Assembly: GCF_036347135.1 (NCBI RefSeq) | Contig: NZ_CP108938.1 | Span: 682,001 to 746,000 of the forward strand | Length of the DNA stretch: 64,000 nucleotides | From: Streptomyces sp. NBC_00775 | Lineage (GTDB): Bacteria > Actinomycetota > Actinomycetes > Streptomycetales > Streptomycetaceae | Direction: 5' to 3' | In this document: piece by piece, positions 1 through 64,000 of the stretch | Layout of the letters: each line of letters starts with the position of its first letter | Numbering within the stretch: the first letter of the stretch is position 1 | Position numbers and translations under genes: made by a program | The notes under the pieces: model-generated | What the model saw: only the letters and a program-made list of their open reading frames with translations | Databases searched by the model: none | What the model was told of the DNA's origin: nothing

Positions 1-33
1 CAGCCGCTGGTCCAGCTCGCCGAGTACACCCAT
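1..33 (-). CDS. Possible 5' end of a minus-strand gene (partial)
   Basis: An ATG on the minus strand at base 33 opens a frame reading MGVLGELDQRL that runs off the left edge. An AAGGA-type ribosome binding site lies about six bases upstream of that ATG. Eleven codons are too few to name the product, so only the start is proposed. Confidence 0.35.
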   Translation of the reverse strand, partial: MGVLGELDQRL

Positions 34-174
34 GGTCCATCCTTGCGGTCTCGCGCCCGTCTCGGCATCCCGGACGGCTCGGACCGGTGACGTGTCTGCT
101 CCGGGCGGCGCACGTTTCCCCAACCAGGGACCGCGTACGTTTACGCCGCGCCGCGCGGCGGCCATGGTGAGCGT

Positions 175-672
175 ATGCGCAGATCTGCGGCGGCGGTCGG
201 CAGTTCGCTCTTCCTGGCCCTGGCCCCCGGCACGGTGGCCGTCCTTCTCCCCTGGGGGCTGACCGGCTGGCGGGCCGGTCACTGGTGGCCCCCCGTCCGT
301 GTGCTGGGCCTGGTGCCACTGGCCGCGGGCGCGGTGGTGCTGCTGTCCGCCTTCACGCGGTTCGTCGCCGAGGGCCTCGGCACTCCGGCGCCGGTCGCGC
401 CCACGGAACACCTGGTCGTGGGCGGGCTCTACCGGCATGTCCGCAATCCGATGTACGTGGCGGTCGTCGCGGTGATCGCCGGGCAGGGCCTGCTGCTCGC
501 GCGGCCGGTGCTCCTGGTGTACGGGGCGGTCGCCGGGCTCGTGATGGCGGCGTTCGCGCGCTGGTACGAGGAGCCGGAACTGACCGGCAGATTCGGCGCC
601 GAGTACGAGCGCTACCGCGCAGCGGTGCCGGGCTGGTGGCCCGGACTCCGCCCCTGGCGCGGCCCCGGGTGA
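175..672 (+). CDS. Isoprenylcysteine carboxyl methyltransferase (ICMT)-like membrane methyltransferase
   Basis: This is a 165-residue integral membrane protein with about four hydrophobic segments. The conserved block GLYRHVRNPMYVAVV (about residues 83-97) is the RNPMY signature of the ICMT/PEMT superfamily, and a C-terminal EEPELTGRFGAEYERYRAAVP stretch is also typical. ICMT enzymes use S-adenosylmethionine to methylate lipid-linked or membrane substrates. Bacterial members are mostly uncharacterised, so the substrate cannot be given. The start is an ATG with a weak GGTGAG-like site. It lies about 100 bases upstream of the phosphatase gene on the same strand. Confidence 0.8.
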   Translation: MRRSAAAVGSSLFLALAPGTVAVLLPWGLTGWRAGHWWPPVRVLGLVPLAAGAVVLLSAFTRFVAEGLGTPAPVAPTEHLVVGGLYRHVRNPMYVAVVAVIAGQGLLLARPVLLVYGAVAGLVMAAFARWYEEPELTGRFGAEYERYRAAVPGWWPGLRPWRGPG

Positions 673-770
673 CGCGACAGCAGCGCGAGGGACGCCACCG
701 GGACCACACCACCCACAACAACGGTGCACGCGGGGCGTGCCACCCGGTTACCGGGGGTACATGCAGCGGC

Positions 771-1781
771 ATGCGAGTGAGCGTGGTGGATGTGGGGTCG
801 AACACGGTGCGTCTCGTGGTGGCGGACGCCGAGGGCGGGGTACCGCTGCCGGTGCACACCGCCAAGTGGCGGCTGCGGCTGTCCGAGCGGGTGGCGCACG
901 GCGGTCCGATTCCCGAGGAGGCCGTGGAGCAACTCATCGAGGCGGTGCGCGCGGCGGGCACTACGGCCCAGCGATGGGGCGCGGCGGGCCCGTTGTCCTT
1001 CGCGACCGCCGTGGTGCGCAACGCCCCGAACCGTCAGGAGGTGCTGAGGGCCGTACGCGCGGGGACCGGCGTGCGGCTGTGCACCCTGCCGGGCGAGGTG
1101 GAGGCCGAGCTCACGTTCCTCGGGGCGCGCCGCTGGATGGGCTGGCGCTCGGGGCCGCTCGCGCTCCTCGACATCGGCGGCGGCTCGCTGGAGGTGGCCT
1201 TCGGGCGGGGCCGGCTGCCGGACTTCGTGGCCTCGCTGCCGCTCGGCGCGGGCCGGCTGACCCGCGAGTACTTCGAGGGCCAGGATCCGCCGTCGGCGGA
1301 CAGCGTCAAGGAGCTGCGCCGCAACGTGCGCCACCAGCTGCGGGACGTGGCCGCACGGATCCGCTGGGAGGGACCGCGCACCGCCGTGGCGACCTCGCGG
1401 ACCTTCCAGCAGCTGGCCCGGCTGTGCGGGGCGCCGCCCGGACGCCACGGCCCTTTCACGGAACGGGAGTTGCGGCGGGCGGACTTACGCGACTCACTCG
1501 ACCGCCTCGCCCTGCTCACGGCCGCGGAGCGCGCGCTGCTCCCGGGCATCTCCGCACCGCGGGCCGCCCAGAGCCTGGCCGGTGCGGTGGTGGGACACAC
1601 GGCGATGAAGCTGACGGGCCTCAAGAAGGTCTCCATCTGCCCCTGGGCGATCCGCGAGGGCATCCTGCTGCGGCACATGGAGGAGGGCGCTTCGTGGTGG
1701 GCGGACATCACCCGGCAGAGCGACGAGGCCGCGCCGCCGACCGGTGGGGCACATCTGCGCATAGCGACCCCGGTGCGCTGA
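771..1781 (+). CDS. Ppx/GppA phosphatase family protein (exopolyphosphatase-like)
   Basis: A 336-residue cytosolic protein of the actin/Hsp70-like Ppx/GppA superfamily. The N-terminal phosphate-binding loop reads VVDVGSNTVRLVVAD (about residues 5-19). The second loop, ALLDIGGGSLEVAFG, lies near residue 130. These are the two diagnostic glycine-rich loops. Family members hydrolyse inorganic polyphosphate or pppGpp, and the single short domain fits the actinobacterial Ppx2-like form. The frame is open further upstream, but the ATG at 771 opens directly into the first conserved strand and is the natural start. Which substrate it prefers cannot be read from sequence. Confidence 0.9.
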   Translation: MRVSVVDVGSNTVRLVVADAEGGVPLPVHTAKWRLRLSERVAHGGPIPEEAVEQLIEAVRAAGTTAQRWGAAGPLSFATAVVRNAPNRQEVLRAVRAGTGVRLCTLPGEVEAELTFLGARRWMGWRSGPLALLDIGGGSLEVAFGRGRLPDFVASLPLGAGRLTREYFEGQDPPSADSVKELRRNVRHQLRDVAARIRWEGPRTAVATSRTFQQLARLCGAPPGRHGPFTERELRRADLRDSLDRLALLTAAERALLPGISAPRAAQSLAGAVVGHTAMKLTGLKKVSICPWAIREGILLRHMEEGASWWADITRQSDEAAPPTGGAHLRIATPVR

Positions 1782-2253
1782 GCGGGCGCCTCGCAGGCAC
1801 CCGTCCCGGCCCCGCCGGCACCCGTGCCTGCCGCCGGCCGCCGTCACGGCCGGCTGCCGCCGGGCGCTTCCACCGACAACATCCGCTGGAACAGGCCACG
1901 TTGAGGCGGGGCCGCCTTCGCACGTCGATACCTCAACCCTGATTCACCTGGCCGAGTGAACTGGATCTTGAGGACGGCGCCGTATGGATGTTTCCGGCCG
2001 CGCCGGGCAGCTACCGGGATCGAACAGCCTCTCCCCCGCCGAGGTGGAGCCACTGTGCCGCCGGAGTCCCGCGATCGTGCCGGGCGGAGAGCCGGGTGCG
2101 GGAGCCCGGCGGACGTCTCCGCGTCGTGTCCGACCAGCCTCGCATCCACCGCCTGCCGCGCGCCTCGGGCCTGCTCGGCCGCTTCCCACCGCTGCCGGAA
2201 CCGCCCTGAAACACACGCTTCCCGGACCACCCCACAGGGCACACACACAAATG
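1782..2253. other. Intergenic stretch without a recognised gene
   Basis: About 470 bases between the phosphatase stop and the hairpin downstream of the SSI gene. Several open frames cross it on both strands, but none has family-like composition, a convincing ribosome binding site or recognisable motifs. I see no RNA gene or repeat in it. Confidence 0.5.
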
Positions 2254-2297
2254 CCGAGGGCCGGCCGACAGCCCCACTCTGTCCGGCCGACCCTCGG
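2254..2297 (-). terminator. Strong hairpin, probable terminator of the SSI gene
   Basis: The left arm CCGAGGGCCGGCCGACAG pairs with a right arm ending ACCCTCGG across a seven-base loop. The stem is about 18 pairs with one bulge. It lies about 90 bases downstream of the SSI stop on the minus strand. No U-tract is present, which is usual for Streptomyces terminators. Confidence 0.7.
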
Positions 2298-2388
2298 TGC
2301 GAAATCGCGTGGCACCCCGCGACGGGGCCCGCACTCCCCAGCAACGGACCTCGAACGTCATTCACGAGGACCGCGCGATCCCGGTCCC

Positions 2389-2823
2389 TCAGAACGTGAA
2401 GACGGTCATCCCGTAGGAGTTCTTCACGCACTCGTTGGCGAAGGTGCGCTCGTACGAGACGCGCTTGCCCTGCCAGACGCCGTCGACCGTGACGACCACG
2501 GGGTCGAACTGCTTCGTACAGGCGACGTCGTCTCTGACCGCCAGGGCGTCGAAGTCACCGCCGGCTACCCGGAGTTCGGCGCAGGCCTGGCGGGCGGCGG
2601 GGTGGGTGCCGGAGGCGGTCGGGGCGCAGTTCAGAGTGACCGCTCGTTCCGGGGTGACGGTGGCCGCGCTGTTGCCGTGGCCCACGGTGAGCACCAGGGC
2701 CGAGGGGGCGTAGAGCCCGGACGGGCCGAGGGCGGGGGCCGCGAGGGCGGACCCGGCCACGGGTCCGAAGACGGCGGTCGCCGTCAGGGTGAGAGTCGCT
2801 GCCCAGCGCGCGGTGGTCGGCAT
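2389..2823 (-). CDS. Streptomyces subtilisin inhibitor (SSI) family protein, Lys at P1
   Basis: A 144-residue secreted serine-protease inhibitor, the normal SSI length. Residues 1-28 form a Sec signal (two Arg-containing N-region, hydrophobic core, SALA-A site). The mature part has the four cysteines of the two SSI disulfides and the conserved blocks [14 protein letters not shown] and FANEC. The reactive loop reads ACTKQFDPV, so the P1 residue is Lys. SSI itself has Met there, whereas plasminostreptin-type inhibitors have Lys and act on trypsin- and plasmin-like proteases. An ATG three codons upstream abuts GGAAGG, while the ATG at 2823 has that site nine bases away, so 2823 is chosen. The gene stands alone with its own terminator. 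Confidence 0.95.
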
Positions 2824-3132
2824 TGTGTGCATCCTTCCGCTCGATTGAATGCCATACCGGCTCGGTTGTGTGCCGGTTCGGCGAGCGCGAGTCTGCCGAG
2901 TCCACACCGGAAACACACATCGACCCCATGCGTTTCGGTAACTTTGAGTGTTGAAGCAGTGGCGTGAAGTTACAGAATTCGAACGTGCAAGCCCCGGAAC
3001 TGAGCGGTTGTTGATCGCCAGGAGTCCCCTCCTGGCCAGATTGCCATGGCTCAGCAATAGGCCTGAAACATTCCGCTTCAGCCCATGGCTGACCCCCTTG
3101 CTTTCGTCGAGCAATGGAGTAATCGTCATTAC
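2824..3132. promoter_or_regulatory. Divergent promoter region between SSI and the 3133 gene, with an AdpA-type site
   Basis: This 309-base region holds the promoters of both flanking genes and is less GC-rich than its surroundings. TGGCCAGATT at 3033-3042 matches the published AdpA consensus TGGCSNGWWY exactly. TGGCGTGAAG at 2960-2969 matches nine of ten positions. AdpA is known to control protease-inhibitor and protease genes in streptomycetes, so control of SSI by it is a reasonable inference. Confidence 0.5.
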
Positions 3133-3714
3133 ATGATTACAACGGAGCAACGCGAGAAGCTGCGCGGCTGGTTCGCCGGCCGCTTGCCCGACGATCTCTT
3201 CGAGAGCCTCGCGGAGGTGACGGTCGACCGCGAGGAGATCACCGTCATCGGCCGCATCCCCGAGCCCCGGCTCGCCGAAGGTGCCTCGGACGCCGAGAAG
3301 GAGGCGGCCGTCCAGTCACGTATCCAGGAATTCCGGGAGCGCACCCGCGAGGACCGGGTCGCGGTGGCGCGCGAGGCGGAGCACCGGTTCCGCAAGAAGG
3401 TCTCCTGGGGTGTGGAGTGCGGCGGCGAGCGCGCCCTGTTCACGCACATCGCCGCACCCGTCATGACCCGGCTGCGCCAGCCCGAACGCCAGGTCCTCGA
3501 CACCCTCATCGCCGCCGGTGTCGCCCGCAGCCGCAGCGACGCCCTCGCCTGGTGCGTACGCCTCGTGCAGCGCCACACCGACGACTGGCTCACCGAGCTG
3601 CGCGACTCGCTGGAGCACGTGCAGCGGGTCCGGGCGCAGGGTCCCGACGCGGCACCGCAGGACACCGCACCACAGGACACCGCACCACAGGACGCCTCGG
3701 CCGACGAGGAGTGA
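3133..3714 (+). CDS. Uncharacterised 193-residue cytosolic protein
   Basis: I do not recognise a characterised family. The protein is soluble and charged, with no signal peptide or membrane segment. It has an Arg/Glu-rich middle (residues about 60-100) and a helical segment [24 protein letters not shown] near residue 125 that resembles the C-terminal helices of ribbon-helix-helix-like proteins. The C-terminal tail carries three copies of the pentapeptide APQDT or a variant, encoded by a 15-base tandem repeat. The ATG at 3133 is preferred because the upstream codons overlap the divergent promoter region; its GGAG site at 3116 is distant and weak. Confidence 0.7.
3646..3690 (+). repeat. Tandem 15-base repeat encoding (A)APQDT
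   Basis: The unit GACACCGCACCACAG occurs exactly twice at 3661-3690 and is preceded by a diverged copy at 3646-3660. It lies in frame in the 3' end of the 3133 gene and would let the tail change length by slippage without a frameshift. Confidence 0.85.
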
Positions 3715-3767
3715 GGGACCGCGCCACACTGGCAGCAGTAGCTGCCGATGAGACGAGGTGGTCGCGG

Positions 3768-4595
3768 ATGAAGTTCGGAGTGTCGACGTTTCTCACCGAC
3801 GAGGGCATCGGCCCCGCGGCACTGGGGCCGGCCCTGGAGGAGCGCGGGTTCGACGCACTGCTGCTGGCCGAGCACACGCACATTCTGGTGAACCGGGAGA
3901 CGCCGTACCCGGCCGGTGGCGATCTGCCGCGCATGTACTACCGCACGCTCGATCCGTTCGTGGCGCTCGCCGCGGTCGCCTCCGTGACCGGCGATCTGCT
4001 GCTGGGCACCGGGATCGCGTTGGTGGTCGAGCGTGATCCGATCATCACCGCGAAGGAAGTGGCCACCCTCGATCTGGTCTCCGGCGGCCGCGCGGTCTTC
4101 GGTGTCGGCGCCGGCTGGAACCGGGAGGAGATGCGCAACCACGGGACGGATCCGGCCGGACGCGGGCGGCTGATGGACGAGCGGATCCGGGCGATCATCG
4201 AGCTGTGGACCAAGGACGAGGCCGAGTTCCACGGCGACCTCGTCGACTTCGACCCGGTCCACAGCTGGCCCAAGCCCGTCCAGCGCCCGCATCCGCCCCT
4301 CTGGATCGGCGGCAACAGCGAGCGCACCTTCGCCCGCGTCGCCGAGTACGGGTCGGCGTGGATGCCCAGCGGCGTATCGCCCAAGGAGCTGGGCGCGCGG
4401 ATCGACCGCATGCGGGAGACGGCCGGCGACCGGCCGGCCGTGGTGGTCTACGCGGCCCGGCACGACCGGGAGTCCCTCGACATCTACGCGGAACTCGGCG
4501 TCGAACGCGCCCTGCTCTATCTGCCGACCCGGCCCGAGGACCAGACCCTGCACACGCTGGACGACCTGGCCGAGGCCGCGTCCGCCTACCGGTGA
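3768..4595 (+). CDS. LLM-class F420-dependent oxidoreductase (TIGR03619-like)
   Basis: A 275-residue luciferase-like TIM-barrel flavoenzyme. Typical blocks are the opening MKFGVSTFLTDEGI, the YRTLDPFVALAAVASVTGDLLLGTGI core, DLVSGGRAVFGVGAGWN (about residues 102-118) and the RPHPPLWIGGNS strand near residue 175. Actinobacterial members of this group use reduced F420 rather than FMN. The substrate is not predictable. It is followed 33 bases later by a second probable F420 enzyme on the same strand, suggesting a small operon. Confidence 0.88.
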   Translation: MKFGVSTFLTDEGIGPAALGPALEERGFDALLLAEHTHILVNRETPYPAGGDLPRMYYRTLDPFVALAAVASVTGDLLLGTGIALVVERDPIITAKEVATLDLVSGGRAVFGVGAGWNREEMRNHGTDPAGRGRLMDERIRAIIELWTKDEAEFHGDLVDFDPVHSWPKPVQRPHPPLWIGGNSERTFARVAEYGSAWMPSGVSPKELGARIDRMRETAGDRPAVVVYAARHDRESLDIYAELGVERALLYLPTRPEDQTLHTLDDLAEAASAYR

Positions 4596-4628
4596 CGACG
4601 CCCGGCTGCCGGGGATTCGGAGCTCACC

Positions 4629-5078
4629 GTGCCGGACATGGACGAGAACGAGGCGCGCCGCCGGTTCATGACGGCTCGGGTCGCACACCTGGCGACGGTG
4701 GACGCCGCGGGACGCCCCCACGTGGTGCCGGTCGTGTTCGCCGCGCACGGCGGTGAGATCGTCACCGCCGTCGACCGCAAGCCCAAGAGATCACAGCGGC
4801 TGAAGCGGCTGCGCAACATCGTGGCCCACCCCGCCGTCAGCCTGCTCGTGGACGTGTACGACGACGAGGACTGGGACCGGCTGTGGTGGGTACGGGCGGA
4901 CGGTGACGCCCGCGTCCTGCCGCCCGGCACCCAGGACGCGTACACCGCGGCGATCGCCCTGCTGCGGGAGAAGTACGCGCCGTACCGGCAGCAGCCACCG
5001 GACGGCCCGGTGATCGCGATCACCGTCCACCGGTGGCACGGCTGGCGCGCCGCACCGGACCGCGGCCCGACCGGCTGA
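4629..5078 (+). CDS. PPOX-class F420-dependent oxidoreductase (TIGR03668-like)
   Basis: A 149-residue split-barrel protein of the pyridoxamine-phosphate-oxidase-like superfamily. The blocks ARVAHLATVDAAGRPHVVPVVF, DRKPKRSQRLKRLRNI and LWWVRADGDARVL match the Rv0121c-like F420-binding subgroup, in which the Lys/Arg-rich segment contacts the cofactor. The start is a GTG at 4629. It probably forms an operon with the preceding LLM-class enzyme, so both may draw on the F420H2 pool. The substrate is unknown. Confidence 0.87.
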   Translation: MPDMDENEARRRFMTARVAHLATVDAAGRPHVVPVVFAAHGGEIVTAVDRKPKRSQRLKRLRNIVAHPAVSLLVDVYDDEDWDRLWWVRADGDARVLPPGTQDAYTAAIALLREKYAPYRQQPPDGPVIAITVHRWHGWRAAPDRGPTG

Positions 5079-5328
5079 ATCCGGGAGCAGCGGGCTGAAC
5101 GCCGGAGCGCCGTCGGTGATGGACGAATACTCCACCTCCGGCGTGAAAGATGGATGATTTGCCTTCTGGCGGCGACCGCATGCCCGGCCTTAGCTTCGGC
5201 AGACCCCTCAAGGACGGCATCCGCTCACGCCGCGCACCCCAGCGGCGGCCACCGGCCATCCCTCCTCCCCTCCGCGCCACAACGCGCTCCACCGCCCGTC
5301 CGGGTACAGGCACTTCGCTGGAGCACTC

Positions 5329-6924
5329 TTGTCCGTCAACTCCCCGACCACCCCTCCCCCGTCGCTCACCGAGGTCGAGACCCACGGTGTCGAGCGCATC
5401 CCCGACGCGGACCGCACCGCGTCGCCGCTCGACCTGTTCCGGGTCGCGTTCGGCGGTGCGAACACCTTCTCCACCTGCGTCCTCGGCGCCTTCCCCATCC
5501 TCTTCCGCCTCTCCTTCTGGCAGGGGCTCGCGGCAACGCTCCTCGGAGTCGTCGTCGGCGCGCTGATCCTGTGCCCGATGGCGTTGTTCGGCCCGGTCAA
5601 CGGCACGAACAACGCGGTCGCCTCCTCCGCGCACCTGGGTGTGCACGGCCGGGTGGTCGGCTCGTTCCTCTCCCTTCTGACGGCCGTCGCGTTCTTCTCC
5701 ATCTCGGTGTGGAGCTCGGGCGACGCCCTGGTCGGCGGCGCGCACCGGCTGTTCGGCCTGGAGCGCAGCACGCTGTCGTACGTCGTCGCGTACGCGCTGT
5801 TCGGCGCTCTGGTGCTCGCGGTGTGCGTGTACGGGTTCCGGTTCATGCTGTTCGTCAACAAGATCGCGGTGACCTCGGCGACCGTGCTGTTCCTGCTCGG
5901 TGCGATCGCCTTCGCCGGTGACTTCGACCCGTCGTACGCCGGTGTCTTCACGGCCTCGGCCGACTCGGCGACCCAGGCACTGTTCTGGCCCTCCTTCATC
6001 GGTTCGGCGCTGATCGTGCTGTCGAACCCGGTGTCCTTCGGCGCCTTCCTCGGCGACTGGTCGCGCTACATCCCGGCGAACGCTCCGCGCCGCAAGGTCG
6101 TGGGCGCCGCGTTCCTCTCCCAGATAGCGACCCTGCTGCCGTTCGTCTTCGGCCTCGCGACCGCGAGCATCATCGCGACGAAGGCGCCGAAGTACGTCGA
6201 CCCGGCGGCCCCCGACTTCGTGGGCGGGCTGCTGGCCATCTCGCCGAGCTGGTTCTTCCTCCCGGTGTGTCTGCTCGCGCTGATCGGCGGCATGTCGACG
6301 GGTACGACGTCGCTGTACGGCACGGGGCTCGACTTCTCGTCGGTGTTCCCCCGCCTCTCTCGGGTCCAGGCGACGTTCCTGGTCGGCGTGTTGTCGATCG
6401 CGTTCATCTTCGTCGGCCGCTTCGGCTTCGACCTGGTGCAGTCGATCTCGACGTTCGCCACGATGATCATCACCTGCACCACGCCGTGGATGGTCGTGAT
6501 GATCCTCGGCTTCTACACCCGGCGCGGCTGGTACGACCCGGACGCGCTCCAGGTCTTCAACCGCCGTCAGCGCGGCGGCCGTTACTGGTTCGCGCACGGC
6601 TGGAACTGGCGTGGCATGACGGCATGGTGGGTGGGCGCCGTGATCGGTGTCCTCTTCACCAACATCCCGGGCCAGTTCGTCGGTCCGCTGGGCGACCTGG
6701 CGAACGGCATCGACATCAGCCTGCCGCTGTCGCTGGCCGTCGCCGCCGTGCTGTTCCTGTCGCTGCTGCGGCTGTTCCCCGAACCCCGGGCTGTGTACGG
6801 ACCGGAGGGAGCACGACTGGCCCGTACGGTCGACTCCCCGGTGCCGCCGATCACCGGCCCCGGCACGGCATCGGACAACGAGCCCGACGACACCCCGCCG
6901 GTCCTCGCCGTCGAAGGCAGCTGA
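5329..6924 (+). CDS. NCS1-family purine/cytosine-type permease
   Basis: A 531-residue transporter with about twelve membrane segments. It has the NCS1 N-terminal pattern FRVAFGGANTFSTCVLGAFPI and the SNPVSFGAFLGDWSRYIP block of the cytosine/purine/allantoin permeases. The start is a TTG with GGAG at 5320-5323, five bases upstream; no ATG lies nearby in frame. The last base of its TGA overlaps the ATG of the cyclase gene (TGATG), so the two are translationally coupled. The substrate is probably a nucleobase- or hydantoin-like ring compound, inferred only from the family and the coupled hydrolase. Confidence 0.88.
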   Translation: MSVNSPTTPPPSLTEVETHGVERIPDADRTASPLDLFRVAFGGANTFSTCVLGAFPILFRLSFWQGLAATLLGVVVGALILCPMALFGPVNGTNNAVASSAHLGVHGRVVGSFLSLLTAVAFFSISVWSSGDALVGGAHRLFGLERSTLSYVVAYALFGALVLAVCVYGFRFMLFVNKIAVTSATVLFLLGAIAFAGDFDPSYAGVFTASADSATQALFWPSFIGSALIVLSNPVSFGAFLGDWSRYIPANAPRRKVVGAAFLSQIATLLPFVFGLATASIIATKAPKYVDPAAPDFVGGLLAISPSWFFLPVCLLALIGGMSTGTTSLYGTGLDFSSVFPRLSRVQATFLVGVLSIAFIFVGRFGFDLVQSISTFATMIITCTTPWMVVMILGFYTRRGWYDPDALQVFNRRQRGGRYWFAHGWNWRGMTAWWVGAVIGVLFTNIPGQFVGPLGDLANGIDISLPLSLAVAAVLFLSLLRLFPEPRAVYGPEGARLARTVDSPVPPITGPGTASDNEPDDTPPVLAVEGS

Positions 6925-7604
6925 TGGAGTCCTGGCTCGACCTGTCCGTGCCCGTGGTCACCGGGATGCCCGTCTATCCCGGTGACCCGCGGGTGGAGGT
7001 GTCCAGGGCGCTGCGGGTCGCCGAGCACGGCGTCAACGTCCTGCGGCTGCACATGGGGTCGCAGTCCGGGACGCATGTCGACGCGCCGTACCACGTGGAC
7101 GAGGCGTGGCCCACGCTGGACGACCTGCCGCTGGAGCGTTTCGCGGGACCCGCGGTCGTCGCCGACGTCCGCGGGCTCCCGGCGCGGGCGCCGATCGGTC
7201 CTGACCTGCTCGCGCCCGCGCTGGGCCGGCTGCGGCTCCAGCCCGGTGCGATCCTTCTGCTCGCCACGGGCTGGTCGGCGTACTGGGGGACGGACCACTA
7301 CCTCGCGCATCCCTGGCTCACTCCGGAGGCCGCCCAGGCGGTCGTCGACGCGGGCGTCCGCACCGTGGCCGTCGACGCGCTGAGCGTGGACCCCACCGGT
7401 GGGGACGGCCTGCCCGCGCACCGTGTCCTGTGCGGCACGGGAGGCGTGATCGCCGAAAACCTCACCCACCTCGACCAAGTGGCCGAGGCACACGCCGCCG
7501 GCCACTCGATCGAGGTCTTCCTCTTCCCACTCCGCCTCCCCGCCTCGGACGGCGCCCCTGTCCGCGCCACCGCCCGCGTGACACCACCCAGCCACGCGTC
7601 ATAG
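6924..7604 (+). CDS. Cyclase-family metal-dependent hydrolase (kynurenine formamidase-like)
   Basis: A 226-residue protein of the cyclase/KynB superfamily. The metal-binding signature SQSGTHVDAPYHVD lies near residues 47-60 and includes the HxDxPxH triad. The family hydrolyses cyclic or formyl amides and other C-N or ester bonds. The ATG overlaps the permease stop, so the imported compound is probably this enzyme's substrate. A nearby PucR-type regulator, a family often tied to purine or other nitrogen-compound catabolism, fits that reading, but the exact substrate is not known. Confidence 0.88.
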   Translation: MESWLDLSVPVVTGMPVYPGDPRVEVSRALRVAEHGVNVLRLHMGSQSGTHVDAPYHVDEAWPTLDDLPLERFAGPAVVADVRGLPARAPIGPDLLAPALGRLRLQPGAILLLATGWSAYWGTDHYLAHPWLTPEAAQAVVDAGVRTVAVDALSVDPTGGDGLPAHRVLCGTGGVIAENLTHLDQVAEAHAAGHSIEVFLFPLRLPASDGAPVRATARVTPPSHAS

Positions 7605-7611
7605 CCGATTC

Positions 7612-7863
7612 CGCCCCCGCCGCCCCTACCCGTCCCATCCTTCTGGGGCTCCGCCCCAGACCCCGTTCGGTTGAGTGTCGACTGCGGGCCGGTGGGGGCC
7701 GTTCGCGCAGTTCCCCGCGCCCCTAAGGCGCGGGGCTGCGCCCCGCGATCCCCCACCCACCCGGAGCCGACTGTCTTTAAGGGGCGCGGGGAACTGGGCA
7801 ATCTTTTAGGGGGGTCTGGGGGCGCAGCCCCCAGGGATGGGACGGGTAGGGGCGGCGGGGGCG
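7612..7863. terminator. Nested inverted repeats between convergent genes, probable bidirectional terminator
   Basis: The outer arms at 7612-7640 and 7835-7863 are perfect 29-base inverted copies. A middle pair (CAGTTCCCCGCGCCCCT near 7708-7724 and its complement near 7781-7797) lies inside them. The innermost hairpin is GCGCGGGGCTGCGCCCCGCG near 7731-7750, and a separate local hairpin TGGGGGCGCAGCCCCCA lies near 7816-7833. The whole 250-base gap between the converging cyclase and PucR genes is therefore foldable and could stop transcription from both sides. Confidence 0.75.
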
Positions 7864-7874
7864 AGAACCCCGTT

Positions 7875-9077
7875 CTACGGCCTGATCGTGCGGGCGATGT
7901 CCAGAGTGAGCCGCTGCCAGGGATCTCGGGGATCACGGGACGTCAGTTCGTGGATGCGCCGCAGACGGTAGCGCAGCGACTGCGCATGGAGATGCAACGC
8001 ACGGGCGGCGGCATTCGCCGAACCCGTGTCGATGTACGCGGTGAGCGCCTCCAGCAGGTGCCGCTGCCCCGCATCGATGAGCGGCCCGAGCACCAGACGC
8101 GCGATATGGTCCGGCGCGGCGACCGGATGCCCGGCGAGCAGCGCGAGGACATGGGCGTCCGCGTCCGTGAGAACACGCCCGGGCCGGTGGGCGTGGCCGG
8201 GCGCCGTGTCGAGGGCATCGGCCGCGAGGCGGTACGCGACGGCCACCCGGTCCAGACTCTCGCCGGTGATCGCACAGCCTCGCCAGGACCGCCCGCCCAG
8301 CACCGCTGCGACCCTCGCGGAGACACCGGCCGGCAGCAGCAGAACGGCACGTGAGCCGCGTACCGTCGCGAGCGAAGTGACCTCGTCGCCCGGAACGGCC
8401 AGCGCGTCGAGCAGTCCCGTCGCCGCGTCGTGCGCCATGTCGGGACGGTCCCCGCCGACCGGCTCCGCCACCAACAGGCAGTACGGGTCCGGGAGTTGGA
8501 TGCCCAGGCGGGCCGACCGGTCAGTCAGGGCGCCCACGGAGGCGTGCCGCCCGGCGATCAGGTCGTCGAGCAGCAGCCGCAGTGCCCTGTCGTGGTCCCC
8601 GGCGAGATCCTCGTCGGTGGCGGCGTACGCCGTGGCCATCTCCTCGGAGAGCGTGTCGAGGGTGGTCAGCAGCATCCGGGCGAGCGCGAAGGCGTCCGCG
8701 GCGGTGAGCCAGGGCGCGCGGGCCGCGATCTCGTCGGTGAGGACGGTCCCCGCCACGCGGTAGGCGCGCAGCACGGCCTGCACGGGCCGCCCGTCCGCCG
8801 CGCGGGCCGCCGCGATGCCCCGGAACCGCCTGAGGTCGGCCGGCCCCAGCGTGCCGTCGGTCGCCCAGAGGTGGAGCAGCCGCTCCAGCCCCCAGGCGGC
8901 GATGGCCCGTACCTCCGGCAGGCGGCTGTCGTCGAGCGCCGCGTACACCGGAACCTGTTCGTGCACGGCCGCGACGATCGCCTCCACGACACGCGGGTCG
9001 GCGACCATCTCCTGCCGGATGCGCTCTCTGATGTCTGCGGGGTTCTGTGCCGCGACCTCCACGGTCTTGTTACTCAC
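7875..9077 (-). CDS. PucR-family transcriptional regulator
   Basis: A 400-residue regulator. The C-terminal helix-turn-helix block LEALTAYIDTGSANAAARALHLHAQSLRYRLRRI (about residues 335-370) is the PucR/CdaR HTH_30 signature. The preceding GGDEF-like region and the N-terminal RsbRD-like segment fit the streptomycete form. A GTG at 9077 reading VSNKTVEVA is preferred. The frame stays open upstream to 9113, but those codons look non-coding. It diverges from the hydroxyacid oxidase gene and converges on the permease/cyclase pair, so it probably regulates one or both. Confidence 0.85.
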   Translation of the reverse strand: MSNKTVEVAAQNPADIRERIRQEMVADPRVVEAIVAAVHEQVPVYAALDDSRLPEVRAIAAWGLERLLHLWATDGTLGPADLRRFRGIAAARAADGRPVQAVLRAYRVAGTVLTDEIAARAPWLTAADAFALARMLLTTLDTLSEEMATAYAATDEDLAGDHDRALRLLLDDLIAGRHASVGALTDRSARLGIQLPDPYCLLVAEPVGGDRPDMAHDAATGLLDALAVPGDEVTSLATVRGSRAVLLLPAGVSARVAAVLGGRSWRGCAITGESLDRVAVAYRLAADALDTAPGHAHRPGRVLTDADAHVLALLAGHPVAAPDHIARLVLGPLIDAGQRHLLEALTAYIDTGSANAAARALHLHAQSLRYRLRRIHELTSRDPRDPWQRLTLDIARTIRP

Positions 9078-9190
9078 AAGGTGATAATCCCAGCCGCACG
9101 ATGTGCGCACCACAGTGGACGGACCTTGTCACAGTCGCCAGGATCGACGTCGTACAGCGCGGTCTCAGGGACGAGAGGCGGGACGTACGG

Positions 9191-10360
9191 ATGGCGAAGC
9201 ATTGGGCCGACTTCCAGTACGAGATCTATCTGAACGGAATGACGGGCGCCGTACCGCGGCTGCCCACCGATCTGACCCGGCTGGAGGAGCTCACCGAGCA
9301 GCGGCTCGGCCCCGGTCCGGTCGGCTATGTGGCGGGCAGCGCGGGCAACGGCAGCACCGCGCGGGCCAACCGGGAGGCCCTCGACCGGCGGCGGATCGTG
9401 CCGCGCATGCTGCGCGATGTGCAGCAACGCGATCTGTCCGTCGAGGTGTTGGGGCGTCCGCTGCCCGCACCGGTGGCGCTCGCTCCTGTGGGCGTGCTGT
9501 CGATCATGCACCCGGACGCGGAGTCCGCCGCCGCGCGGGCCGCCGCGGCGCAGGGTGTGCCGTACATCCTGTCCTCGGCGTCCAGCACCCCCATGGAGCA
9601 GGTCGCGGAGGCGATGGGCGACGCGGAGCGCTGGTTCCAGTTGTACTGGGCGAAGGACCGCGAGGTCACCCGGTCCTTCCTGGACCGGGCGAAGGCGGCG
9701 GGGTACACGGCGCTGCTCGTCACTCTCGACACTCCCCTGCTGGCGTGGCGGCCGCGCGACCTGGACCAGGCGTATCTGCCGTTCCTGCACGGTGTGGGCA
9801 CCGCCAACTACTTCTCGGACCCGGCGTTCCAGGCGGGCCTGGCCAAGCCGGTGCACGAGGATCCGAACGCGGCGGTGATGCACTTCGTGGGGATGTTCGC
9901 GGATCCCGGCAAGACCTGGCCGGACCTGGCCTTCCTGCGGGAGAACTGGGACGGGCCGATCGTCCTCAAGGGCGTCCTGCACCCGGACGACGCCCGCCGT
10001 GCCGCCGATGCCGGGATGGACGGCGTGGTCGTCTCCAACCACGGCGGGCGGCAGGTGGCGGGGTCGGTGGCGGCCGCCGACGCGCTGCCCCGCGTGGTCG
10101 AGGCGGCCGGTGACCGGCTGACCGTTCTCTTCGACAGCGGGATCCGCACGGGCGACGACATCTTCAAGGCGCTCGCGCTCGGCGCCGAGGCGGTGCTCGT
10201 CGGACGCCCGTACGCCTATGGGCTCGGCCTCGACGGACAGGCGGGCGTCGAGCACGTCATCCGCTGTCTGCTCGCCGAGTTCGACCTGACGCTGGCCCTG
10301 TCCGGGCACGCCCGCCCCGCCACCCTCGGCCCCGACGACCTGATCGAGGAAACCGCATGA
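9191..10360 (+). CDS. FMN-dependent alpha-hydroxyacid oxidase, lactate 2-monooxygenase-like
   Basis: A 389-residue TIM-barrel flavoenzyme of the LldD/glycolate-oxidase family. FMN and substrate motifs are visible: ALAPVGVLSIMHP, the lysine in GPIVLKGVLHPDDA, the catalytic His with Arg in VVSNHGGRQVAGS (about residues 278-290), and FDSGIRTGDDIFKALALGA with VGRPYAYGL. The length and the DTPLLAWRPRDLDQAYLPFLHG insert fit the lactate 2-monooxygenase branch. The enzyme oxidises an L-2-hydroxyacid to a 2-oxoacid or its decarboxylated product. The dehydrogenase gene begins inside its stop codon (ATGA). Confidence 0.88.
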   Translation: MAKHWADFQYEIYLNGMTGAVPRLPTDLTRLEELTEQRLGPGPVGYVAGSAGNGSTARANREALDRRRIVPRMLRDVQQRDLSVEVLGRPLPAPVALAPVGVLSIMHPDAESAAARAAAAQGVPYILSSASSTPMEQVAEAMGDAERWFQLYWAKDREVTRSFLDRAKAAGYTALLVTLDTPLLAWRPRDLDQAYLPFLHGVGTANYFSDPAFQAGLAKPVHEDPNAAVMHFVGMFADPGKTWPDLAFLRENWDGPIVLKGVLHPDDARRAADAGMDGVVVSNHGGRQVAGSVAAADALPRVVEAAGDRLTVLFDSGIRTGDDIFKALALGAEAVLVGRPYAYGLGLDGQAGVEHVIRCLLAEFDLTLALSGHARPATLGPDDLIEETA

Positions 10361-11334
10361 CCGTCACGAAGAACGTTCTGGCCGTCGTCTCGCCGCATGT
10401 CGGGGGCCGTACGGCAGGCGCGGCGCTCGCCACCGTATTCCCGGGCGAGGCCCACGTCACCGTCGTGGAGGCGACCGACGAGGACCCCGCCGCGCTGCGC
10501 GAGGCGCATGTCATCATCACGGGACTCGGCCCGGTGACCGCCGAACACATCGCCGCGGCACCGGAGTTGGAACTCATCCAGTGTGCCAGCCACGGCTTCG
10601 ACTACGTCGACCTGGACACGGCGCGCGCCAAGGGCGTGCCCGTGTGCAACATCGGCTCCAGTGGCGCCGAGAAGCAGAACGTGGCCGAGCAGACCTTCGC
10701 CCTCATGCTGGCTCTCGCCAAGCAACTGGTCCCGGCGCACACAGCGTTGGTCGACGCCGACTGGGCGCTGCCGCGGCTCCAGCGGTCCATCACCGAACTG
10801 TCCGGCAAGACCCTCGGCATCGTCGGGCTCGGACACATCGGCGAGGAGGTCGCCCAGCGCGCGGTCGCGTTCGACATGAGCATCGTGTACGCCGGTCCGC
10901 AGCCCGTCGGCGCGGAGACCGAGGCCCGGCTCGGCGGCGCCCGCCATGTCGAACTCGACGAACTCCTGCGCACCTCGGACTACATCACGCTGCACGCGCC
11001 GCTGACCGACGCGACCCGGCATCTGCTCAACGCCGAACGGCTGGCGCTCCTCAAGCCGACCGCGTTCGTGATCAACACCGCGCGGGGCGCCCTGATCGAC
11101 CAGGACGCCCTCGCGGACGCGCTGGAGGCGGGCACCCTGGCCGGAGCCGGCATCGACGTCTTCGACCCCGAACCGCCCACTCCGGCCCTGCGGTTGCTCA
11201 AGGCCCCGAACGTGGTGCTGTCACCCCATGTCGCGGGGGTCACGCGCGAGACGCTCGTCCGGATCGCGCTGGCGGCGGTCCAGAACGCCGTCGAGTTCGT
11301 GGCCGGCAAGCCGCTGCGGGATGTCGTCTCGTAG
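10357..11334 (+). CDS. D-2-hydroxyacid dehydrogenase family protein
   Basis: A 325-residue NAD-dependent dehydrogenase. The Rossmann motif reads GIVGLGHIGEEVAQRA (about residues 150-165). The catalytic Arg lies in NTARGALIDQ, the Glu in DVFDPEPP and the His in SPHVAGVT, so the Arg-Glu-His triad is complete. It overlaps the preceding oxidase by ATGA. The pair could interconvert L- and D-2-hydroxyacids through the shared 2-oxoacid, which is an inference from the coupling. Only two bases separate its stop from the convergent ricin gene. Confidence 0.88.
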   Translation: MTVTKNVLAVVSPHVGGRTAGAALATVFPGEAHVTVVEATDEDPAALREAHVIITGLGPVTAEHIAAAPELELIQCASHGFDYVDLDTARAKGVPVCNIGSSGAEKQNVAEQTFALMLALAKQLVPAHTALVDADWALPRLQRSITELSGKTLGIVGLGHIGEEVAQRAVAFDMSIVYAGPQPVGAETEARLGGARHVELDELLRTSDYITLHAPLTDATRHLLNAERLALLKPTAFVINTARGALIDQDALADALEAGTLAGAGIDVFDPEPPTPALRLLKAPNVVLSPHVAGVTRETLVRIALAAVQNAVEFVAGKPLRDVVS

Positions 11335-11336
11335 CG

Positions 11337-13229
11337 TCACAGTCCAACCCCCGTGATGACGTCGGGAAGTTGGAGGGGCAGCGGCAGCGGCAGCGCGGGC
11401 GCCGCGCTCGCGCTGCCGTTGTCGTCGCCGTCGCTGACGGCCACGGCGCGCGGTTCCTGGTAGGTCTCCGACGGAGTGGCCTCCGGCTCGACCGGCACTC
11501 CTGTCGGCTGTTCGTTCGGCGGTTCGCTCGGCACCTCGGGCGTGCCGACGACCGACGGCGGGGCACTTGTGGGCTGCGTCGAGGGGCTGGTCGTGCCCGC
11601 GATCGACAGCGACTCGGGGCCGGCCGACGACGCGTCGGTGCGCCACCGCTGGACGTCGGAGCCGTCGCGCACCTTGACGACGATGTCGGCGTCTGGATCG
11701 GTGGAGGCGGGCGCGACGGCGAGGCCGTCGTTCCAGCGGGGCAGCAACTCGCCCCGCACGGTGAGGTCGTAGCGCTCGTCCTCGCCGCCCGCCGCGCTCT
11801 TGGCGGCACAGCGGTCCAGGAACACGACACCGTTGTCAGCGTGCGAGTCGAGGCACAGCTCGGGGTTGGCGATGCTGCGCAGCAGACCGTCTTCCTCGTA
11901 CGACCACTGCTGGGTCCAGGCGGACGAGCACACCGCCAGCTTGGTCGAGGCGCCGGCCTTCGCCTTGCCGCCCCGGATGTCGAGGCACAGGTCGGCGGCG
12001 AGGTTGCGCAGCCGGGTCTGCTCGGTGGTCGTGGGGAGCCCGGCCGAGTCGGGCGGCGAGGACATGGCGGGCGGGGCCTGGGAGCCGGGTGTGGGCGACA
12101 GGGTGCGGTTGCTGCTCGCGCCGGTGGAGGCCGTGGGGTCGGCGCCGCCGTCGTCGTTCGACCACAGGCTGGTGGCGAGCACGGTGACGAGGAGGACGGC
12201 CGAGACGCCCGCCCCCGTGAGCAGGGCCTTCGGGGGCCGTTCTCCCGGCTGGGCCGTGCGGCGGTCCTGGGTGGGAATCCGGGACAGCAGGCGATGACGG
12301 CCACCGCTTCCCGGACGTCCACCGCTGCCGGGAGTTCCGTCGTTTCCCTGCCGCCTGCCGCCGAAGGGGGATCCGACCCGGGGGCGCACCGCTTGCCCCG
12401 CGCGCCCCGGGCGTGAGTCGAGATACCGCCGTGCGCCCCAGCCGAGTACCGCTTCGGCGAGCAGTACGCCCAACCCGCCCTCGAAATGGCTGAGTTGCTC
12501 GGCCGCGTGGCGGCAGTAGGGGCACTCCATCAGATGCTGTTGGACATCGGGCAGCAAGGCGCCGCCGCGGCGAATCGGTACGTCCAGCAACCGGTTGTAG
12601 AAGCCGCATTCCTTGGTCGGCGCGAGTTCCCGGTGGGCGCGTACACAGCCCTCCCGGAATTGTTCGCGGGCCTGCTCCAGAGCGGCCGACGCGCTGTCGG
12701 TATCCATGCCCGACAGACCAGCCGGTACGGATATGGGCTCGGCCTCGACCTCGGTGTGCCACAGCAGACACCGGGCGAGTCCCGGGAGGGCGTGGAAAGA
12801 GCGCTCGGCGAGCTTCCGATTTTCGGCCGTCATGGACTTGGCCACGCGCATACCGCGACCGCCCGCGGGTTTCCTCAAGTCCGGCAGAACACCGGATATC
12901 CGATCGTCCGCGGACCAGTCCTTGACGGTGTCCCTCACGGTCACGAGGAGGTGCGGCCGGAGCGCGAGACCGGAGTCGCCTTGCATGAGGCGGTCGAGCA
13001 TCTGGTGGAAGGAGGTCGCGGTGACCATGGAGGCGACGTTCGCCGAAGAAGCGAGGCAGATGACCGCATAGTCGTAGGCCGGCTGCCAGTGCCGGGCCAT
13101 CAGCAGGGCGACGGGATGGGCGGCATCGCTCTCCGGCCTGCCTCTCAGCCCGGCGGCGAGACTCTCGTCGGATTCACCGGGAACGCCACCGGGCGGATAA
13201 GGGGGACGAGGGGGGTGGGGGGTGTGCAC
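11337..13229 (-). CDS. Membrane protein: sigma-factor-like region, zinc finger, one TM, extracellular ricin lectin
   Basis: A 630-residue protein. Residues about 35-220 resemble a streptomycete sigma-70-like helical region (ARHWQPAYDYAVICLAS is the region-2-like start). A zinc-finger motif HLMECPYCRHAAEQL follows near residue 236, as in anti-sigma ZAS domains. A single transmembrane segment lies at about 336-357. Outside the membrane comes a Ser/Pro linker, a ricin-B-like lectin domain at about 400-530, and a long Pro/Thr/Glu-rich tail. The GTG at 13229 has GGAAGG ten bases upstream, while the frame upstream looks non-coding. The layout suggests envelope glycan sensing linked to transcription, but no activity is proven. 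Confidence 0.82.
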   Translation of the reverse strand: MHTPHPPRPPYPPGGVPGESDESLAAGLRGRPESDAAHPVALLMARHWQPAYDYAVICLASSANVASMVTATSFHQMLDRLMQGDSGLALRPHLLVTVRDTVKDWSADDRISGVLPDLRKPAGGRGMRVAKSMTAENRKLAERSFHALPGLARCLLWHTEVEAEPISVPAGLSGMDTDSASAALEQAREQFREGCVRAHRELAPTKECGFYNRLLDVPIRRGGALLPDVQQHLMECPYCRHAAEQLSHFEGGLGVLLAEAVLGWGARRYLDSRPGRAGQAVRPRVGSPFGGRRQGNDGTPGSGGRPGSGGRHRLLSRIPTQDRRTAQPGERPPKALLTGAGVSAVLLVTVLATSLWSNDDGGADPTASTGASSNRTLSPTPGSQAPPAMSSPPDSAGLPTTTEQTRLRNLAADLCLDIRGGKAKAGASTKLAVCSSAWTQQWSYEEDGLLRSIANPELCLDSHADNGVVFLDRCAAKSAAGGEDERYDLTVRGELLPRWNDGLAVAPASTDPDADIVVKVRDGSDVQRWRTDASSAGPESLSIAGTTSPSTQPTSAPPSVVGTPEVPSEPPNEQPTGVPVEPEATPSETYQEPRAVAVSDGDDNGSASAAPALPLPLPLQLPDVITGVGL

Positions 13230-13712
13230 AGAGCGGGTTCCTTCCAAGGTGCAAGGTGGCACACAGAAGTTCTTGTCCGCCGAAAAGGAGCCCTGATTGG
13301 TGCGTACCTTTTTGACGGAACGTCGGGAAAACGGCCGGGGCGCGAAGGCCGTACGGCGACCGTCGGCCAGGAGCCTTATCAGCTCGTCGACAGACCGGAA
13401 TAGTGAACGGCGATTCAGACCCGGCCATTGACCCAGCGCATGACGTTCACCCTCGCACAACACGCTCGTGACCAACAAGGCACTTGAGCAACATCAGCCC
13501 TATTGAAAGAAAGTCAGAAGCAGGGGCAACTCACGTGACTCGCACCAGCTTTCGATATTCCATGCGCCCCGTGTGAACCGCGCGCACGCGCCGGCGGCCC
13601 GCGCACGCTCCCGGCGCGCAGAACTCCGTAGTCCACTGGAACCGGCCCTTCTCGGAGGCCCCGCGCAGGACGGCGGCTCTCCCGCGCGAAACCGGCCGCC
13701 GGCCCCGATCCT

Positions 13713-13743
13713 CCCGCCCTCGGTCGGCGGCCCCGAGGGCGGG
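13713..13743 (-). terminator. Hairpin terminator downstream of the PLP lyase
   Basis: CCCGCCCTCGG at 13713-13723 pairs perfectly with CCGAGGGCGGG at 13733-13743 across a nine-base loop. It lies 19 bases past the stop of the minus-strand lyase. The remaining 480 bases before the ricin protein hold its promoter region and no recognised gene. Confidence 0.75.
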
Positions 13744-13761
13744 TCCGTTGCGGGCCCTCGG

Positions 13762-14784
13762 TCAGGTGGCTGTGGGCCCTTCCGTGCTGAGCAGGACGAC
13801 GGTCGAGTCGGGTTCGAGGGCGAGCCCCTGCTCGACGGCCGCCCGGATCCCCGCCAGCGATGCCGCACCGCAGGGGCCGGAGGAGACACCGAGGGCGGCG
13901 AGGTCGTGGACCGCGCGAGCGCTGTCGGCGTCGGTGACGGCGACGGCGGCGTCCAGCCCGTCGCGGAGGAAGGGCCAGGCGAGACTGGACGGGGTACCGC
14001 AATTGAGCCCCGCCATGATGGTGTCGCCGGTGGTCACGCTCATCGGCCGGCCGTGGGTGAGACTCGCCAGAACGCAGGACGCCGCTTCGGGTTCCACGGA
14101 CAGCAGACAGGGGCCGGGTGTACGGCGGCTGCGGTAGTGCGTGACGGCCGCCTGCGCGAGGGATCCCACACCGGCGGGGACGGCCACGAGATCGGGCAAC
14201 TCGACTTCCTCGGCGGCGAGTTGGGAGTCGATCTCGGCGAACAGGGTGGAGTAGCCCTCGACTATCCAGCCCGGGATCTCCTCGTAGCCGGGCCAGGCGG
14301 TGTCCTGCACCAGTACGGCGCCGGGCGCGTCCGCGACCGCGGCGGCCCGGCACACCGCCTCGTCGTACGGGCCCTCGACCCGCGTCACCCGTGCCCCTTC
14401 GGCGGCGATGGCGTCCACGGCGCCCGGCCCCACCCCGTGCGGCACGAGGACATGGGCACGCTGCTTGAGGAGACGTGCCGTACGGGCCACGGCCCGGCCG
14501 TGGTTGCCGTCGGTGGCGGTGACGAGAGTGAGCGGACCGTCGGCCGCAGCGAGGATCCGGTGGATCGCCCAGGACGCTCCGAGCACCTTGAAGGCGGGCA
14601 GTCCGAGCCGCGCCGACTCGTCCTTGACGAAGACGCGAGCGACTCCCAACTCGACGGCGAGGGCGGGCAGTTCGGTGAGCGGAGTGGGGGCGTGGCCGGG
14701 CAAAGCGGCGTGGAAGGCGCGCACTTCGTCGGGAGCGGGCTCACAGGTCCAGTCCCGCGCGGCGGGCCTCATGATCAGCGGCAT
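13762..14784 (-). CDS. Fold-type II PLP lyase, diaminopropionate ammonia-lyase / threonine dehydratase-like
   Basis: A 340-residue cytosolic enzyme of the tryptophan-synthase-beta fold. The PLP-binding lysine lies in GLPAFKVLGASWA (about residue 66). The phosphate-contacting block ATDGNHGRAVARTARLL and a glycine-rich PAGVGSLAQA near residue 200 are present. The order and the VQDTAWPGYEEIPGWIVEGY segment resemble diaminopropionate ammonia-lyase more than threonine deaminase, so release of ammonia from an amino acid is expected. The start could be the first or the fifth codon (MRPAAR); neither has a clear ribosome binding site. Confidence 0.83.
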   Translation of the reverse strand: MPLIMRPAARDWTCEPAPDEVRAFHAALPGHAPTPLTELPALAVELGVARVFVKDESARLGLPAFKVLGASWAIHRILAAADGPLTLVTATDGNHGRAVARTARLLKQRAHVLVPHGVGPGAVDAIAAEGARVTRVEGPYDEAVCRAAAVADAPGAVLVQDTAWPGYEEIPGWIVEGYSTLFAEIDSQLAAEEVELPDLVAVPAGVGSLAQAAVTHYRSRRTPGPCLLSVEPEAASCVLASLTHGRPMSVTTGDTIMAGLNCGTPSSLAWPFLRDGLDAAVAVTDADSARAVHDLAALGVSSGPCGAASLAGIRAAVEQGLALEPDSTVVLLSTEGPTAT

Positions 14785-14820
14785 ACGGCCATAGTGCCGC
14801 CCGTCGGCCGCGGATCCCGT

Positions 14821-14872
14821 GCGCCGGCCTGAGATTCAGGTGTACGGATTCCCGGGCGCCGGCCTGAGATTC
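14821..14872. repeat. Short direct repeat upstream of the lyase
   Basis: GCGCCGGCCTGAGATTC occurs at 14821-14837 and again at 14856-14872, a period of 35 bases. A degraded third copy may follow. The two copies lie 37 to 88 bases upstream of the lyase start and could be regulator sites or a minor duplication. Confidence 0.6.
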
Positions 14873-14943
14873 CGGCGTATGGATGCCCGAGCGCCGCCAC
14901 CGCGCAACGGCCCCGCCACCCCCGAGATTCCCGTCCGCCGGGT

Positions 14944-15321
14944 TCAGATCTGCCAGGATCGCAGTCGGTCGGCCGCTCCGTAGACATCCGTCTTGCCGGA
15001 GATCAGATCGCGGGCGAGGTCGACCAGGGCTCCGTACGGCGGGTCGATGCCGACGCCGCTGACGAACATGTACGCGACCGCCGCCGAGCAGGCGAAGCGG
15101 GCGTTGGCGGCCGGTAAGGGCTTCAGCAGGGCAAGGGTGTGCAGCAGCGCGGCGGCGCGCCAGGCCGGGTCGGAGTCGACGCCGAGGCGGGGCGGGTCGA
15201 CGCGGTGGCGGGCCACGGCCGCGACCAGTGCCGAGAAGTCGTTGACCGTGGGCTGGTCGGGCAGTACTTCTTCGTGGCGCTGGAGCAGCCAGGGCACGTC
15301 GATATGGATGACGGGAGCCAT
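14944..15321 (-). CDS. Fic/Doc-like toxin component with degenerate Fic motif
   Basis: A 125-residue protein with the helical layout of Doc. The Fic-loop position reads KPLPAANARFACSAAVAYM, where classical Doc has H-x-F-x-x-A-N-K-R. The AN-R part is kept but the catalytic His is replaced by Lys. Doc modifies EF-Tu through that His, so this protein may have a changed chemistry or be inactive. Its ATG follows the antitoxin stop by three bases, a typical toxin-antitoxin operon order. The opening MAPVIHIDVPWLLQRHEEVL matches streptomycete Fic-type toxins. Confidence 0.75.
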   Translation of the reverse strand: MAPVIHIDVPWLLQRHEEVLPDQPTVNDFSALVAAVARHRVDPPRLGVDSDPAWRAAALLHTLALLKPLPAANARFACSAAVAYMFVSGVGIDPPYGALVDLARDLISGKTDVYGAADRLRSWQI

Positions 15322-15324
15322 CGG

Positions 15325-15570
15325 TCAGGCGACCCGCCCCTCGCCCTTCGCGGATGGTTCGTCCTCGGGGAAGGCGGCGGCGAATTCGTCCGCGTGCGCG
15401 GCGAAGAACCGGCGGAACACCTCCGCGCCTTCCTGCAGCGCCCGGTGCCGCACGATGTCGGCCGCGGCGGCCTCCCGCACCAGGGCTTTCATCGACGTAC
15501 CGCGCTCCTTGGCTATCTGCCGCAGGTCCTCTAGCTCGCGGTCACTGAACTCCACGTTGAGAGCTGGCAT
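15325..15570 (-). CDS. Ribbon-helix-helix antitoxin
   Basis: An 81-residue protein. Residues 3-35 (LNVEFSDRELEDLRQIAKER, then TSMKALVREAAA) form the beta-strand and two helices of an RHH DNA-binding domain. The C-terminal half is acidic and aromatic, as expected for the part that neutralises a partner toxin. It is the first gene of a two-gene operon with the Fic/Doc-like protein and probably represses its own promoter. Confidence 0.82.
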   Translation of the reverse strand: MPALNVEFSDRELEDLRQIAKERGTSMKALVREAAAADIVRHRALQEGAEVFRRFFAAHADEFAAAFPEDEPSAKGEGRVA

Positions 15571-15648
15571 GACCTCACGGTACCGCTCGGGTACTTACTC
15601 GTAAATACCAGCAGGTCAGCACCCACGCACTGCGGTACCTGGACCGGT

Positions 15649-15753
15649 TCAACGCGGCTGGGCGCGCGCGGCCTCGGTCAGCGAGAGCTTCGCCCCGCGC
15701 GGCTGGAGGTCCTCGGCGAGCCGGGCGAACAGCTGGTCGGCGTCGTCGGCCAT
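15649..15753 (-). CDS. Possible 34-residue protein coupled to the TIGR03086 gene
   Basis: A short frame reading MADDADQLFARLAEDL and ending ARAQPR starts inside the stop codon of the upstream gene (TGATG). The coupling and the charged helical content make translation plausible. No family is recognised and it may be a remnant. Confidence 0.35.
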   Translation of the reverse strand: MADDADQLFARLAEDLQPRGAKLSLTEAARAQPR

Positions 15754-16325
15754 CAGACGGCCTTCCGCCCGGTGAAGGCCAGCAGACGCTCCAGCGGCGT
15801 GGCGTCGGCGGCGGGCTCGACAGCCGGCCCGAAGGATCCGTTCGCCCGGGCGCCGTCGGCGATCTGTCCGACAACGTCCGTCACGGTGGCGATCACGTCG
15901 TCGTCGGCCGTGAACGGCTGCCCGGTGGCGGTGGCCAGGTCCCAGCCGTGCACGGTCAGTTCCATGATGGTGATCAACCCGGCGAGCTGCGCGGGGAAGG
16001 TGCGCGACGCGAAGGGTGTCTCGCCCTCCCAGGCTCCCGGCTCGGCCCACGCGGCGGCGAGCCGCTCGACGAGCGGCGGGAAGGCCACCCAGGGTGCCTC
16101 GGTCAGGGTCATCGGGGCGTCGGCGGGGAGCGGCTTCTTCGCGGCGGCGTACGCGCCCGTCACGAGTGCGCCGAGCAGGTGCTCGCTGAGCCGATGGACA
16201 TCGAAGTCGGGGCAGGGCGTGGGGAGTTCACGCTTGCCGGTGAGGGCGGGCTGCTGGGTGTACGCCTGGAGGTTGCGGGCGGCGCGGGCCAGCTGGTCGG
16301 CGAGCTCTGCGGGGGTGGTGTTCAT
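15753..16325 (-). CDS. TIGR03086-family DinB-like metal-binding protein
   Basis: A 190-residue four-helix-bundle protein related to the N-terminal domain of mycothiol-dependent maleylpyruvate isomerase. The blocks LPTPCPDFDVHRLSEHLLG (about residues 34-52) and MELTVHGWDLATATG (about 123-137) carry the three metal-ligand histidines. Family members are thought to act in mycothiol-linked chemistry, but functions are rarely known. It follows the SRPBCC gene on the minus strand at about 90 bases and probably shares its promoter. Confidence 0.85.
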   Translation of the reverse strand: MNTTPAELADQLARAARNLQAYTQQPALTGKRELPTPCPDFDVHRLSEHLLGALVTGAYAAAKKPLPADAPMTLTEAPWVAFPPLVERLAAAWAEPGAWEGETPFASRTFPAQLAGLITIMELTVHGWDLATATGQPFTADDDVIATVTDVVGQIADGARANGSFGPAVEPAADATPLERLLAFTGRKAV

Positions 16326-16414
16326 GATGTGCTCCGATTCAAGAGGGGTCGCGCACCCGGGAGGGGATGCGGCCGGTCGGGGACGGAAGGTGCTTCAGCA
16401 GGTACTGACTCGAC

Positions 16415-16831
16415 TCAGTCGAAAAAGGGAGCGGGCTTGCCGGTCTCCGCGTACGCCTTGAGGGCCGTGAACTTGGTCGCCCAGCCGTAGGTGAAGTTGC
16501 GATAGGCGTCGTCCTGGGCCGGGAACCCGGCGTGCGTGAAGCGCAGCAGGACCCCGCCCTCGGGAACGTCGAGGATCTCGTACGTCTGCGTGGTGCCGGC
16601 CCACGGCCCGTTCTCGCCCGCGAGGACCAGGCGTCGGTCGCCGGACTCGGTGATCCGCAGCCGCCAGGACTCCGGTACGCCGGGGAAGCTCAGCGTGTGC
16701 TCCGCGCCGACGCCCTCCCCTATCTCGGCGTCCGCCGTGAACCAGCCGCGTACGCCGGTCTCGGTGGTGAGGGCTTCACGGACGGTGTCCGCCTCGGCCT
16801 CGATGGTCAGCTGCATCGCGATGTCGGCCAT
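16415..16831 (-). CDS. SRPBCC / AHSA1-like domain protein
   Basis: A 138-residue START-like hydrophobic-pocket protein. It opens MADIAMQLTIEAEADTVREALTTETGVRGWFT, the usual first strand and helix, and ends with the long C-terminal helix FTYGWATKFTALKAYAETG that closes the pocket. The ligand is unknown. It diverges from an ArsR regulator that is followed by a second SRPBCC gene, an arrangement common in actinobacteria in which the ArsR protein represses both sides. Confidence 0.83.
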   Translation of the reverse strand: MADIAMQLTIEAEADTVREALTTETGVRGWFTADAEIGEGVGAEHTLSFPGVPESWRLRITESGDRRLVLAGENGPWAGTTQTYEILDVPEGGVLLRFTHAGFPAQDDAYRNFTYGWATKFTALKAYAETGKPAPFFD

Positions 16832-16891
16832 CGGATGTCCTCTCGGGATCGTCTGGATATGTCGCGAGTGTCCGGTATTGCCCCGAACCTC

Positions 16892-16919
16892 GTTCTTTAG
16901 TCGACACTAAAATAAGAAC
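16892..16919. promoter_or_regulatory. Probable ArsR operator
   Basis: Inside the 110-base divergent gap, TTTAGT (16896-16901) and ACTAAA (16906-16911) form an inverted repeat, flanked more widely by GTTCTT and AAGAAC. The string ACTAAAATAAG at 16906-16916 recurs exactly at 16945-16955, across the ArsR start codon. The AT-rich dyad in very GC-rich DNA is the expected place for an ArsR-family site. Confidence 0.65.
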
Positions 16920-16941
16920 CAGTGCGGCGCAAGTTAAAGCC

Positions 16942-17271
16942 ATGACTAAAATAAGCAGCGTGGACCAGGTGAAGGCGATCAGCGAGCCGCGACGGCGGGC
17001 GATTCTCCAGCTCGTATGGCATGAGGAGCTGTCCGCCGGAGAGATCGCCGAGCGCTTCGACGTCACCTTCGGCGCGGTCTCCCAGCATCTGAAGGTGCTC
17101 CGCGAGGCGGCCCTGGTCGTCGTCCGGAAGGACGGCACCAAGCGGTACTACCGCGCGGACCGTGCTGGGATGGGACCGCTGGCCGCCTACCTGGAGTCCA
17201 TGTGGGGCGACTCCCTGGACGCCCTGGCCGCGCTCGCCGAACAGGCCGAGCGGGAGGAGGAGCAGAAGTGA
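16942..17271 (+). CDS. ArsR-family transcriptional regulator
   Basis: A 109-residue winged-helix repressor. The helix-turn-helix LSAGEIAERFDVTFGAVSQHLKVLREA spans about residues 30-57 and is followed by a VVVRKDGTKRYYRAD wing. No cysteine metal site is visible, so it probably senses something other than a thiophilic metal, like many SRPBCC-linked members. Its TGA overlaps the GTG of the next gene. Confidence 0.9.
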   Translation: MTKISSVDQVKAISEPRRRAILQLVWHEELSAGEIAERFDVTFGAVSQHLKVLREAALVVVRKDGTKRYYRADRAGMGPLAAYLESMWGDSLDALAALAEQAEREEEQK

Positions 17272-17726
17272 CCATCACCCCCGACGGCTCCGTCGTCGTA
17301 CAGCGGCACATCAAGGCCCGCCCGGAGACCGTGTTCTCCTTCTTCACCGACAGCGAGCGCTGGCTGTCCTGGCAGGGCATCGAGGGCGTGCTCGACCCGA
17401 CGCCCGGCGGCGCGTACCGGATGCGGGTCGTCGGTGACGCCACCGCCGCCGGGCACTTCGAGGAGGTCGAGCCGTACACCCGGATCGTCCTCACCTGGGG
17501 CTGGGAGAACGAGGGCGACCCGGTGCCGCCCGGCAGCAGCCGTATCGAGGTGACCTTCTCCCCCGAGCCGGACGGCACCCTGCTCACGCTCACCCACTCC
17601 GGTCTGCCCGAGCCGGCCCGCGAGCCGCACCAGGAGGGCTGGGAGCACTACCTCGACCGGCTCGCCGTACGGGCGCCCGGCGGCGACCCCGGCCCGGACC
17701 GCTGGATGCAGCAGGGCCCCGCCTGA
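17268..17726 (+). CDS. SRPBCC-family protein coupled to ArsR
   Basis: A 152-residue AHSA1-like protein starting at a GTG that overlaps the ArsR stop (GTGA). The blocks RPETVFSFFTDSERWLSWQG, TPGGAYRMRVVGD and LLTLTHSGLPEPAREPHQEGWEHYLDRL are standard for the family. The overlap implies equal production of regulator and ligand-binding protein. The natural ligand is unknown. Confidence 0.85.
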   Translation: MTITPDGSVVVQRHIKARPETVFSFFTDSERWLSWQGIEGVLDPTPGGAYRMRVVGDATAAGHFEEVEPYTRIVLTWGWENEGDPVPPGSSRIEVTFSPEPDGTLLTLTHSGLPEPAREPHQEGWEHYLDRLAVRAPGGDPGPDRWMQQGPA

Positions 17727-17741
17727 GCTCCCGCCGCCAGG

Positions 17742-18350
17742 TCAGCTCCCCCACAGTCCGCGCCTGCGGTAACCCGCCTCCCAGAACAGGCGGTTGAGGA
17801 CACGGGCGGGCGGGGGCAGCGCGCCGAGGAACGCGGCGCGGTCGGCGGGCGGGATGCCGTCGACGATCCACGGCACGAAGACGGCGGCTCCGCGCAGGCC
17901 CTGCGTCTGACGGATACGTCCCGTGAAGGCGCCCCAGTCCGCGGGCGTCAGCACCTCCTGGATGAGCGGCAGGGCGCTCGCCTCCTCGTGCGCGAGGTGG
18001 TCGTCGAGGGTCGAGGCCAACGCGTGGACCAGCTCGGGGAGTTCGACCGACCGGTCCTTCAGGGCCGCGTCGACGGCGCTGAGCTGCGGGTCGAGGAGGC
18101 CGTGCTCCGCCTCCATCTCCGCGAGGAGGGCGATGTCCTGGGGACGGCCCTGTACCTCGCGCCGCACCCGGGGCCACAGGTCGCTGTCCTCGGCGGTGTG
18201 GTGGATGTGCAGCTGGTGCGTGAAGTTGTCCCAGCCGGCGCGGACTTGGGGGGTGAAGGCGGTGCCGTCCGCGGCGGCCTTTCCGAGGCGTACCAGGTCG
18301 CGCCGGAACGCGTCGTGGGCGGCGTACATGACGGTGAGGTCGATGCTCAT
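17742..18350 (-). CDS. Hemerythrin-domain protein
   Basis: A 202-residue helical protein. Histidines of the diiron hemerythrin site are visible in MYAAHDAFRRDL, LHIHHTAEDSDLWP (HHTAE), EAEHGLLDPQL and DDHLAHEEASALP, in the expected order over residues about 10-130. Hemerythrin-like proteins bind O2, NO or iron. Its ATG overlaps the stop of the MFS gene (ATGA), so the two form an operon on the minus strand. Confidence 0.87.
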   Translation of the reverse strand: MSIDLTVMYAAHDAFRRDLVRLGKAAADGTAFTPQVRAGWDNFTHQLHIHHTAEDSDLWPRVRREVQGRPQDIALLAEMEAEHGLLDPQLSAVDAALKDRSVELPELVHALASTLDDHLAHEEASALPLIQEVLTPADWGAFTGRIRQTQGLRGAAVFVPWIVDGIPPADRAAFLGALPPPARVLNRLFWEAGYRRRGLWGS

Positions 18351-19960
18351 GAGGTGGCTTCCTCCAGTGCGGGCTCGGACACGGGCAGGGCGTGCGGGTT
18401 GGCGGACGGGCCGCGGTGACGGCGTACGGCGAGACAGGCGAGCGCGCCGGTCAGCACGACCGCGGCGGAGACCAGGACGGCGGGGCCCATCGCGTCCACG
18501 AAGCCGTGGCCGAAGACCTGGCCGCCGAGCTCCCGCATCCGGTCGGCGACATCGTGCGGCACTCCGGACGGGGCAGCGGCCGTCTGCCGGGCGTTCACAT
18601 CAGACTCCGCCTTGGAGAAGGCGGCGACGAAGCCGTCGCGGTACGCGGCGGGGAGCTGCCCGGCGCGCTGCCGTGCCTGGTCGGTGAGGGAGTGGGCGAG
18701 CTGAGCCTGGAGCACGGCTCCGACGACGGCGCCCGCGAGGACCGAACCGACCTGCCGCAGCGCGTTGTTGACACCCGAGGCCGCACCGGACAGCCGCGCG
18801 GGTACGTGGCGCATGACCTCGGTGGCCATCGGCGCGAAGGTGCAGCCCGCGCCCAGACCCGCGAGGAAGAGCGGGAAGGCGACCGCCGTCCAGCTCGAAC
18901 CGACGTCGGCCGCTGCCACGATCCACACCAGCGCGGCCGCCCAGGCGAGCAGCCCGGTCATCAGGATGAACTTGCCGCCGATCCTGTCCGCGAGGACGCC
19001 CGCGGGTCCCGCCATCACGAACGAGCCGAGCGCCAGGGGCAGCAGCACCAGCCCGGACTTGAGCGCGCTGAAGCCCAGGACGGACTGAAGGTAGATCGTC
19101 AGCGGCAGGAACATCCCGATGACGCCGAAGGACACGGTGATGCCCACGAAGTTGATGAGGGTGAAGTTGCGATCCTTGAAGAGCGAGAACGGGACGAGCG
19201 GGTCCTTCGTCTGCTGGCCGCGCTCGTGTGCCAGGAAGCCGGCGAAGAGCACGGCCGCCGCGCCGAACAGCGCCAGGATCCAGCCGTTCCAGTCGTAGCG
19301 CTGCCCTTCCGTCAGACCGAATGCCAGGCAGAACAGGGCACTTGAGGCGAGCAGTACGCCGAAGGTGTCGAAGCGGTGGCGGACCGTGCGCCGCGAACCC
19401 GGGATGATCGCCACGGCGAGACCCAGCACCAGCACTCCGAGCGGCAGATTGACGTAGAAGATCCACCGCCAGTCGAGATGGGTGATCAGCGCGCCCCCGA
19501 TGATCGGGCCGAGGGCTCCGGAGATCCCCGCGACCGCGCCCCACACGCCCATCGCGACGCCCCGCCGGTCGGCCGGGAACACCTCCGCGATGATCGACAG
19601 GGTCTGCGGCATGAGCAGCGCCGCGCCCAGGCCCTGGACCGCCCGGAAGGCGATCAGCTGGGCCGGGTCCCGCGCGAGGCCGCAGGCCAGGCTGGCGAGC
19701 GTGAAGAGGGCGACGCCCGCGATGAACAGGTTCCGTTTGCCCCGCAGGTCACCGAGGCGGCCCGCGGTGATCAGCAGGACGGCGAGGGCGAGGGTGTAGG
19801 CGTTGACGACCCACAGGATCTCGTCGAGGGAGGCGTCCAGGTCCTGGCCCATGTCGGGGATCGCGATGTTCACGATCGTCAGGTCGAGGAGCGTCATGAA
19901 GAACCCCAGGGAGAGTGTGATGAGGATCGCCCATGGGTTGCCGCGCCATTTCTTGAACAC
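18347..19960 (-). CDS. DHA2-family MFS drug exporter (EmrB/QacA type)
   Basis: A 537-residue transporter with 14 predicted membrane segments. Motif A appears as GRLGDLRGKRNLFIAGV (about residues 66-82), the acidic residue of TM1 lies in TLLDLTIVNIAIP, and motif C follows in AGISGALGPIIGGAL near residue 145. This is the DHA2 drug:proton antiporter pattern. The gene diverges from the ECF41 sigma operon, with about 170 bases between them, and is translationally coupled to hemerythrin. Confidence 0.88.
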   Translation of the reverse strand: MFKKWRGNPWAILITLSLGFFMTLLDLTIVNIAIPDMGQDLDASLDEILWVVNAYTLALAVLLITAGRLGDLRGKRNLFIAGVALFTLASLACGLARDPAQLIAFRAVQGLGAALLMPQTLSIIAEVFPADRRGVAMGVWGAVAGISGALGPIIGGALITHLDWRWIFYVNLPLGVLVLGLAVAIIPGSRRTVRHRFDTFGVLLASSALFCLAFGLTEGQRYDWNGWILALFGAAAVLFAGFLAHERGQQTKDPLVPFSLFKDRNFTLINFVGITVSFGVIGMFLPLTIYLQSVLGFSALKSGLVLLPLALGSFVMAGPAGVLADRIGGKFILMTGLLAWAAALVWIVAAADVGSSWTAVAFPLFLAGLGAGCTFAPMATEVMRHVPARLSGAASGVNNALRQVGSVLAGAVVGAVLQAQLAHSLTDQARQRAGQLPAAYRDGFVAAFSKAESDVNARQTAAAPSGVPHDVADRMRELGGQVFGHGFVDAMGPAVLVSAAVVLTGALACLAVRRHRGPSANPHALPVSEPALEEATS

Positions 19961-20075
19961 GATGTGTGTCTCCTTGTGCCGAAAGCGTCGTACTCGCGTT
20001 CAAGAGGGCGGTCCTGACGGCCGGTGTGACACGAGGACAGCTGCCTGAGACGTACGTCACATTTCGGCCGTCGGA

Positions 20076-20103
20076 TGTCACATTCGGACTCCCTCCTCCC
20101 GTC
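20076..20103 (+). promoter_or_regulatory. ECF41-type promoter of the sigma factor gene
   Basis: TGTCACA at 20076-20082 and CGTC at 20100-20103 are separated by 17 bases and lie 31 bases upstream of the ATG. These are the published -35 and -10 elements of ECF41-group sigma factors, so the gene is probably autoregulated. Confidence 0.8.
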
Positions 20104-20134
20104 GCAGTAGTGAGCGCATCAAGGGAGGCAACGC

Positions 20135-21091
20135 ATGTCAGAAAGCTCCGGGGCCGGTACCGACGGCGCGACGCGGGTGTTCGTCGACCACCGCGAGCTG
20201 CTCTTCGCGATCGTCTACAACATGCTCGGCAGCGTCGCCGACACCGAGGACGTACTCCAGGAGACCTGGCTGTCCTGGAGCAGCCGAACCCACCGCTCCC
20301 CGCTCGACGGGATCGACAACCCGCGCGCCTACCTCGTCCGCATCGCCGTGAACCACGCCCTGGCACGACGCGCCGCCATCACCCGCCGCCGCGAGACCTA
20401 TGTGGGGCCCTGGCTGCCGGATCCCGTGCTCGACGAACCCGCCGCCGACGACTCCGCCGACGAGCGCACCCTGCGGGCCGAGTCGGTGTCGCTGGCGATG
20501 CTCGTGGTCCTGGAGTCGCTGAGCCCGCTGGAGCGGGCGGTGTTCGTCCTCAACGAGGTGTTCGGCTACCCGCACACCGAGATCGCGAAGGTCATCGACC
20601 GCAGCCCGGCGGCGGTGCGCCAGCTCGCGCACCGCGCCCGGGAACACGTGCACGCCCGCCGTCCGCTGTACCGGGCCCATCCCCGTGTACGGCGGCAGGC
20701 GACCGAACGGTTCGTGGCGGCCGCACTCGGCGGTGACATCGCCGCGCTGATGGAGATCCTCGCGCCGGACGTCACGGTGTGGACGGACGGCGGCGGCAAG
20801 GCCCGCTCGGCCGGGCTGCGGCCGGTGCACGGACGGGACAAGGCGGCGCGTCTGTTCGCCGGTTACGCCAGGCGCCGCGGGACCGACCTCGACATCAGCT
20901 ACCGCCGGGTCAACGGCGACGACTCCGCGGTGATCTTCATGGGCGAGTCGCCGTACGCCGTCATGGTCATGGACCTCACCCCGGACGGCGAGCAGGTGTC
21001 CGACGTCTACATCGTCACCAATCCCGAGAAGCTCACGCACGTACGACGGAACAACGAGGAGACCCCGGCCGAGGAAGGGGAGCGCGCGTGA
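20135..21091 (+). CDS. ECF41-group RNA polymerase sigma factor with SnoaL-like C-terminal domain
   Basis: A 318-residue sigma factor. Region 2 lies in LFAIVYNMLGSVADTEDVLQETWL. The YVGPWLPDP linker near residue 89 is the ECF41 hallmark. Region 4 is LSPLERAVFVLNEVFGYPHTEIAKVI near residue 130. The C-terminal NTF2/SnoaL-like domain carries the two conserved ECF41 motifs, TDGGGKARSA (about 214-223) and NPEKL (about 303). In studied ECF41 proteins this extension controls activity in place of an anti-sigma factor. AAGGGAGG is placed six bases before the ATG. Its TGA overlaps the cytochrome b GTG. Confidence 0.93.
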   Translation: MSESSGAGTDGATRVFVDHRELLFAIVYNMLGSVADTEDVLQETWLSWSSRTHRSPLDGIDNPRAYLVRIAVNHALARRAAITRRRETYVGPWLPDPVLDEPAADDSADERTLRAESVSLAMLVVLESLSPLERAVFVLNEVFGYPHTEIAKVIDRSPAAVRQLAHRAREHVHARRPLYRAHPRVRRQATERFVAAALGGDIAALMEILAPDVTVWTDGGGKARSAGLRPVHGRDKAARLFAGYARRRGTDLDISYRRVNGDDSAVIFMGESPYAVMVMDLTPDGEQVSDVYIVTNPEKLTHVRRNNEETPAEEGERA

Positions 21092-22635
21092 CCACCACCG
21101 AACGGCCCGCGGAGAAAACGTCGTCCGGGGAGCGCGTCGCCGACTGGTTCGACGGCCGGCTCGGCATCTACTCCCTCGGCAGGCGGTATCTGCGCAAGGT
21201 CTTCCCGGACCACTGGTCCTTCCTCCTCGGCGAGATCTGCCTCTACAGCTTCGTCGTCCTCGTCCTCACCGGCGTCTATCTCACGCTGTTCTTCCATCCC
21301 TCGATGAACGAGGTGGTCTACCACGGCAGTTACGTCCCGCTGAACGGCATCCGCATGTCGGAGGCGTACGCCTCGACGCTGGACATCAGCTTCGAGGTAC
21401 GCGGCGGACTGCTGATCCGGCAGATCCACCACTGGGCCGCGCTGATCTTCCTCGCCGCGATGCTGACGCACATGATGCGGCACTTCTTCACGGGCTCGTT
21501 CCGCAGGCCCCGCGAGGTCAACTGGGTGTTCGGCTGGACGCTTCTGCTCCTCGGCCTGTTCGAGGGCCTGTTCGGCTACTCGCTGCCGGACGACCTGCTG
21601 TCCGGGACCGGGCTGCGGTTCGTGGACGGGGCGCTCCTGTCGGTGCCGATCGTCGGGACGTACCTCTCGATGTTCCTCTTCGGCGGGGAGTTCCCGGGCC
21701 ATGACATCGTGGCCCGCTTCTACTCCCTCCACATCCTGCTGATACCGGGGATCATGGCGGCCCTCGTCGTGGCGCATCTGATCCTGGTCGTCTACCACAA
21801 GCACACCCAGTTCGCGGGTCCGGGAAAGACCGAACGCAACGTCGTGGGCACGCCGTTCATGCCGGTGTACATGGCGAAGGCGGGCGGTTTCTTCTTCCTG
21901 GTGTTCGGTGTCATCGCGCTCATTTCGGCGGTCGCGACGATCAACCCGGTCTGGGCGTACGGCCCTTACCGCGCCGACCAGGTGTCGACGGGCGCCCAGC
22001 CGGACTGGTACCTGGGCTTCGCCGAGGGGCTGGTCCGTGTCATGCCGGGCTGGGAGATCACCGTGGCGGGCCACACGCTCGTGCTGGGCGTGCTCATCCC
22101 CATCCTCGTCTTCCCCACGCTGCTGGTCCTGATCGGCGTCTATCCGTTCGTGGAGGCCTGGGTCACCAAGGACCATCGCGAACACCATCTGCTGGACCGC
22201 CCGCGCAACCGGCCGGTCCGTACGTCGATCGGGGCGGCGTGGATCAGCGTCTATCTGATCCTGCTCGCGGGTGGCGGCAACGACATCGTGGCGACCCGCT
22301 TCCATCTGTCGATCAACACCGTGACCTGGACGGTACGGATCGCCCTGTTCCTGGTCCCCTTCCTGGTCTTCGTCGTGACCCGCCGCATCTGCCTGGGCCT
22401 GCGGCAGCGGGACCGCGAGCTGGTGGCGCACGGCCGTGCGACAGGCATCATCAAGCGCCTGCCGCACGGCGAGTACGTCGAGGTGCACCGCCCGCTCGGC
22501 CCGGCCGAACTGCACGCTCTCACCGAGCACGAGCACCGGGGGCGCTCAGACCACCGGGACCTCCAGGCGGCTGATCCGCAGCCCGCCGTCGGCGGCCCCC
22601 GGGTGGCCGCCGGCCATGACGAGACGCAGCCGTGA
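21088..22635 (+). CDS. Cytochrome bc1-type cytochrome b subunit, stand-alone copy
   Basis: A 515-residue membrane protein with eight or nine segments. Haem-ligand histidines appear in the pairs IRQIHHWAALIF / THMMRHFF and FYSLHILLIP / VVAHLILVVYHKH. The quinol-site motif PDWYLGF is the actinobacterial form of PEWY. The usual actinobacterial QcrB has QcrC and QcrA (Rieske) neighbours; neither is here, so this is an orphan paralogue. The GTG start overlaps the sigma stop. The final 90 bases overlap the convergent GH2 gene, and the last 30 residues are hydrophilic and may be an extension gained by loss of an earlier stop. Confidence 0.88.
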   Translation: MTTTERPAEKTSSGERVADWFDGRLGIYSLGRRYLRKVFPDHWSFLLGEICLYSFVVLVLTGVYLTLFFHPSMNEVVYHGSYVPLNGIRMSEAYASTLDISFEVRGGLLIRQIHHWAALIFLAAMLTHMMRHFFTGSFRRPREVNWVFGWTLLLLGLFEGLFGYSLPDDLLSGTGLRFVDGALLSVPIVGTYLSMFLFGGEFPGHDIVARFYSLHILLIPGIMAALVVAHLILVVYHKHTQFAGPGKTERNVVGTPFMPVYMAKAGGFFFLVFGVIALISAVATINPVWAYGPYRADQVSTGAQPDWYLGFAEGLVRVMPGWEITVAGHTLVLGVLIPILVFPTLLVLIGVYPFVEAWVTKDHREHHLLDRPRNRPVRTSIGAAWISVYLILLAGGGNDIVATRFHLSINTVTWTVRIALFLVPFLVFVVTRRICLGLRQRDRELVAHGRATGIIKRLPHGEYVEVHRPLGPAELHALTEHEHRGRSDHRDLQAADPQPAVGGPRVAAGHDETQP

Positions 22636-25600
22636 ACCGCGTACGGCATCGAAGGTGATCACCGTCGGCGCGTCGGACGTGGTGGCCCAGTCGACGGCCG
22701 CACCCCGCACCGCCACATAGTCCTCGCCATCCCAGACCGAGACCGCGACCGACGCGGGCAGGGCGTGGGTCGCGTCGACGGTGAAGGAGACCTCGACGCG
22801 GTCGACGGTGCGGGGGCGCGCCCAGGTGACCGAGACCCAGTCCTCGGGGCGGGCCCCGCTGAACGCGGGCAGCAGGGCCGTCGCCGACTTGTAGAAGGCG
22901 TTGGACCAGCCGGTGGCCGCGTCGCCGTCGAGCATGGCGGCGGGGAGGGTGTCGGTGCGGCCCGAGTAACTGGCGTCCGCGAAGGGGTAGTTCGGGGCCG
23001 CTGGATAGTCGGGCTCGAACGCCGTCGCCGCAGTGGTCGCCTTCGGCCCGGCAGGGGTGGTGCGGACGGTCGTGGAGTCCGTACGCAGGCCTTCGGCGCG
23101 GGCGGTCACCTTCACCGGGCCCGCCTTCGTACCGGACCGGACGATCGCGAGTGCCTTGCCGTGGAAGGCGGTTCTGGTGCTCGCCTGGTAGCGCTCGGCG
23201 CTCTCCTCCCGGCCGTTGTCGAGACCCGCGAGGGAGCCACCCGCCACGTCGAACGCGAGCAGGTGCTCGGCGTCGGGCACCACGACACCATGGGCGTCGA
23301 TCACCTCGGCGGTCACGAAGAACAGTGAACGGCCGTCCGCCGCGAGCGTCTTGCGGTCCGCTGTGAGACGGATCGCGTGGGGCTTCCCGGCGGTCCGCAG
23401 CACGTCCGTCGCCACCGTCCTGCCGGCACGGCGGGCGACCGCCTTCAGCTCACCCGGTTCGTACGGCACTTTCCAGCCGAGGTGCAGCTTGCCCGCGCTG
23501 CCGTTCGGGCTGGTGTAACTCCCGGGGTAGGGGCCGTCGGTGAAGGTCTTGTCGTCACCGGGCGCCTCCGTGGTCTCCAGGTACGTACGGCCGTCGGTGG
23601 TCTTCTTGGTGTCGAACTCCCTTGTGCCCAGGGACTTTCCGTTGAGGAACAGCTCGACGGTGTCGACGTTCGCGTAGGCCCAGACCTCGACCGTGTCCCC
23701 CGCTTCGTGGTTCCAGCTCATGGGCAGCAGATGGACCATGGGCTCACCCGTCCACTGGCTCTTGAACAGGTGGTACATGTCCTTGGGGAAGCCGGCCGTG
23801 TCGACCGCGCCGAAGAAGGAGGCCTTCACCGGGAAGACGTCGTACGGCGTGGGCTCGCCGATGTAGTCGATGCCCGACCACAGGAACTGCCCGGCGAACC
23901 ACTTCCGGTCCCGGTCCTTCTTGTGCCCGTACTCGCCGCTCATCGTCCAGGAGGCGAGGTTGTTGTCGTACGAGGAGACCGCGCGCCTGCCGGGGGTGTG
24001 GTTCTCGCCGGTGTTGAGGTGCTCCGGTTCCTGATAGGCGGAGCGGGTCGAGGTCTCGGACGACGACTCCGACTCGAAGAGGAAGAGGTGCGGGTAGGCG
24101 GCGTGCAGGCCGTCCACCGACTTGGCGGTGTTGTAGTTGAGACCGAGCCCGTCCAGCTTGGCGAGCATGAGGTCGGCGGCGGAGCCCTTCGTGGGGACGC
24201 GGCGGTATTTGTCGGAGCCGATGACCAGCGGGCGGGTGTCGTCCGCGGCCTTGATGGCGCCGATGATCCGGTCCGCCATGGCGAGCCCGGCGGTGGAGGT
24301 GGAGTCGGGGACCTCGTTGCCTATGGACCACAGGACCACGGCGGGCGAGTTGCGGGCCGCGAGGACCATCTCGGTCGCGTCCTTCTCGCACCACTCGTCG
24401 AAGAACCGGCCGTAGTCGTACGTCGTCTTGCCGGTCCGCCAGCAGTCGAACGCCTCCACCATCATCACGATGCCCAGCTCCTCGCAGACCTGGATGATCT
24501 GCGGCGAGGGCGGATTGTGCGACGTGCGGAAGGCGTTGACACCCATCGACTTCATGATGGTCATCTGTCTGCGTACGGCGTCGATGCTGATCGCCGCGCC
24601 GAGCGCGCCCTGGTCGTGGTGCAGGTCAACGCCCTTGATCTTGGCGTGGGTGCCGTTGAGGTGGAAGCCCTCGTCCGGGTCGAAGCGGAACGATCGGATA
24701 CCGAAGGTGGTGCGGCAGGTGTCGACGGTCTCGCCGCCGACGCGCAGCTCGGTCACCAGGGTGTAGCGGTGCTCCGGGGTCGCGAAGTCCCACAACTTCG
24801 GCTTGTCGACGGTGAGTTCATGGGTCTCGTCCGCCTGCTCGCCGACCGTGACCGTGGTGACCGTACGGGCGGCGGTGCGGCCGTCGGGGTCGAGGACCGT
24901 TGAGATCACCTGGACATCGGCCGAGGCTCCGGATGCGTTGACGACGGTGGTACGCGCCCGTACGACGGCCCGGTCGTCGCCGACGTCCGGAGTGGTGACG
25001 TAGGTTCCCCAGCGTCCGACATGGATCGTTTCAGTGACGACCAGGCGGGCCTCGCGGTAGATGCCGCTGCCCGAGTACCAGCGGCTGCTGGGGAGTCGGT
25101 TCTGGACCTTGACGGCGATGACGTTGTCCGTGGTGCCGTCCGTATGCAGCAGGTCGGTGAGGTCGAAGGCGAACCCGGTGTAGCCGTAAGGGTGGCGGCC
25201 GGCTTCCGTGCCGTTGCAGTAGACGTACGAGTCCATGTACACGCCGTCGAACTCCACGGAGATCCGCTTGCCGGCGAGGGCGGGCGGCAGCGTGAACGTG
25301 GTGCGGTACCAGCCGAGGCCGCCGGGGAAGAAGCCGGTGCCGCTGGTGGTGCCGTGCTCCGTGGTGGGGGTCTGCTCGATGCTCCAGTCGTGCGGTACGG
25401 CGACCTCACGCCACGCCGAGTCGTCGTAGCCGGGCTGTGCGGCGCCCTCGTACGCGCCCGTGGGGTCGGTGACGCCGCCCATGTTGACCAGCGCGAAGCG
25501 CCAGCCGTCGCGCAGCTCGACCGTGCGTCGCCCTGGGGCTCGACCGGGCGACGCCGCCCAGGCGTCGGCGGCGCCCGGGAGTGCACCGGCCGCGGGTACG

Positions 25601-25641
25601 GCCGTTCCTGCGATCAATACCGATCTTCGACTGACCGTCAT
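22546..25641 (-). CDS. Secreted glycoside hydrolase family 2 (beta-galactosidase-like) with C-terminal F5/8-type domain
   Basis: A 1031-residue extracellular enzyme. A twin-arginine signal (SRRSVLIAG, residues about 4-12) precedes an AWA-A cleavage region near residue 29. GH2 sugar-binding, Ig-like and TIM-barrel domains follow. The acid/base Glu lies in WSIGNEVPDS (about residue 444) and the nucleophile Glu in the FLFESES region near 520. Residues about 880-1031 look like a discoidin-type carbohydrate-binding module (MLDGDAATGWSN). GGGAGAG precedes the ATG. The sugar specificity within GH2 cannot be read directly. Confidence 0.88.
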   Translation of the reverse strand: MTVSRRSVLIAGTAVPAAGALPGAADAWAASPGRAPGRRTVELRDGWRFALVNMGGVTDPTGAYEGAAQPGYDDSAWREVAVPHDWSIEQTPTTEHGTTSGTGFFPGGLGWYRTTFTLPPALAGKRISVEFDGVYMDSYVYCNGTEAGRHPYGYTGFAFDLTDLLHTDGTTDNVIAVKVQNRLPSSRWYSGSGIYREARLVVTETIHVGRWGTYVTTPDVGDDRAVVRARTTVVNASGASADVQVISTVLDPDGRTAARTVTTVTVGEQADETHELTVDKPKLWDFATPEHRYTLVTELRVGGETVDTCRTTFGIRSFRFDPDEGFHLNGTHAKIKGVDLHHDQGALGAAISIDAVRRQMTIMKSMGVNAFRTSHNPPSPQIIQVCEELGIVMMVEAFDCWRTGKTTYDYGRFFDEWCEKDATEMVLAARNSPAVVLWSIGNEVPDSTSTAGLAMADRIIGAIKAADDTRPLVIGSDKYRRVPTKGSAADLMLAKLDGLGLNYNTAKSVDGLHAAYPHLFLFESESSSETSTRSAYQEPEHLNTGENHTPGRRAVSSYDNNLASWTMSGEYGHKKDRDRKWFAGQFLWSGIDYIGEPTPYDVFPVKASFFGAVDTAGFPKDMYHLFKSQWTGEPMVHLLPMSWNHEAGDTVEVWAYANVDTVELFLNGKSLGTREFDTKKTTDGRTYLETTEAPGDDKTFTDGPYPGSYTSPNGSAGKLHLGWKVPYEPGELKAVARRAGRTVATDVLRTAGKPHAIRLTADRKTLAADGRSLFFVTAEVIDAHGVVVPDAEHLLAFDVAGGSLAGLDNGREESAERYQASTRTAFHGKALAIVRSGTKAGPVKVTARAEGLRTDSTTVRTTPAGPKATTAATAFEPDYPAAPNYPFADASYSGRTDTLPAAMLDGDAATGWSNAFYKSATALLPAFSGARPEDWVSVTWARPRTVDRVEVSFTVDATHALPASVAVSVWDGEDYVAVRGAAVDWATTSDAPTVITFDAVRGSRLRLVMAGGHPGAADGGLRISRLEVPVV

Positions 25642-25684
25642 GGCGGCTCTCCCTCATCAGGGCCCATAAGTCATCACAACTGAT

Positions 25685-25870
25685 CGTGAACAAACAGATT
25701 CTGACGGGGTGGCACACAGGGCCGTCAAGGGGTCGGCACCCACTTCCGCCCCGCACGACACATCGGCCGGAAGCCCACCGCACGGATGTGCCGCGTCGGC
25801 CGTCCGTGTTCCGGGGTGCGGAGGGCGCCCACGCACTAGGCTGGAACCAGAGTGAAGCGGTTTGTTCACG
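25685..25870. promoter_or_regulatory. Divergent promoter region with mirrored 11-base sites
   Basis: CGTGAACAAAC at 25685-25695 is exactly complementary to GTTTGTTCACG at 25860-25870. One copy lies about 45 bases upstream of the GH2 start, the other about 30 bases upstream of the phosphatase start. The symmetry suggests a shared regulator binding at both promoters, possibly with looping. Confidence 0.5.
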
Positions 25871-25897
25871 GTGACTGTGCGCAATGGAGTGGCGACG

Positions 25898-28273
25898 ATG
25901 AGCCCGGTCCACCCCGTCGAAGAGGCCGCCACGGCACGGGCAGTCATCGACGAGAACGGCACCCTGGTCCGCTGGAGCGAGGGGGCCCACCGACTGCTGG
26001 GGTACGCGCCGCAGGAGGTCGAGGGCCGCCCCGCCGCTGACCTGCTGGACCGCGCGGGCGCCACGGCGCCGACCGGGCCCACCGGTAACCGCTGGGACGG
26101 AGTGCTCCCCCTGCGCCACCGTGACGGACGCGTCCTGTCCGTGTGGCTGCTCGCCCATCGCAGACAATCGGAAGGCGGATGGCTCGTGGTCACCCCGCTG
26201 GAGGGAGAGGAACCACGCCCACCGGACGACCCGCTGATCAGGGCGGTGCTCACCCAGTCACCCTGCGCGATGGCCATCTACGACGAACGGCTGCGGCTGT
26301 ACGGGATCAACGACGCGATGGCCGAGGTCATCGGTCTCCCCGAGGACCGTATCCGGGGCCTGCGGATCTCCGAGATCGGCGGCAAGCGGACGAGCGAAGA
26401 GCTTGAGGAGCACATGCGCGGCGTGCTCGTCTCCGGCGAGGGGCGCGACGTGGAGACGTACACGCGCACAGGCGGCGAGGACCGCGCGCACGCCTGGATG
26501 TCACGGATCGCCCCGCTGACCGACGCCGACGGACGGGTGCGGGGCGTGTGCCTGGCCGCGCACGACTTCACCGAGCAGTACCGGGCCCGGGAGCGGCTGC
26601 AACTGGTCAACGAGGCCAGCGTCCGCATCGGCAGCACCCTCGACGTCACCCGGACGGCGCAGGAGCTCGCAGACGTCTTCGTGCCCGCAGTCGCCGATTT
26701 CGTCAGCGTCGACCTGCTCGATCCGCCGGAGCACGGGGGCGAGCCGGACTCCGAGCTGCCGACCGCCCCGGTCACACTCCGCCGCGCAGCCCATCGATCG
26801 GTGAATCCGGGCTCCCCCGAAGCGGTCGTCATACTCGGCGAGGTCGACGTCTACCCCGCCGCCTCACCGCAGGGCGATTCCCTGATCGCCGGTCGGACGA
26901 TCGTGGTGCCGGACGCGAACAACACGATGGAGGAGTGGCTGACCTGGGACGAACGCCGACGCGAGCGCGTCGCGAAGCTCGGCATCCACGCCACCATGTC
27001 GGTGCCCATCCGGGCCCGGGGCCAGACTCTGGGCGTGGCGGTGCTCACCCGGTTCCGACAGCCCGGCCCCTTCACCCCCGACGACGTCCTGCTCGCCGAG
27101 GAGGTCACCGCCCGGGCTGCCGTCTGCATCGACAACGCCCGCCGCTTCTCCCGCGAGCGCCAGACCGCACTGGCCCTGCAGCGCAGTCTGCTCCCCCAGT
27201 CGCTGCCCCGGACGGCGGCCGTGGACGCGGCCTCGCGGTATCTTCCCGCGGCGCGGGCCGGGGTGGGCGGCGACTGGTTCGACGTGATCCCGCTGTCCGG
27301 GCTGCGGGTCGCCATGGTCGTCGGCGACGTCGTCGGCCACGGCATCCAGGCCTCGGCGACCATGGGGCGGCTGCGCACCGCCGTCCGCACCCTCGCCGAC
27401 ATCGACCTGGCCCCGGACGAGCTGCTCACCCACCTCGACGACCTCGTCGTGCGGCTGTCGGAGGAGGCCGGGGCCGGAGGCACCACCGGTGAGGTCGGCG
27501 CCACCTGCCTGTACGCGGTGTACGACCCTCTCTCCCGGCGCTGCACCCTCGCGCGCGCAGGGCATCCGCCTCCCTTCATCGCCCCTCCGGACGGTCCGCC
27601 CCGGCAGCTCGAGCTCCCGGCCGGACCGCCGCTCGGCCTGGGCGGACTACCGTTCGAGTCGGTGGAACTCGAGCTGCGCGAGGGCACGGTGCTGGCCCTG
27701 TACACCAACGGGCTGATCGAGAGCCGCGGGCGGGAGCTCGACGTCGGCCACCAACTGCTGTCCCGAGCCCTGGAGCAGTCGTCCCATTCCCTGGAATGGG
27801 CGTGTCATGCGATCCTGCAGGCGCTGCTTCCGGTGGGCGGCGCCCAGGACGATGTGGCCCTGCTGCTCGCCCGCACCCACGGCCTGCCCCGCTCCCAGGT
27901 GGCCACCTGGGACATTCCCGCCGACCCCGCCCTCGTCGCGCCGATACGCAAGCAGGTGGACGAGCAGCTGGACAACTGGGGTCTGAGCGAGGCGACGTTC
28001 ACGGCCGAACTCGTCGTGAGCGAACTGGTCACCAACGCCATCCGGTACGGCGAGGCACCCATCCGGCTGCGCCTCATCCACGACGACGCCACCCTCATCT
28101 GCGAGGTCTCCGACAGCAGCCACACCGCCCCGCATCTACGCCGGGCGAAGATCTATGACGAGGGCGGCCGCGGGCTGCTCCTCGTCGCCCAGCTCACCCA
28201 GCGCTGGGGCAGCCGGCACACGCCCGACGGCAAGACGATCTGGGCGGAGCTGACGCTGATCGGGGAGGACTGA
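25898..28273 (+). CDS. PAS-GAF-SpoIIE phosphatase with C-terminal HATPase domain
   Basis: A 791-residue soluble signalling protein. Two PAS-like segments cover residues about 15-220 and a GAF domain about 245-415. A PP2C/SpoIIE phosphatase follows (GVGGDWFDVIPL and VVGDVVGHGIQAS near 460-490). An RsbW-like HATPase (VVSELVTNAIRYGEAPI, EGGRGLLLVAQL) ends the chain. This is the streptomycete layout in which one chain holds both the switch phosphatase and the anti-sigma-type kinase of partner-switching pathways. GGAG lies eight bases before the ATG at 25898; upstream GTG and TTG codons in frame lack such a site. Confidence 0.9.
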   Translation: MSPVHPVEEAATARAVIDENGTLVRWSEGAHRLLGYAPQEVEGRPAADLLDRAGATAPTGPTGNRWDGVLPLRHRDGRVLSVWLLAHRRQSEGGWLVVTPLEGEEPRPPDDPLIRAVLTQSPCAMAIYDERLRLYGINDAMAEVIGLPEDRIRGLRISEIGGKRTSEELEEHMRGVLVSGEGRDVETYTRTGGEDRAHAWMSRIAPLTDADGRVRGVCLAAHDFTEQYRARERLQLVNEASVRIGSTLDVTRTAQELADVFVPAVADFVSVDLLDPPEHGGEPDSELPTAPVTLRRAAHRSVNPGSPEAVVILGEVDVYPAASPQGDSLIAGRTIVVPDANNTMEEWLTWDERRRERVAKLGIHATMSVPIRARGQTLGVAVLTRFRQPGPFTPDDVLLAEEVTARAAVCIDNARRFSRERQTALALQRSLLPQSLPRTAAVDAASRYLPAARAGVGGDWFDVIPLSGLRVAMVVGDVVGHGIQASATMGRLRTAVRTLADIDLAPDELLTHLDDLVVRLSEEAGAGGTTGEVGATCLYAVYDPLSRRCTLARAGHPPPFIAPPDGPPRQLELPAGPPLGLGGLPFESVELELREGTVLALYTNGLIESRGRELDVGHQLLSRALEQSSHSLEWACHAILQALLPVGGAQDDVALLLARTHGLPRSQVATWDIPADPALVAPIRKQVDEQLDNWGLSEATFTAELVVSELVTNAIRYGEAPIRLRLIHDDATLICEVSDSSHTAPHLRRAKIYDEGGRGLLLVAQLTQRWGSRHTPDGKTIWAELTLIGED

Positions 28274-28400
28274 CGGCCTCGGGGGGGGGCGGCCGGCGCG
28301 ACGTCTGATGCTCCCCCACGGCAGCAGTCCGCCCGCGCTGCTCACGTGGCCCACGTGCCCTGCCCGGTGCTGCTGGGCTGGCCCGAAGCGGCACCGGACA

Positions 28401-29342
28401 TCACGGCCTTGCCGCCGTCTCCCCCGCACCGTCAGCGGTTCTGGTCCGGTACGCGCCCGGCGGTGTGCCGTACCGCCGGCGGAAGACCCGGTTGAAGTGG
28501 AAGGCACTGGCGAAGCCGGACGCGGCGGCCACCCGCTCCACCGGGAGTTCGGTGGCTTCCAGGAGCCGGGCCGCGTGCAGCAGCCGGGCGTCTCGCAGGG
28601 CGCGCATCGGGGAGCGGCCGAGCTGCTCGGTGAAGAGGTGGGCGAAGCGGGACGGTGAGAGGGAGACGGCCTCGGCGAGCGACCGTACGGTGTGCGGCGC
28701 GGCAGGGTCGGCGGCGATCAGGGACTCGGCCCGTCGGATGCGCGCGTCGAGGCCGGTCCGGGGCCGCTCGGCCCGGGCGGTGGCGAGCAGCACGATCTCC
28801 TCCAGGGAGCAGAGGGTCAGCTCCCTCGCGGCGGTACCGTGCGCGACCGCGACCTCGCCGCCGACGGGCTCTTCGGGGGCGGGCGGCGGGCCGTCCGCGG
28901 TCCAGCGGGCGTCGGCCAGCATACGGCGGAAGGCGGCCTCGGTACGTTCCTGGCTCCGGGCGGTACGTTCCTTGCTCCGCTCCGGTCCGACGGCGTACAC
29001 CCCGTCATCGAGAGCGTACGGCCGCAGCCACGCCGACCAGGCCGCCCGTGCCTGGCAGTGCACCCACCAGAACGCCCAGTGCCCTGCGCCCGGTTCGACG
29101 GAGTAGCGGTGCGGCACACCGGGCCCGAGGACCACCAGGTCGCCCGCGTCGGCCACCGTCCGTGTCGCTCCTTGCGTGATCCGTCCCTGTCCGCCCGTGG
29201 TCCACGTGAACAGCCAGCTGTCCGCCCCGCGCGGCCGGTTGACGCGGTAACCGGGCCGTTGGTCGAAGCGGCCGATGGTCACCAGGCCTGGCGGCGGGGA
29301 CGGATCAGCAGGCTCGGACAACTCCTCAGCACGCACAGGCAT
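28401..29342 (-). CDS. AraC-family transcriptional regulator
   Basis: A 313-residue regulator. The N-terminal half is a cupin-like sensor (FTWTTGGQGRITQGATRTV). The C-terminal double helix-turn-helix spans about residues 205-300: VRSLAEAVSLSPSRFAHLFTEQLG, then VERVAAASGFASAFHFNRVFRRRYG. A local duplication gives SKERTARSQERT in the linker. It diverges from the PhyH-type dioxygenase with about 60 bases between starts, so it probably controls that gene. Confidence 0.9.
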   Translation of the reverse strand: MPVRAEELSEPADPSPPPGLVTIGRFDQRPGYRVNRPRGADSWLFTWTTGGQGRITQGATRTVADAGDLVVLGPGVPHRYSVEPGAGHWAFWWVHCQARAAWSAWLRPYALDDGVYAVGPERSKERTARSQERTEAAFRRMLADARWTADGPPPAPEEPVGGEVAVAHGTAARELTLCSLEEIVLLATARAERPRTGLDARIRRAESLIAADPAAPHTVRSLAEAVSLSPSRFAHLFTEQLGRSPMRALRDARLLHAARLLEATELPVERVAAASGFASAFHFNRVFRRRYGTPPGAYRTRTADGAGETAARP

Positions 29343-29405
29343 CCTCCCGAAAGGCGCATCGGCCTAGCGTGAGGCACCTGGACACCGGTGAGAAGGGGTG
29401 GTCGC

Positions 29406-30221
29406 ATGACAGTGACGGACAGGAGCGGGCCGAGGAACCTCGGGGGCGAGTTCGAGGAGAACGGCTTCGTGGTGGTGCGCGGCCTGTTCGCCGCCGCCGA
29501 GATCGACGAGCTGTGCGCTCAGTTCACGGCGCTGCGCGCCGCCGGTCCGGTCCCGGGGCACTTCGAACCCCGCGCCACGGAGACCGGCGGCCCGGCCGAT
29601 CCACTGCACGCCCACCCCCGCGTCATGCATCCGCACCGCATCAACGCCCTGTTCCTGCGCCTCCTTCTCGATCCCCGGCTGCGGGACGTCCTGGAAGTCC
29701 TGCTGGGCGAGGACGTCCTGGCCGCGCAGAGCATGTTCTACTTCAAGCCGCCCGGGGCCCGCGGCCAGGCGCTGCACCAGGACAACTTCTATCTGCGGGT
29801 CGAACCGGGCACGTGCGTGGCCGCCTGGATCGCCTGCGACGCGATCGACCGCGAGAACGGCGGCCTGGAGGTCGTGCCGGGCACGCACCGCATGGACCTG
29901 TTCTGCCCGGAGGAGGCGGACGCGGCGCTGTCCTTCGCGCGCGAGTACGTCCCGCCGCCGCCCGGCCTCGCCGCCGTACCCGTCGACATGGCACCGGGCG
30001 ACGTCCTCTTCTTCAACGGCAGCCTGGTGCACGGCTCCGGCCCCAACCGCAGTACCGGCCGCTTCCGCCGCTCCTTCATCGGCCACTACGTCGGCCGCTC
30101 CACACAGCGCATCGGCGGCTTCTACCGGACGCTGACGATGAGCGGCGAACCCGTCGCCCTGCCCGAGAGTGCGGGCGCGGGGCCGTGCGGCACGGAGTTC
30201 GCGGCGAGTAGTCCCCACTGA
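29406..30221 (+). CDS. Phytanoyl-CoA dioxygenase (PhyH)-family oxygenase
   Basis: A 271-residue Fe(II)/2-oxoglutarate oxygenase. The iron-binding HxD appears in ALHQDNFYLRV (about residue 120) and the distal His in GSLVHGSGPNRS (near 208), followed by the Arg that holds 2-oxoglutarate. The family hydroxylates varied small molecules. The ATG at 29406 has AAGGGG eight bases upstream; an in-frame GTG six codons earlier is less likely. Only four bases separate its stop from the convergent hydrolase stop. Confidence 0.87.
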   Translation: MTVTDRSGPRNLGGEFEENGFVVVRGLFAAAEIDELCAQFTALRAAGPVPGHFEPRATETGGPADPLHAHPRVMHPHRINALFLRLLLDPRLRDVLEVLLGEDVLAAQSMFYFKPPGARGQALHQDNFYLRVEPGTCVAAWIACDAIDRENGGLEVVPGTHRMDLFCPEEADAALSFAREYVPPPPGLAAVPVDMAPGDVLFFNGSLVHGSGPNRSTGRFRRSFIGHYVGRSTQRIGGFYRTLTMSGEPVALPESAGAGPCGTEFAASSPH

Positions 30222-30225
30222 CCGG

Positions 30226-31137
30226 TCATGTGGGGAACCCGGGGATCGTCTCGGAGGTGAACGCGAGGATCGCGTCGGCGACCGCCCTGGGGTTCTCCAG
30301 CAGCATCGCGTGGGTGCCGTCGATCCCGGCGACCGTCACATCGGCACGCTGCTCGGCCAGTTCGGCGAGATCCCGGGCCAGCCCCTTCGCGTACGCCGTC
30401 ATCAGTTCGTCGAACCACTCCATGCCCGGGACCGACCGCTCCGGCCGCAGCGCGCGCCCCAGCAGCAGCGGTACGGGCACCTGGCGGAAGAGCGCGAAGA
30501 GGTCCAGCGAGTCGACCGCGTCCAGCATCTCCAGGGCGAACTCGCGCTCCGGCCTCACCTCCAGCCGGCCGTCCGGCCCCTCGCGCACGGAACGCAGGGC
30601 GGCCGCCTCCAACAGCTCGTAGGGGATGCCCAGTTCTTCGGACATCGCACGCTGCCGGGCGAGCAGTTCCCTCAGCCCGTCGGTGGGAAGCCGCTCGCCC
30701 GACACCGACGCCGCCGCCTTCCGTACCCCGGTGAGCCGTTCCTCGACGTACACCGGATCCAGGCCCACATACTGGTCGGGGCGGCCCCACCCGAATCCGT
30801 CGAGGTTCACCGCGCCCGGCGTGACGTCCCAGTGCTCCACCGCGTACCGCGCGGCGATCATCCCGCCGAGGGAGTGGCCCACAGGAAGGGCGCCGGGGAT
30901 GCCGTACTCCTCCAGGACCGCCTCGATGTCGCCGAGCACGTGGTGGAAGTCCCAGGTGCCGGAGGGTGAGAGACCGTGTCCGCGGAGGTCCACGGCGAGT
31001 ACCCGGTGACGGGGTACGAGGAGCGGGGCGACGGCGGCCCAGTCGGCGAGGGTGCGCCTCGCGCCGTGGAGCAGCAGCAGGGGCGGTCCGTCGCCCCCGT
31101 GGTCGTGTACGGCGAGTGCGATGCGGTCTCCGGTCAT
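30226..31137 (-). CDS. Alpha/beta hydrolase
   Basis: A 303-residue hydrolase-fold protein. The oxyanion block LLLLHGARRTLADWAAV comes first, then VDLRGHGLSPSG, the nucleophile elbow PVGHSLGGMIAARYA (Ser near residue 92), and a likely catalytic His in GIDGTHAMLLENPRA near the C-terminus. The substrate cannot be assigned. The ATG at 31137 starts directly at the first strand (MTGDRIALAVHDHGGDG). Confidence 0.87.
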   Translation of the reverse strand: MTGDRIALAVHDHGGDGPPLLLLHGARRTLADWAAVAPLLVPRHRVLAVDLRGHGLSPSGTWDFHHVLGDIEAVLEEYGIPGALPVGHSLGGMIAARYAVEHWDVTPGAVNLDGFGWGRPDQYVGLDPVYVEERLTGVRKAAASVSGERLPTDGLRELLARQRAMSEELGIPYELLEAAALRSVREGPDGRLEVRPEREFALEMLDAVDSLDLFALFRQVPVPLLLGRALRPERSVPGMEWFDELMTAYAKGLARDLAELAEQRADVTVAGIDGTHAMLLENPRAVADAILAFTSETIPGFPT

Positions 31138-31416
31138 GTCCTGACAGTAGAGCCGAGATGCCCCGCGAGCCGGACCACGCGTTCGTCGGCGCCGACGTGG
31201 CTCCCGAAGGACCGATTTCCCTCTATATGCCCACATCGTCGATTTCGGCCCTTGACGTGGGTGTGCCCGCACGATTTGATCCTGCCGTGCCGTGGTGCGA
31301 CCCGGCACGCAGAGGTGCGCCCAGCCGGTAACGGACCAGGTTCAAGTCCGGCCAAAGTCGCCAGGATCGCGGGAAGCGTCCGAGGCGGGGACGTACTCGC
31401 GATTGATGGAGCGGAC

Positions 31417-32313
31417 ATGCCGGCCAAGCGTGTTTCCGGCGTCGGAGGTCCGGGGACAGCCGCTGTCCTGGCGAGTCTCCTGACGCTGGTCGGCTGCGGT
31501 GCGGGGAAGGACACGGGGACCTCGCCGCACAACCCGCCGGTGTCCTCCACAGCGCCGGCCACCTCATCGAAGCCCACGCCGAAACCGGGCGCGACCGCGA
31601 CGGCCGTCGAACTCCCCCCGCTCCACGCGGGCTTCGACTACCAGATCGGCGGCGCCTATCCCCCGCCCGCCGGCGTCCGCATCGTCAGCCGCGACCGTGC
31701 GGCGTCCCCCGCGCCCGGCCTCTACAACATCTGTTACGTCAACGCCTTCCAGACGCAGCCGGACGAGCGGAAGCAGTGGCCGGCCGATCTGCTGCTGCGG
31801 GACGCGCACGGCAAGGTCGTCGTCGACGAGGACTGGGGCGAGGCGCTGCTGGACATCCGGACGCCTGCCAAGCGCAAGCGAGTGGCCGCGCGGGTCAACC
31901 GCTGGATCGACGGCTGTGCCGACAAGGGCTTCGACGCGATCGAGCCGGACAACTACGACAGCTACACGCGCTCGCGGCATCTGCTGACCGCCGACGACGC
32001 CACCGCGTTCATCACCCTGCTCTCGGCGCACGCGCACGCCCGGCATCTGGCCATCGGGCAGAAGAACACCGTGGAGCTGGCGGGGCTCAGGGCCCGCACC
32101 GGGCTCGATTTCGCGGTGGCGGAAGAGTGCGGCGAGTACGACGAGTGCGGGACGTACGCGAAGGCGTTCCACGACCGGGTGGTCGTCATCGAGTACACCG
32201 ACAGCGGTCTGCGCAAGGCCCGTTCGGCCTTCGGGGGCCGGCTGAGCATCGTGCGCCGGGATGTGCTGGTGTCGACGCCCGGCAGCGCGGACTACGTCCG
32301 CAGGACCCGCTGA
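31417..32313 (+). CDS. Lipoprotein of the GH114 endo-alpha-1,4-polygalactosaminidase family
   Basis: A 298-residue exported protein. The signal peptide ends in a lipobox (LTLVGCGAG, Cys near residue 28). A Ser/Thr/Pro linker of about 40 residues leads to a TIM-barrel catalytic domain. Characteristic blocks are GLYNICYVNAFQTQ, DEDWGEALLDIRTPAKR, WIDGCADKGFDAIEPDNYDSY and AVAEECGEYDECGTY. Acidic residues in EPDNYD and EECGEY fit the proposed GH114 catalytic pair. Such enzymes cleave galactosaminogalactan-type polymers. GGAG lies five bases before the ATG. Confidence 0.85.
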   Translation: MPAKRVSGVGGPGTAAVLASLLTLVGCGAGKDTGTSPHNPPVSSTAPATSSKPTPKPGATATAVELPPLHAGFDYQIGGAYPPPAGVRIVSRDRAASPAPGLYNICYVNAFQTQPDERKQWPADLLLRDAHGKVVVDEDWGEALLDIRTPAKRKRVAARVNRWIDGCADKGFDAIEPDNYDSYTRSRHLLTADDATAFITLLSAHAHARHLAIGQKNTVELAGLRARTGLDFAVAEECGEYDECGTYAKAFHDRVVVIEYTDSGLRKARSAFGGRLSIVRRDVLVSTPGSADYVRRTR

Positions 32314-32324
32314 CGGGAGGCCGG

Positions 32325-32414
32325 ATGACGTCCACGATCGCGCGCCGCGGTCTGCTCGTCGGTGCTGCCTCCGTCCCGCTTCTCACCGCCTGTGGCAGTG
32401 GCCCCTGCTGTTGA
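32325..32414 (+). CDS. 29-residue putative micro-lipoprotein
   Basis: The frame begins MTSTIARRGLLVGAAS, continues with a hydrophobic core and lipobox LLTAC, and stops after CGSGPCC. It therefore encodes a complete twin-arginine-like or Sec lipoprotein signal with only seven residues left after cleavage. GGGAGG is placed five bases before the ATG, and the gene starts 11 bases after the GH114 stop. Either it is a genuine tiny lipopeptide or a truncated lipoprotein whose body was lost. Confidence 0.5.
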   Translation: MTSTIARRGLLVGAASVPLLTACGSGPCC

Positions 32415-32468
32415 GCGCCGCGCACGGCGGTGGAAGCGCCCCGACACGAGAAACCCTGACCGGGCGGA

Positions 32469-32996
32469 TCAGGGCTTCAGGAGCCCGCCCACCCACCAGT
32501 CGTGGGGTTGGCCGTTGACGAGGCTGCGATTGCGGAGGGTTCCTTCGAGGGTGAAGCCGAGCTTCTCGGCGAGAGCGCGGGAGGCCGCGTTCCCGGCCAT
32601 CGCCCACCACTCGATCCGGTGGGCCCCGAGCGTGGCGAACCCCCAGTCGCACAGCGTCCGCGCGGCCTCCGCGGAATATCCGCGGCCACGCTGCTCCTTG
32701 GCTGCCCAGTAGCCGAGTTCGTAGACGCCCTGGGAGAGCTTGGTCAGGCAGAAGGAACCGACCAGGGCGCCACTGTCCGCGCGGAAGGCACCCAGGATGT
32801 AGTCACGGTCCGTGGCCCAGCCCTGGGGCCCGGTCTCCGCGACGTACTTCTCGGCGTCCTCGCGCCGGAACGGTGTGGGCGCGGGCGTGTAGTACTGGAT
32901 GTCGGCGTCCTGGCAGGCCGCGTGCACCGCCTCCGCGTCGGAGGGGCTGAACGGCCTGAGCAGGAGGCGGGCGGTCTCCAGGGTCACGGGATCCAT
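32469..32996 (-). CDS. GNAT-family N-acetyltransferase (RimJ/RimL-like)
   Basis: A 175-residue acetyltransferase. It opens MDPVTLETARLLLRPF, the usual RimJ/RimL start. The acetyl-CoA pyrophosphate loop EQRGRGYSAEAARTLCDWGF lies near residue 100, and the AHRIEWWAMAGNAASRALAEKLGFTLEGT block near 122. The ATG at 32996 is chosen because the 12 codons above it lie in the divergent promoter region. The acceptor is unknown. Confidence 0.88.
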   Translation of the reverse strand: MDPVTLETARLLLRPFSPSDAEAVHAACQDADIQYYTPAPTPFRREDAEKYVAETGPQGWATDRDYILGAFRADSGALVGSFCLTKLSQGVYELGYWAAKEQRGRGYSAEAARTLCDWGFATLGAHRIEWWAMAGNAASRALAEKLGFTLEGTLRNRSLVNGQPHDWWVGGLLKP

Positions 32997-33106
32997 GGCG
33001 GCAGTATGGCCAGGGCCCGCGAGAGGGACCAACGCATTTATCGCGCACGCAGGCCTCTGCTACCCGGGTCTCGGTGCGATGGGGAGACGCGCATCACATT
33101 GGCCGA

Positions 33107-33134
33107 TGTCACAACTCGCGGGAGCTGTTCCGTC
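33107..33134 (+). promoter_or_regulatory. ECF41-type promoter upstream of the first AhpD-like gene
   Basis: TGTCACA (33107-33113), 17 bases, CGTC (33131-33134), with the ATG 40 bases further on. Element sequence and spacing equal those upstream of the ECF41 gene at 20076-20103. Confidence 0.78.
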
Positions 33135-33174
33135 CAAGGAGGTGTAACCGCCGACAACGACACAGGAGTGCACC

Positions 33175-33648
33175 ATGGAAGCTCGGCTGAACGTTTTCGC
33201 CAGCCCGGTCGCGGCCAAGTTCGGGAAGCACCTCGTCGCCGCGGGCAAGGTGCTCGCGGACTCGACGCTGCCGGCCGCGACGCAGGAACTGGTGAAGCTC
33301 CGCGCCAGCCAGATCAACGGCTGCGGTTTCTGCACCGACATGCACACGAAGGACGCCGCGGCCGCGGGGGAGACGTCCACGCGCCTGAACCTGGTCGCGG
33401 CCTGGCGGGAGGCCACGGTGTTCACCGAGGCGGAGCGCGCCGCCCTGGAGCTGACGGAGCAGGGCACCCGCATCGCCGACGCGGCCGGCGGCGTCACGGA
33501 CGAGGTCTGGGCGAATGCCGCCAAGCACTACGACGAGGAGCAGCTCGCCGCCCTGGTGTGCACCATCGCCCTCATCAACGCCTTCAACCGCGGGAACGTC
33601 ATCATCCAGCAGCCCGCCGGCGACTACCGGCCCGGCCAGTTCGCATGA
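33175..33648 (+). CDS. Carboxymuconolactone decarboxylase / AhpD-like protein
   Basis: A 157-residue all-helical protein. The redox motif is RASQINGCGFCTDMHTKDA (about residues 43-61), with CxxC followed by the His of the AhpD proton relay. The segment ALVCTIALINAFNRGNV closes the active site. AhpD-type proteins reduce peroxiredoxins or act as peroxidases themselves. ECF41 sigma factors typically drive genes of exactly this family, and a matching promoter lies just upstream. AGGAG is six bases before the ATG. Confidence 0.9.
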   Translation: MEARLNVFASPVAAKFGKHLVAAGKVLADSTLPAATQELVKLRASQINGCGFCTDMHTKDAAAAGETSTRLNLVAAWREATVFTEAERAALELTEQGTRIADAAGGVTDEVWANAAKHYDEEQLAALVCTIALINAFNRGNVIIQQPAGDYRPGQFA

Positions 33649-33687
33649 CCGGGAGCGCCTGGCCGGGTGCACGGGCGTCCCTGTCGC

Positions 33688-34365
33688 CTAGTCGGGCGGG
33701 TTCGGGTGGGCGAGTCCGAGGTCGTAGGCGAGGATGACCGCCTGGACGCGGTCGCGGACTCCCACCTTCGCCAGGACGCGGCCGACGTGGGTCTTCACGG
33801 TGGATTCCGCCACGACCAGGCGCTCGGCGATCTCACTGTTGCTCCAGCCCTGGCCGATGGCGACGAAGATCTCGTACTCCCGTTCGGTGAGGGCGCGCAC
33901 TCGGGGGTCGTCCGCCGCCTTTCGGCTCGACGACTCGTGGGGCAGGTGCCTGGCGTAGGTGTCGAGGAGGCGGCGGGTCAGCGCGGGGGCGATCACGGCG
34001 TCGCCCGCCGCGACCGCGCGGATACCGGCCAGGAGTTCCTCGGGGTGGGCGTCCTTGAGCAGGAATCCGCTGGCTCCCGCGCGCAGTGCCGCGTGGGCGT
34101 ACTCGTCCAGGTCGAACGTGGTCAGGATGAGAACGCGGGAGCGGCCGCCGGAGGCGACGACGCGGCGGGTGGCCTCGATGCCGTCCATGCCGGGCATCCG
34201 TACGTCCATGAGGATCACGTCCGGGCGGAGTTCGGCGGCCTTGCGGACGGCGTCCCCGCCCTGGGCGGCCTCGCCGACGACTTCGGTGTCGGGGGTGCTC
34301 TCCAGGAGCATCCGGAAGCCGAGGCGTTGCAGTGGCTGGTCGTCCACGATGAGCACAGTGGTCAC
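33688..34365 (-). CDS. NarL/LuxR-family response regulator
   Basis: A 225-residue regulator. The receiver domain has DD near the start ([13 protein letters not shown]), the phosphoacceptor Asp in [13 protein letters not shown] (about residue 54), Thr in LILTTF and Lys in FLLKDA. The C-terminal LuxR helix-turn-helix is [36 protein letters not shown]. It starts at a GTG overlapping the kinase stop (GTGA), so kinase and regulator form a coupled pair. Confidence 0.92.
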
Positions 34366-35729
34366 ACCGCACCGCCCGTGGCGGCCGGTGGGGTGAGGTC
34401 GGTCCCGGCCAGGGGGGTGAGGTCGAGGGTGGCCCGCACTGTCCAGCCTCCGCCGGGGGCGGGTCCCGCCGTGACGGTGCCGTTGTAGAGGGCTGCGCGT
34501 TCTCTCATGCCGGCGAGTCCGTGTCCTTCCTCTTGGGGCGGCCCGGGACGGACGGTACCGCCGCCCCGGCCGGTGTCGTGGACGTCGATGTGCAGCCGCG
34601 TGTCCTTGACGCTCACCGCGAGTTCGACGCGGGTGTCGTGGCCCGCGTGCTTGAGGGCGTTGGTGAGGGCCTCCTGGGCGATGCGGTAGACGGTCAGCTG
34701 GACACCGCGGTCCAAGGTGTCCAGTTCGCCGCCGGTGCGGTAGACGACCTGGGGGCCGGCGGCCCGGATCCGGGCGCACAGGGCGTCGATGTCCTCGATG
34801 CCCGGCTGGGGGCTGAGCTGGGGCGCGGTGGGGGTCTGGGTCTGCTCGCGCAGGACGCCGAGCATGCGGCGCAGTTCGCCCAGCGCCTGGCGCCCGGTGT
34901 CACCGATGAGCAGCAGGGCCTGTTTGCCGCGTTCCGGGGAGTGGTCGCTCGCGTACGCGCCACCGTCGGCGAGCGTGATGATGACGGAGAGGTTGTGGCC
35001 GACGATGTCGTGCATCTCGCGGGCCACCCGGGTGCGTTCGGCGGCGGCGGCCAGCTTGCTGCGCTGGTCGCGTTCGATCTCCAGGCGGGTCGCGCGGTCG
35101 CGCAGGACGGCGAGCTGGGCGCGCCGGATCCGTACCGCCAGACCGAGCGCGACCGCCGCGATGATGGTGCTGAACAGGAAGAACAGCGCGTCCAGGACGT
35201 GCACTTCGGGTGCCAGCCGGACGGCGGCCAGCCCCAGGGCGGCGGCGACGACGGCGCAGGCCACGGGCAGTCGCCGGAGCTGTCCGTGCAGCACCAGGCT
35301 GTAGAGGGCGATCAGCAGGGCGACGTCGGCGCGCAGCCAGACTCCCAGAGCCAGCTGAACGAAGAACACGACGGCGATCACGGCGAAGGCGAGGGACGGC
35401 CTTCTGCGCCGCCACAGCAGGGGCAGTACCAGTCCGGCCTGGAGCGCGACGGTTCCCGGCCAGGGCAGGTGGGTGAGCTGGAGGTCGAAGCCACGCCGGT
35501 CGCGGTTGCCGTCGTGCACCAGGTCCGGCACGCAGAACATCAGCGCCACGACCGCGATCACCCCCGCGTCCAGAATCCACGGGTGGTTCCGGTCGCCCTG
35601 CTTGAGCCGTCGGCCGAGCCGGGACAGCCGACGGGCCAGGGGATGATTCCACGGGAGGTCCGCCTCCGCGAAGGGCGGCTCGGAGAGTGCCGTCCGGTGG
35701 GCGGTGTCGTCGATGCTCATGGGGGTCAC
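34362..35729 (-). CDS. NarL-type sensor histidine kinase (HisKA_3)
   Basis: A 455-residue membrane kinase. Four or five hydrophobic segments cover residues about 50-200. The dimerisation/phosphoacceptor segment [26 protein letters not shown] (His near residue 245) and the HATPase blocks ([32 protein letters not shown]) follow. The start is ambiguous between a GTG at 35729 and an ATG three codons later. It is downstream of the ABC genes on the same strand, so the system may respond to the transporter's substrate. Confidence 0.9.
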
Positions 35730-35932
35730 TGGTTCGCGCTCATGGGTGTCACCTGTCCATTGTGTGTCCGGCCGCGTCCCCGTACGCGTGTCCCTCCCCG
35801 TGTCCGTGGTGGCCCGGAACGCGGTCCGACCGGCGCGGCACCCGGTCCGGTGACCCGGTCGGGTGCCGCGCCGGTCGCGAGGAAGCCGGCGTCAGGGTCG
35901 GGCGTCAGGCCTCAGCCGCCAGGCCTCGGTCG

Positions 35933-36781
35933 TCAGGCGTCGGTGCGTACGAGGCGGTAGGCGGCGCCCGCCAGCGCGAGCACGGTCCAGCCGAGGAAGA
36001 CCAGGAGCCCGGCGGTGGGCGACAGGGCCGTCGAGTCGTGGGTCAGCGCGAACATCGACTCGCCCGCGTTGCTGGGCAGGTACGGGCTGATGTTGTCCTG
36101 CCACGAGCTGGGCAGCAGCGAGATCAGGCCGGGGATCAGCATCAGCGAGGCGACCAGGACCGAGATGCCGCCGGCGACCGAGCGGAGCAGCGCGCCCAGG
36201 GCGGTGCCGATCACGCCGACCAGACCCAGGTAGAGGCCCGCGCCCAGCAGGCTGCGGACGACGCCGGAGTGGGAGAGCGAGAGGGCCGCGGGGGTACCGG
36301 AGACGATGCCGCCGGCGATCAGGAACGCGACGAAGACGCCGATGGTGGAGACGACGAGGGCGACCAGGCCGAACACCCCCGCCTTGGACCACAGCACCGG
36401 AAGGCGGCGCGGGACGGCGGCCAGCGTCGAGCGGATCATGCCGGTCGAGTACTCACCGGCGGTGACCAGCACGCCCAGGACGCCGAGCGCCAGTTGCGCG
36501 AAGTTCGTGCCGAACACGGACAGGCTCAGCGCGGTGGCCGAGGCGTCGTCCGGACGCAGCGGATGACCGGAGTTGAGCTCGGACTTGTAGTGCGCGGCGG
36601 CGATCACGCCGAACGCGATCAGGAACAGCAGCCCCAGACCGAGGGTGATCCAGGTGGAGCGAAGCGACCACAGCTTCGCCCACTCGGAGCGCAGCACCCG
36701 ACGCCCGGTGACCTTGTACTCCGGACGTGCCGCCCGCACGGGTGCGGGCGCGGGGCTGTCGGTGACGGTGACGGTGCTCAT
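35933..36781 (-). CDS. ABC-2 type transporter permease
   Basis: A 282-residue protein with six membrane segments (for instance STWITLGLGLLFLIAFGVIAA, LALGVLGVLVTAG and a final FLGWTVLALAGAAYRL). The motif GEYSTGMIRSTLAAVPRR near residue 115 is typical of ABC-2 permeases with separate ATPases. Its ATG overlaps the stop of the ATPase gene (ATGA). The exported compound is unknown; drug, lantibiotic and lipid export all occur in this family. Confidence 0.88.
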   Translation of the reverse strand: MSTVTVTDSPAPAPVRAARPEYKVTGRRVLRSEWAKLWSLRSTWITLGLGLLFLIAFGVIAAAHYKSELNSGHPLRPDDASATALSLSVFGTNFAQLALGVLGVLVTAGEYSTGMIRSTLAAVPRRLPVLWSKAGVFGLVALVVSTIGVFVAFLIAGGIVSGTPAALSLSHSGVVRSLLGAGLYLGLVGVIGTALGALLRSVAGGISVLVASLMLIPGLISLLPSSWQDNISPYLPSNAGESMFALTHDSTALSPTAGLLVFLGWTVLALAGAAYRLVRTDA

Positions 36782-37713
36782 GCCGCCCTCCCAGGGGCCT
36801 CGATGGTGGCGGTGGCGTGGTACTCGACGGCGTCGCGGGTCAGGTCCATGAAGGCCTGCTCCAGGGAGACGGTCCGGGAGCTGAGCTCGAACAGGGGGAT
36901 GCCGTGCTCGGCGGCCTTGAGGCCGATGGCCCGCGCGGACAGACCCGTCACGTGCAGTTCCTCGGAGCCGACCTCACCGGTGATCTCCACGCCGGGGCCG
37001 GCCAGCACCTCGCGCAGGCGGGCCGACTGGTCGGACGCCACGGTCACGGTGTCTCCGCCGGCCTGCCGGACCAGATCCTGCACGGTGGTGTCGGCCAGCA
37101 GGCGGCCGCGTCCAACGATGATCAGGTGGTCGGCGACCAGCGCCATCTCGCTCATCAGGTGGGAGGAGACGAAGACCGTACGTCCGTCCGCGGCGAGCCC
37201 GGTCAGCAGGTTGCGGATCCACAGGACGCCCTCGGGGTCCAGCCCGTTGACCGGCTCGTCGAGCATGATGGTGGCCGGGTCGCCGAGGAGTGCCGCGGCG
37301 ATGCCAAGGCGCTGGCCCATGCCGAGGGAGAAGGCGCCCGCGCGCTTCTTGGCCACGGACTGCAGCCCGGTCAGCTCGATGACCTCCTCCACCCGGCGGC
37401 GCGGAATGCCGTGGGTGTAGGCCTGCGCCATCAGGTGGTCGAACGCGGAACGGCCCGGGTGGATCGACTTGGCCTCCAGCAGCGCACCGACCTCCTGGAG
37501 CGGCGCGGTGTGCTGGGCGTAGTGCTTGCCGTTGACCGTCACGCTGCCGCCGGACGGTGCGTCGAGTCCGACGATCATGCGCATGGTGGTGGACTTGCCC
37601 GCGCCGTTGGGGCCGAGAAAGCCGGTGACCGTGCCGGGCTTGACGACGAAGTCGAGCCGGTCGACCGCCGTCTTCTCCCCGTACCGCTTCGTCAGCTGTT
37701 GTGCCTCGATCAT
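36778..37713 (-). CDS. ABC transporter ATP-binding protein (ABC-2 exporter)
   Basis: A 311-residue nucleotide-binding subunit. Walker A is FLGPNGAGKSTTMR (about residues 36-49), the signature is FSLGMGQRLGIAAALLG, Walker B is ATIMLDEPVNGLDPEG and the switch His lies in VSSHLMSEM. The C-terminal region matches daunorubicin/bacitracin-type exporters. GGGAAGAG precedes the ATG. It heads a four-gene minus-strand set: ATPase, permease, kinase, regulator. Confidence 0.92.
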   Translation of the reverse strand: MIEAQQLTKRYGEKTAVDRLDFVVKPGTVTGFLGPNGAGKSTTMRMIVGLDAPSGGSVTVNGKHYAQHTAPLQEVGALLEAKSIHPGRSAFDHLMAQAYTHGIPRRRVEEVIELTGLQSVAKKRAGAFSLGMGQRLGIAAALLGDPATIMLDEPVNGLDPEGVLWIRNLLTGLAADGRTVFVSSHLMSEMALVADHLIIVGRGRLLADTTVQDLVRQAGGDTVTVASDQSARLREVLAGPGVEITGEVGSEELHVTGLSARAIGLKAAEHGIPLFELSSRTVSLEQAFMDLTRDAVEYHATATIEAPGRAA

Positions 37714-37932
37714 CGCTCTTCCCTCGTGCTCGGGGGGCCGGAACCCGCCTGGCTGCTCACCCGCCACGCTAAGGGCCCGCGAACCGGGATCCGTGGTACC
37801 CGGGAGGTCACTGAGGGGAGGGCCGTAGTACTTCGGTACGACGGAGTCATCCGCGTCGGATGACATCGCCGGCCGCGTGAGGCCGTCCGACCACGCGACG
37901 GGCCTTGTGCTCGTTACCGGATGATGGCCGCT

Positions 37933-38400
37933 ATGCGCATCCGTATCGACGCCGTAGACCTGCCCGGTTCCACCTGCCCGGCCCCCGCCGACGCCGCCTT
38001 CGCCACGTACGGCAACATCCATGTCGCCGTACAACGCCGCGACCGTCCGGCCGAGGTCCTGGAACCGCACCCCGGCGACGCCGAGTCCGCGACCTGGACC
38101 CTGGACTGCACCGCGACCACCTCGCCGACCGGCACCGACGTGACGGGCCCCTACGTGCAGAACCGTCTGGGCCGCCGGTTCATCTACCTGTCGTGGGGGA
38201 CGGTCGACGAGTCGGGCGTCTTCACGATGTTCCGCCGCGCCAAGCTGATGCTCGACACGATCCCCGCCGAGGTACTCGCCGCGGCCGCCCGCGACGGCCT
38301 GCTGGTCGGACGCCTCGGCCTGACCGACACCGGCGGTACACCTCTGTGCGCGCGGGTGGAGCCCCCGCGGATCACCTGGACCGCCGAGGCGGGCGACTAG
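37933..38400 (+). CDS. DUF5990-family protein
   Basis: A 155-residue protein with a beta-rich pattern (MRIRIDAVDLPG, HVAVQRRDRPAEVL, YVQNRLGRRFIYLSWG) typical of the actinobacterial DUF5990 family, which has no known function. ATG codons at 37921 and 37924 are possible earlier starts; 37933 is chosen because the conserved region begins there. No ribosome binding site decides the matter. Confidence 0.75.
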   Translation: MRIRIDAVDLPGSTCPAPADAAFATYGNIHVAVQRRDRPAEVLEPHPGDAESATWTLDCTATTSPTGTDVTGPYVQNRLGRRFIYLSWGTVDESGVFTMFRRAKLMLDTIPAEVLAAAARDGLLVGRLGLTDTGGTPLCARVEPPRITWTAEAGD

Positions 38401-38537
38401 GGCGGACGTCGCGGCTCTCACGGTCGCGGGCCTGTGGCTGCGGTGCATACTCATGGCTCCCCTGTCGTGATTCCGGTGCCCGAAGCCGGGTATCACCCGG
38501 TTGAGCAGGCTCGTACGGAACGGACGTAACAAAGGGC

Positions 38538-40280
38538 ATGCCGACCTTCATAGCCAGCAGGCACGTGGACCGCGTGCCGGTGAGCAGCGCGGAGCCGCCG
38601 AGGCGATTCGAGTGGCTTCGGCGGCACCGGCGGTGGCTGTTCGTGGTTGCGGTGGTCGCGCTGCTCGCCGAGATGGCGGTCGCGATGGTCACGACGGCCG
38701 TGGAGCAGACGCCGACGATCGACGAACCCGTGTACGTGGGCACGGCGGTGGTCTACGTCCAGCAGCACAGCCTGCGCTACAACCCCGAGCATCCGCCGCT
38801 GGGCAAGCTGATCATCGCGAGCGGGCTGGTGTTCGCCCATCCGCATCTGGACGCCGGCTTCAAGGGTGATCAGACGGCGCTCGGCCGGCGGGTGCTGTAC
38901 GAGTCGGGCAACGATCCCTGGCGGGTGATGTGGTGGGCACGGCTGCCGGTGATCGTGCTGACGCTGCTGTTCGGCCTGGTCGTCCTCGCGTTCGCCCGTG
39001 AACTCGTCGGCCCCGCGGGCGGGTTGGTGGCACTCGCCCTGTACGCGTTCTCGCCCGACGTCATCGCACACGGCTCGCTGGCCACGCTCGACGTGCCGGC
39101 GTCGGGTTTCCTGCTGACGTCGGTGTGGCTGCTGTGGCGGGCCCGGCGCCGACCGCTCCTCCATCTCCCGCTCGCCGGGGCCGCGCTCGGGGCGGCGGTG
39201 GCCACGAAGATGAGTACGCTGCCGGCCGTTCCGGTGCTGTTGCTCCTGGCGGTGGCGTCGGTCTGGCATGCGCGGGGCCTCCGCACGCCCGCGGGGACAC
39301 GGCCCCTCGGCACGTCCGCGGAAGCACAGGCCCTCGGCGCATCCGCGAAGGCGCGGCTCCTCGGGCTCGCCGCGGCCGGCGCGACCGGTATGGCGCTGGT
39401 GGCGCTCGCCGTGGTGTGGGCCACCTACTTCGCCGTCGACCCCCAGCTGCGCTGGACGGCTCCCGCACACCTCCCGGCCGTCCATGGGCTGCGCGGGCTG
39501 CTCGTCGACCGGCTGCCCTTCCCGCAGCCGTACCGGGACGGGATGCGCGTCCAGTTCGGCTTCGAGAACGCGACGTGGCAGGGCTTTCTGTTCGGCCGGC
39601 TCTATCACGGTGGGCTCTGGTACTACCTGCCGGCCGCGCTGCTGGTGAAGACGCCGCTCGGCATGGCGGCGCTGTGGCTCGCCGGTGCCGTCGCGATGGT
39701 CTCCATACCCCGGCTGCGGCCCGCCGCCCCGTACCTCCTGCTCCCCCCGGCTCTGCTGCTGGCCGCGGCCATGAACGGCTCCCGCGATCTGGGGGTGCGC
39801 TACGCGCTGTTCATACCGGTGTTCCTCTCGGTCGCCGCTGCCGGTGTCGTCGCCTTCCGACGGCGGTGGGCGCACATCGCCACGGCGGCGCTGGTCCTGT
39901 TCGTCGCCGTGAGTTCGCTGCTCGCGTACCCGTACTACCTGCCGTACTCCAACGAGGCGTTCGGCGGCCCGTCGAAGACCCATCTGCGGCTGCACGACTC
40001 GAACGTCGACTGGGGCCAGGACCTGGGGCGGCTCGCCGACCGTCTGGACCGGCGTTACCCGCACGAGAAGGTCTGGCTCGTCTACAAGGGCGCCGGTGTG
40101 CCGTCGTACTACGGGATCGACGCGGCCGATCCCCGCGAGGCGCCACCGGGCGAGGTGCACGGGCTGCTCGTCGTGTCCGACACCTCGGTCGCCAAGGCCG
40201 ACGGCCGGCTGGCGGCGCTGCTCGCCACCAGCCGGCCGATCGACGAGGTCGGCCACTCGATCACGATCTACCGTCGGTGA
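38538..40280 (+). CDS. GT39-like GT-C glycosyltransferase (protein O-mannosyltransferase-like)
   Basis: A 580-residue membrane protein with about ten hydrophobic segments. The first extracellular loop has the catalytic-type acidic motif TIDEPVYVGTAVVYVQ followed by YNPEHPPLGKLI (about residues 58-95), which is the ArnT/PMT-like pattern. The C-terminal soluble part begins near DSNVDWGQDLGRLADRLDR and is also typical. It uses a polyprenyl-phosphate sugar at the outer membrane face. The acceptor is not known. Confidence 0.85.
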   Translation: MPTFIASRHVDRVPVSSAEPPRRFEWLRRHRRWLFVVAVVALLAEMAVAMVTTAVEQTPTIDEPVYVGTAVVYVQQHSLRYNPEHPPLGKLIIASGLVFAHPHLDAGFKGDQTALGRRVLYESGNDPWRVMWWARLPVIVLTLLFGLVVLAFARELVGPAGGLVALALYAFSPDVIAHGSLATLDVPASGFLLTSVWLLWRARRRPLLHLPLAGAALGAAVATKMSTLPAVPVLLLLAVASVWHARGLRTPAGTRPLGTSAEAQALGASAKARLLGLAAAGATGMALVALAVVWATYFAVDPQLRWTAPAHLPAVHGLRGLLVDRLPFPQPYRDGMRVQFGFENATWQGFLFGRLYHGGLWYYLPAALLVKTPLGMAALWLAGAVAMVSIPRLRPAAPYLLLPPALLLAAAMNGSRDLGVRYALFIPVFLSVAAAGVVAFRRRWAHIATAALVLFVAVSSLLAYPYYLPYSNEAFGGPSKTHLRLHDSNVDWGQDLGRLADRLDRRYPHEKVWLVYKGAGVPSYYGIDAADPREAPPGEVHGLLVVSDTSVAKADGRLAALLATSRPIDEVGHSITIYRR

Positions 40281-40301
40281 CCGCCCGAGGGGTTTCTGCC
40301 C

Positions 40302-40835
40302 TCACGTGCCGGGGGTGAGCAGGTCCAGCACCCGTTCCCAGTGGAACTCCCGTCGCCCGCCGTCCTGTTGCGGCTCCCCGGAGTACGGGTCACCGAACCG
40401 GACGCCCATCCCGCTCAGCCGCTCGATGCTCGCGTGGTAGGCGGGGTGGGTCGCCAACGCCTCGTTCACGCAGGGCAGTACGGCGATCGGGACACCGAGG
40501 CCGTACGCCTCGCACAGCGTTCCCAGGGCGAGGGTGTCGGATATGCCGGCCGCCCATTTGTTGACGGTGTTGAAGGTGGCCGGTGCGACGGCCACCGCGT
40601 CGGGGGCCGGGAAGGGGCGCGGGTCGCCCGGGGACCGCCAGGCGGACCGGATGGGGCGTCCGGTCTGCGCCTCGACGGCCGTCGCGTCGATGAAGCCGAG
40701 GCCCTGGGGGGTGGCGATGACACCGACCTCCCAGTTCCGCTCCTGGGCCGCGGTGATCAGTTTGCTGATGTCCTCAGCGATGCCGGCCGCGCAGACGACG
40801 ACGTAGAGGAAGGGCTTCTCGGCGTGTTCACTCAC
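40302..40835 (-). CDS. Flavoprotein of the HFCD / flavin prenyltransferase-like family
   Basis: A 177-residue Rossmann-like flavoprotein. Typical blocks are YVVVCAAGIAEDISKLITAA, VAVAPATFNTVNKWAAGISDTLA (about residues 82-104, the flavin-binding loop) and VPIAVLPCVNEALATHPAY. Related proteins decarboxylate peptidyl or pantothenoyl cysteine or carry FMN. The conserved His of true decarboxylases is not obvious here, so the reaction is open. Confidence 0.82.
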   Translation of the reverse strand: MSEHAEKPFLYVVVCAAGIAEDISKLITAAQERNWEVGVIATPQGLGFIDATAVEAQTGRPIRSAWRSPGDPRPFPAPDAVAVAPATFNTVNKWAAGISDTLALGTLCEAYGLGVPIAVLPCVNEALATHPAYHASIERLSGMGVRFGDPYSGEPQQDGGRREFHWERVLDLLTPGT

Positions 40836-40864
40836 CCGGAAACCCTAATGAACACACGGGACTT

Positions 40865-41323
40865 CTACCGCACCGGGAAGGAGTCCCCGCGCTCCGGCTC
40901 AGGCCGCGGGCCGAAGATCCGCCGCTCCTTCTCCTCGATCCGTACGTCATTGATACTGGCCTCCCGACGCGTCATCAGACCGTGCTCGTCGAACTCCCAC
41001 AGCTCATTGCCGTACGACCGCCACCACTGGCCGTCGGCGTCGAGCGACTCGTACTGGAAGCGGACGGCGATGCGGTTGCCGTCGAAGGCCCAGAGGTCCT
41101 TGCGCAGGGCGTACTCCCGCTCGCGTGCCCACTTCGCCGTGAGGAGCTCCACGATCTGGGCGCGGCCGGTGACGAAGGTGTCCCGGTTGCGCCAGACGGA
41201 GTCCTCGGAGTAGGCGAGCGAGACCTTGTGGGGATCGCGGGTGTTCCAGGCGTCCTCGGCGGCCTGGACCTTCTGGGCGGCGGTCTCACGGGTGAACGGG
41301 GGCAGGGGCGGACGGTCGGTCAT
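40865..41323 (-). CDS. DUF1348 / NTF2-like protein
   Basis: A 152-residue NTF2-fold protein. The blocks [30 protein letters not shown] and [29 protein letters not shown] identify DUF1348, a widespread cytosolic family without a proven activity. The ATG at 41323 has GAGG upstream. It diverges from a TetR gene across a gap holding two perfect palindromes and is probably repressed by that TetR. Confidence 0.88.
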
Positions 41324-41358
41324 GGCGATTCCTCGGGCTCGACGATCTCGAAGCAGTA

Positions 41359-41409
41359 GAGAACGAGCGTTCTCCGTCATGACTGCTAACGTAGAGAACG
41401 ACCGTTCTC
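41359..41409. promoter_or_regulatory. Twin TetR operators
   Basis: GAGAACGAGCGTTCTC at 41359-41374 and GAGAACGACCGTTCTC at 41394-41409 are both perfect 7-base-arm palindromes differing only at the centre, with centres 35 bases apart. They sit between the divergent DUF1348 and TetR starts, one nearer each gene. Confidence 0.85.
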
Positions 41410-41428
41410 ACGTCAAGGAGTCCCCCGC

Positions 41429-42031
41429 ATGGACAGCACGACCGCCCGGGACCAGGCCCTCACCCTCGCCCGGGAACAGGCGCTCGACGCCGCGGAGGAG
41501 CTGTTCTACGGCCGCGGCATCCAGACCGTCGGCATGGACGACATCCGCGGCGCGTCAGGGGTGTCGCTCAAACGGCTCTACCAGCTGTTCCCCGCCAAGG
41601 AGCGGCTCGTCGAGGCGTATCTGGAGCGGCGCGATGTCCGGTGGCGGCAGCGGCTGGCCGAGCACGTCGACCGGCACGGGGAACCCGAGGAGCGGATCCT
41701 GGCGGTCTTCGACTGGCTCGGGCAGTGGTTCGCGGAGCCCGGCTTCCGGGGCTGCGCCTGGATCAACTCGTACGGGGAACTCGGCACCACCTCGCCCGTC
41801 GTCACTGCCCAGGTCACGGCGCACAAAGAGGCGTTCAAGGACTACCTGAGAGGCCTCGTGGCCGACGCCGGGCTTCCGTCCCCCCTCGCGGACCAGCTGT
41901 ATCTGCTCGCCGAGGGCGCCATGGTCACCGCGGGCATCACGCGGAGCACGGAGACCGCCGGCCAGGCGGCCGACGCGGCGCGGGTACTGATGTCGAGGGC
42001 GAGGACGAGCGGGTCACGGCGTAAAGGGTGA
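41429..42031 (+). CDS. TetR-family transcriptional regulator
   Basis: A 200-residue repressor. The N-terminal helix-turn-helix is LDAAEELFYGRGIQTVGMDDIRGASGVSLKRLYQLFPAKERLVEAYL (residues about 19-65), with a C-terminal ligand domain containing FRGCAWINSYGEL. AAGGAG is eight bases before the ATG. The two operators just upstream suggest autoregulation and control of the divergent DUF1348 gene. Confidence 0.92.
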   Translation: MDSTTARDQALTLAREQALDAAEELFYGRGIQTVGMDDIRGASGVSLKRLYQLFPAKERLVEAYLERRDVRWRQRLAEHVDRHGEPEERILAVFDWLGQWFAEPGFRGCAWINSYGELGTTSPVVTAQVTAHKEAFKDYLRGLVADAGLPSPLADQLYLLAEGAMVTAGITRSTETAGQAADAARVLMSRARTSGSRRKG

Positions 42032-42090
42032 TCGCCGACCCGCACGCCTGCGCCGACTCGACCTCGCCGTCGTCGAGAAGTGATCCTCTT

Positions 42091-42291
42091 TCAGGTCCCG
42101 GACACCGTGATGGCGCCGACCGGACAGGCCCGTGCCGCCTCCCGCACCATCGCGTCGCCGCCGCCGTCCTCGCGGCCCGGCAGCACCTCGCTGAATCCGT
42201 CGTCGTCCTGGGTGAAGACGCCCGGGGCGGCGAGGGCACACTGGCCCGCGCCGATGCAGACGTCCTTGTCGATGGAGATGTCGATGTTCAT
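42091..42291 (-). CDS. Ferredoxin of the P450-associated 3Fe-4S type
   Basis: A 66-residue ferredoxin. The cluster ligands are spaced CIGAGQC (residues about 12-18) with a third Cys in ACPVGAI near residue 55. Gly/Ala replaces the central cysteine, which gives a 3Fe-4S cluster. It begins 12 bases after the P450 stop and is the natural electron donor to that enzyme. Confidence 0.92.
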   Translation of the reverse strand: MNIDISIDKDVCIGAGQCALAAPGVFTQDDDGFSEVLPGREDGGGDAMVREAARACPVGAITVSGT

Positions 42292-42303
42292 GCCCGCAGC
42301 CTC

Positions 42304-43566
42304 TTACCAGGTCACGGGGAGTTCCAGCATCCCCTGGATCGTGTCGCCGGGTTTGAACGGGATGGCGTCCACCGGTGCGGCGAGCCGCAGCCCGGGGAAC
42401 CGGTCGAAGAGCGACAGCAGCGCGATCTCCATCTCGGCCCGGGCGAGGTTCTGGCCGAGGCACTGGTGGATGCCGAAGCCGAACGCCACGTGATGGCGGG
42501 CCGGGCGGTGCCAGTCCAGGGCGTCCGGTTCTGCGAAGGTGTGCTCGTCGCGGTTGATGACGGAGGTGGAGAAGACGACGCCCTCGTCGGCGCGGATGGT
42601 CTTCCCGGCCACCTCGATGTCCTCGGTGGCCACGCGCAGCAGCCCGTCGGCGATGGAGAGGAAGCGCAGCAACTCCTCGACGGCGGCGGGCATCAGCGTC
42701 GGATCGGCCCGCAGTTCGGCCAGCTGCTCCGGATGCCTCAGCAGGGTGAAGGTGCCGAGCGAGATCATGTTCGCCGTCGTCTCGTGCCCGGCGACGAGCA
42801 GGATCGTCGCCAGCGAGATCAGTTCCTGACGGTCCACCGTCCCCTCGCGCAGCTGATCGTGGATGAGCTCGTCGAGGAGTCCGTCCCCGGGATCCTTCTG
42901 CTTGCGGTCGATCAACGACTCGAAGTACGTGTCCAGTTGGTCGCGTGCGTTCTCGATGTCGGCCGCGGCAGGACCGCGCAGCAGTCTGCGGGACTGTTCC
43001 TCGAAGAAGTCGTGGTCGGTGTACGGGACGCCGAGCAGGGCGCAGATCACCATGGAGGGCACGGGCAGCGCGAAGGCGTTGACCAGCTCGGCCGGCGGGC
43101 CCTGCGCCGCCATCCGGTCGAGGAGCCGGTCGACGGTCTCCTGGATGCGCGGGCGCAGCGCGGCGGTCCGTTTGAGGGTGAAGCTCGGGACCAGCATGCG
43201 GCGTTGGGTGTGGTGCTCGGGGTCGTCGAGGCCGAGCAGCGCGACACGGCGGTTGCGGGCCGCGGCGAACCGCTCCGTGGGCGACGGGAACGCGGGCCGG
43301 GTGCGGTCCGACGACAACCGCGGGTCGGAGAGGAGTTCACGGGCGGTGGTGTGGCCGGTGACCACCCACACGCCGCGCCCGTCGAACAGGGAGATCCGCG
43401 AGAGCGGGCGCGCCTCGCGCAACGGATCGTAGGCGGTGGGCGGGTGGTAGGGACACGTACGGTCCTGGGGGAAGGCGATCGGCCCTGTCGTGACATGGTC
43501 TGTCGCGGCGGGCTCTGTCATGGCGGGTTCTGTCATGGGGGGTTCTGTCATGGGGGGTTCTGTCAT
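42304..43566 (-). CDS. Cytochrome P450 with ferredoxin partner (CYP105/107-like)
   Basis: A 420-residue soluble P450. The I-helix reads LLVAGHETTANMIS, the ExxR motif lies in EELLRFLS, and the haem loop is FGFGIHQCLGQNLARAE (Cys near residue 368). All core motifs are intact. The N-terminus contains four near-identical MTEP units, each beginning with a possible start codon; the first ATG at 43566 has GAGG six bases upstream. The downstream ferredoxin supports a two-gene monooxygenase operon. The substrate is unknown. Confidence 0.9.
   Translation of the reverse strand: MTEPPMTEPPMTEPAMTEPAATDHVTTGPIAFPQDRTCPYHPPTAYDPLREARPLSRISLFDGRGVWVVTGHTTARELLSDPRLSSDRTRPAFPSPTERFAAARNRRVALLGLDDPEHHTQRRMLVPSFTLKRTAALRPRIQETVDRLLDRMAAQGPPAELVNAFALPVPSMVICALLGVPYTDHDFFEEQSRRLLRGPAAADIENARDQLDTYFESLIDRKQKDPGDGLLDELIHDQLREGTVDRQELISLATILLVAGHETTANMISLGTFTLLRHPEQLAELRADPTLMPAAVEELLRFLSIADGLLRVATEDIEVAGKTIRADEGVVFSTSVINRDEHTFAEPDALDWHRPARHHVAFGFGIHQCLGQNLARAEMEIALLSLFDRFPGLRLAAPVDAIPFKPGDTIQGMLELPVTW
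43507..43566 (-). repeat. Tandem 15-base repeat encoding MTEPP/MTEPA
   Basis: Four in-frame copies of a 15-base unit based on GGTTCTGTCATGGGG (plus-strand reading) encode the repeated MTEP pentapeptide at the P450 N-terminus. Each copy supplies an ATG, so slippage changes the N-terminal length without loss of frame. Confidence 0.85.
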
Positions 43567-43608
43567 GGTGACCTCGCAAAGCGATGGTTCCCTCTTGCCG
43601 ATCTTCAT

Positions 43609-43627
43609 TAGATGCCCCGGGCATCTA
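43609..43627. promoter_or_regulatory. Palindromic operator candidate upstream of the P450
   Basis: TAGATGCCC (43609-43617) and GGGCATCTA (43619-43627) form a perfect dyad around one central base. It lies 43 bases upstream of the P450 start. The rest of this 358-base gap to the LysE gene shows no gene. Confidence 0.6.
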
Positions 43628-43924
43628 CACGGCCACGCGAAGTTCGGCCAGATGCGCCGGACGCGTGATCTGGCCGAAGCGTGCGGGGACCGACGCCGCT
43701 CTCCTCGGGTTTCCCGTCCGTGTCACGGTCCCGGGGACGCACGCATGGCCTGATCTCTTCCGGAGCGGCCCCTGGGTAATTGGCTTGCGTGGGCAGATCC
43801 GGTGGCCCCAGGATCTGCCCATGTCCACGATCGAAGCCTTCCTGCCGCCGACCTCCGCCGCCGCTCGTCCGGTGCGGGTCCAGCAGCAGCCCGGCCGACC
43901 GCGGAGGCCTACGCTTCGCCGGTC

Positions 43925-44557
43925 GTGACCGCCGCGCTCGTCGCGGGGCTTCTCGCGGGCTATGGCATCGCCATGCCCGTCGGAGCGGTCGCGACCTACC
44001 TCGTCTCCCTCACCGCTCGTACATCCCTGCGGATCGGCGCATGCGCCGCGCTGGGCGTGGCGACCGCCGACGGGCTCTACGCCCTGGTCGCCGCGCTCGG
44101 CGGTTCCGCGCTCGCGGCCGTGCTGCAGCCGATACTGCTCCCGCTGCGCTTGGCGTCGGGACTGGTGCTGGCCGCGCTGGCGATCCGCGGCGCGGTCACC
44201 GCGTGCCGCCAGTACCGCGGGCGACGGCTCACCGCCCGCTCCGGCGAGGATCCGCCTCGCCCGGCGCGCGCCTATCTGGCACTGCTGGGGATCACCCTGC
44301 TCAACCCCACCACGGTGATCTACTTCGCGGCGCTGGTGCTCGGCAGCCGTACCGCCGAGGCGGTGCGCCCCCTGGAGCAAGGCGTGTTCGTCCTCGCCGC
44401 GTTCGCCGCGTCCGCGAGCTGGCAACTCCTGCTCGCCGGGGGCGGCGCGCTGCTCGGCCGGACCCTGACGGGGCGTCGGGGACGACTGATGACGGCGCTC
44501 GCGTCGAGCGTCGTGATCACGGCGCTGGCCGTACGGATGCTGATGGGCCCGCAATGA
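43925..44557 (+). CDS. LysE-family amino-acid/metabolite exporter
   Basis: A 210-residue membrane protein with six hydrophobic segments. LLAGYGIAMPVGAVATYLVSL near the start and LLGITLLNPTTVIYFAALVLG near residue 120 are the LysE/RhtB signatures. The GTG at 43925 is the most likely start since the frame above it is low-complexity and lacks hydrophobic character, but no good ribosome binding site is visible. The exported compound is unknown. Confidence 0.83.
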   Translation: MTAALVAGLLAGYGIAMPVGAVATYLVSLTARTSLRIGACAALGVATADGLYALVAALGGSALAAVLQPILLPLRLASGLVLAALAIRGAVTACRQYRGRRLTARSGEDPPRPARAYLALLGITLLNPTTVIYFAALVLGSRTAEAVRPLEQGVFVLAAFAASASWQLLLAGGGALLGRTLTGRRGRLMTALASSVVITALAVRMLMGPQ

Positions 44558-44615
44558 GGGTGACGAGGGCGGAGAGGCCCCCTGCCATCTTTCCTCGAAC
44601 TTTCTTCGCCGGGCC

Positions 44616-44642
44616 TGTCACATTCCCCCGCCGGGCTCCGTC
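44616..44642 (+). promoter_or_regulatory. ECF41-type promoter upstream of the second AhpD-like gene
   Basis: TGTCACA (44616-44622), 16 bases, CGTC (44639-44642). The spacing is one base shorter than at the other two sites. Transcription would begin near 44650, which excludes the ATG at 44649 as the translation start. Confidence 0.75.
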
Positions 44643-44690
44643 AGTGCAATGACAGCGCAGCAAGCGCAGCGAACTCTTGAGGAGAACGTC

Positions 44691-45152
44691 ATGCAGGCAC
44701 GGATGAAGAACCCGGCGATGATCCTTCCTGGCGCCATGGAGGCCATCCAGGGTCTGTACAAGGCCACCTCCAAGGGCGGTGTCCCCCAGCAGACCCTGGA
44801 GCTCGTGCATCTGCGGGCCAGCCAGATCAACGGGTGCAGCGCCTGTGTCGACGCCGGTGGCCGGGGCGGGAAGAAGGCGGGTGTGACGGACGAGCGCCTG
44901 TGGTCCGTCGCGGCCTGGCGCGAGGCGCCGTACTACTCGGACGCCGAACGGGCCGCGCTGGCGCTGGCCGAGGAGATGACCCGGCTGAACGATCGTTCCG
45001 GCGACGCGGTCTCCGACGAGCTGTGGGACGAGGTCGCGGACCACTACGACGAGCAGCAACTCGCCGCGCTCATCCTCTGGATCGCGACGACGAACTTCTT
45101 CAACCGTCTCAACGCGACGATCAAGGAGCCGGCGGGGGCCACCTGGGGGTGA
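44691..45152 (+). CDS. Carboxymuconolactone decarboxylase / AhpD-like protein lacking the relay His
   Basis: A 153-residue helical protein of the AhpD superfamily. The motif reads RASQINGCSACVDAGGRGGKKAG, so the CxxC is present but the His normally four residues after the second Cys is replaced by Gly. IATTNFFNRLN ends the core. GAGGAG lies six bases before the ATG at 44691; an in-frame ATG at 44649 overlaps the promoter and is rejected. The ECF41-type promoter places it in the same regulon as the gene at 33175. Confidence 0.88.
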   Translation: MQARMKNPAMILPGAMEAIQGLYKATSKGGVPQQTLELVHLRASQINGCSACVDAGGRGGKKAGVTDERLWSVAAWREAPYYSDAERAALALAEEMTRLNDRSGDAVSDELWDEVADHYDEQQLAALILWIATTNFFNRLNATIKEPAGATWG

Positions 45153-45189
45153 GCCGGGCGCCTGCTCGGAGTCGGCCCGGGACCAGGGC

Positions 45190-45410
45190 TGGAACTCGGG
45201 CTGACGGACGGGGCCGGGACCGTCGTCCGATGCCTGCGGCGCAGGCGCACTCCGGTGAGCCCGATGGTCCGCACGACGCGGGCGACGCGCTGGTGGTTCA
45301 CCGCCCGGCCGTCGTCGCGGAGTTCGGCGGTGATCTGCGGGACGCCGTAGGCGCCGTCCGAGTCCTGGTGCACGTGACGTATCCGGGCCGCTCGGCCTCC
45401 ACCGGGTTCC
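45190..45410 (-). mobile_element. IS3-family transposase fragment
   Basis: A minus-strand stretch encodes GAYGVPQITAELRDDGR, then VNHQRVARVVRTIGLTGVRLRRRHRT, which is the HTH_21 segment of an IS3-type OrfB transposase. Both ends run into unrelated sequence, the DDE domain is missing and no inverted repeats are visible. It is a remnant of an old insertion between the AhpD-like and NACHT genes. Confidence 0.75.
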
Positions 45411-45445
45411 GGGCCTGGGCCGGCGCGGCCGGAAGCGTCATCCGC

Positions 45446-48112
45446 TCAGCGTCTGCGTGTCGGCGACAGCGGGATCCGTGGCCGGGGCAGTCGCGGGAGC
45501 GGGTCTCCGGACTCCTGAGAGGGCCCTGCGGCGGCGAGATGGTGCTGCAGGTCGATGTGGCGGAACTGGTGGACTGCTCCTACTTGGCGCAATACGCCGC
45601 GTCGTTCATGGGCGTCGATGAGGAAGGCGGTCAGGTCCCGGGGAAGCTGTCGGCGCGTCGCCAGGTGGTGGCGGGTGAGGGTGTAGCACCACCAGGCGTT
45701 GTGACTGAGCGCCGCGGCGAGGCCGACGGTGAGTCCGTAGGCCAGGGAGCGGTCGAGGATGTGGGGCGGGCCCATCGAGATCGCCTGCCCGTCCGTGGTC
45801 CCGCGGCCCAGACCGTAGGAGAGCCCGCCCTGCGCGCCATATTCGAGGCCGTAGCAGAGAAGGAACGCGGCGCCGATCGCGAGGCCGACGACGATCCACA
45901 GTCTGCGGAAGATCCTTCGGTCCTGCTCCAGGAGGGCGACCGGTCCTACCGAGGTGGCGAGATCGGCCGGTTTGCCCGTGAGGCCATGGGCGATTCCGAC
46001 GGCGAGCCCGATGGCGCATGAGAAGGAGAGCATGGTGGCGATGGTGTAGGAGGGCATGCCGGTGAGGAGCGACTGGATCCTGAGGACGGCCCAGTGGGTG
46101 ACGCCGATGCCGGAGCCGCTGGCGAGGCCCGTCGAGAAACCCCGCCAGTCCCAGGCCCACCGCGTGCGGACGGTCGGGATGGCGCGCGGGCGGTGTGCGG
46201 ACAGGCTGCTTGCCCGGGCGCCGGTGGCTCCGCCGGCCAGTGCGTAGACCGTTCCGTTGGCGAGGGCACCGACGGCCGCGGCCATCGGGCCGTAGTTGAG
46301 GCGGTACGGGAACCAGAGGGTGGCTCCGGTGGTGAAACCGAGGGCGCACATGCGCCAGTCCCAGGCCCAGCCTTGCCGGTGCCCCGAGGCCGTCCCGGGC
46401 TGCCGGACCGCGAGTCTGCTGGACAGCGCACCAACGATTCCGCCGGCGAAGCCGTAGGCGAGACCGTTGGCCGTCGTGGTCGCCAGCCATTCCGGCTGCC
46501 CGGTGGTGAACACGTGGGTCAGCCCCTCGGCGATGCCCCCGGTCACGCCTGCGACAAGGCCACAGCCGATGCCGCCCGCGATCCCTCCGGCCAGGCCCGC
46601 GACGATGGCTGCGGGCGGGCCGGTCAGCCACCCGGAGTCGAGACCGGCGAGCAGTGCCGTGAGTCTGCCCACCACGGTGGCGGCGGCCCAGGCCACGACA
46701 CCGAGGACAGTCCCCGTCACCACCTGGGCCACGCGCGACGGCAACGCGCGGCGCAACTGCCACCAGACCAGGTCGGTGGTACCGCCCAGGGTGTGCTGCA
46801 GGTGTCGCGCCAGATACCGCAGGGCGCGCTCGGCCTGCTGGGGGGACCAGCGGCACGGGTAGCGGGGATGGGGCCGGTAGGCGGCGGGCACGTACGCGTC
46901 GAAGAGATGGGCCCGGACGGCCGCGGCGTCGGGGAAGCGGGTCGGATCGCACAGGTCCGCAGGCTTGGGGAGGACGCCGGCTCGTTCTTCCGGCCGGGGG
47001 TTGTACACCGTCCGGGCCAGGAAGAGCATCAACGGTGTGGTCAGCGCGCGTGCCACCGGGGCATCGGTGCCGAGCAGGCGGATCACCGGCTCCCAGCGGG
47101 CGGCCGCCGCGTCCTGGCCGCCGGCGTCCCGCTCCAGGTAGTCGGCGATGTCCGGCGCTCTCAAGGGGTGTAGTTCCACAGCGGCGGCGCCACTGAGCTT
47201 GACCGGTACCCCGTGGGCCGGGGACAGCGTGTCCCCGTACTCCGTCACCCGGCTGGACAGCACCAGCGGCTGCCCCGGCGGCAGGGCGGCGTTGATCGCG
47301 TCCAGCGCCACGGCGCGGTACGGTGCCGGGATCTCGTCGAATCCGTCCAGGATCGGCAGGATCAGCCGGTGCTCCAGCAGTGCCCGGGCGTGGCTGACCC
47401 GCCCGGTGCGATCGGCGGGCCCCGTTCCCGGGTCGCCCAGACCGCTGTAGTCACGCGCGAGCTGTTCCGCCATCCAGGATTCCAGCGTCTGTTCCGCAGG
47501 ATTCCACGAAGCCAGAGGGAACAGCACCGGAACGGAGCCGCCCTCCGCCCGTTCGGCGACCAGGGCCAGCAACAGGCGGATCAGCAGCATCGTCTTCCCG
47601 CTGCCCGGTCCGCCCAGGACCACGAGGCGGCGTGTCGGCACACGCTCCAGGAACACCTCGGCGATCTCCCCGCCGGTCCCGGCCAGGCCGGCAGACTCGG
47701 TGACCTCGGCGGAGCGAGGAGCCGACCGTCCGTCCGGCCAGTGCCTGGCCATCTCCCGCAGTAGGGACCACGACTCTCCGAACCGCGCGTCGGCCGCCTG
47801 CCAGGAGACCGGCAGCGGATAGGGGTCGTTCAGCCGCCGCACCCGGGCCTCGGACTCCCACTGGCGCCGCACGGCCACCGCCAGCCGGTCGGCGACCCCT
47901 GCCACGCCGAAACCCTCGGCCGCCTCCCGCCGATCGGCCCCGAACGTCGCCCAGGACAAGTACATGCCGCCCAGGGACGGAAGCAGAGCCGCCACCGTTT
48001 CGGCCACCCGCAGGTCGAAACGGACGGCCATGCCCAACGCCCCGGCCATGCCGCCGATCGACAGTAGGAGATAGAGCACGCCGACCCGTCGTGTCCGCCA
48101 ACCAGTCCGCAT
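45446..48112 (-). CDS. Membrane-embedded NACHT-domain NTPase
   Basis: An 888-residue protein. Two N-terminal membrane segments (residues about 10-55) lead to a NACHT NTPase: Walker A VVLGGPGSGKTMLLIRLLL near residue 165, Walker B LILPILDGFDEIP near 255 and a sensor-like LVLSSRVTEYG. From about 455 to 830 come many Gly/Ala-rich hydrophobic segments, apparently internally repetitive (WAWDWR occurs twice). The end carries the block RGVLRQVGAVHQFRHIDLQHHLA. NACHT ATPases act as oligomerising switches and several bacterial ones defend against phage; this one's role is unproven. Confidence 0.8.
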   Translation of the reverse strand: MRTGWRTRRVGVLYLLLSIGGMAGALGMAVRFDLRVAETVAALLPSLGGMYLSWATFGADRREAAEGFGVAGVADRLAVAVRRQWESEARVRRLNDPYPLPVSWQAADARFGESWSLLREMARHWPDGRSAPRSAEVTESAGLAGTGGEIAEVFLERVPTRRLVVLGGPGSGKTMLLIRLLLALVAERAEGGSVPVLFPLASWNPAEQTLESWMAEQLARDYSGLGDPGTGPADRTGRVSHARALLEHRLILPILDGFDEIPAPYRAVALDAINAALPPGQPLVLSSRVTEYGDTLSPAHGVPVKLSGAAAVELHPLRAPDIADYLERDAGGQDAAAARWEPVIRLLGTDAPVARALTTPLMLFLARTVYNPRPEERAGVLPKPADLCDPTRFPDAAAVRAHLFDAYVPAAYRPHPRYPCRWSPQQAERALRYLARHLQHTLGGTTDLVWWQLRRALPSRVAQVVTGTVLGVVAWAAATVVGRLTALLAGLDSGWLTGPPAAIVAGLAGGIAGGIGCGLVAGVTGGIAEGLTHVFTTGQPEWLATTTANGLAYGFAGGIVGALSSRLAVRQPGTASGHRQGWAWDWRMCALGFTTGATLWFPYRLNYGPMAAAVGALANGTVYALAGGATGARASSLSAHRPRAIPTVRTRWAWDWRGFSTGLASGSGIGVTHWAVLRIQSLLTGMPSYTIATMLSFSCAIGLAVGIAHGLTGKPADLATSVGPVALLEQDRRIFRRLWIVVGLAIGAAFLLCYGLEYGAQGGLSYGLGRGTTDGQAISMGPPHILDRSLAYGLTVGLAAALSHNAWWCYTLTRHHLATRRQLPRDLTAFLIDAHERRGVLRQVGAVHQFRHIDLQHHLAAAGPSQESGDPLPRLPRPRIPLSPTRRR

Positions 48113-48259
48113 GGCCGGATTTTCCAGCGGCAGGAAGGGGAAGTGCGCCCGAACAGTGGCTTCGCCCCACGTACGAGTGACAAGTTGCAGCCTGTGGTGG
48201 CGGGCCGCCTGGGCCTGTCAACGTCTCCAACAGGCCTTCACCGCCTCCCTGCTGGAGTA

Positions 48260-48712
48260 CTAGGACTCGGGATCGGGCTCGAAGGCACGGGCCACGGCGA
48301 GGCTGTCCTCGTACACGTGGTGCCGTACGACCAGGCCGTTCTCGACCGTGAGGTGCAGGGCGAACCGGGCGCGATAGGCGCGTCCGGTCGCCCCGGCCGT
48401 CTGGCGGATCTCGCCGAGTACGACCGCCTCGGCGCCGTCGACAAGGATCCGTTCGATCTCGGTGGCCGCCCGGCCTGGCACATGATGCTCGGCCAGTGCG
48501 CGGTAGTGGTCCGCGATGTCGGCCCGCGTGGACCGGTGGCGGATCCACGGTGTGTCCGCGCGCCCGTGCTCGTCCTCCGGCCAGCTCAGTTTCCAGTCGC
48601 CCCGCTCCGCGTACAGCTCGGCGATCCGTGGGGGATCGCCCTCCCCCATCCGGCGTAACAACTCCTCGACCACGGCACGTGTCGTCGAGGCGTGGTCGGT
48701 GACTACGGACAT
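48260..48712 (-). CDS. SnoaL/NTF2-like domain protein
   Basis: A 150-residue NTF2-fold protein (VEELLRRMGEGDPPRIAELYAERGDWKLSWP, then LVVRHHVYEDSLAVARAF). The family includes ketosteroid-isomerase-like enzymes and many proteins without known activity. The ATG at 48712 is the first sensible start. It diverges from the nitroreductase gene. Confidence 0.83.
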   Translation of the reverse strand: MSVVTDHASTTRAVVEELLRRMGEGDPPRIAELYAERGDWKLSWPEDEHGRADTPWIRHRSTRADIADHYRALAEHHVPGRAATEIERILVDGAEAVVLGEIRQTAGATGRAYRARFALHLTVENGLVVRHHVYEDSLAVARAFEPDPES

Positions 48713-48876
48713 GGAGCGGCCCCTTTGTCGTCTCGGTGCGGGAACGGCTCCACCGTGCCGCACACGTGGGCCGGACGCGATTACACGCGAGGTAATGGTG
48801 CGGAAGATTCGCGTCCGCACTGGTGTTGAATCGTGCCGGGACAACATCGGTACGACGCGACGATGGGACGGAAGTC

Positions 48877-49320
48877 ATGCCTCTTCAGGGCGAGTACGAA
48901 CCCAGCCCGACGCAGTGGGTGCGGGAGCAGGTGGAGCTGTACGAGAGCTCCGGTGGCACCAAGGGCACGACATTGATGGACACGGGTCTCCCCGTCATCA
49001 TTCTCACGACCCGGGGCGCCAAGAGCGGCAAGATCCGCAAGACCCCGTTGATGCGCGTCGAGCACGACGGAAGCTATGCGGCGGTCGCCTCGCTGGGCGG
49101 CGCCCCCAAGCACCCGGTCTGGTACCACAACGTCAAGTCCGATCCCCGCGTGGAGCTCCAGGACGGCCCCGAGCGGCGGGAGTTCACGGCCCGCGAGATC
49201 ACCGGTGACGAGAAGGCCCAGTGGTGGGAGCGCGCGGTCGCCGCGTATCCCCCGTACGCCGACTACCAGACGAAGACCGACCGGGAGATCCCCGTCTTCG
49301 TGCTGGAGCCGACCGGCTGA
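48877..49320 (+). CDS. F420H2-dependent quinone reductase / Ddn-like nitroreductase
   Basis: A 147-residue split-barrel protein of the deazaflavin-dependent nitroreductase family. Conserved blocks are [47 protein letters not shown] (residues about 40-86), where the Lys/Arg positions contact F420. Relatives reduce quinones and nitro compounds. GGACGGAAG lies upstream of the ATG. This is a third probable F420 enzyme in the window. Confidence 0.9.
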
Positions 49321-49337
49321 CGGGCGCGCACACGGCT

Positions 49338-49375
49338 GTGGCCCGTACCGGCCCCCCCGCGCCGGTACGGGCCAC
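49338..49375. terminator. Perfect 15-base-pair hairpin between convergent genes
   Basis: GTGGCCCGTACCGGC pairs exactly with GCCGGTACGGGCCAC across an eight-base loop. It sits between the stops at 49320 (+) and 49385 (-) and can terminate both. Confidence 0.85.
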
Positions 49376-49384
49376 TCCCCCTGG

Positions 49385-50074
49385 TCAGGCGGCCGTCTGC
49401 CGCCACGCCTGTCCGGCGATGAGGATCGCCGACACCGCGCCCGGCAGCGCCGCCACCGCTCCCGAGGTCCCCGACGCGAAGACGAAGCCCAGCGGTCCGC
49501 CGACGAGGAACAGGGCGGAGATCCACCACGGGATCACCCGCGAGCGCAGCAAAGCCACGGCGATGAGCAGTGTCGCCAGGATGGTGGCCAGTGCGCCGGG
49601 GCCGACCAGGCCCATGACACGGCCGTCGTGGTCGTTGACGTAGTGCACGAAAGCGCGTCCGGCCGTCTCGTCCAGGGCCGCGGTGTCGGTCGCGTACGAG
49701 TAGACGACGGCGATCGCGGCGAGTCCCGCGGCGAGGAACGCGCCCGAGAGCACCGCCACCGCGGCGCCGATCCGGGCGAGTACGGCGCCGCGTTCACGCA
49801 CCAGGACGCAGACGGCGATCGCGAGCCCGACCGTGAACACGGCGATGCCCACGCCACCGTAGGCGTAGAGCGCCCAGAAGGAGCCACGGTTGTCGGCGAC
49901 CTTGTCGTAGGAGTTGCCGTTGCTGGGATCACCGCCCGGCGCCAGCCAGGTCAGCAGGAAGTTCATCACCTGTCCGATGACGACCGCGACGAGGGCGCCC
50001 GTGGCGAACGGCCGCAGGCGGGGCGAGGGCAGGGTGTACGTGGGGCGCTCGGGGGTGGTGGTGTGGGCGGTCAT
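49385..50074 (-). CDS. Six-segment membrane protein of unknown function
   Basis: A 229-residue protein with six predicted membrane segments and short loops, preceded by a hydrophilic N-terminus (MTAHTTTPERPTYTLPSPR). I do not recognise a named family with certainty. The loop after segment one (GDPSNGNSYDKVADNRGSFW) and the segment before TM4 (FVHYVNDHDGRVMG) are probably extracytoplasmic and conserved. It has its own terminator and no coupled neighbour. Confidence 0.78.
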   Translation of the reverse strand: MTAHTTTPERPTYTLPSPRLRPFATGALVAVVIGQVMNFLLTWLAPGGDPSNGNSYDKVADNRGSFWALYAYGGVGIAVFTVGLAIAVCVLVRERGAVLARIGAAVAVLSGAFLAAGLAAIAVVYSYATDTAALDETAGRAFVHYVNDHDGRVMGLVGPGALATILATLLIAVALLRSRVIPWWISALFLVGGPLGFVFASGTSGAVAALPGAVSAILIAGQAWRQTAA

Positions 50075-50216
50075 GGCGGTCTCCCGACGTGTGACGTGAT
50101 GGGGCGTCACCGCACTGTCGCGCGCCAGGAGTTGGTGGCACATCAGGGCTGGCACTGGGAGATCCTGCGTGTCAGTACGGATACCGACGCCCGCCCTCCG
50201 GTCCTACCGTGAGCGC

Positions 50217-50638
50217 ATGGCCTGGCCTCGCCGACTCTCCCTGGTCACCGCGTCGTCGACGGCGATCGTGGCCGCAGGGGGCTGCGCGCTGCTGTTCCTC
50301 GACCCCGGCCCCGCCGTCGGAGACGTTCTCACGGTCGTCGGCGCGGCTGTGGCGGGGGCCTTCTCCACCGGGCTGGGCCTGTTCGTCTCCGGCCGCCGCC
50401 CCACCAACCCCGTCGGCTTCCTGCTCACGCTCATCGGCCTGGTACCGCCGCTGATCATGCTCAGTGACACCTACGCCTATGTGAGCGTCGACCGCTCGCG
50501 CCTGCTGCCCGGCGGCTGTGGCTCACCGAGCGCACCGTGGAGACTCACGTCGGCTCGATCATGGCGAAGCTGGGCCTCGCGACGGGCGAGGAACACAATC
50601 GGCGGGTACTGGCGGTGCTGGCCTGTCTCACGGCGTGA
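50217..50638 (+). pseudogene. Collapsed two-component system: kinase N-terminus joined to LuxR regulator C-terminus
   Basis: The ATG at 50217 opens the N-terminus of a membrane sensor kinase (AWPRRLSLVTASSTAIVAAGG, then SGRRPTNPVGFLLTLIGLVPP). Near 50515 the sequence switches, in another frame, to the last 40 residues of a LuxR-type response regulator: LTERTVETHVGSIMAKLGL, ending RRVLAVLACLTA. The kinase core, the receiver domain and the gene border between them are missing. One deletion explains the structure. Confidence 0.8.
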
Positions 50639-50708
50639 AGACAGCGGGAATCGGGGACAGTTGGGCGGGCAGCCTTACATCCTTGACCGGAGAGGCGAAG
50701 GAGACCAG

Positions 50709-51032
50709 GTGTCCAAGAAGAACAAGCAGAGCAAGAAGCTCAAGCTCCCCCTCACCCACAAGCCTCTCGGCCTCGCGCTGAGCTGGGCGAGCGGTGCCCT
50801 CGCCGGACTCGCCTTCCAGCAGACATGGAAGGCGATACGTCACGAGGAGGACGCGCCGGACGCGCTCGACCGGGACCGCGGCTGGGGCGAGGTACTGCTG
50901 GCTGCCGCTCTCCAGGGCGCGATCTTCGCCGTCGCCCGCAGCGCGGCGGACCGTACGAGCGCGAAGGCCGCCGAGCGCTCCACGGGTGTGTGGCCGATCT
51001 CGGACAAGGGCGCCCGGGACGGCGGGGACTGA
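50709..51032 (+). CDS. DUF4235-family small membrane protein
   Basis: A 107-residue protein. It has a Lys-rich N-terminus, one weakly hydrophobic segment (LGLALSWASGALAGLAFQQTWKAI) and a second (WGEVLLAAALQGAIFAVARSA). This is the DUF4235 pattern, common in streptomycetes and of unknown function. The GTG at 50709 has GAAGGAG six bases upstream. Confidence 0.85.
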   Translation: MSKKNKQSKKLKLPLTHKPLGLALSWASGALAGLAFQQTWKAIRHEEDAPDALDRDRGWGEVLLAAALQGAIFAVARSAADRTSAKAAERSTGVWPISDKGARDGGD

Positions 51033-51069
51033 GGAATCCGCGCTCCCGGGCACCCCCGTACGGCGAAAC

Positions 51070-51531
51070 TCAGTCGGTCACGAGCCACTCGCCGTCGCGC
51101 ATGAGGTCCCGTCCGGAGATCTCGTCGGCCTCGCGCCAGGCCTGCACGCGCCGCGGGATGACGCGGAAGTAGAGGTAGGCGGTGGTGAGTTGACGCGGGT
51201 CGAAGCCGGTCTTCGCGGCGAAGGCGTCGCCCACCCCGTCCGCCAGCTCGGCGGCCTCCAGCGTCTCGACGGTCCCCTCGACCATGACCACGTCGCGGGT
51301 CGGGCCGATGCCCAGGCGTGTCCTCCCCGTCGTCCGCAGGTTCCGGCCGGTCGGACTGGCGGCCGGGGTGGCGAACAGCAGGGTCGTGCCGTCCCAGAGG
51401 AAGGACAGCGGGATCAGATACGGCGGTCCCCCGTCGCCGTCGGCCGTGGACACCCAGGCGTCCTCGTCGTTCTCCAGCCGGTCGAGGGTGTCCTGCTTGC
51501 GCTGCTTCGGGGTGCGGGCGGGCGGGTTCAT
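51070..51531 (-). CDS. Pyridoxamine-5'-phosphate-oxidase-like split-barrel protein
   Basis: A 153-residue flavin-binding-barrel protein (DAWVSTADGDGGPPYLIPLSFLWDGTTLLFATPAASPTGRNLRTTGRTRLGIG). Relatives bind FMN or F420 and reduce small molecules. GGAGG is nine bases before the ATG, which decides the start over earlier in-frame codons. The C-terminal VIPRRVQAWREADEISGRDLMRDGEWL helps place it in the subgroup with a short Trp-rich end. Confidence 0.85.
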   Translation of the reverse strand: MNPPARTPKQRKQDTLDRLENDEDAWVSTADGDGGPPYLIPLSFLWDGTTLLFATPAASPTGRNLRTTGRTRLGIGPTRDVVMVEGTVETLEAAELADGVGDAFAAKTGFDPRQLTTAYLYFRVIPRRVQAWREADEISGRDLMRDGEWLVTD

Positions 51532-51661
51532 CGGCGGGCAGCCTCCTGGTGGCCGTCGTACGGACAGGTCTACTAGGGATGACGTAGGAGCGCCCTTCAG
51601 TGTGACGCGCCGGGTGTTCTCGGCGTGAGCCTCTACGCGTTCCTCTGCTCCGCGATCTCGT

Positions 51662-52396
51662 CTACGCACTCACGTTCTCCTGCTCCCGGATCTCCTCCAA
51701 CCGGGCCGCCGCCGCGGTCAGCAGCATGTCCAGTGCCACCGGATAGCCGCTGCGCCGCATGTCCGCCACCAGGTGGCGGGCCGTCGCCGCGATGTTCGGG
51801 TACCTGTCGGCGGGCAGCCGGGCGTATGTCGCCCGCCAGACGCCCGCCTCCGCCTCGCGGGCGGCCTGCGGGAGGGCGAGGCCGGCCGCGTCGAGCGCCG
51901 CGAAGGCCAGCGCCTGGTCGACGAACGCGTGGTAGATCCGGACGGCCTCGGGGTCGGGGAAGCCGGCGCCGCGCAGCACGCCGATGATCATCTCCACGGC
52001 CTCGATCTCGTGGACCCGGCCCGTCACCCGGTAGGAGCTGAGCACGGCGGCCTGTGGGTGCGCGAGCGACCCGGCGTGCATCCGCAGCCCCAGGTCCCGC
52101 AGGTCGGCGCGCCAGTCCCCGGTGGGGTGCCAGGTGCGCAGGTTCCGGCCGATGAGTTCGTCGGCGATGGCGAGCAGCAGGTCGTCGGTGTCGCGGAAAT
52201 ACCGGTACAGGGCGCTCGGGTCGGCGCCGAGGGCGAGGCCGAGGCGGCGCACGGTGAGGGCGTCGGCGCCGTGCTCCTTGAGCAGCCGCAGCGCCGTCTC
52301 GACGATCAGCTCCTCGGAGAGCACCACGCCGGTCTTGGTGGGGCGCCTGCGCCGCCGGGCGGCGGGCGGCACGACTCGGTCATTCGTGGACGTCAT
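51662..52396 (-). CDS. TetR-family regulator with TetR_C-like domain
   Basis: A 244-residue repressor. An Arg-rich N-terminal arm (PPAARRRRRPTKTG) precedes the helix-turn-helix IVETALRLLKEHGADALTVRRLGLALGADPSALYRYFRDTDDLLLAIADELI. The C-terminal domain is of the tetracycline-repressor type. It diverges from the APC permease and amidohydrolase operon with about 140 bases between and is the likely repressor of that operon. Confidence 0.9.
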   Translation of the reverse strand: MTSTNDRVVPPAARRRRRPTKTGVVLSEELIVETALRLLKEHGADALTVRRLGLALGADPSALYRYFRDTDDLLLAIADELIGRNLRTWHPTGDWRADLRDLGLRMHAGSLAHPQAAVLSSYRVTGRVHEIEAVEMIIGVLRGAGFPDPEAVRIYHAFVDQALAFAALDAAGLALPQAAREAEAGVWRATYARLPADRYPNIAATARHLVADMRRSGYPVALDMLLTAAAARLEEIREQENVSA

Positions 52397-52538
52397 GGGC
52401 TCTCCCACCGGTTCCTGAGGGGCGCTGCCTCCGGTGCGGGAGACCTTATGACAACAGCGTTGACGTGTTAAGGCCCCGGGCAGTTTCATTTCCGGTCATC
52501 GGGCCGGAATCAGGCCCCGGGTGCGATCGGAGCAGGCC

Positions 52539-54032
52539 ATGACGCAGAAGCCGTACGGTGTGGATCCCCCTTCCCTGCGCAAGACCCTCGGCGTCGCCGA
52601 CGGCGTCGCGATCGCCGCTTCGAGCACGGCGGCGACCACCAGCATCGGCATCGGTCTCGGGGTCACGGCCGGGGTGGTCGGGCTGCATCTGCCCGCGATC
52701 ATGCTGCTGGCCTTTCTGCCGATCCTCGGGATCGCGGGCGCCTACTCCCGGCTGAACCGGGTGGAGCCGAACGCGGGCAACGGCTATGTGTGGGTGGGCC
52801 GTTCGCTCACTCCCTGGCTGGGTTTCCTGGTCGGCTGGGTGAGCATCGTGGCGACGGTGGCGTTCCTCGCGTACACCACGGCGGTGACCGGTTCGGCGAT
52901 GATCCAGCTCGCCGGTGAGGCGGGGCTGCACCAGGTGGCGGGCCTCGCGCTCGACCCGGATTCCACCGCCCAGACCACCGCCGTGGGCATCCTGGTCCTC
53001 GTCGCCGTCACGCTCACCGCGATCACCGGGGTCAAGACCGCCGCACGGCTGCAGAGCGGGCTGCTGGTCTTCGAGTACGTCGTCCTGCTGGGCTTTTGCG
53101 GATACGGCATCGTCACCGGGCCGCACCCCTTCAGCCTGAGCTGGTTCGACCCCTTCGCGATCCCCTCGGCGTCGGCGCTGGCACAGGGGCTGCTGCTGTC
53201 GGTGTTCTGTTACTGGGGCTTCGAGGCGGCGTTCACCGTGAACGAGGAGGTGCGCGACCCCCGGGACGCCTCGCGCGCCGGGACCATCACGCTGGTGACC
53301 ATGCTGGGGCTGTTCCTGCTCGGCTCCATCGCCTTCCAACGTGTGCTGTCCGAGGAGGAGTTGGCCGGGCACGGCGCCCAGGGTCTGGCGTTCTTCGGCG
53401 ACCGGCTGGCCTCGCAGCCGCTGGCCGCGCTGCCGCTGGTGGCCCTGATGTTCTCGGCCGTCGCCTCGCTCCAGGCGGGGGTGATCCCGACGGCCCGCGG
53501 GATGTTCGCGATGAGCCGGGACCGTACGCTCGGGCCCGTGTGGTCGAGGGTCAGCGCCCGGTACGGGACTCCGGCGATCGGGACACTGCTGATCGGCGCG
53601 ATGGCGACGGTGGTGGCCGCCCTCGCTCTGGTGATCCCCCGGCTCGCCGACATGATCATGGCGACGGTCAACGCGGTCGGGATCGTCGTGGCCCTGTCCT
53701 ACGCGCTCACCGCTCTGGCGGCCGCCGTCCGCTTCCGGGGGCTGCTCCGCGAGGACTGGCGGCAAGGGATACGGGCCGTGGTCCTCCCCTCCTTGAGCGC
53801 CACGTCGCTGCTCGCGCTGGGCGGCTACCTCGCCTGGTCCTTCTACACCTCCACCGACCACTTCGAAGTCAGCGCGGACAACGGGTGGTTCCTGCTGCTC
53901 ACACCCGCTTTGATGATCTTCTCCGGTTTTGTGGCCGCCGCGTGGGCGAAGTGGGTCCGCAAGTCCCCGTACTTCCGTACGGGACACGGCACCGACGCCG
54001 ACGCGCCCCAGTTGCTGGCCACACCCAACTAA
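52539..54032 (+). CDS. APC-family amino acid/amine permease
   Basis: A 497-residue transporter with twelve membrane segments. The opening SLRKTLGVADGVAIAASSTAATTSIGIGLGV is the APC substrate-site helix region, and YWGFEAAFTVNEEVRDPRDASRAG near residue 235 is the conserved APC loop. It probably imports an amino acid or amine. It is followed 11 bases later by the amidohydrolase gene, so uptake and hydrolysis of one compound are likely linked. Confidence 0.9.
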   Translation: MTQKPYGVDPPSLRKTLGVADGVAIAASSTAATTSIGIGLGVTAGVVGLHLPAIMLLAFLPILGIAGAYSRLNRVEPNAGNGYVWVGRSLTPWLGFLVGWVSIVATVAFLAYTTAVTGSAMIQLAGEAGLHQVAGLALDPDSTAQTTAVGILVLVAVTLTAITGVKTAARLQSGLLVFEYVVLLGFCGYGIVTGPHPFSLSWFDPFAIPSASALAQGLLLSVFCYWGFEAAFTVNEEVRDPRDASRAGTITLVTMLGLFLLGSIAFQRVLSEEELAGHGAQGLAFFGDRLASQPLAALPLVALMFSAVASLQAGVIPTARGMFAMSRDRTLGPVWSRVSARYGTPAIGTLLIGAMATVVAALALVIPRLADMIMATVNAVGIVVALSYALTALAAAVRFRGLLREDWRQGIRAVVLPSLSATSLLALGGYLAWSFYTSTDHFEVSADNGWFLLLTPALMIFSGFVAAAWAKWVRKSPYFRTGHGTDADAPQLLATPN

Positions 54033-54043
54033 GGAAACAGAAC

Positions 54044-55678
54044 ATGCACGCAGACCTCCTCTTCACCGGCGGCCCGGTCCTCACCCCGGCGGGCCGCACC
54101 GCGACGGCCGTCGCCGTCACCGGCGACCGGATCACCGCGGTCGGGAACGCCGAGGTCCACGACCTGGCCGGCCCCGGGACCGAAGTGGTCGACCTGGCCG
54201 GGCGGCTGCTCCTGCCGGGGTTCCAGGACGCGCACGTCCACCCGGTCCCGGCGGGCCTGGAGCTCACCCAGTGCGACCTGACCGGGGCCAGGACGGCCAA
54301 GGACACACTCGCCGCCGTCCGCGCGTACGCCGACGCGCACCCCGACCGGGAGTGGATCACGGGCGGCGGCTGGTCCATGGAGGCCTTCGAGGGCGGTACG
54401 CCGACGAAGGAACTGCTGGACGCGGTCGTACCGGACCGGCCGGTGTATCTGCCCAACCGCGACCACCACGGCGCCTGGGTCAACAGCCGTGCCCTGGAGC
54501 TGGCGGGCGTCACCCGGGACACACCCGACCCGGCCGACGGTCGGTTCGAGCGGGACGCGTCGGGCGAGCCCACCGGCATGCTGCAGGAAGGAGCCATGCA
54601 GTACGTCGGCCGGATCACCCCTCCGGCCACCTCCGCGGACCGGCTCGCCGCACTGCTGCACGCCCAGCGGCATCTGCACGCGCTCGGCATCACCGCCTGG
54701 CAGGACGCGCTCGTCGGGACGTTCCTGGGCATGCCCGATCCGTCCGAGGCGTATCTGACGGCGGCCCGCGACGGTTCGCTGACCGCGCGGGTCGTGGGCG
54801 CCCTGTGGTGGGACCGCGCACGCGGGGCCGAGCAGATCCCCGAACTCGTGGAGCGACGCGCCGCGTTGAGTCACGGCCGGTTCCGGGCCACCAGTGTCAA
54901 GCTCATGCTGGACGGAGTGGCCGAGAACGGCACCGCCTCCCTCCTCGACCCCTACTTGGACAAGTGCGGCTGCGCTACCGCCAATCGGGGCACCAGCTTC
55001 ATCGACCCGGCCCGACTGCCCGCGTATGTGACCGAGTTGGACGCTCTCGGCTTCCAGTGCCACTTCCACGCGCTGGGCGACCGGGCCGTACGCGACGCCC
55101 TGGACGCCGTCGAGGCGGCACGGAAGGCGAACGGGCCGAGCGACACGCGTCCGCACCTGGCGCACCTCCAGGTCGTACACCCCGACGACGTGCCCCGTTT
55201 CGCGCACCTCGGCGCCACGGCCAACATCCAGCCGCTGTGGGCCGCGCACGAGCCGCAGATGGACGAGCTGACCATCCCGTTCCTCGGGCCCGAACGCACC
55301 GCCTGGCAGTACCCGTTCGGTGCGCTGCTGCGCTCCGGGGCACGGCTCGCGGCGGGCAGCGACTGGCCGGTCAGCAGTCCCGATCCGCTGCAGGGCATCC
55401 ATGTCGCGGTCAACCGTGTCACCCCCGACGCCGGCGACACGCCGGTGTTCCTGCCCGCCGAACGCATCGGACTGGCCGAGGCGTTGGTGGCGTACACGGC
55501 GGGCTCGGCGTATGTGAACCACCTCGACGACACGGGCGAGGTGCGGGCCGGCGCGCTGGCCGATCTCGTGGTGCTCGACCGCGATCCGTTCGACGGGGCG
55601 GCTGAGGCGATCGGCGACACGCGGGTCGCGCAGACGTATGTGGGGGGCGCGCGAGTATACGCAGCCCAAGAGGCGTAG
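54044..55678 (+). CDS. YtcJ-like amidohydrolase
   Basis: A 544-residue metal-dependent hydrolase. The first metal motif is GFQDAHVHPVPAG (about residues 64-76). Further ligands are expected in FHALGDRAVRDAL and HLAHLQVVHPDD, and the metal Asp lies in LAAGSDWPVSSPDP near residue 443. This is the YtcJ/amidohydrolase-3 pattern. AAGGAA lies upstream of the ATG. The substrate is presumably delivered by the permease gene upstream. Confidence 0.9.
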   Translation: MHADLLFTGGPVLTPAGRTATAVAVTGDRITAVGNAEVHDLAGPGTEVVDLAGRLLLPGFQDAHVHPVPAGLELTQCDLTGARTAKDTLAAVRAYADAHPDREWITGGGWSMEAFEGGTPTKELLDAVVPDRPVYLPNRDHHGAWVNSRALELAGVTRDTPDPADGRFERDASGEPTGMLQEGAMQYVGRITPPATSADRLAALLHAQRHLHALGITAWQDALVGTFLGMPDPSEAYLTAARDGSLTARVVGALWWDRARGAEQIPELVERRAALSHGRFRATSVKLMLDGVAENGTASLLDPYLDKCGCATANRGTSFIDPARLPAYVTELDALGFQCHFHALGDRAVRDALDAVEAARKANGPSDTRPHLAHLQVVHPDDVPRFAHLGATANIQPLWAAHEPQMDELTIPFLGPERTAWQYPFGALLRSGARLAAGSDWPVSSPDPLQGIHVAVNRVTPDAGDTPVFLPAERIGLAEALVAYTAGSAYVNHLDDTGEVRAGALADLVVLDRDPFDGAAEAIGDTRVAQTYVGGARVYAAQEA

Positions 55679-55785
55679 GCAGTAACGGACGTCACGGTGA
55701 GGTCACGCGTAGATCATTTACGCTCTGGGAAGCCTCGTAGCGCTTCACGGTTCAATTTTCGGCCATAGAAGCTGAGTTCGAGTGC

Positions 55786-55810
55786 ACGGGTGGCCATGTC
55801 GGCCACCCGT
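55786..55810. terminator. Hairpin between amidohydrolase and the terpene-synthase-like stub
   Basis: ACGGGTGGCC (55786-55795) pairs perfectly with GGCCACCCGT (55801-55810) across five bases. It lies 107 bases past the amidohydrolase stop and could terminate that operon. Confidence 0.55.
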
Positions 55811-55857
55811 TCGCAGGGCGGGGGGATTCTGTCTCGCCGTCTCCCGGAAGGAAGCGC

Positions 55858-55980
55858 ATGCCTCAGGACGTCACGTTCGACCTCCCCTTCGACATGCCCG
55901 TCAGCAGACATCTGGAGTACACCCAGAATCTCCCTGGCCCTCGACTGACAGGCCGAGCGCTTCCTGATCAACACAGCTGA
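55858..55980 (+). pseudogene. N-terminal stub resembling a bacterial terpene synthase
   Basis: The frame starts at an ATG with AAGGA upstream and reads MPQDVTFDLPFDMPVSRHLEY before losing the pattern and stopping after 40 residues. The F-x-LPF plus spaced HLE start is typical of class I bacterial terpene cyclases. The 160 bases that follow hold no further recognisable part, so only the beginning survives, or the resemblance is short by chance. Confidence 0.45.
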
Positions 55981-56167
55981 GCCGGAGAGCATGAATCCGG
56001 CATGGACGAGCGGCTCGCAGCGCTCGGGAACCGAGCGGGCCCGGGGCGGTTCGTCCTCGAAGGTCAGATAGGCGATCCGCTCCACTTTCTCGGCTTCAAG
56101 ACGCGACCGGCCAGCAACCACGGCCGATCGCTCCATTGTCATGACCACAGCTTGTTGGGAGACCGGC

Positions 56168-57898
56168 GTGAAATCTCGAGTCGTAGATGCCGCTTCGAAG
56201 GCGTCCGCCGACAGCTTGATCCCGGCGCAGCCAAGCGCCCAGGTCCAGCCCACAGAGGCGGGGAACGCCCTGGCCCGCCTCTTCGTGGAACGCGTCCATG
56301 GGAGTACGCAGGAGCACCGAAGGTTCCAGAACGCCGCTCAACAGCGGCTGAACGCACTCGGATCCCCGCACGCCGGCACCACGCTGCATGTGGAGGGAGC
56401 CGTCCATCTGGCGCAGCCCGCGTTCCTCCCGCCCGACGAGGCGGGATACGCCAGGCTGAGGCACCTCGACGCCGGCCTGCGCGTCATCGAAGCAGCCTTC
56501 CCCCAGGTCAGCACCGATATCGAGATCTGCCGGCTGACCTGCACGATGCTGGAAGGGGCCTGGCGGAGCCGGGCCCTCGCCCCGCCGCACGAGGAGGAGC
56601 GGACAACCGGCTGCGCCTGCCCTCTGTGCCGTCGGTTGCCCACGCCCCCCGCACGCACGCTGGATGACTACGGCTGGCGGCAGAGCGCCGGTCGTCCCCT
56701 CACCGTCAAGGCCTGGCCATACCGCGAGGAACTCGACAGTGTCCTGACCGGTGGATGGACCTTGGCCCGGCAGATGAACGACCTGGAACAAGACCTTGGC
56801 CTCCGGCACTCGTTCGAGGACGACATCCTCCTCTTCCACGAATACAAACGCGTGATCGACACCATCGACACCGCGCGCCTCACCCAGCTCATCGAAGGCC
56901 GTTTGGCCGAGAGTTTCAGCACCAACAGCGCCAGGGCCCTGGTCTGCGGGCTTTTCGCAGCCCATAAGCGATCCGTCGACGAGTACTGGCTCCAGCAGCA
57001 CCACGCGGGCAGCGTCTCGCTCCCTCAGACCAACCCACTCAGCCAGAGCACCTACTCACTCCTGCAGATGCTGGACTGCCTGTTCTGGCACGTCTCACCC
57101 GACACCGAACTCTGGCAGGAAGAACACCTCGCCTCCCTGCTGCTGTGCCGCGTCATCGACGACATGACCGACGTACGAGCCGACGCCCTCACCGGCGAGA
57201 TCAGCAACTTCTGGCTCGCCGACATACCCACCCACACCAAGGTCCTCTACGCCGCCTGCGCCATCGCCAGCGTCAAGTACGGCTGCATGCCCGAGGCGCA
57301 TCCCCCCATGTGGAACACCTGGCTGATGCCCAGCACCGTCGTCTGGCTAGGGCTGACGGGCCGCCACGCCCTGTGGTTCGACGGCATCACCGAGGGCCTC
57401 CCCCCGGCCGAGGACTGCCCGCTGTGCGACCTGCAGCCCAACGCATGCACCGGCATCCTCACCCACGGCACCACCCTCACCTTCGCCCCGCGGCCCACCG
57501 CGCCGGCACTGAGCGCCCGGACCGCCGAGCTGTCCGCACGCTGCCGAGCCGAACACCCCGAGACGTGGCCCCTCTTCGACGCCGAGCTCCATGCCTTCGA
57601 AGCACTGCACGGCCCCTGGTACGGCAACATCGACAGCACATGGGAGATCCTGCGCCGCACCTACATCGCCGCCGTGGAGGCATCCAGCGCCGCACCGTCC
57701 CCGGAGCGCGCTCGTCATGTCCAACAAGACGCCGGCGTAGTCGGATCCGAAACGTTCTACACCCTGTACGACCCGCAAACCGGGAGGGAAGACACCGCGC
57801 TGCTCGCCTACATGTTCGGCTGCGCCCACCCGCACTTCCTCTGGAACGCCACGGGATACCGTCCCACCGGCGTCGAGGGCGACTGGCTCGACGGCTGA
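56168..57898 (+). CDS. Unrecognised 576-residue protein with two CPLC motifs and a DDxxD-like motif
   Basis: I do not recognise the family. The protein is soluble and helical. Visible features are GCACPLCRRLP near residue 153, CPLCDLQPNAC near 417, and IDDMTDVRADALTGEISNFWL with DDMTD at about 331-335. An acidic MNDLEQDLG lies near 205. DDxxD followed by a second acidic cluster recalls isoprenoid-synthase metal sites, but the order differs from terpene cyclases. The two CPLC groups could be zinc sites. The GTG at 56168 has GGGAG six bases upstream; an ATG at 56141 lacks one. It converges on the conservon P450. Confidence 0.7.
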   Translation: MKSRVVDAASKASADSLIPAQPSAQVQPTEAGNALARLFVERVHGSTQEHRRFQNAAQQRLNALGSPHAGTTLHVEGAVHLAQPAFLPPDEAGYARLRHLDAGLRVIEAAFPQVSTDIEICRLTCTMLEGAWRSRALAPPHEEERTTGCACPLCRRLPTPPARTLDDYGWRQSAGRPLTVKAWPYREELDSVLTGGWTLARQMNDLEQDLGLRHSFEDDILLFHEYKRVIDTIDTARLTQLIEGRLAESFSTNSARALVCGLFAAHKRSVDEYWLQQHHAGSVSLPQTNPLSQSTYSLLQMLDCLFWHVSPDTELWQEEHLASLLLCRVIDDMTDVRADALTGEISNFWLADIPTHTKVLYAACAIASVKYGCMPEAHPPMWNTWLMPSTVVWLGLTGRHALWFDGITEGLPPAEDCPLCDLQPNACTGILTHGTTLTFAPRPTAPALSARTAELSARCRAEHPETWPLFDAELHAFEALHGPWYGNIDSTWEILRRTYIAAVEASSAAPSPERARHVQQDAGVVGSETFYTLYDPQTGREDTALLAYMFGCAHPHFLWNATGYRPTGVEGDWLDG

Positions 57899-57924
57899 CG
57901 TCTCAAAGCCGGGTAAGACAACGC

Positions 57925-57954
57925 GCTGCCCGGTCGGGTTTCCGACCGGGCAGC
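57925..57954. terminator. Perfect 13-base-pair hairpin between convergent genes
   Basis: GCTGCCCGGTCGG and CCGACCGGGCAGC enclose a four-base loop between the stops of the 576-residue protein and the conservon P450. It is well placed to terminate both. Confidence 0.88.
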
Positions 57955-57961
57955 GGCGTGT

Positions 57962-59209
57962 TCACACCGGGAACTCGACGGGCAGCCTGTCCAGCCGGGA
58001 ATCCCAGGTGGAGGCGGTCGCGGTGAGCTCATCCGCCGGCACAGCCAGCCGCAGGCCCGGCAGCCGGTGCAGCAGGACGTCCACCGCAACCTCGATCATG
58101 GACTGCCCGATGCTCTGCCCCGGGCACTCGTGCGGGCCCGCGCCGAACGCCAGGTGCGACTGGTTGCCCTGCACCGAGACACCCGGGTCGGGCCGGACCT
58201 CGGGGTCGAGGTTGCCCGGGCCGAGACCGAGAACGAGCAGGTCGCCCTCCTCGATGCGGTGCCCGCCCAGTTCGACATCGCTGGCGGCGAAGCGCCCCGG
58301 CAGGACGGCCAGCGGCGGAGAGTTCCACATGACCTCCTCCACCACCGCCGAGATGTTCAGCTCACCGCTGATCAGCCCGGAGAGCCGGGAGGCGTCGGTC
58401 AGGACCAGCTGCAGCACCCGGGCCAGCAGATTGGTCGTGACGTGCGCGGCGATCAGCACCACGCGCAGGTGATGGACGACTTCGTCGTGGTCGAGGGCCG
58501 CGTGATGCTCCAGCAGGCCGGTGGCGAGGTCGGAGCCTGGTTCGGACCGCCTGCGCTCGGCGAGTTCACCGAAGATCTCTCTGATCATGCCGTCGTGCAC
58601 CACGGCGTCCTCGCCGCCCTTGAGCACCTGGGCGCAGGACTTGACAAGCCGGCGCCCCTCCGCCTCGGCCAGCCCCAGAATGCGGGACATCACGAGCATC
58701 GGCAGCAGGTCGGCGTAGTCCGCCACCAGATCGGCGCGGCCGCTGTCCGCGAACGTGTCGATCTGCTTGTTGGCGAAATTCGTGGCGTGGCGCCGGACCC
58801 CGCGGCCGGCAGCAGCCTGCAGTACGTCGTTGACGGCGCCGCGCAGCCTGCGGTGCTCCTCGCCGTCCAGGGACACGCAGTCGGGACGCCAGCCGAGCAT
58901 CGGAACCAACGGAGAGGTCTCCGCGATCCGGCCCTCCCGCCAGTCCCGCCAGTTCCGCGAGTCCCGGGCGAACTGGCGGGGGTTGTCGAGCACCCGCCGA
59001 CTGTCCCGGTACCCCAGCACCAGCCAGGCCGGGACGTCACCCTCCAGCAGTACCGGCGCCACGGAGCCGTGCTCCTTGCGCAGCCGCTCGTAGATGCCGA
59101 GCGGGTCGGTCGCCGCCTCCGGCCCGTGCAGCCGGGTGAGCTCGGCCGAACCGTGGGCGACGGGGCAGCCGCGCGGTGCCTCGGGATCGTTTAAGGGCTG
59201 GGCGTTCAT
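57962..59209 (-). CDS. cvnE: Conservon cytochrome P450 lacking ExxR (CYP157-like)
   Basis: A 415-residue P450 and the last gene of the conservon operon. The haem loop FGAGPHECPGQSIGQSM is intact (Cys near residue 363). The K-helix reads VVEEVMWNSPP, so the Arg of the ExxR motif is Trp. The I-helix is LIAAHVTTNLLA, with Ala for the usual Gly. Loss of ExxR is documented for streptomycete CYP157 enzymes, which also sit in conservons, so this is a family trait rather than damage. The ATG overlaps the GTPase stop (ATGA). Confidence 0.9.
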   Translation of the reverse strand: MNAQPLNDPEAPRGCPVAHGSAELTRLHGPEAATDPLGIYERLRKEHGSVAPVLLEGDVPAWLVLGYRDSRRVLDNPRQFARDSRNWRDWREGRIAETSPLVPMLGWRPDCVSLDGEEHRRLRGAVNDVLQAAAGRGVRRHATNFANKQIDTFADSGRADLVADYADLLPMLVMSRILGLAEAEGRRLVKSCAQVLKGGEDAVVHDGMIREIFGELAERRRSEPGSDLATGLLEHHAALDHDEVVHHLRVVLIAAHVTTNLLARVLQLVLTDASRLSGLISGELNISAVVEEVMWNSPPLAVLPGRFAASDVELGGHRIEEGDLLVLGLGPGNLDPEVRPDPGVSVQGNQSHLAFGAGPHECPGQSIGQSMIEVAVDVLLHRLPGLRLAVPADELTATASTWDSRLDRLPVEFPV

Positions 59210-59811
59210 CGGGACTCCAGTGCGACGGCAGAGCGTTCCTTCAAGTGACGTATCAGGGCGACGAGGACGTCACGGCTGGAGGTCCGGTCGCGGGCGTCGC
59301 AGGCCACGATCGGGGTGTGCGGGGGGATGTCCAGGGCGTCGCGGATCTCTTCGATCGGGTGGTCCTTGGAGTCGGGGAAGACGTTCAGGGCGATGACGAA
59401 GGGGACGTCCTGCCGTTCCATCTCCTCGATGGCCCGGAAGCTTGAGGCCAGCCGCCGGGTGTCCACCAGGACCACCGCCCCGAGGGCGCCCTTGAACAGC
59501 CCGTTCCACAGGAACCAGAACCGTTCCTGCCCCGGCGTTCCGAACAGGTACAGCACCAGCTGGTCGTTGATGCCGATCTTGCCGAAGTCGAGGCTGACGG
59601 TGGTCTCCTGCTTGTCCGCCACCCCGATCAGGTTGTCGACGTCCGCACTCGCCTGGGTCAGGGTCTCCTCGGTGGTCAGCGGCTTGATGTCGCTGACCGA
59701 GCGCACCATCGTGGTCTTTCCGGTGCCGAAACCGCCGGCGATCATCACCTTCACCGAGCGGGTGCCCCCGTCCGTCTGCCGGTCGGGATGGTCAAAGCCT
59801 TTGAAGTCCAC
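59206..59811 (-). CDS. cvnD: Conservon small GTPase (CvnD-like)
   Basis: A 201-residue Ras-like GTPase. G1 is IAGGFGTGKTTMVRSVS (about residues 25-40), G3 is YLFGTPGQERFWFLW with Gly in place of the usual Asp, and G4 is degenerate (NVFPD). These deviations are normal for conservon GTPases. The GTG at 59811 lies inside the DUF742 gene, with GAGGAGG at the right distance, and overlaps its end by 20 bases. Confidence 0.9.
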   Translation of the reverse strand: MDFKGFDHPDRQTDGGTRSVKVMIAGGFGTGKTTMVRSVSDIKPLTTEETLTQASADVDNLIGVADKQETTVSLDFGKIGINDQLVLYLFGTPGQERFWFLWNGLFKGALGAVVLVDTRRLASSFRAIEEMERQDVPFVIALNVFPDSKDHPIEEIRDALDIPPHTPIVACDARDRTSSRDVLVALIRHLKERSAVALESR

Positions 59812-60163
59812 TGAGTACCTCCTCAAGGAGCGCGAGGTCGGGCCCGCTGCCGGCGCCTGACGCCGGAATGGGATCGCGGGCTTCGACGCGGCCTGCGTCC
59901 AGCAGATCGGCCAGGAGCACCGCGAGAATGTTGAAGGGCAATCCGAGGTGGGCGCCCAGTTCGGCCACCGACAGCGGATCGCGGCAGCGCCGGAGGATCT
60001 CCTCGTGCTCGTGCTGCATGCCGGGGACGGCCGCGGCGTGCGAGACGATGAGGGTCGCCACGTCAAGAGTCGACGCCGAACCGCCCGGTCCGCTGCGGCC
60101 ACCGGTGAGGACGTAGTAGCGCTCGAGACCGGACGGGTCCGTGGGCCGGCGGGGACCACTCAT
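59792..60163 (-). CDS. cvnC: Conservon DUF742 protein (CvnC-like)
   Basis: A 123-residue protein (LERYYVLTGGRS, then CRDPLSVAELGAHLGLPFNILAVLLADLLDAG). The latter is the winged-helix-like segment typical of DUF742. In conservons it forms a complex with the roadblock and GTPase proteins near the membrane kinase. It overlaps the roadblock stop (ATGA) upstream and the GTPase start downstream. Confidence 0.92.
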   Translation of the reverse strand: MSGPRRPTDPSGLERYYVLTGGRSGPGGSASTLDVATLIVSHAAAVPGMQHEHEEILRRCRDPLSVAELGAHLGLPFNILAVLLADLLDAGRVEARDPIPASGAGSGPDLALLEEVLSGLQRL

Positions 60164-60570
60164 CCAGAGTGCTCCTCCAGGCGCGGAGTGGTGCCGAGAA
60201 GCTCACCCATCCTTCGCGCCAGGTCCCTCATCTGGTGTCCGAGCAGGCCCTGGTCAAGCCCTTCCTTGGCGAGGACTCCGAGGTACGTCTCCACGCCGGC
60301 CCGCACCACGAAGAGATGGCCGCCGTCCACCTCGATCATCGCGAGGCGCAACTGCCCCGCGTACTGCGGGAACTGCGCGGCGACGGGCTGGGCCAGCGCC
60401 TGCAGGCCCGCGACCACGGCGGCGAAGCGGTCCACGTCGTCGGGGTCGTCGGCGCCGTAGGAGGTGATGGCCTTGCCGTCGCTGGAGGCCACGAGGGCGA
60501 AGCGGATCTCCTGGATGCTCTCCGTCAGATCGCGGAGCGCCCAGCTCACGTCGGTTCCCTGTTGCGTCAT
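60160..60570 (-). CDS. cvnB: Conservon roadblock/LC7 protein (CvnB-like)
   Basis: A 136-residue alpha/beta protein of the roadblock/LC7 family. The blocks FALVASSDGKAITSYGADDPDDVDRFAAVVAGLQALA and LFVVRAGVETYLGVLA are diagnostic. Roadblock proteins act as regulators of small GTPases. The gene begins five bases after the kinase stop. Confidence 0.93.
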   Translation of the reverse strand: MTQQGTDVSWALRDLTESIQEIRFALVASSDGKAITSYGADDPDDVDRFAAVVAGLQALAQPVAAQFPQYAGQLRLAMIEVDGGHLFVVRAGVETYLGVLAKEGLDQGLLGHQMRDLARRMGELLGTTPRLEEHSG

Positions 60571-60575
60571 GTGGA

Positions 60576-62303
60576 CTAGTCGCTCTCTTCAGTGCGGTGC
60601 TCGTTGGACTCGCGTCCGGCGGTCATCTCGCGTACGGCGTCCGCGGCCGGCTCACGCGGCGGGGCGCTCTCGCGTCCGGCGGTGGCGAAGGCCGCGAGAC
60701 CGGCGAACGAGGTGTCCGGCGGCACGGCGGCCACGGGCTCCTCGGTCCGCTCGACGGACCTCACCGGTGTGGCCGGCGCGTCGGTACGCCTGCTCCTGCG
60801 ACGCGGCAGACCGCCGGGCGTGGTGTCCACGTCGCCGGCGCCGGCCGCGGGCGGGGCCTCCACCGACTCGCGGGCGGACGCGGTCTCGACCGCGGCGGCC
60901 GGGGCCACCGGTTCCGCGACGGGGGCGGCCAACGGGCTGAAGTACTTGTGGGGAACCACGACGACCACCGAGGTGCCGAGCCAGGGCGAGTCCGAGAAGG
61001 TGACCCGGATGCCGTACCGGCGCGCCAGGGCGCCGACCACGCGAAGCCCGAGGTTGGCGTCCTCCGAGAGGCCGCCGAGCCCGGGGCCGGCCGCGACGCC
61101 TTCCAGTGACTGCTCGGCCTCGCGCTTCTTCTCCTCGTTGAGGCCCTTGCCCGCGTCCTGGATCTCGATGCCGACGCCGTTGGGGACCTCCTTGCCGGAG
61201 ACGACCACGGGTTCGGTGGGCGGCGAGTAGCGCACCGCGTTGTCCAGAAGGTGGGCGAAGATCAGCGTGAGGTGGTCCACCAGACCGCCGTCGACGCCGA
61301 GTTCGGGCAGGTGGCGGACCTGGACGCGGTCGAAGTCCTTGATGCGGCCGATACCGCCGCGGACCACGCTGAGCAGTCGCTGCGGTTCCTGCCACTGGCG
61401 TCCGGGCCGGTCCGAACCGCCGAGCACGCCGATACTGGCGGCGAGACAGTCGGCGGGGCCGATCTCCTGGTCCAGTTCCATCAGGCCCTGGGCCACCGCG
61501 GGCAGCCGGCCGTGCTCGCCCTGCATCTCGTGCAGACGGCCGCGCAGCTTGCTCGTCAGCACGTGGATACGGTTGCCGATGCTGATCACGGCCTGCTCGG
61601 CCGAGGTGGAGCGGTCGAACTCCTCCTCGACACCGATCAGCGCGGTCCTGAGCACCTTGCGGATGTCGGCGCGCAACTCGGGGCTCGCGTCGCTCTCCTC
61701 GGCGACGGACATCAGGATGTCGTCGATGGCGTCACCGGCCCGCAGCCGCTTGAGCGCGTCGGGCAGACGGGTGTCACCGAGCCGGGCGACCGCGTCCTGT
61801 TGCAGGGCGAGTTGCTCCTGCCAGACCTGCGCCTCTTCGGTGAGCCGGGACTCGTAGCCCCGCGCCTCTCCGGTGAGCCGCGTCTCGTAGGCCTTGGCCT
61901 CCTCGGCAAGTCGCGTTTCGTAGGCGTCGACCTGCTCGGCGAGCCGCGCTTCGAAGAGCTGGGCCTGCTCGGACAGCTGGCCCTCCAGCGCGGACCGCTC
62001 GGCCGCGAACTTCCGTTCCAGACCGGCCACATGCTGCTGCCACTGCTGCGAGTGCTCGGCCTGCTGGGCGCGGAAGTCGCCGCTGTTGCGGCGCAGTTGG
62101 TGCTGGGCGCGGAGGAGAAGTCGTACGCAGACGGCGCCGGCCGCGGTGGCCGCGGCGCCGACGAAGGTCGCGGGTATCTGGATCTGGTCGGGTCCCGCGA
62201 CCGCGGTGACGACCGTTCCTGCTCCTAAGGCGACCGGCATCAGCCACCAGCTGTACCAGCCGACCGGTGCCCGCGCCGCCGGGGGCGGAGTGGCAAGTTC
62301 CAT
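60576..62303 (-). CDS. cvnA: Conservon sensor-kinase-like protein (CvnA-like) with hendecad coiled coil
   Basis: A 575-residue membrane protein and first gene of the operon. Two membrane segments lie within residues about 15-60. A long coiled coil covers about 74-174 and contains four or five 11-residue repeats of the type YETRLAEEAKA. A HATPase domain follows (FAHLLDNAVRYSPPTE near 355, QDAGKGLNEE), then an Ala/Pro/Arg-rich tail of about 150 residues. GAAGG lies six bases before the ATG at 62303; an ATG two codons earlier is too close to it. No clear phosphoacceptor His box is seen. Confidence 0.9.
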   Translation of the reverse strand: MELATPPPAARAPVGWYSWWLMPVALGAGTVVTAVAGPDQIQIPATFVGAAATAAGAVCVRLLLRAQHQLRRNSGDFRAQQAEHSQQWQQHVAGLERKFAAERSALEGQLSEQAQLFEARLAEQVDAYETRLAEEAKAYETRLTGEARGYESRLTEEAQVWQEQLALQQDAVARLGDTRLPDALKRLRAGDAIDDILMSVAEESDASPELRADIRKVLRTALIGVEEEFDRSTSAEQAVISIGNRIHVLTSKLRGRLHEMQGEHGRLPAVAQGLMELDQEIGPADCLAASIGVLGGSDRPGRQWQEPQRLLSVVRGGIGRIKDFDRVQVRHLPELGVDGGLVDHLTLIFAHLLDNAVRYSPPTEPVVVSGKEVPNGVGIEIQDAGKGLNEEKKREAEQSLEGVAAGPGLGGLSEDANLGLRVVGALARRYGIRVTFSDSPWLGTSVVVVVPHKYFSPLAAPVAEPVAPAAAVETASARESVEAPPAAGAGDVDTTPGGLPRRRSRRTDAPATPVRSVERTEEPVAAVPPDTSFAGLAAFATAGRESAPPREPAADAVREMTAGRESNEHRTEESD

Positions 62304-62700
62304 CTGCATCCTTCGAAAGCAACACGATCGAACGGGGGGATATGCAGGCGCCGAATGTGTCGAGCACGCGGCGCGAGGGCGACCGAGTGTGTTCGCGTCA
62401 ACTCGCAGCGCCGCAGGGGAGCTTATCGGGTTTGAGATCGAAAGGATCAACTCCCCTCCGCATAACGGCGAGTAATCGATCACGTTCCGACAGGAGTGCT
62501 CATCTCGACAATTCCGTGCGCTATCACCGCAATCGCTGACACGGAGCTGCGATCCAATCGGCGGGGGGCGTCGCCCACACTCCCGGGTCCGACCGGCCGG
62601 GACTCCACGTGGCCGACAACACGCGACCGGAGGGGATTACGGCGGGCGCCGAGCAGGGAAGTGATCACGGCGCCATCATCGTGAAAGGACTCACTGAACG
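62304..62700. promoter_or_regulatory. Conservon promoter region
   Basis: About 400 bases between the kinase start and the P450 remnant. It is less GC-rich near 62440-62540 and must hold the promoter of the five-gene conservon operon. I could not assign -35 and -10 elements with confidence, and no gene is evident. Confidence 0.5.
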
Positions 62701-63566
62701 CCGTGACTGCCGCAACACCTCCCCCATACCCAAGGCAGCGGTGTCACTCCCGCTGCTCGGCCACGCGATACCGCTCATGCGCGACCAGGTCACCACCACC
62801 ATGACCGCCTGGCGGCCGGGCCAACTCCTCGACGTACGCGAGGTCATGGTCAAGCTCAGCCTGGACATGCTCGCCGCGACCGTCTTCTCGGGCAGCATCG
62901 ACGAACAGGCCTTCCACCAGCTGCGCCGGGACCTGTCGGTCGTCATGAACGGCGTCGGCACCCGGATCCTGCCGCCGGACTGGGCGGAACGCCTGCCGCT
63001 GCCCGCCAACCGGCGCTTCACCGCCGCGCGCGACGCCGTGCGCGCCACCATCGGCGACGCGGTCGATCAGCTCCGGGCCTCCCGGTCGTGACAGCGGCGA
63101 CATGCTCTCCATGCTGCTCCAGGCCGAGGACGAGGGGAGCGGCAAGCCGCTGACGGGGCACCAGATCTGCTCGGAGATCCTCACTCTCGCGGTGGCCGGC
63201 ACGGAGACGACCGCGTCCGTACTGTCCTGGGTGATGTACGAGCTCGCCCGCAACCCCGGCATCGACGAGCGGGTCCAGGCCGAACTCGACGAGGTCGTCG
63301 CCGACCGGCCGGTCACCTTCGACGACTTGCCCCATCTGCCCTATCTGGGCCGCGTCATCACCGAGGCCCTCCGTCTGCACCACACCGGCTGGCTCGTCAC
63401 CCGCCGCACCCTGCGGACGACCCGAATCGGGGCGTGGGAGATCCCGGCCGCCCCCGGCCAGAGCATCCGCCCCGTGGCCCGCGCCACGGTACGGCCCAGC
63501 ACCCTGCAGATGACCGCCCGGCCCCGCGAACGGACCCGGCGGAGCTCCCACGCCACAGGGGGCTGA
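62609..63566 (+). pseudogene. Broken cytochrome P450
   Basis: Three P450 pieces lie in order. LPLLGHAIPLMRDQV joins the N-terminal proline region straight to a later helix, so about 80 residues are missing. The frame breaks at 63089, where a TGA follows LRASRS and the match resumes in another frame at GDMLSMLLQAEDEG. The I-helix AGTETTASVLSWVMYELAR and EALR motif are good, but after IGAWEIPA the haem-binding loop is deleted and the sequence jumps to the C-terminal RATVRPSTLQMTARPR. The GTG at 62609 is only a nominal start. The closest style is that of terpenoid-oxidising P450s. Confidence 0.85.
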
Positions 63567-63629
63567 CACCGCGAGCCACCACCCGCGGCCCCGACCTGTC
63601 TCCCTACGGCGCAGCTGCCAGGAACCCCA

Positions 63630-63664
63630 CCCCGGGCTCGGCGTCCGTGATGCCGAGCCCGGGG
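63630..63664. terminator. Perfect 13-base-pair hairpin after the P450 pseudogene
   Basis: CCCCGGGCTCGGC and GCCGAGCCCGGGG enclose a nine-base loop. It lies 64 bases past the last P450 codon and is an intact terminator, perhaps kept from the original gene. Confidence 0.8.
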
Positions 63665-63710
63665 CCGGGTGCCAGGGACAGGACTCCGGCCTTTCGCAGG
63701 GCCACCCGAG

Positions 63711-63727
63711 TTGTCACGAAGTGACAA
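63711..63727. promoter_or_regulatory. Palindrome TTGTCAC-GAA-GTGACAA, operator candidate
   Basis: A perfect 7-base-arm inverted repeat 101 bases upstream of the final gene. Its AT-flanked arms in a promoter position suggest a regulator site for that gene. Confidence 0.6.
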
Positions 63728-63827
63728 TCAACACCCCGATGTCCGCCCGCCGTTGATGAGCCACGACTGGTTACTTGCGAGTATCGTCGCCGAGCCCCTG
63801 ACCGGTGCGCAGGAGGGAGCCCGACCG

Positions 63828-64000
63828 ATGGACGACGAAGAAGGCGGCCCGTTCAAGGCGTTCCCCTCGGATCTGCACGACCACCTCAGACCGTTCTTCG
63901 ACGACATCGGGGAAGAGGTCGTACGGGCGATCCGGACCGAGATCCCCGAGTACGCGCGCCCGACGGACGACACGTACATGCACGTCGTGCACCGGGGTGT
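63828..64000 (+). CDS. Start of a probable PucR-family regulator (partial)
   Basis: The ATG at 63828 follows AGGAGG by eleven bases and opens a frame that runs off the right edge after 57 codons. The stretch LRPFFDDIGEEVVRAIRTEIPEYARPTDDTYMHVVHRGV matches the N-terminal helical region of streptomycete PucR-type regulators. The DNA-binding part is outside the window. Confidence 0.65.
   Translation, partial: MDDEEGGPFKAFPSDLHDHLRPFFDDIGEEVVRAIRTEIPEYARPTDDTYMHVVHRG

Follow-up and report, generated by a model that had tools for sequence, protein, structure and literature searches.

Candidate targets of an ECF41-type sigma factor of Streptomyces sp. NBC_00775, as read from promoter classes and gene linkage

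The ECF41-type sigma factors of Streptomyces sp. NBC_00775, for which we count about ten genes, would recognise promoters that have a common -35 element (TGTCACA) and fall, by their -10, into two or more classes. One of these genes lies in the window, by which we mean the whole stretch of 64,000 nucleotides that was analysed (coordinates in Table 1), and the promoters of its clade would read TGTCACA-N16/17-CTC. From the sequences, their conservation and their linkage, we hold it rather probable that this sigma factor drives its own operon, a divergent EmrB-type efflux gene and an alpha/beta-hydrolase gene at 564 kb of the genome, and that the two AhpD-like genes of the window, CMD1 and CMD2, belong to a CGTC class served by other ECF41 paralogues. 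The original prediction had been a dispersed regulon that included at least the sigma gene and both AhpD-like genes; such a regulon probably exists, with members mostly other than those first named.

Table 1. Genes and promoter elements discussed in the text (positions within the window)
Feature	Position	Strand	Remarks
DHA2/EmrB-type efflux MFS gene, divergent from sigma gene	18347..19960	-	Domain and family profile matches
MFS-gene promoter, CTC-type ECF41, TGTCACA-N17-CCTC	20004..20031	-	43 nt before GTG 19960
Putative Crp-like element TGAGACGTACGTCACA	20046..20061	+	14 nt before sigma -35; kept in orthologues
Sigma-gene promoter, ECF41-type, TGTCACA-N17-CGTC	20076..20103	+	Exact match; orthologue -10 mostly CTC
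ECF41/SigJ-type sigma factor gene, 318 aa	20135..21091	+	sigma2, WLPDP linker, sigma4, SnoaL_2 C-terminal domain
QcrB-type cytochrome b gene, 515 aa	21088..22635	+	Domain, heme-ligand histidines (presumed), overlap with sigma stop
Putative Crp-like element GAGA-N6-TCACA	33084..33098	+	8 nt before CMD1 -35
CMD1 promoter, ECF41-type, TGTCACA-N17-CGTC	33107..33134	+	xGTC type kept across genus
CMD1, AhpD-like carboxymuconolactone decarboxylase (CMD) family gene, 157 aa	33175..33648	+	PF02627, CxxC
CMD2 promoter, ECF41-type, TGTCACA-N16-CGTC	44616..44642	+	Exact match, homologue promoters
CMD2, AhpD-like CMD family gene, 153 aa	44691..45152	+	PF02627, CxxC; likely start 44691, not 44649

The sigma factor and the three promoter elements

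The window sigma factor consists of sigma regions 2 and 4 with a C-terminal SnoaL-like extension (PF04542, PF08281 and PF12680) and scores 281.5 with the NCBIfam SigJ model NF007214 (curated cut-off 271). Its linker between sigma2 and sigma4 is one conservative change away from WLPEP, the ECF41 linker motif (PMC3426412). CMD1 and CMD2 both match PF02627 and contain a CxxC motif (CGFC and CSAC in the two sequences), and the identities first assigned to the three proteins were thereby borne out.

The three bipartite elements originally described are exact matches, all on the forward strand, and end 31, 40 and 48 nt before the ATG codons of the sigma gene, CMD1 and CMD2, respectively, as had been claimed of their location upstream of these genes. 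For CMD2 the start given in Table 1 is favoured because it is preceded by GAGGAG and because the reading frame from 44649 begins only 6 nt after CGTC. A scan of the window for TGTCACA-N14..19-CGTC gave four matches against 0.37 expected, a number reached in none of 100 shuffles, which makes chance a poor explanation of the three elements; the fourth match (9127-9151, spacer 14) was absent from the initial list. The genome-wide scan that had been proposed (TGTCACA-N15-18-CGTC) returned 17 exact sites, compared with 9 for a reversed control pattern. By our own reading nine of the 17 are upstream of a plausible start codon (L001-L004, L006, L010, L011, L012, L015) and the remaining eight are apparently intragenic or unplaced. 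That the control pattern yields about half as many matches would suit the view that the boxes are relics or chance occurrences and that these genes are under no ECF41 control, a view we consider highly improbable given that homologues of CMD1, CMD2, the sigma gene and the MFS gene keep their promoter boxes amid flanks that differ in much of their sequence.

Two -10 classes and the control of the AhpD-like genes

The ECF41 promoter pattern, TGTCACA-16+/-1-CGTC, is complete in front of the window sigma gene. Its orthologue clade keeps the -35 and the spacing, with CTC as the -10 in 63 of 69 boxes (the others being two CGTC, two GGTC and two of other types); four locus pairs in this set are one strain present twice, and without duplicates the count is 59/65. 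In the nearest relative (90%) the -10 is CCTC. Of the proposed autoregulation, an ECF41-type promoter in front of the gene is confirmed; its CGTC in this strain implies either that the sigma factor reads both -10s or that autoregulation has changed. In all 12 relatives in which both promoters were read, the sigma gene has CTC and CMD1 has xGTC. Our genome is the exception to this split, with CGTC at both. Beside five of the other ECF41-type sigma genes of this genome lies a gene preceded by a TGTCACA-xGTC promoter. When region 2.4 was compared across 110 loci (27 of them without a readable -10), leucine or methionine at position 79 went with xGTC in 7/7 and other residues with CTC in 67/76 (63/72 without duplicates), a link confounded by descent, since each -10 class is a clade of its own.

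For CMD1, the exact -35 was found in 60 of the 69 genomes lacking the window sigma factor and in 17 of the 22 possessing it (91 genomes read, p 0.31), and in a subset of 60 genomes exact boxes were rarer with the sigma factor (7/12) than without it (43/48, p 0.02). A search by elimination found another ECF41 clade, the 9213-kb clade, in 6/6 CMD1-keeping genomes, including G008, in which the single ECF41-type gene found belongs to it; this clade is therefore a candidate for CMD1, not an established driver. Among 30 CMD1 loci a deviant -35 occurred in 3/3 genomes without the clade versus 1/27 with it (p 0.001). Sixty further genomes gave an exact box in 30/36 with and 20/24 without (p 1), and all 91 together 57/64 versus 20/27 (p 0.11). 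The claim that this clade drives CMD1 was dropped because the association failed to replicate in the 60-genome test. CMD1 would be served by one other ECF41 paralogue, or by several.

The homologues of CMD2 adjoin an ECF41 gene of a different group (808/5896-kb) in six of 30 loci read, plus two by coordinates, and none stands beside the window sigma gene among the loci listed. At E<=1e-62 they co-occur with this group (23/28 vs 114/218, p 0.0024) and show no such association with the window sigma factor (8/28 vs 51/218, p 0.64); over the four E cut-offs tried, p ranged from 0.0024 to 0.032 for the former and from 0.083 to 0.64 for the latter. The xGTC promoter is absent from 6/30 CMD2 loci. 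A member of the 808/5896-kb group would be the most likely partner of CMD2.

The promoters of the sigma gene and CMD1 have a further element in common. The Crp site consensus of Streptomyces is GTG-N6-GNCAC (PMC10033298), and GWGA-N6-TCAC occurs upstream of CMD1 in 24/30 loci, of sigma in 45/71 and of CMD2 in 1/25, the window sites reading GAG for GTG. Judging by these sequences, a putative Crp-like site just ahead of the -35 may bring a second signal to the promoters of the sigma gene and CMD1.

This shared element, one motif at three sites within 25 kb, the CGTC of the window sigma promoter and the co-occurrence of strong CMD1 homologues with the window sigma factor (57/206 vs 2/40, p 0.001) would be expected if, as originally predicted, the sigma factor regulated itself and drove both AhpD-like genes. 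The -10 of its clade, the retention of the CMD1 promoter in genomes without it, the linkage of CMD2 to another ECF41 group and the presence of other ECF41-type sigma factors in the same genome argue against this. Around 80 sigma relatives (at most 10 kb on each side, often less) there was only one CMD-type match, about 30% identical. We regard control of the two genes by the window sigma factor as quite unlikely.

Genes that accompany the window sigma factor

The stop codon of the sigma gene overlaps the start of the QcrB-type cytochrome b gene (GTGA), which makes it probable that the two form one operon. The same gene follows sigma directly in 40 of 47 orthologues with at least 70% identity (37/44 without duplicates). 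The protein scores 769.5 with the QcrB model NF050120 (cut-off 500) and four of its histidines, which we take to be the heme ligands, align with those of M. smegmatis QcrB. Actinobacterial QcrB genes are usually found within a qcr gene cluster; the one in the window is outside any such cluster, with the sigma gene on one side and a convergent GH2-type gene on the other. A literature search by title and start of abstract did not connect ECF41 with QcrB, and the word "cytochrome" is absent from the main text of PMC3426412.

The promoter of the divergent MFS gene is CTC-type, with a spacer of 15-17, in 13/15 loci (12/14 without duplicates), Actinomadura and Nocardia included. A promoter of the same type precedes the distant hydrolase gene. 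Among the nine genomes (out of 30 hydrolase loci) with an orthologue of at least 73% identity, it is present in 5/6 with the sigma factor and 0/3 without; in the sixth sigma-bearing genome (G244) the hydrolase gene follows the sigma gene at a distance of about 114 nt. Of the other 21 loci (at most 58%), a box within 220 nt is lacking in 20, and the remaining one (L283) has CGTCACA at -164 with no clear -10. A close orthologue is missing from most sigma-bearing genomes, and the box is absent from two of them (G146 and G227) with a 53% homologue. CTC-type sites as such are not enriched, either in our genome (8 vs 9 for the control) or in ten relatives (86 vs 81). Six of the eight were set aside as unplaced or unconvincing, the MFS and hydrolase sites being kept.

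An identical -35, ten sigma factors for few sites, a CMD1 promoter kept whichever ECF41 clade is present and the CGTC before the window sigma gene would also fit paralogues that pool all TGTCACA promoters, with no partition and firing dependent only on which sigma factor is active. This we find unlikely, given the 12 relatives with differing -10s and a hydrolase promoter that, in the nine genomes compared, comes and goes with the sigma factor.

In the partitioned arrangement that we prefer, the window sigma factor would be released once its SnoaL domain binds a small molecule, a sensing step suggested by its family, and the released sigma factor would most likely act on the sigma-QcrB operon, the EmrB-type efflux gene and the hydrolase gene. 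Tentatively, and with more doubt than confidence, one may go further and suppose that a changed -10 preference (CGTC to CTC, through changes in region 2.4) insulates this branch from its sister sigma factors in the same cell, and that the branch runs a small-molecule response to which a spare bc1 cytochrome b, an efflux pump and a hydrolase belong and in which Crp provides the second input. If true, these three proteins would be a possible set for target bypass, export and detoxification against a respiratory poison. Many ECF41s per Streptomyces genome share one -35, and a CTC-class clade with a respiratory and efflux regulon would show how paralogous sigma factors avoid cross-talk and would supply orphan ECF41s with testable targets.

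Comparison with known ECF41 systems

As a rule, an ECF41 sigma factor is described as controlling only one gene, a COE gene (Wecke et al., 2012, PMC3426412). The window sigma factor resembles those described there in its sigma2/sigma4 architecture with a C-terminal extension, a WLPEP-type linker, the TGTCACA -35 and the absence of an anti-sigma gene among its direct neighbours. It differs in the CTC of its clade, in its usual Streptomyces partner, a QcrB-type cytochrome b instead of a COE, and in probably having more than one target. No COE gene adjoins it, the neighbours being the QcrB and MFS genes; such a neighbour is typical and not required, more than 30% of ECF41 genes being without one (PMC3426412). 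By eye, epimerase-like neighbours of the sigma gene were seen in three Nonomuraea relatives (L078, L090, L102). Although the window protein is above the curated cut-off of the model for mycobacterial SigJ (NF007214), the operon partner is different.

The additional cytochromes b of Streptomyces, QcrB2 and QcrB3 (PMC7931247), are, like the window QcrB, located away from the qcr-cta locus; unlike for the window gene, the part of that paper used here describes no link to an ECF41 gene, and we liken them only as paralogues. A wider ECF41 regulon has a reported precedent in RpoE10 of Azospirillum, an ECF41 to which control of motility and of lateral flagella is ascribed (PMC8999054); it extends beyond a COE target, to genes unrelated to those proposed for the window sigma factor.

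The window sigma gene and its paralogues

The original prediction had read one dispersed ECF41 regulon from three TGTCACA-N16/17-CGTC elements, and these proved to be exact matches, placed as first noted (see the table). A search of the genome itself (11.1 Mb in one contig, with Streptomyces as the nearest named relatives) with the window sigma yielded 17 matches; ten were strong, at E 1e-34 or below, and the genome carries not one ECF41-type sigma factor but about ten. Five of the strong matches adjoin an enzyme-type gene with a TGTCACA box (by eye, one CMD, two SDR-like, one epimerase-like and one DoxX-like), the -10 element being xGTC in all five boxes. Since several sigmas of this genome adjoin TGTCACA-xGTC genes, the -35 motif by itself does not tell which sigma serves which target.

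Features of the window considered here
Feature	Position	Remarks
DHA2/EmrB-type efflux (MFS) gene	from 19960	opposite direction to the sigma gene
Element before sigma gene	20076-20103	
Window sigma gene	20135-21091	sigma regions 2 and 4, SnoaL_2 domain; above the SigJ-type cut-off
QcrB-type cytochrome b gene	21088-22635	start overlapped by the sigma stop
Element before CMD1	33107-33134	
CMD1	33175-33648	CMD-domain protein with CxxC
Element before CMD2	44616-44642	
CMD2	44691-45152	CMD-domain protein with CxxC

Exact CGTC-type sites also lie close before an SDR/epimerase-like gene (L015, G000:10032474) and a small monooxygenase-like gene (L010, G000:4709050), both judged by eye; none of the genome's window sigma matches is nearby, and the two genes are possible further orphan ECF41 targets. 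Within the window, TGTCACA-N14-CGTC at 9127-9151, with a spacer outside 16±1, stands 39 nt before the ATG (9191) of an ORF that by eye resembles FMN-dependent alpha-hydroxy-acid oxidases.

A CTC-type promoter class and the genes that go with the window sigma

We examined 72 orthologous loci of the window sigma (identity at least 64%), of which 69 had the box upstream. The -10 element was CTC in 63 of the 69 (spacer 17 in 49, spacer 16 in 14), or in 59 of 65 once four pairs of loci representing the same strain twice were reduced; the remainder were two CGTC (the window and L109), two GGTC and two others. The CGTC of the window is therefore an unusual variant of its clade's promoter. Across 110 loci, 27 of them unread, relatives at about 50% identity with L or M at region 2.4 position 79 had xGTC in all seven readable boxes, and other residues went with CTC in 67 of 76 (63 of 72 without duplicates). 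This link between residue and -10 class is suggestive only, because the comparison contrasts two clades.

Directly after the sigma comes the QcrB gene in 40 of the 47 orthologues that share at least 70% identity (37 of 44 with duplicates removed). Between 64 and 70%, 1 of 21 has it there, and at lower identity none of 13; three Nonomuraea loci have instead an epimerase-like gene (by eye). A [TC]GTCACA box with a CTC -10 (spacer 15-17) faces the divergent MFS gene in 13 of 15 such loci, and this promoter type recurs in Actinomadura and Nocardia, where the MFS protein is only ~35% identical.

A scan of the genome for CTC-type sites placed TGTCACA-N17-CCTC upstream of an alpha/beta-hydrolase gene at 563757, at a distance of 29 nt. 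Hydrolase orthologues at 73% identity or more occur in nine genomes, six with and three without the window sigma; [TC]GTCACA-N16/17-CCTC precedes the gene in five of the six and none of the three, and in the sixth sigma-bearing genome (G244) the hydrolase gene follows the sigma on the same strand at a distance of ~114 nt. Our own genome prompted this test, and its removal leaves 5/5 versus 0/3. A close orthologue of the hydrolase is missing from most of the 59 sigma-bearing genomes; G146 and G227 have 53% homologues without the box. In the close relative G040, a CTC-type box (L320, 1082-1108) precedes a gene that by eye is NAD(P)-binding and SDR-like, a possible extra member of the regulon.

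Which sigma may read CMD1 and CMD2

Of 246 genus genomes, 242 had a CMD1 homologue (E<=1e-25) and 59 had the window sigma (E<=1e-100). All 30 CMD1 loci first read had an xGTC -10 (28 CGTC, 2 TGTC), and among 91 genomes read the exact TGTCACA preceded CMD1 in 17 of the 22 that carry the window sigma and in 60 of the 69 that do not. In all 12 relatives with both promoters read (G022, G024, G068, G109, G122, G128, G183, G196, G208, G236, G237, G244; G106 was left out, as no CMD1 box was found) the sigma had CTC and CMD1 had CGTC. Against the CMD1 promoter belonging to another sigma counts the occurrence of the window sigma in 57 of 206 genomes with a strong CMD1 homologue (E<=1e-50) versus 2 of 40 others. 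The 9213-kb clade (157/206 versus 23/40) and the 808/5896-kb group (122/206 versus 15/40), both named after the positions of own-genome sigmas, co-occur with strong CMD1 homologues too, more weakly; all three patterns may come down to lineage or to genome size. These comparisons tied no ECF41 clade to CMD1 as its driver. By coordinates, G064 has an 808-kb-type sigma 1.4 kb from a CMD1-type gene. L142, from the relative G175, is the sole CMD1 locus of the 30 with a full ECF41 gene adjoining, and its sigma, together with L340 of G129, grouped beside the clade of our genome's DoxX- and epimerase-linked sigmas.

For CMD2, [TCG]GTCACA-N15..17-CGTC precedes 24 of 30 loci and is absent from six. An ECF41 gene lies next door in six of the 30, never (0/30, roughly 1.5 kb per side) one of window type. 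These six sigmas group with the 808-, 5896- and 5832-kb sigmas (support 99/97); pairwise, five match the 808-kb gene best and one the 5896-kb gene, and in the tree L179 alone is a firm sister of the 808-kb gene. By coordinates two further pairs appear, a divergent one in G147 with 151 nt between the genes and one in G060 (~2 kb); G209 and G052 have weaker CMD2-like pairs. In our genome 81 kb separate CMD2 from the 808-kb sigma. In two close relatives the distance between CMD2 and the window-type sigma is 26 kb (G208) and 48 kb (G040), hence some linkage at that scale. We hold the overall explanation to be moderately probable; that the CMD2-linked sigmas are firmly placed only within the wider 808/5896/5832-kb group counts slightly against it. 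By eye, the -35 of many CMD2 homologues (L164-L193) is immediately preceded by AT-rich sequence, often palindromic (GGAAAA..TTTTCC-like), which was not noticed at the CMD1 and sigma promoters.

Possible inputs and relation to described ECF41 systems

In the 45 nt that precede the -35, a GWGA-N6-TCAC element was found at 24 of 30 CMD1, 45 of 71 sigma and 1 of 25 CMD2 promoters (shuffles, 0.0-0.1). Its TCAC stands 9 nt from the CMD1 -35 in 20 loci (10 nt in one, 13 in one, 20 in two) and 14-15 nt from that of the sigma. The Streptomyces Crp consensus is reported as GTG(N)6GNCAC (PMC10033298), and this Crp-like element could be a second input at the sigma and CMD1 promoters.

Of ECF41 sigmas it is stated that the SnoaL extension restrains them and that a conformational change, likely through small-molecule binding, activates them (PMC8999054). 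If one such sigma controls a spare QcrB, an efflux pump and a hydrolase, the set might serve as a response to a respiratory poison. Searches of the openly licensed literature turned up no article that deals with the CTC class, a QcrB partner or a link to the hydrolase; the ECF41 promoter motif was described by Wecke et al., who give the target as generally a single COE gene (PMC3426412).
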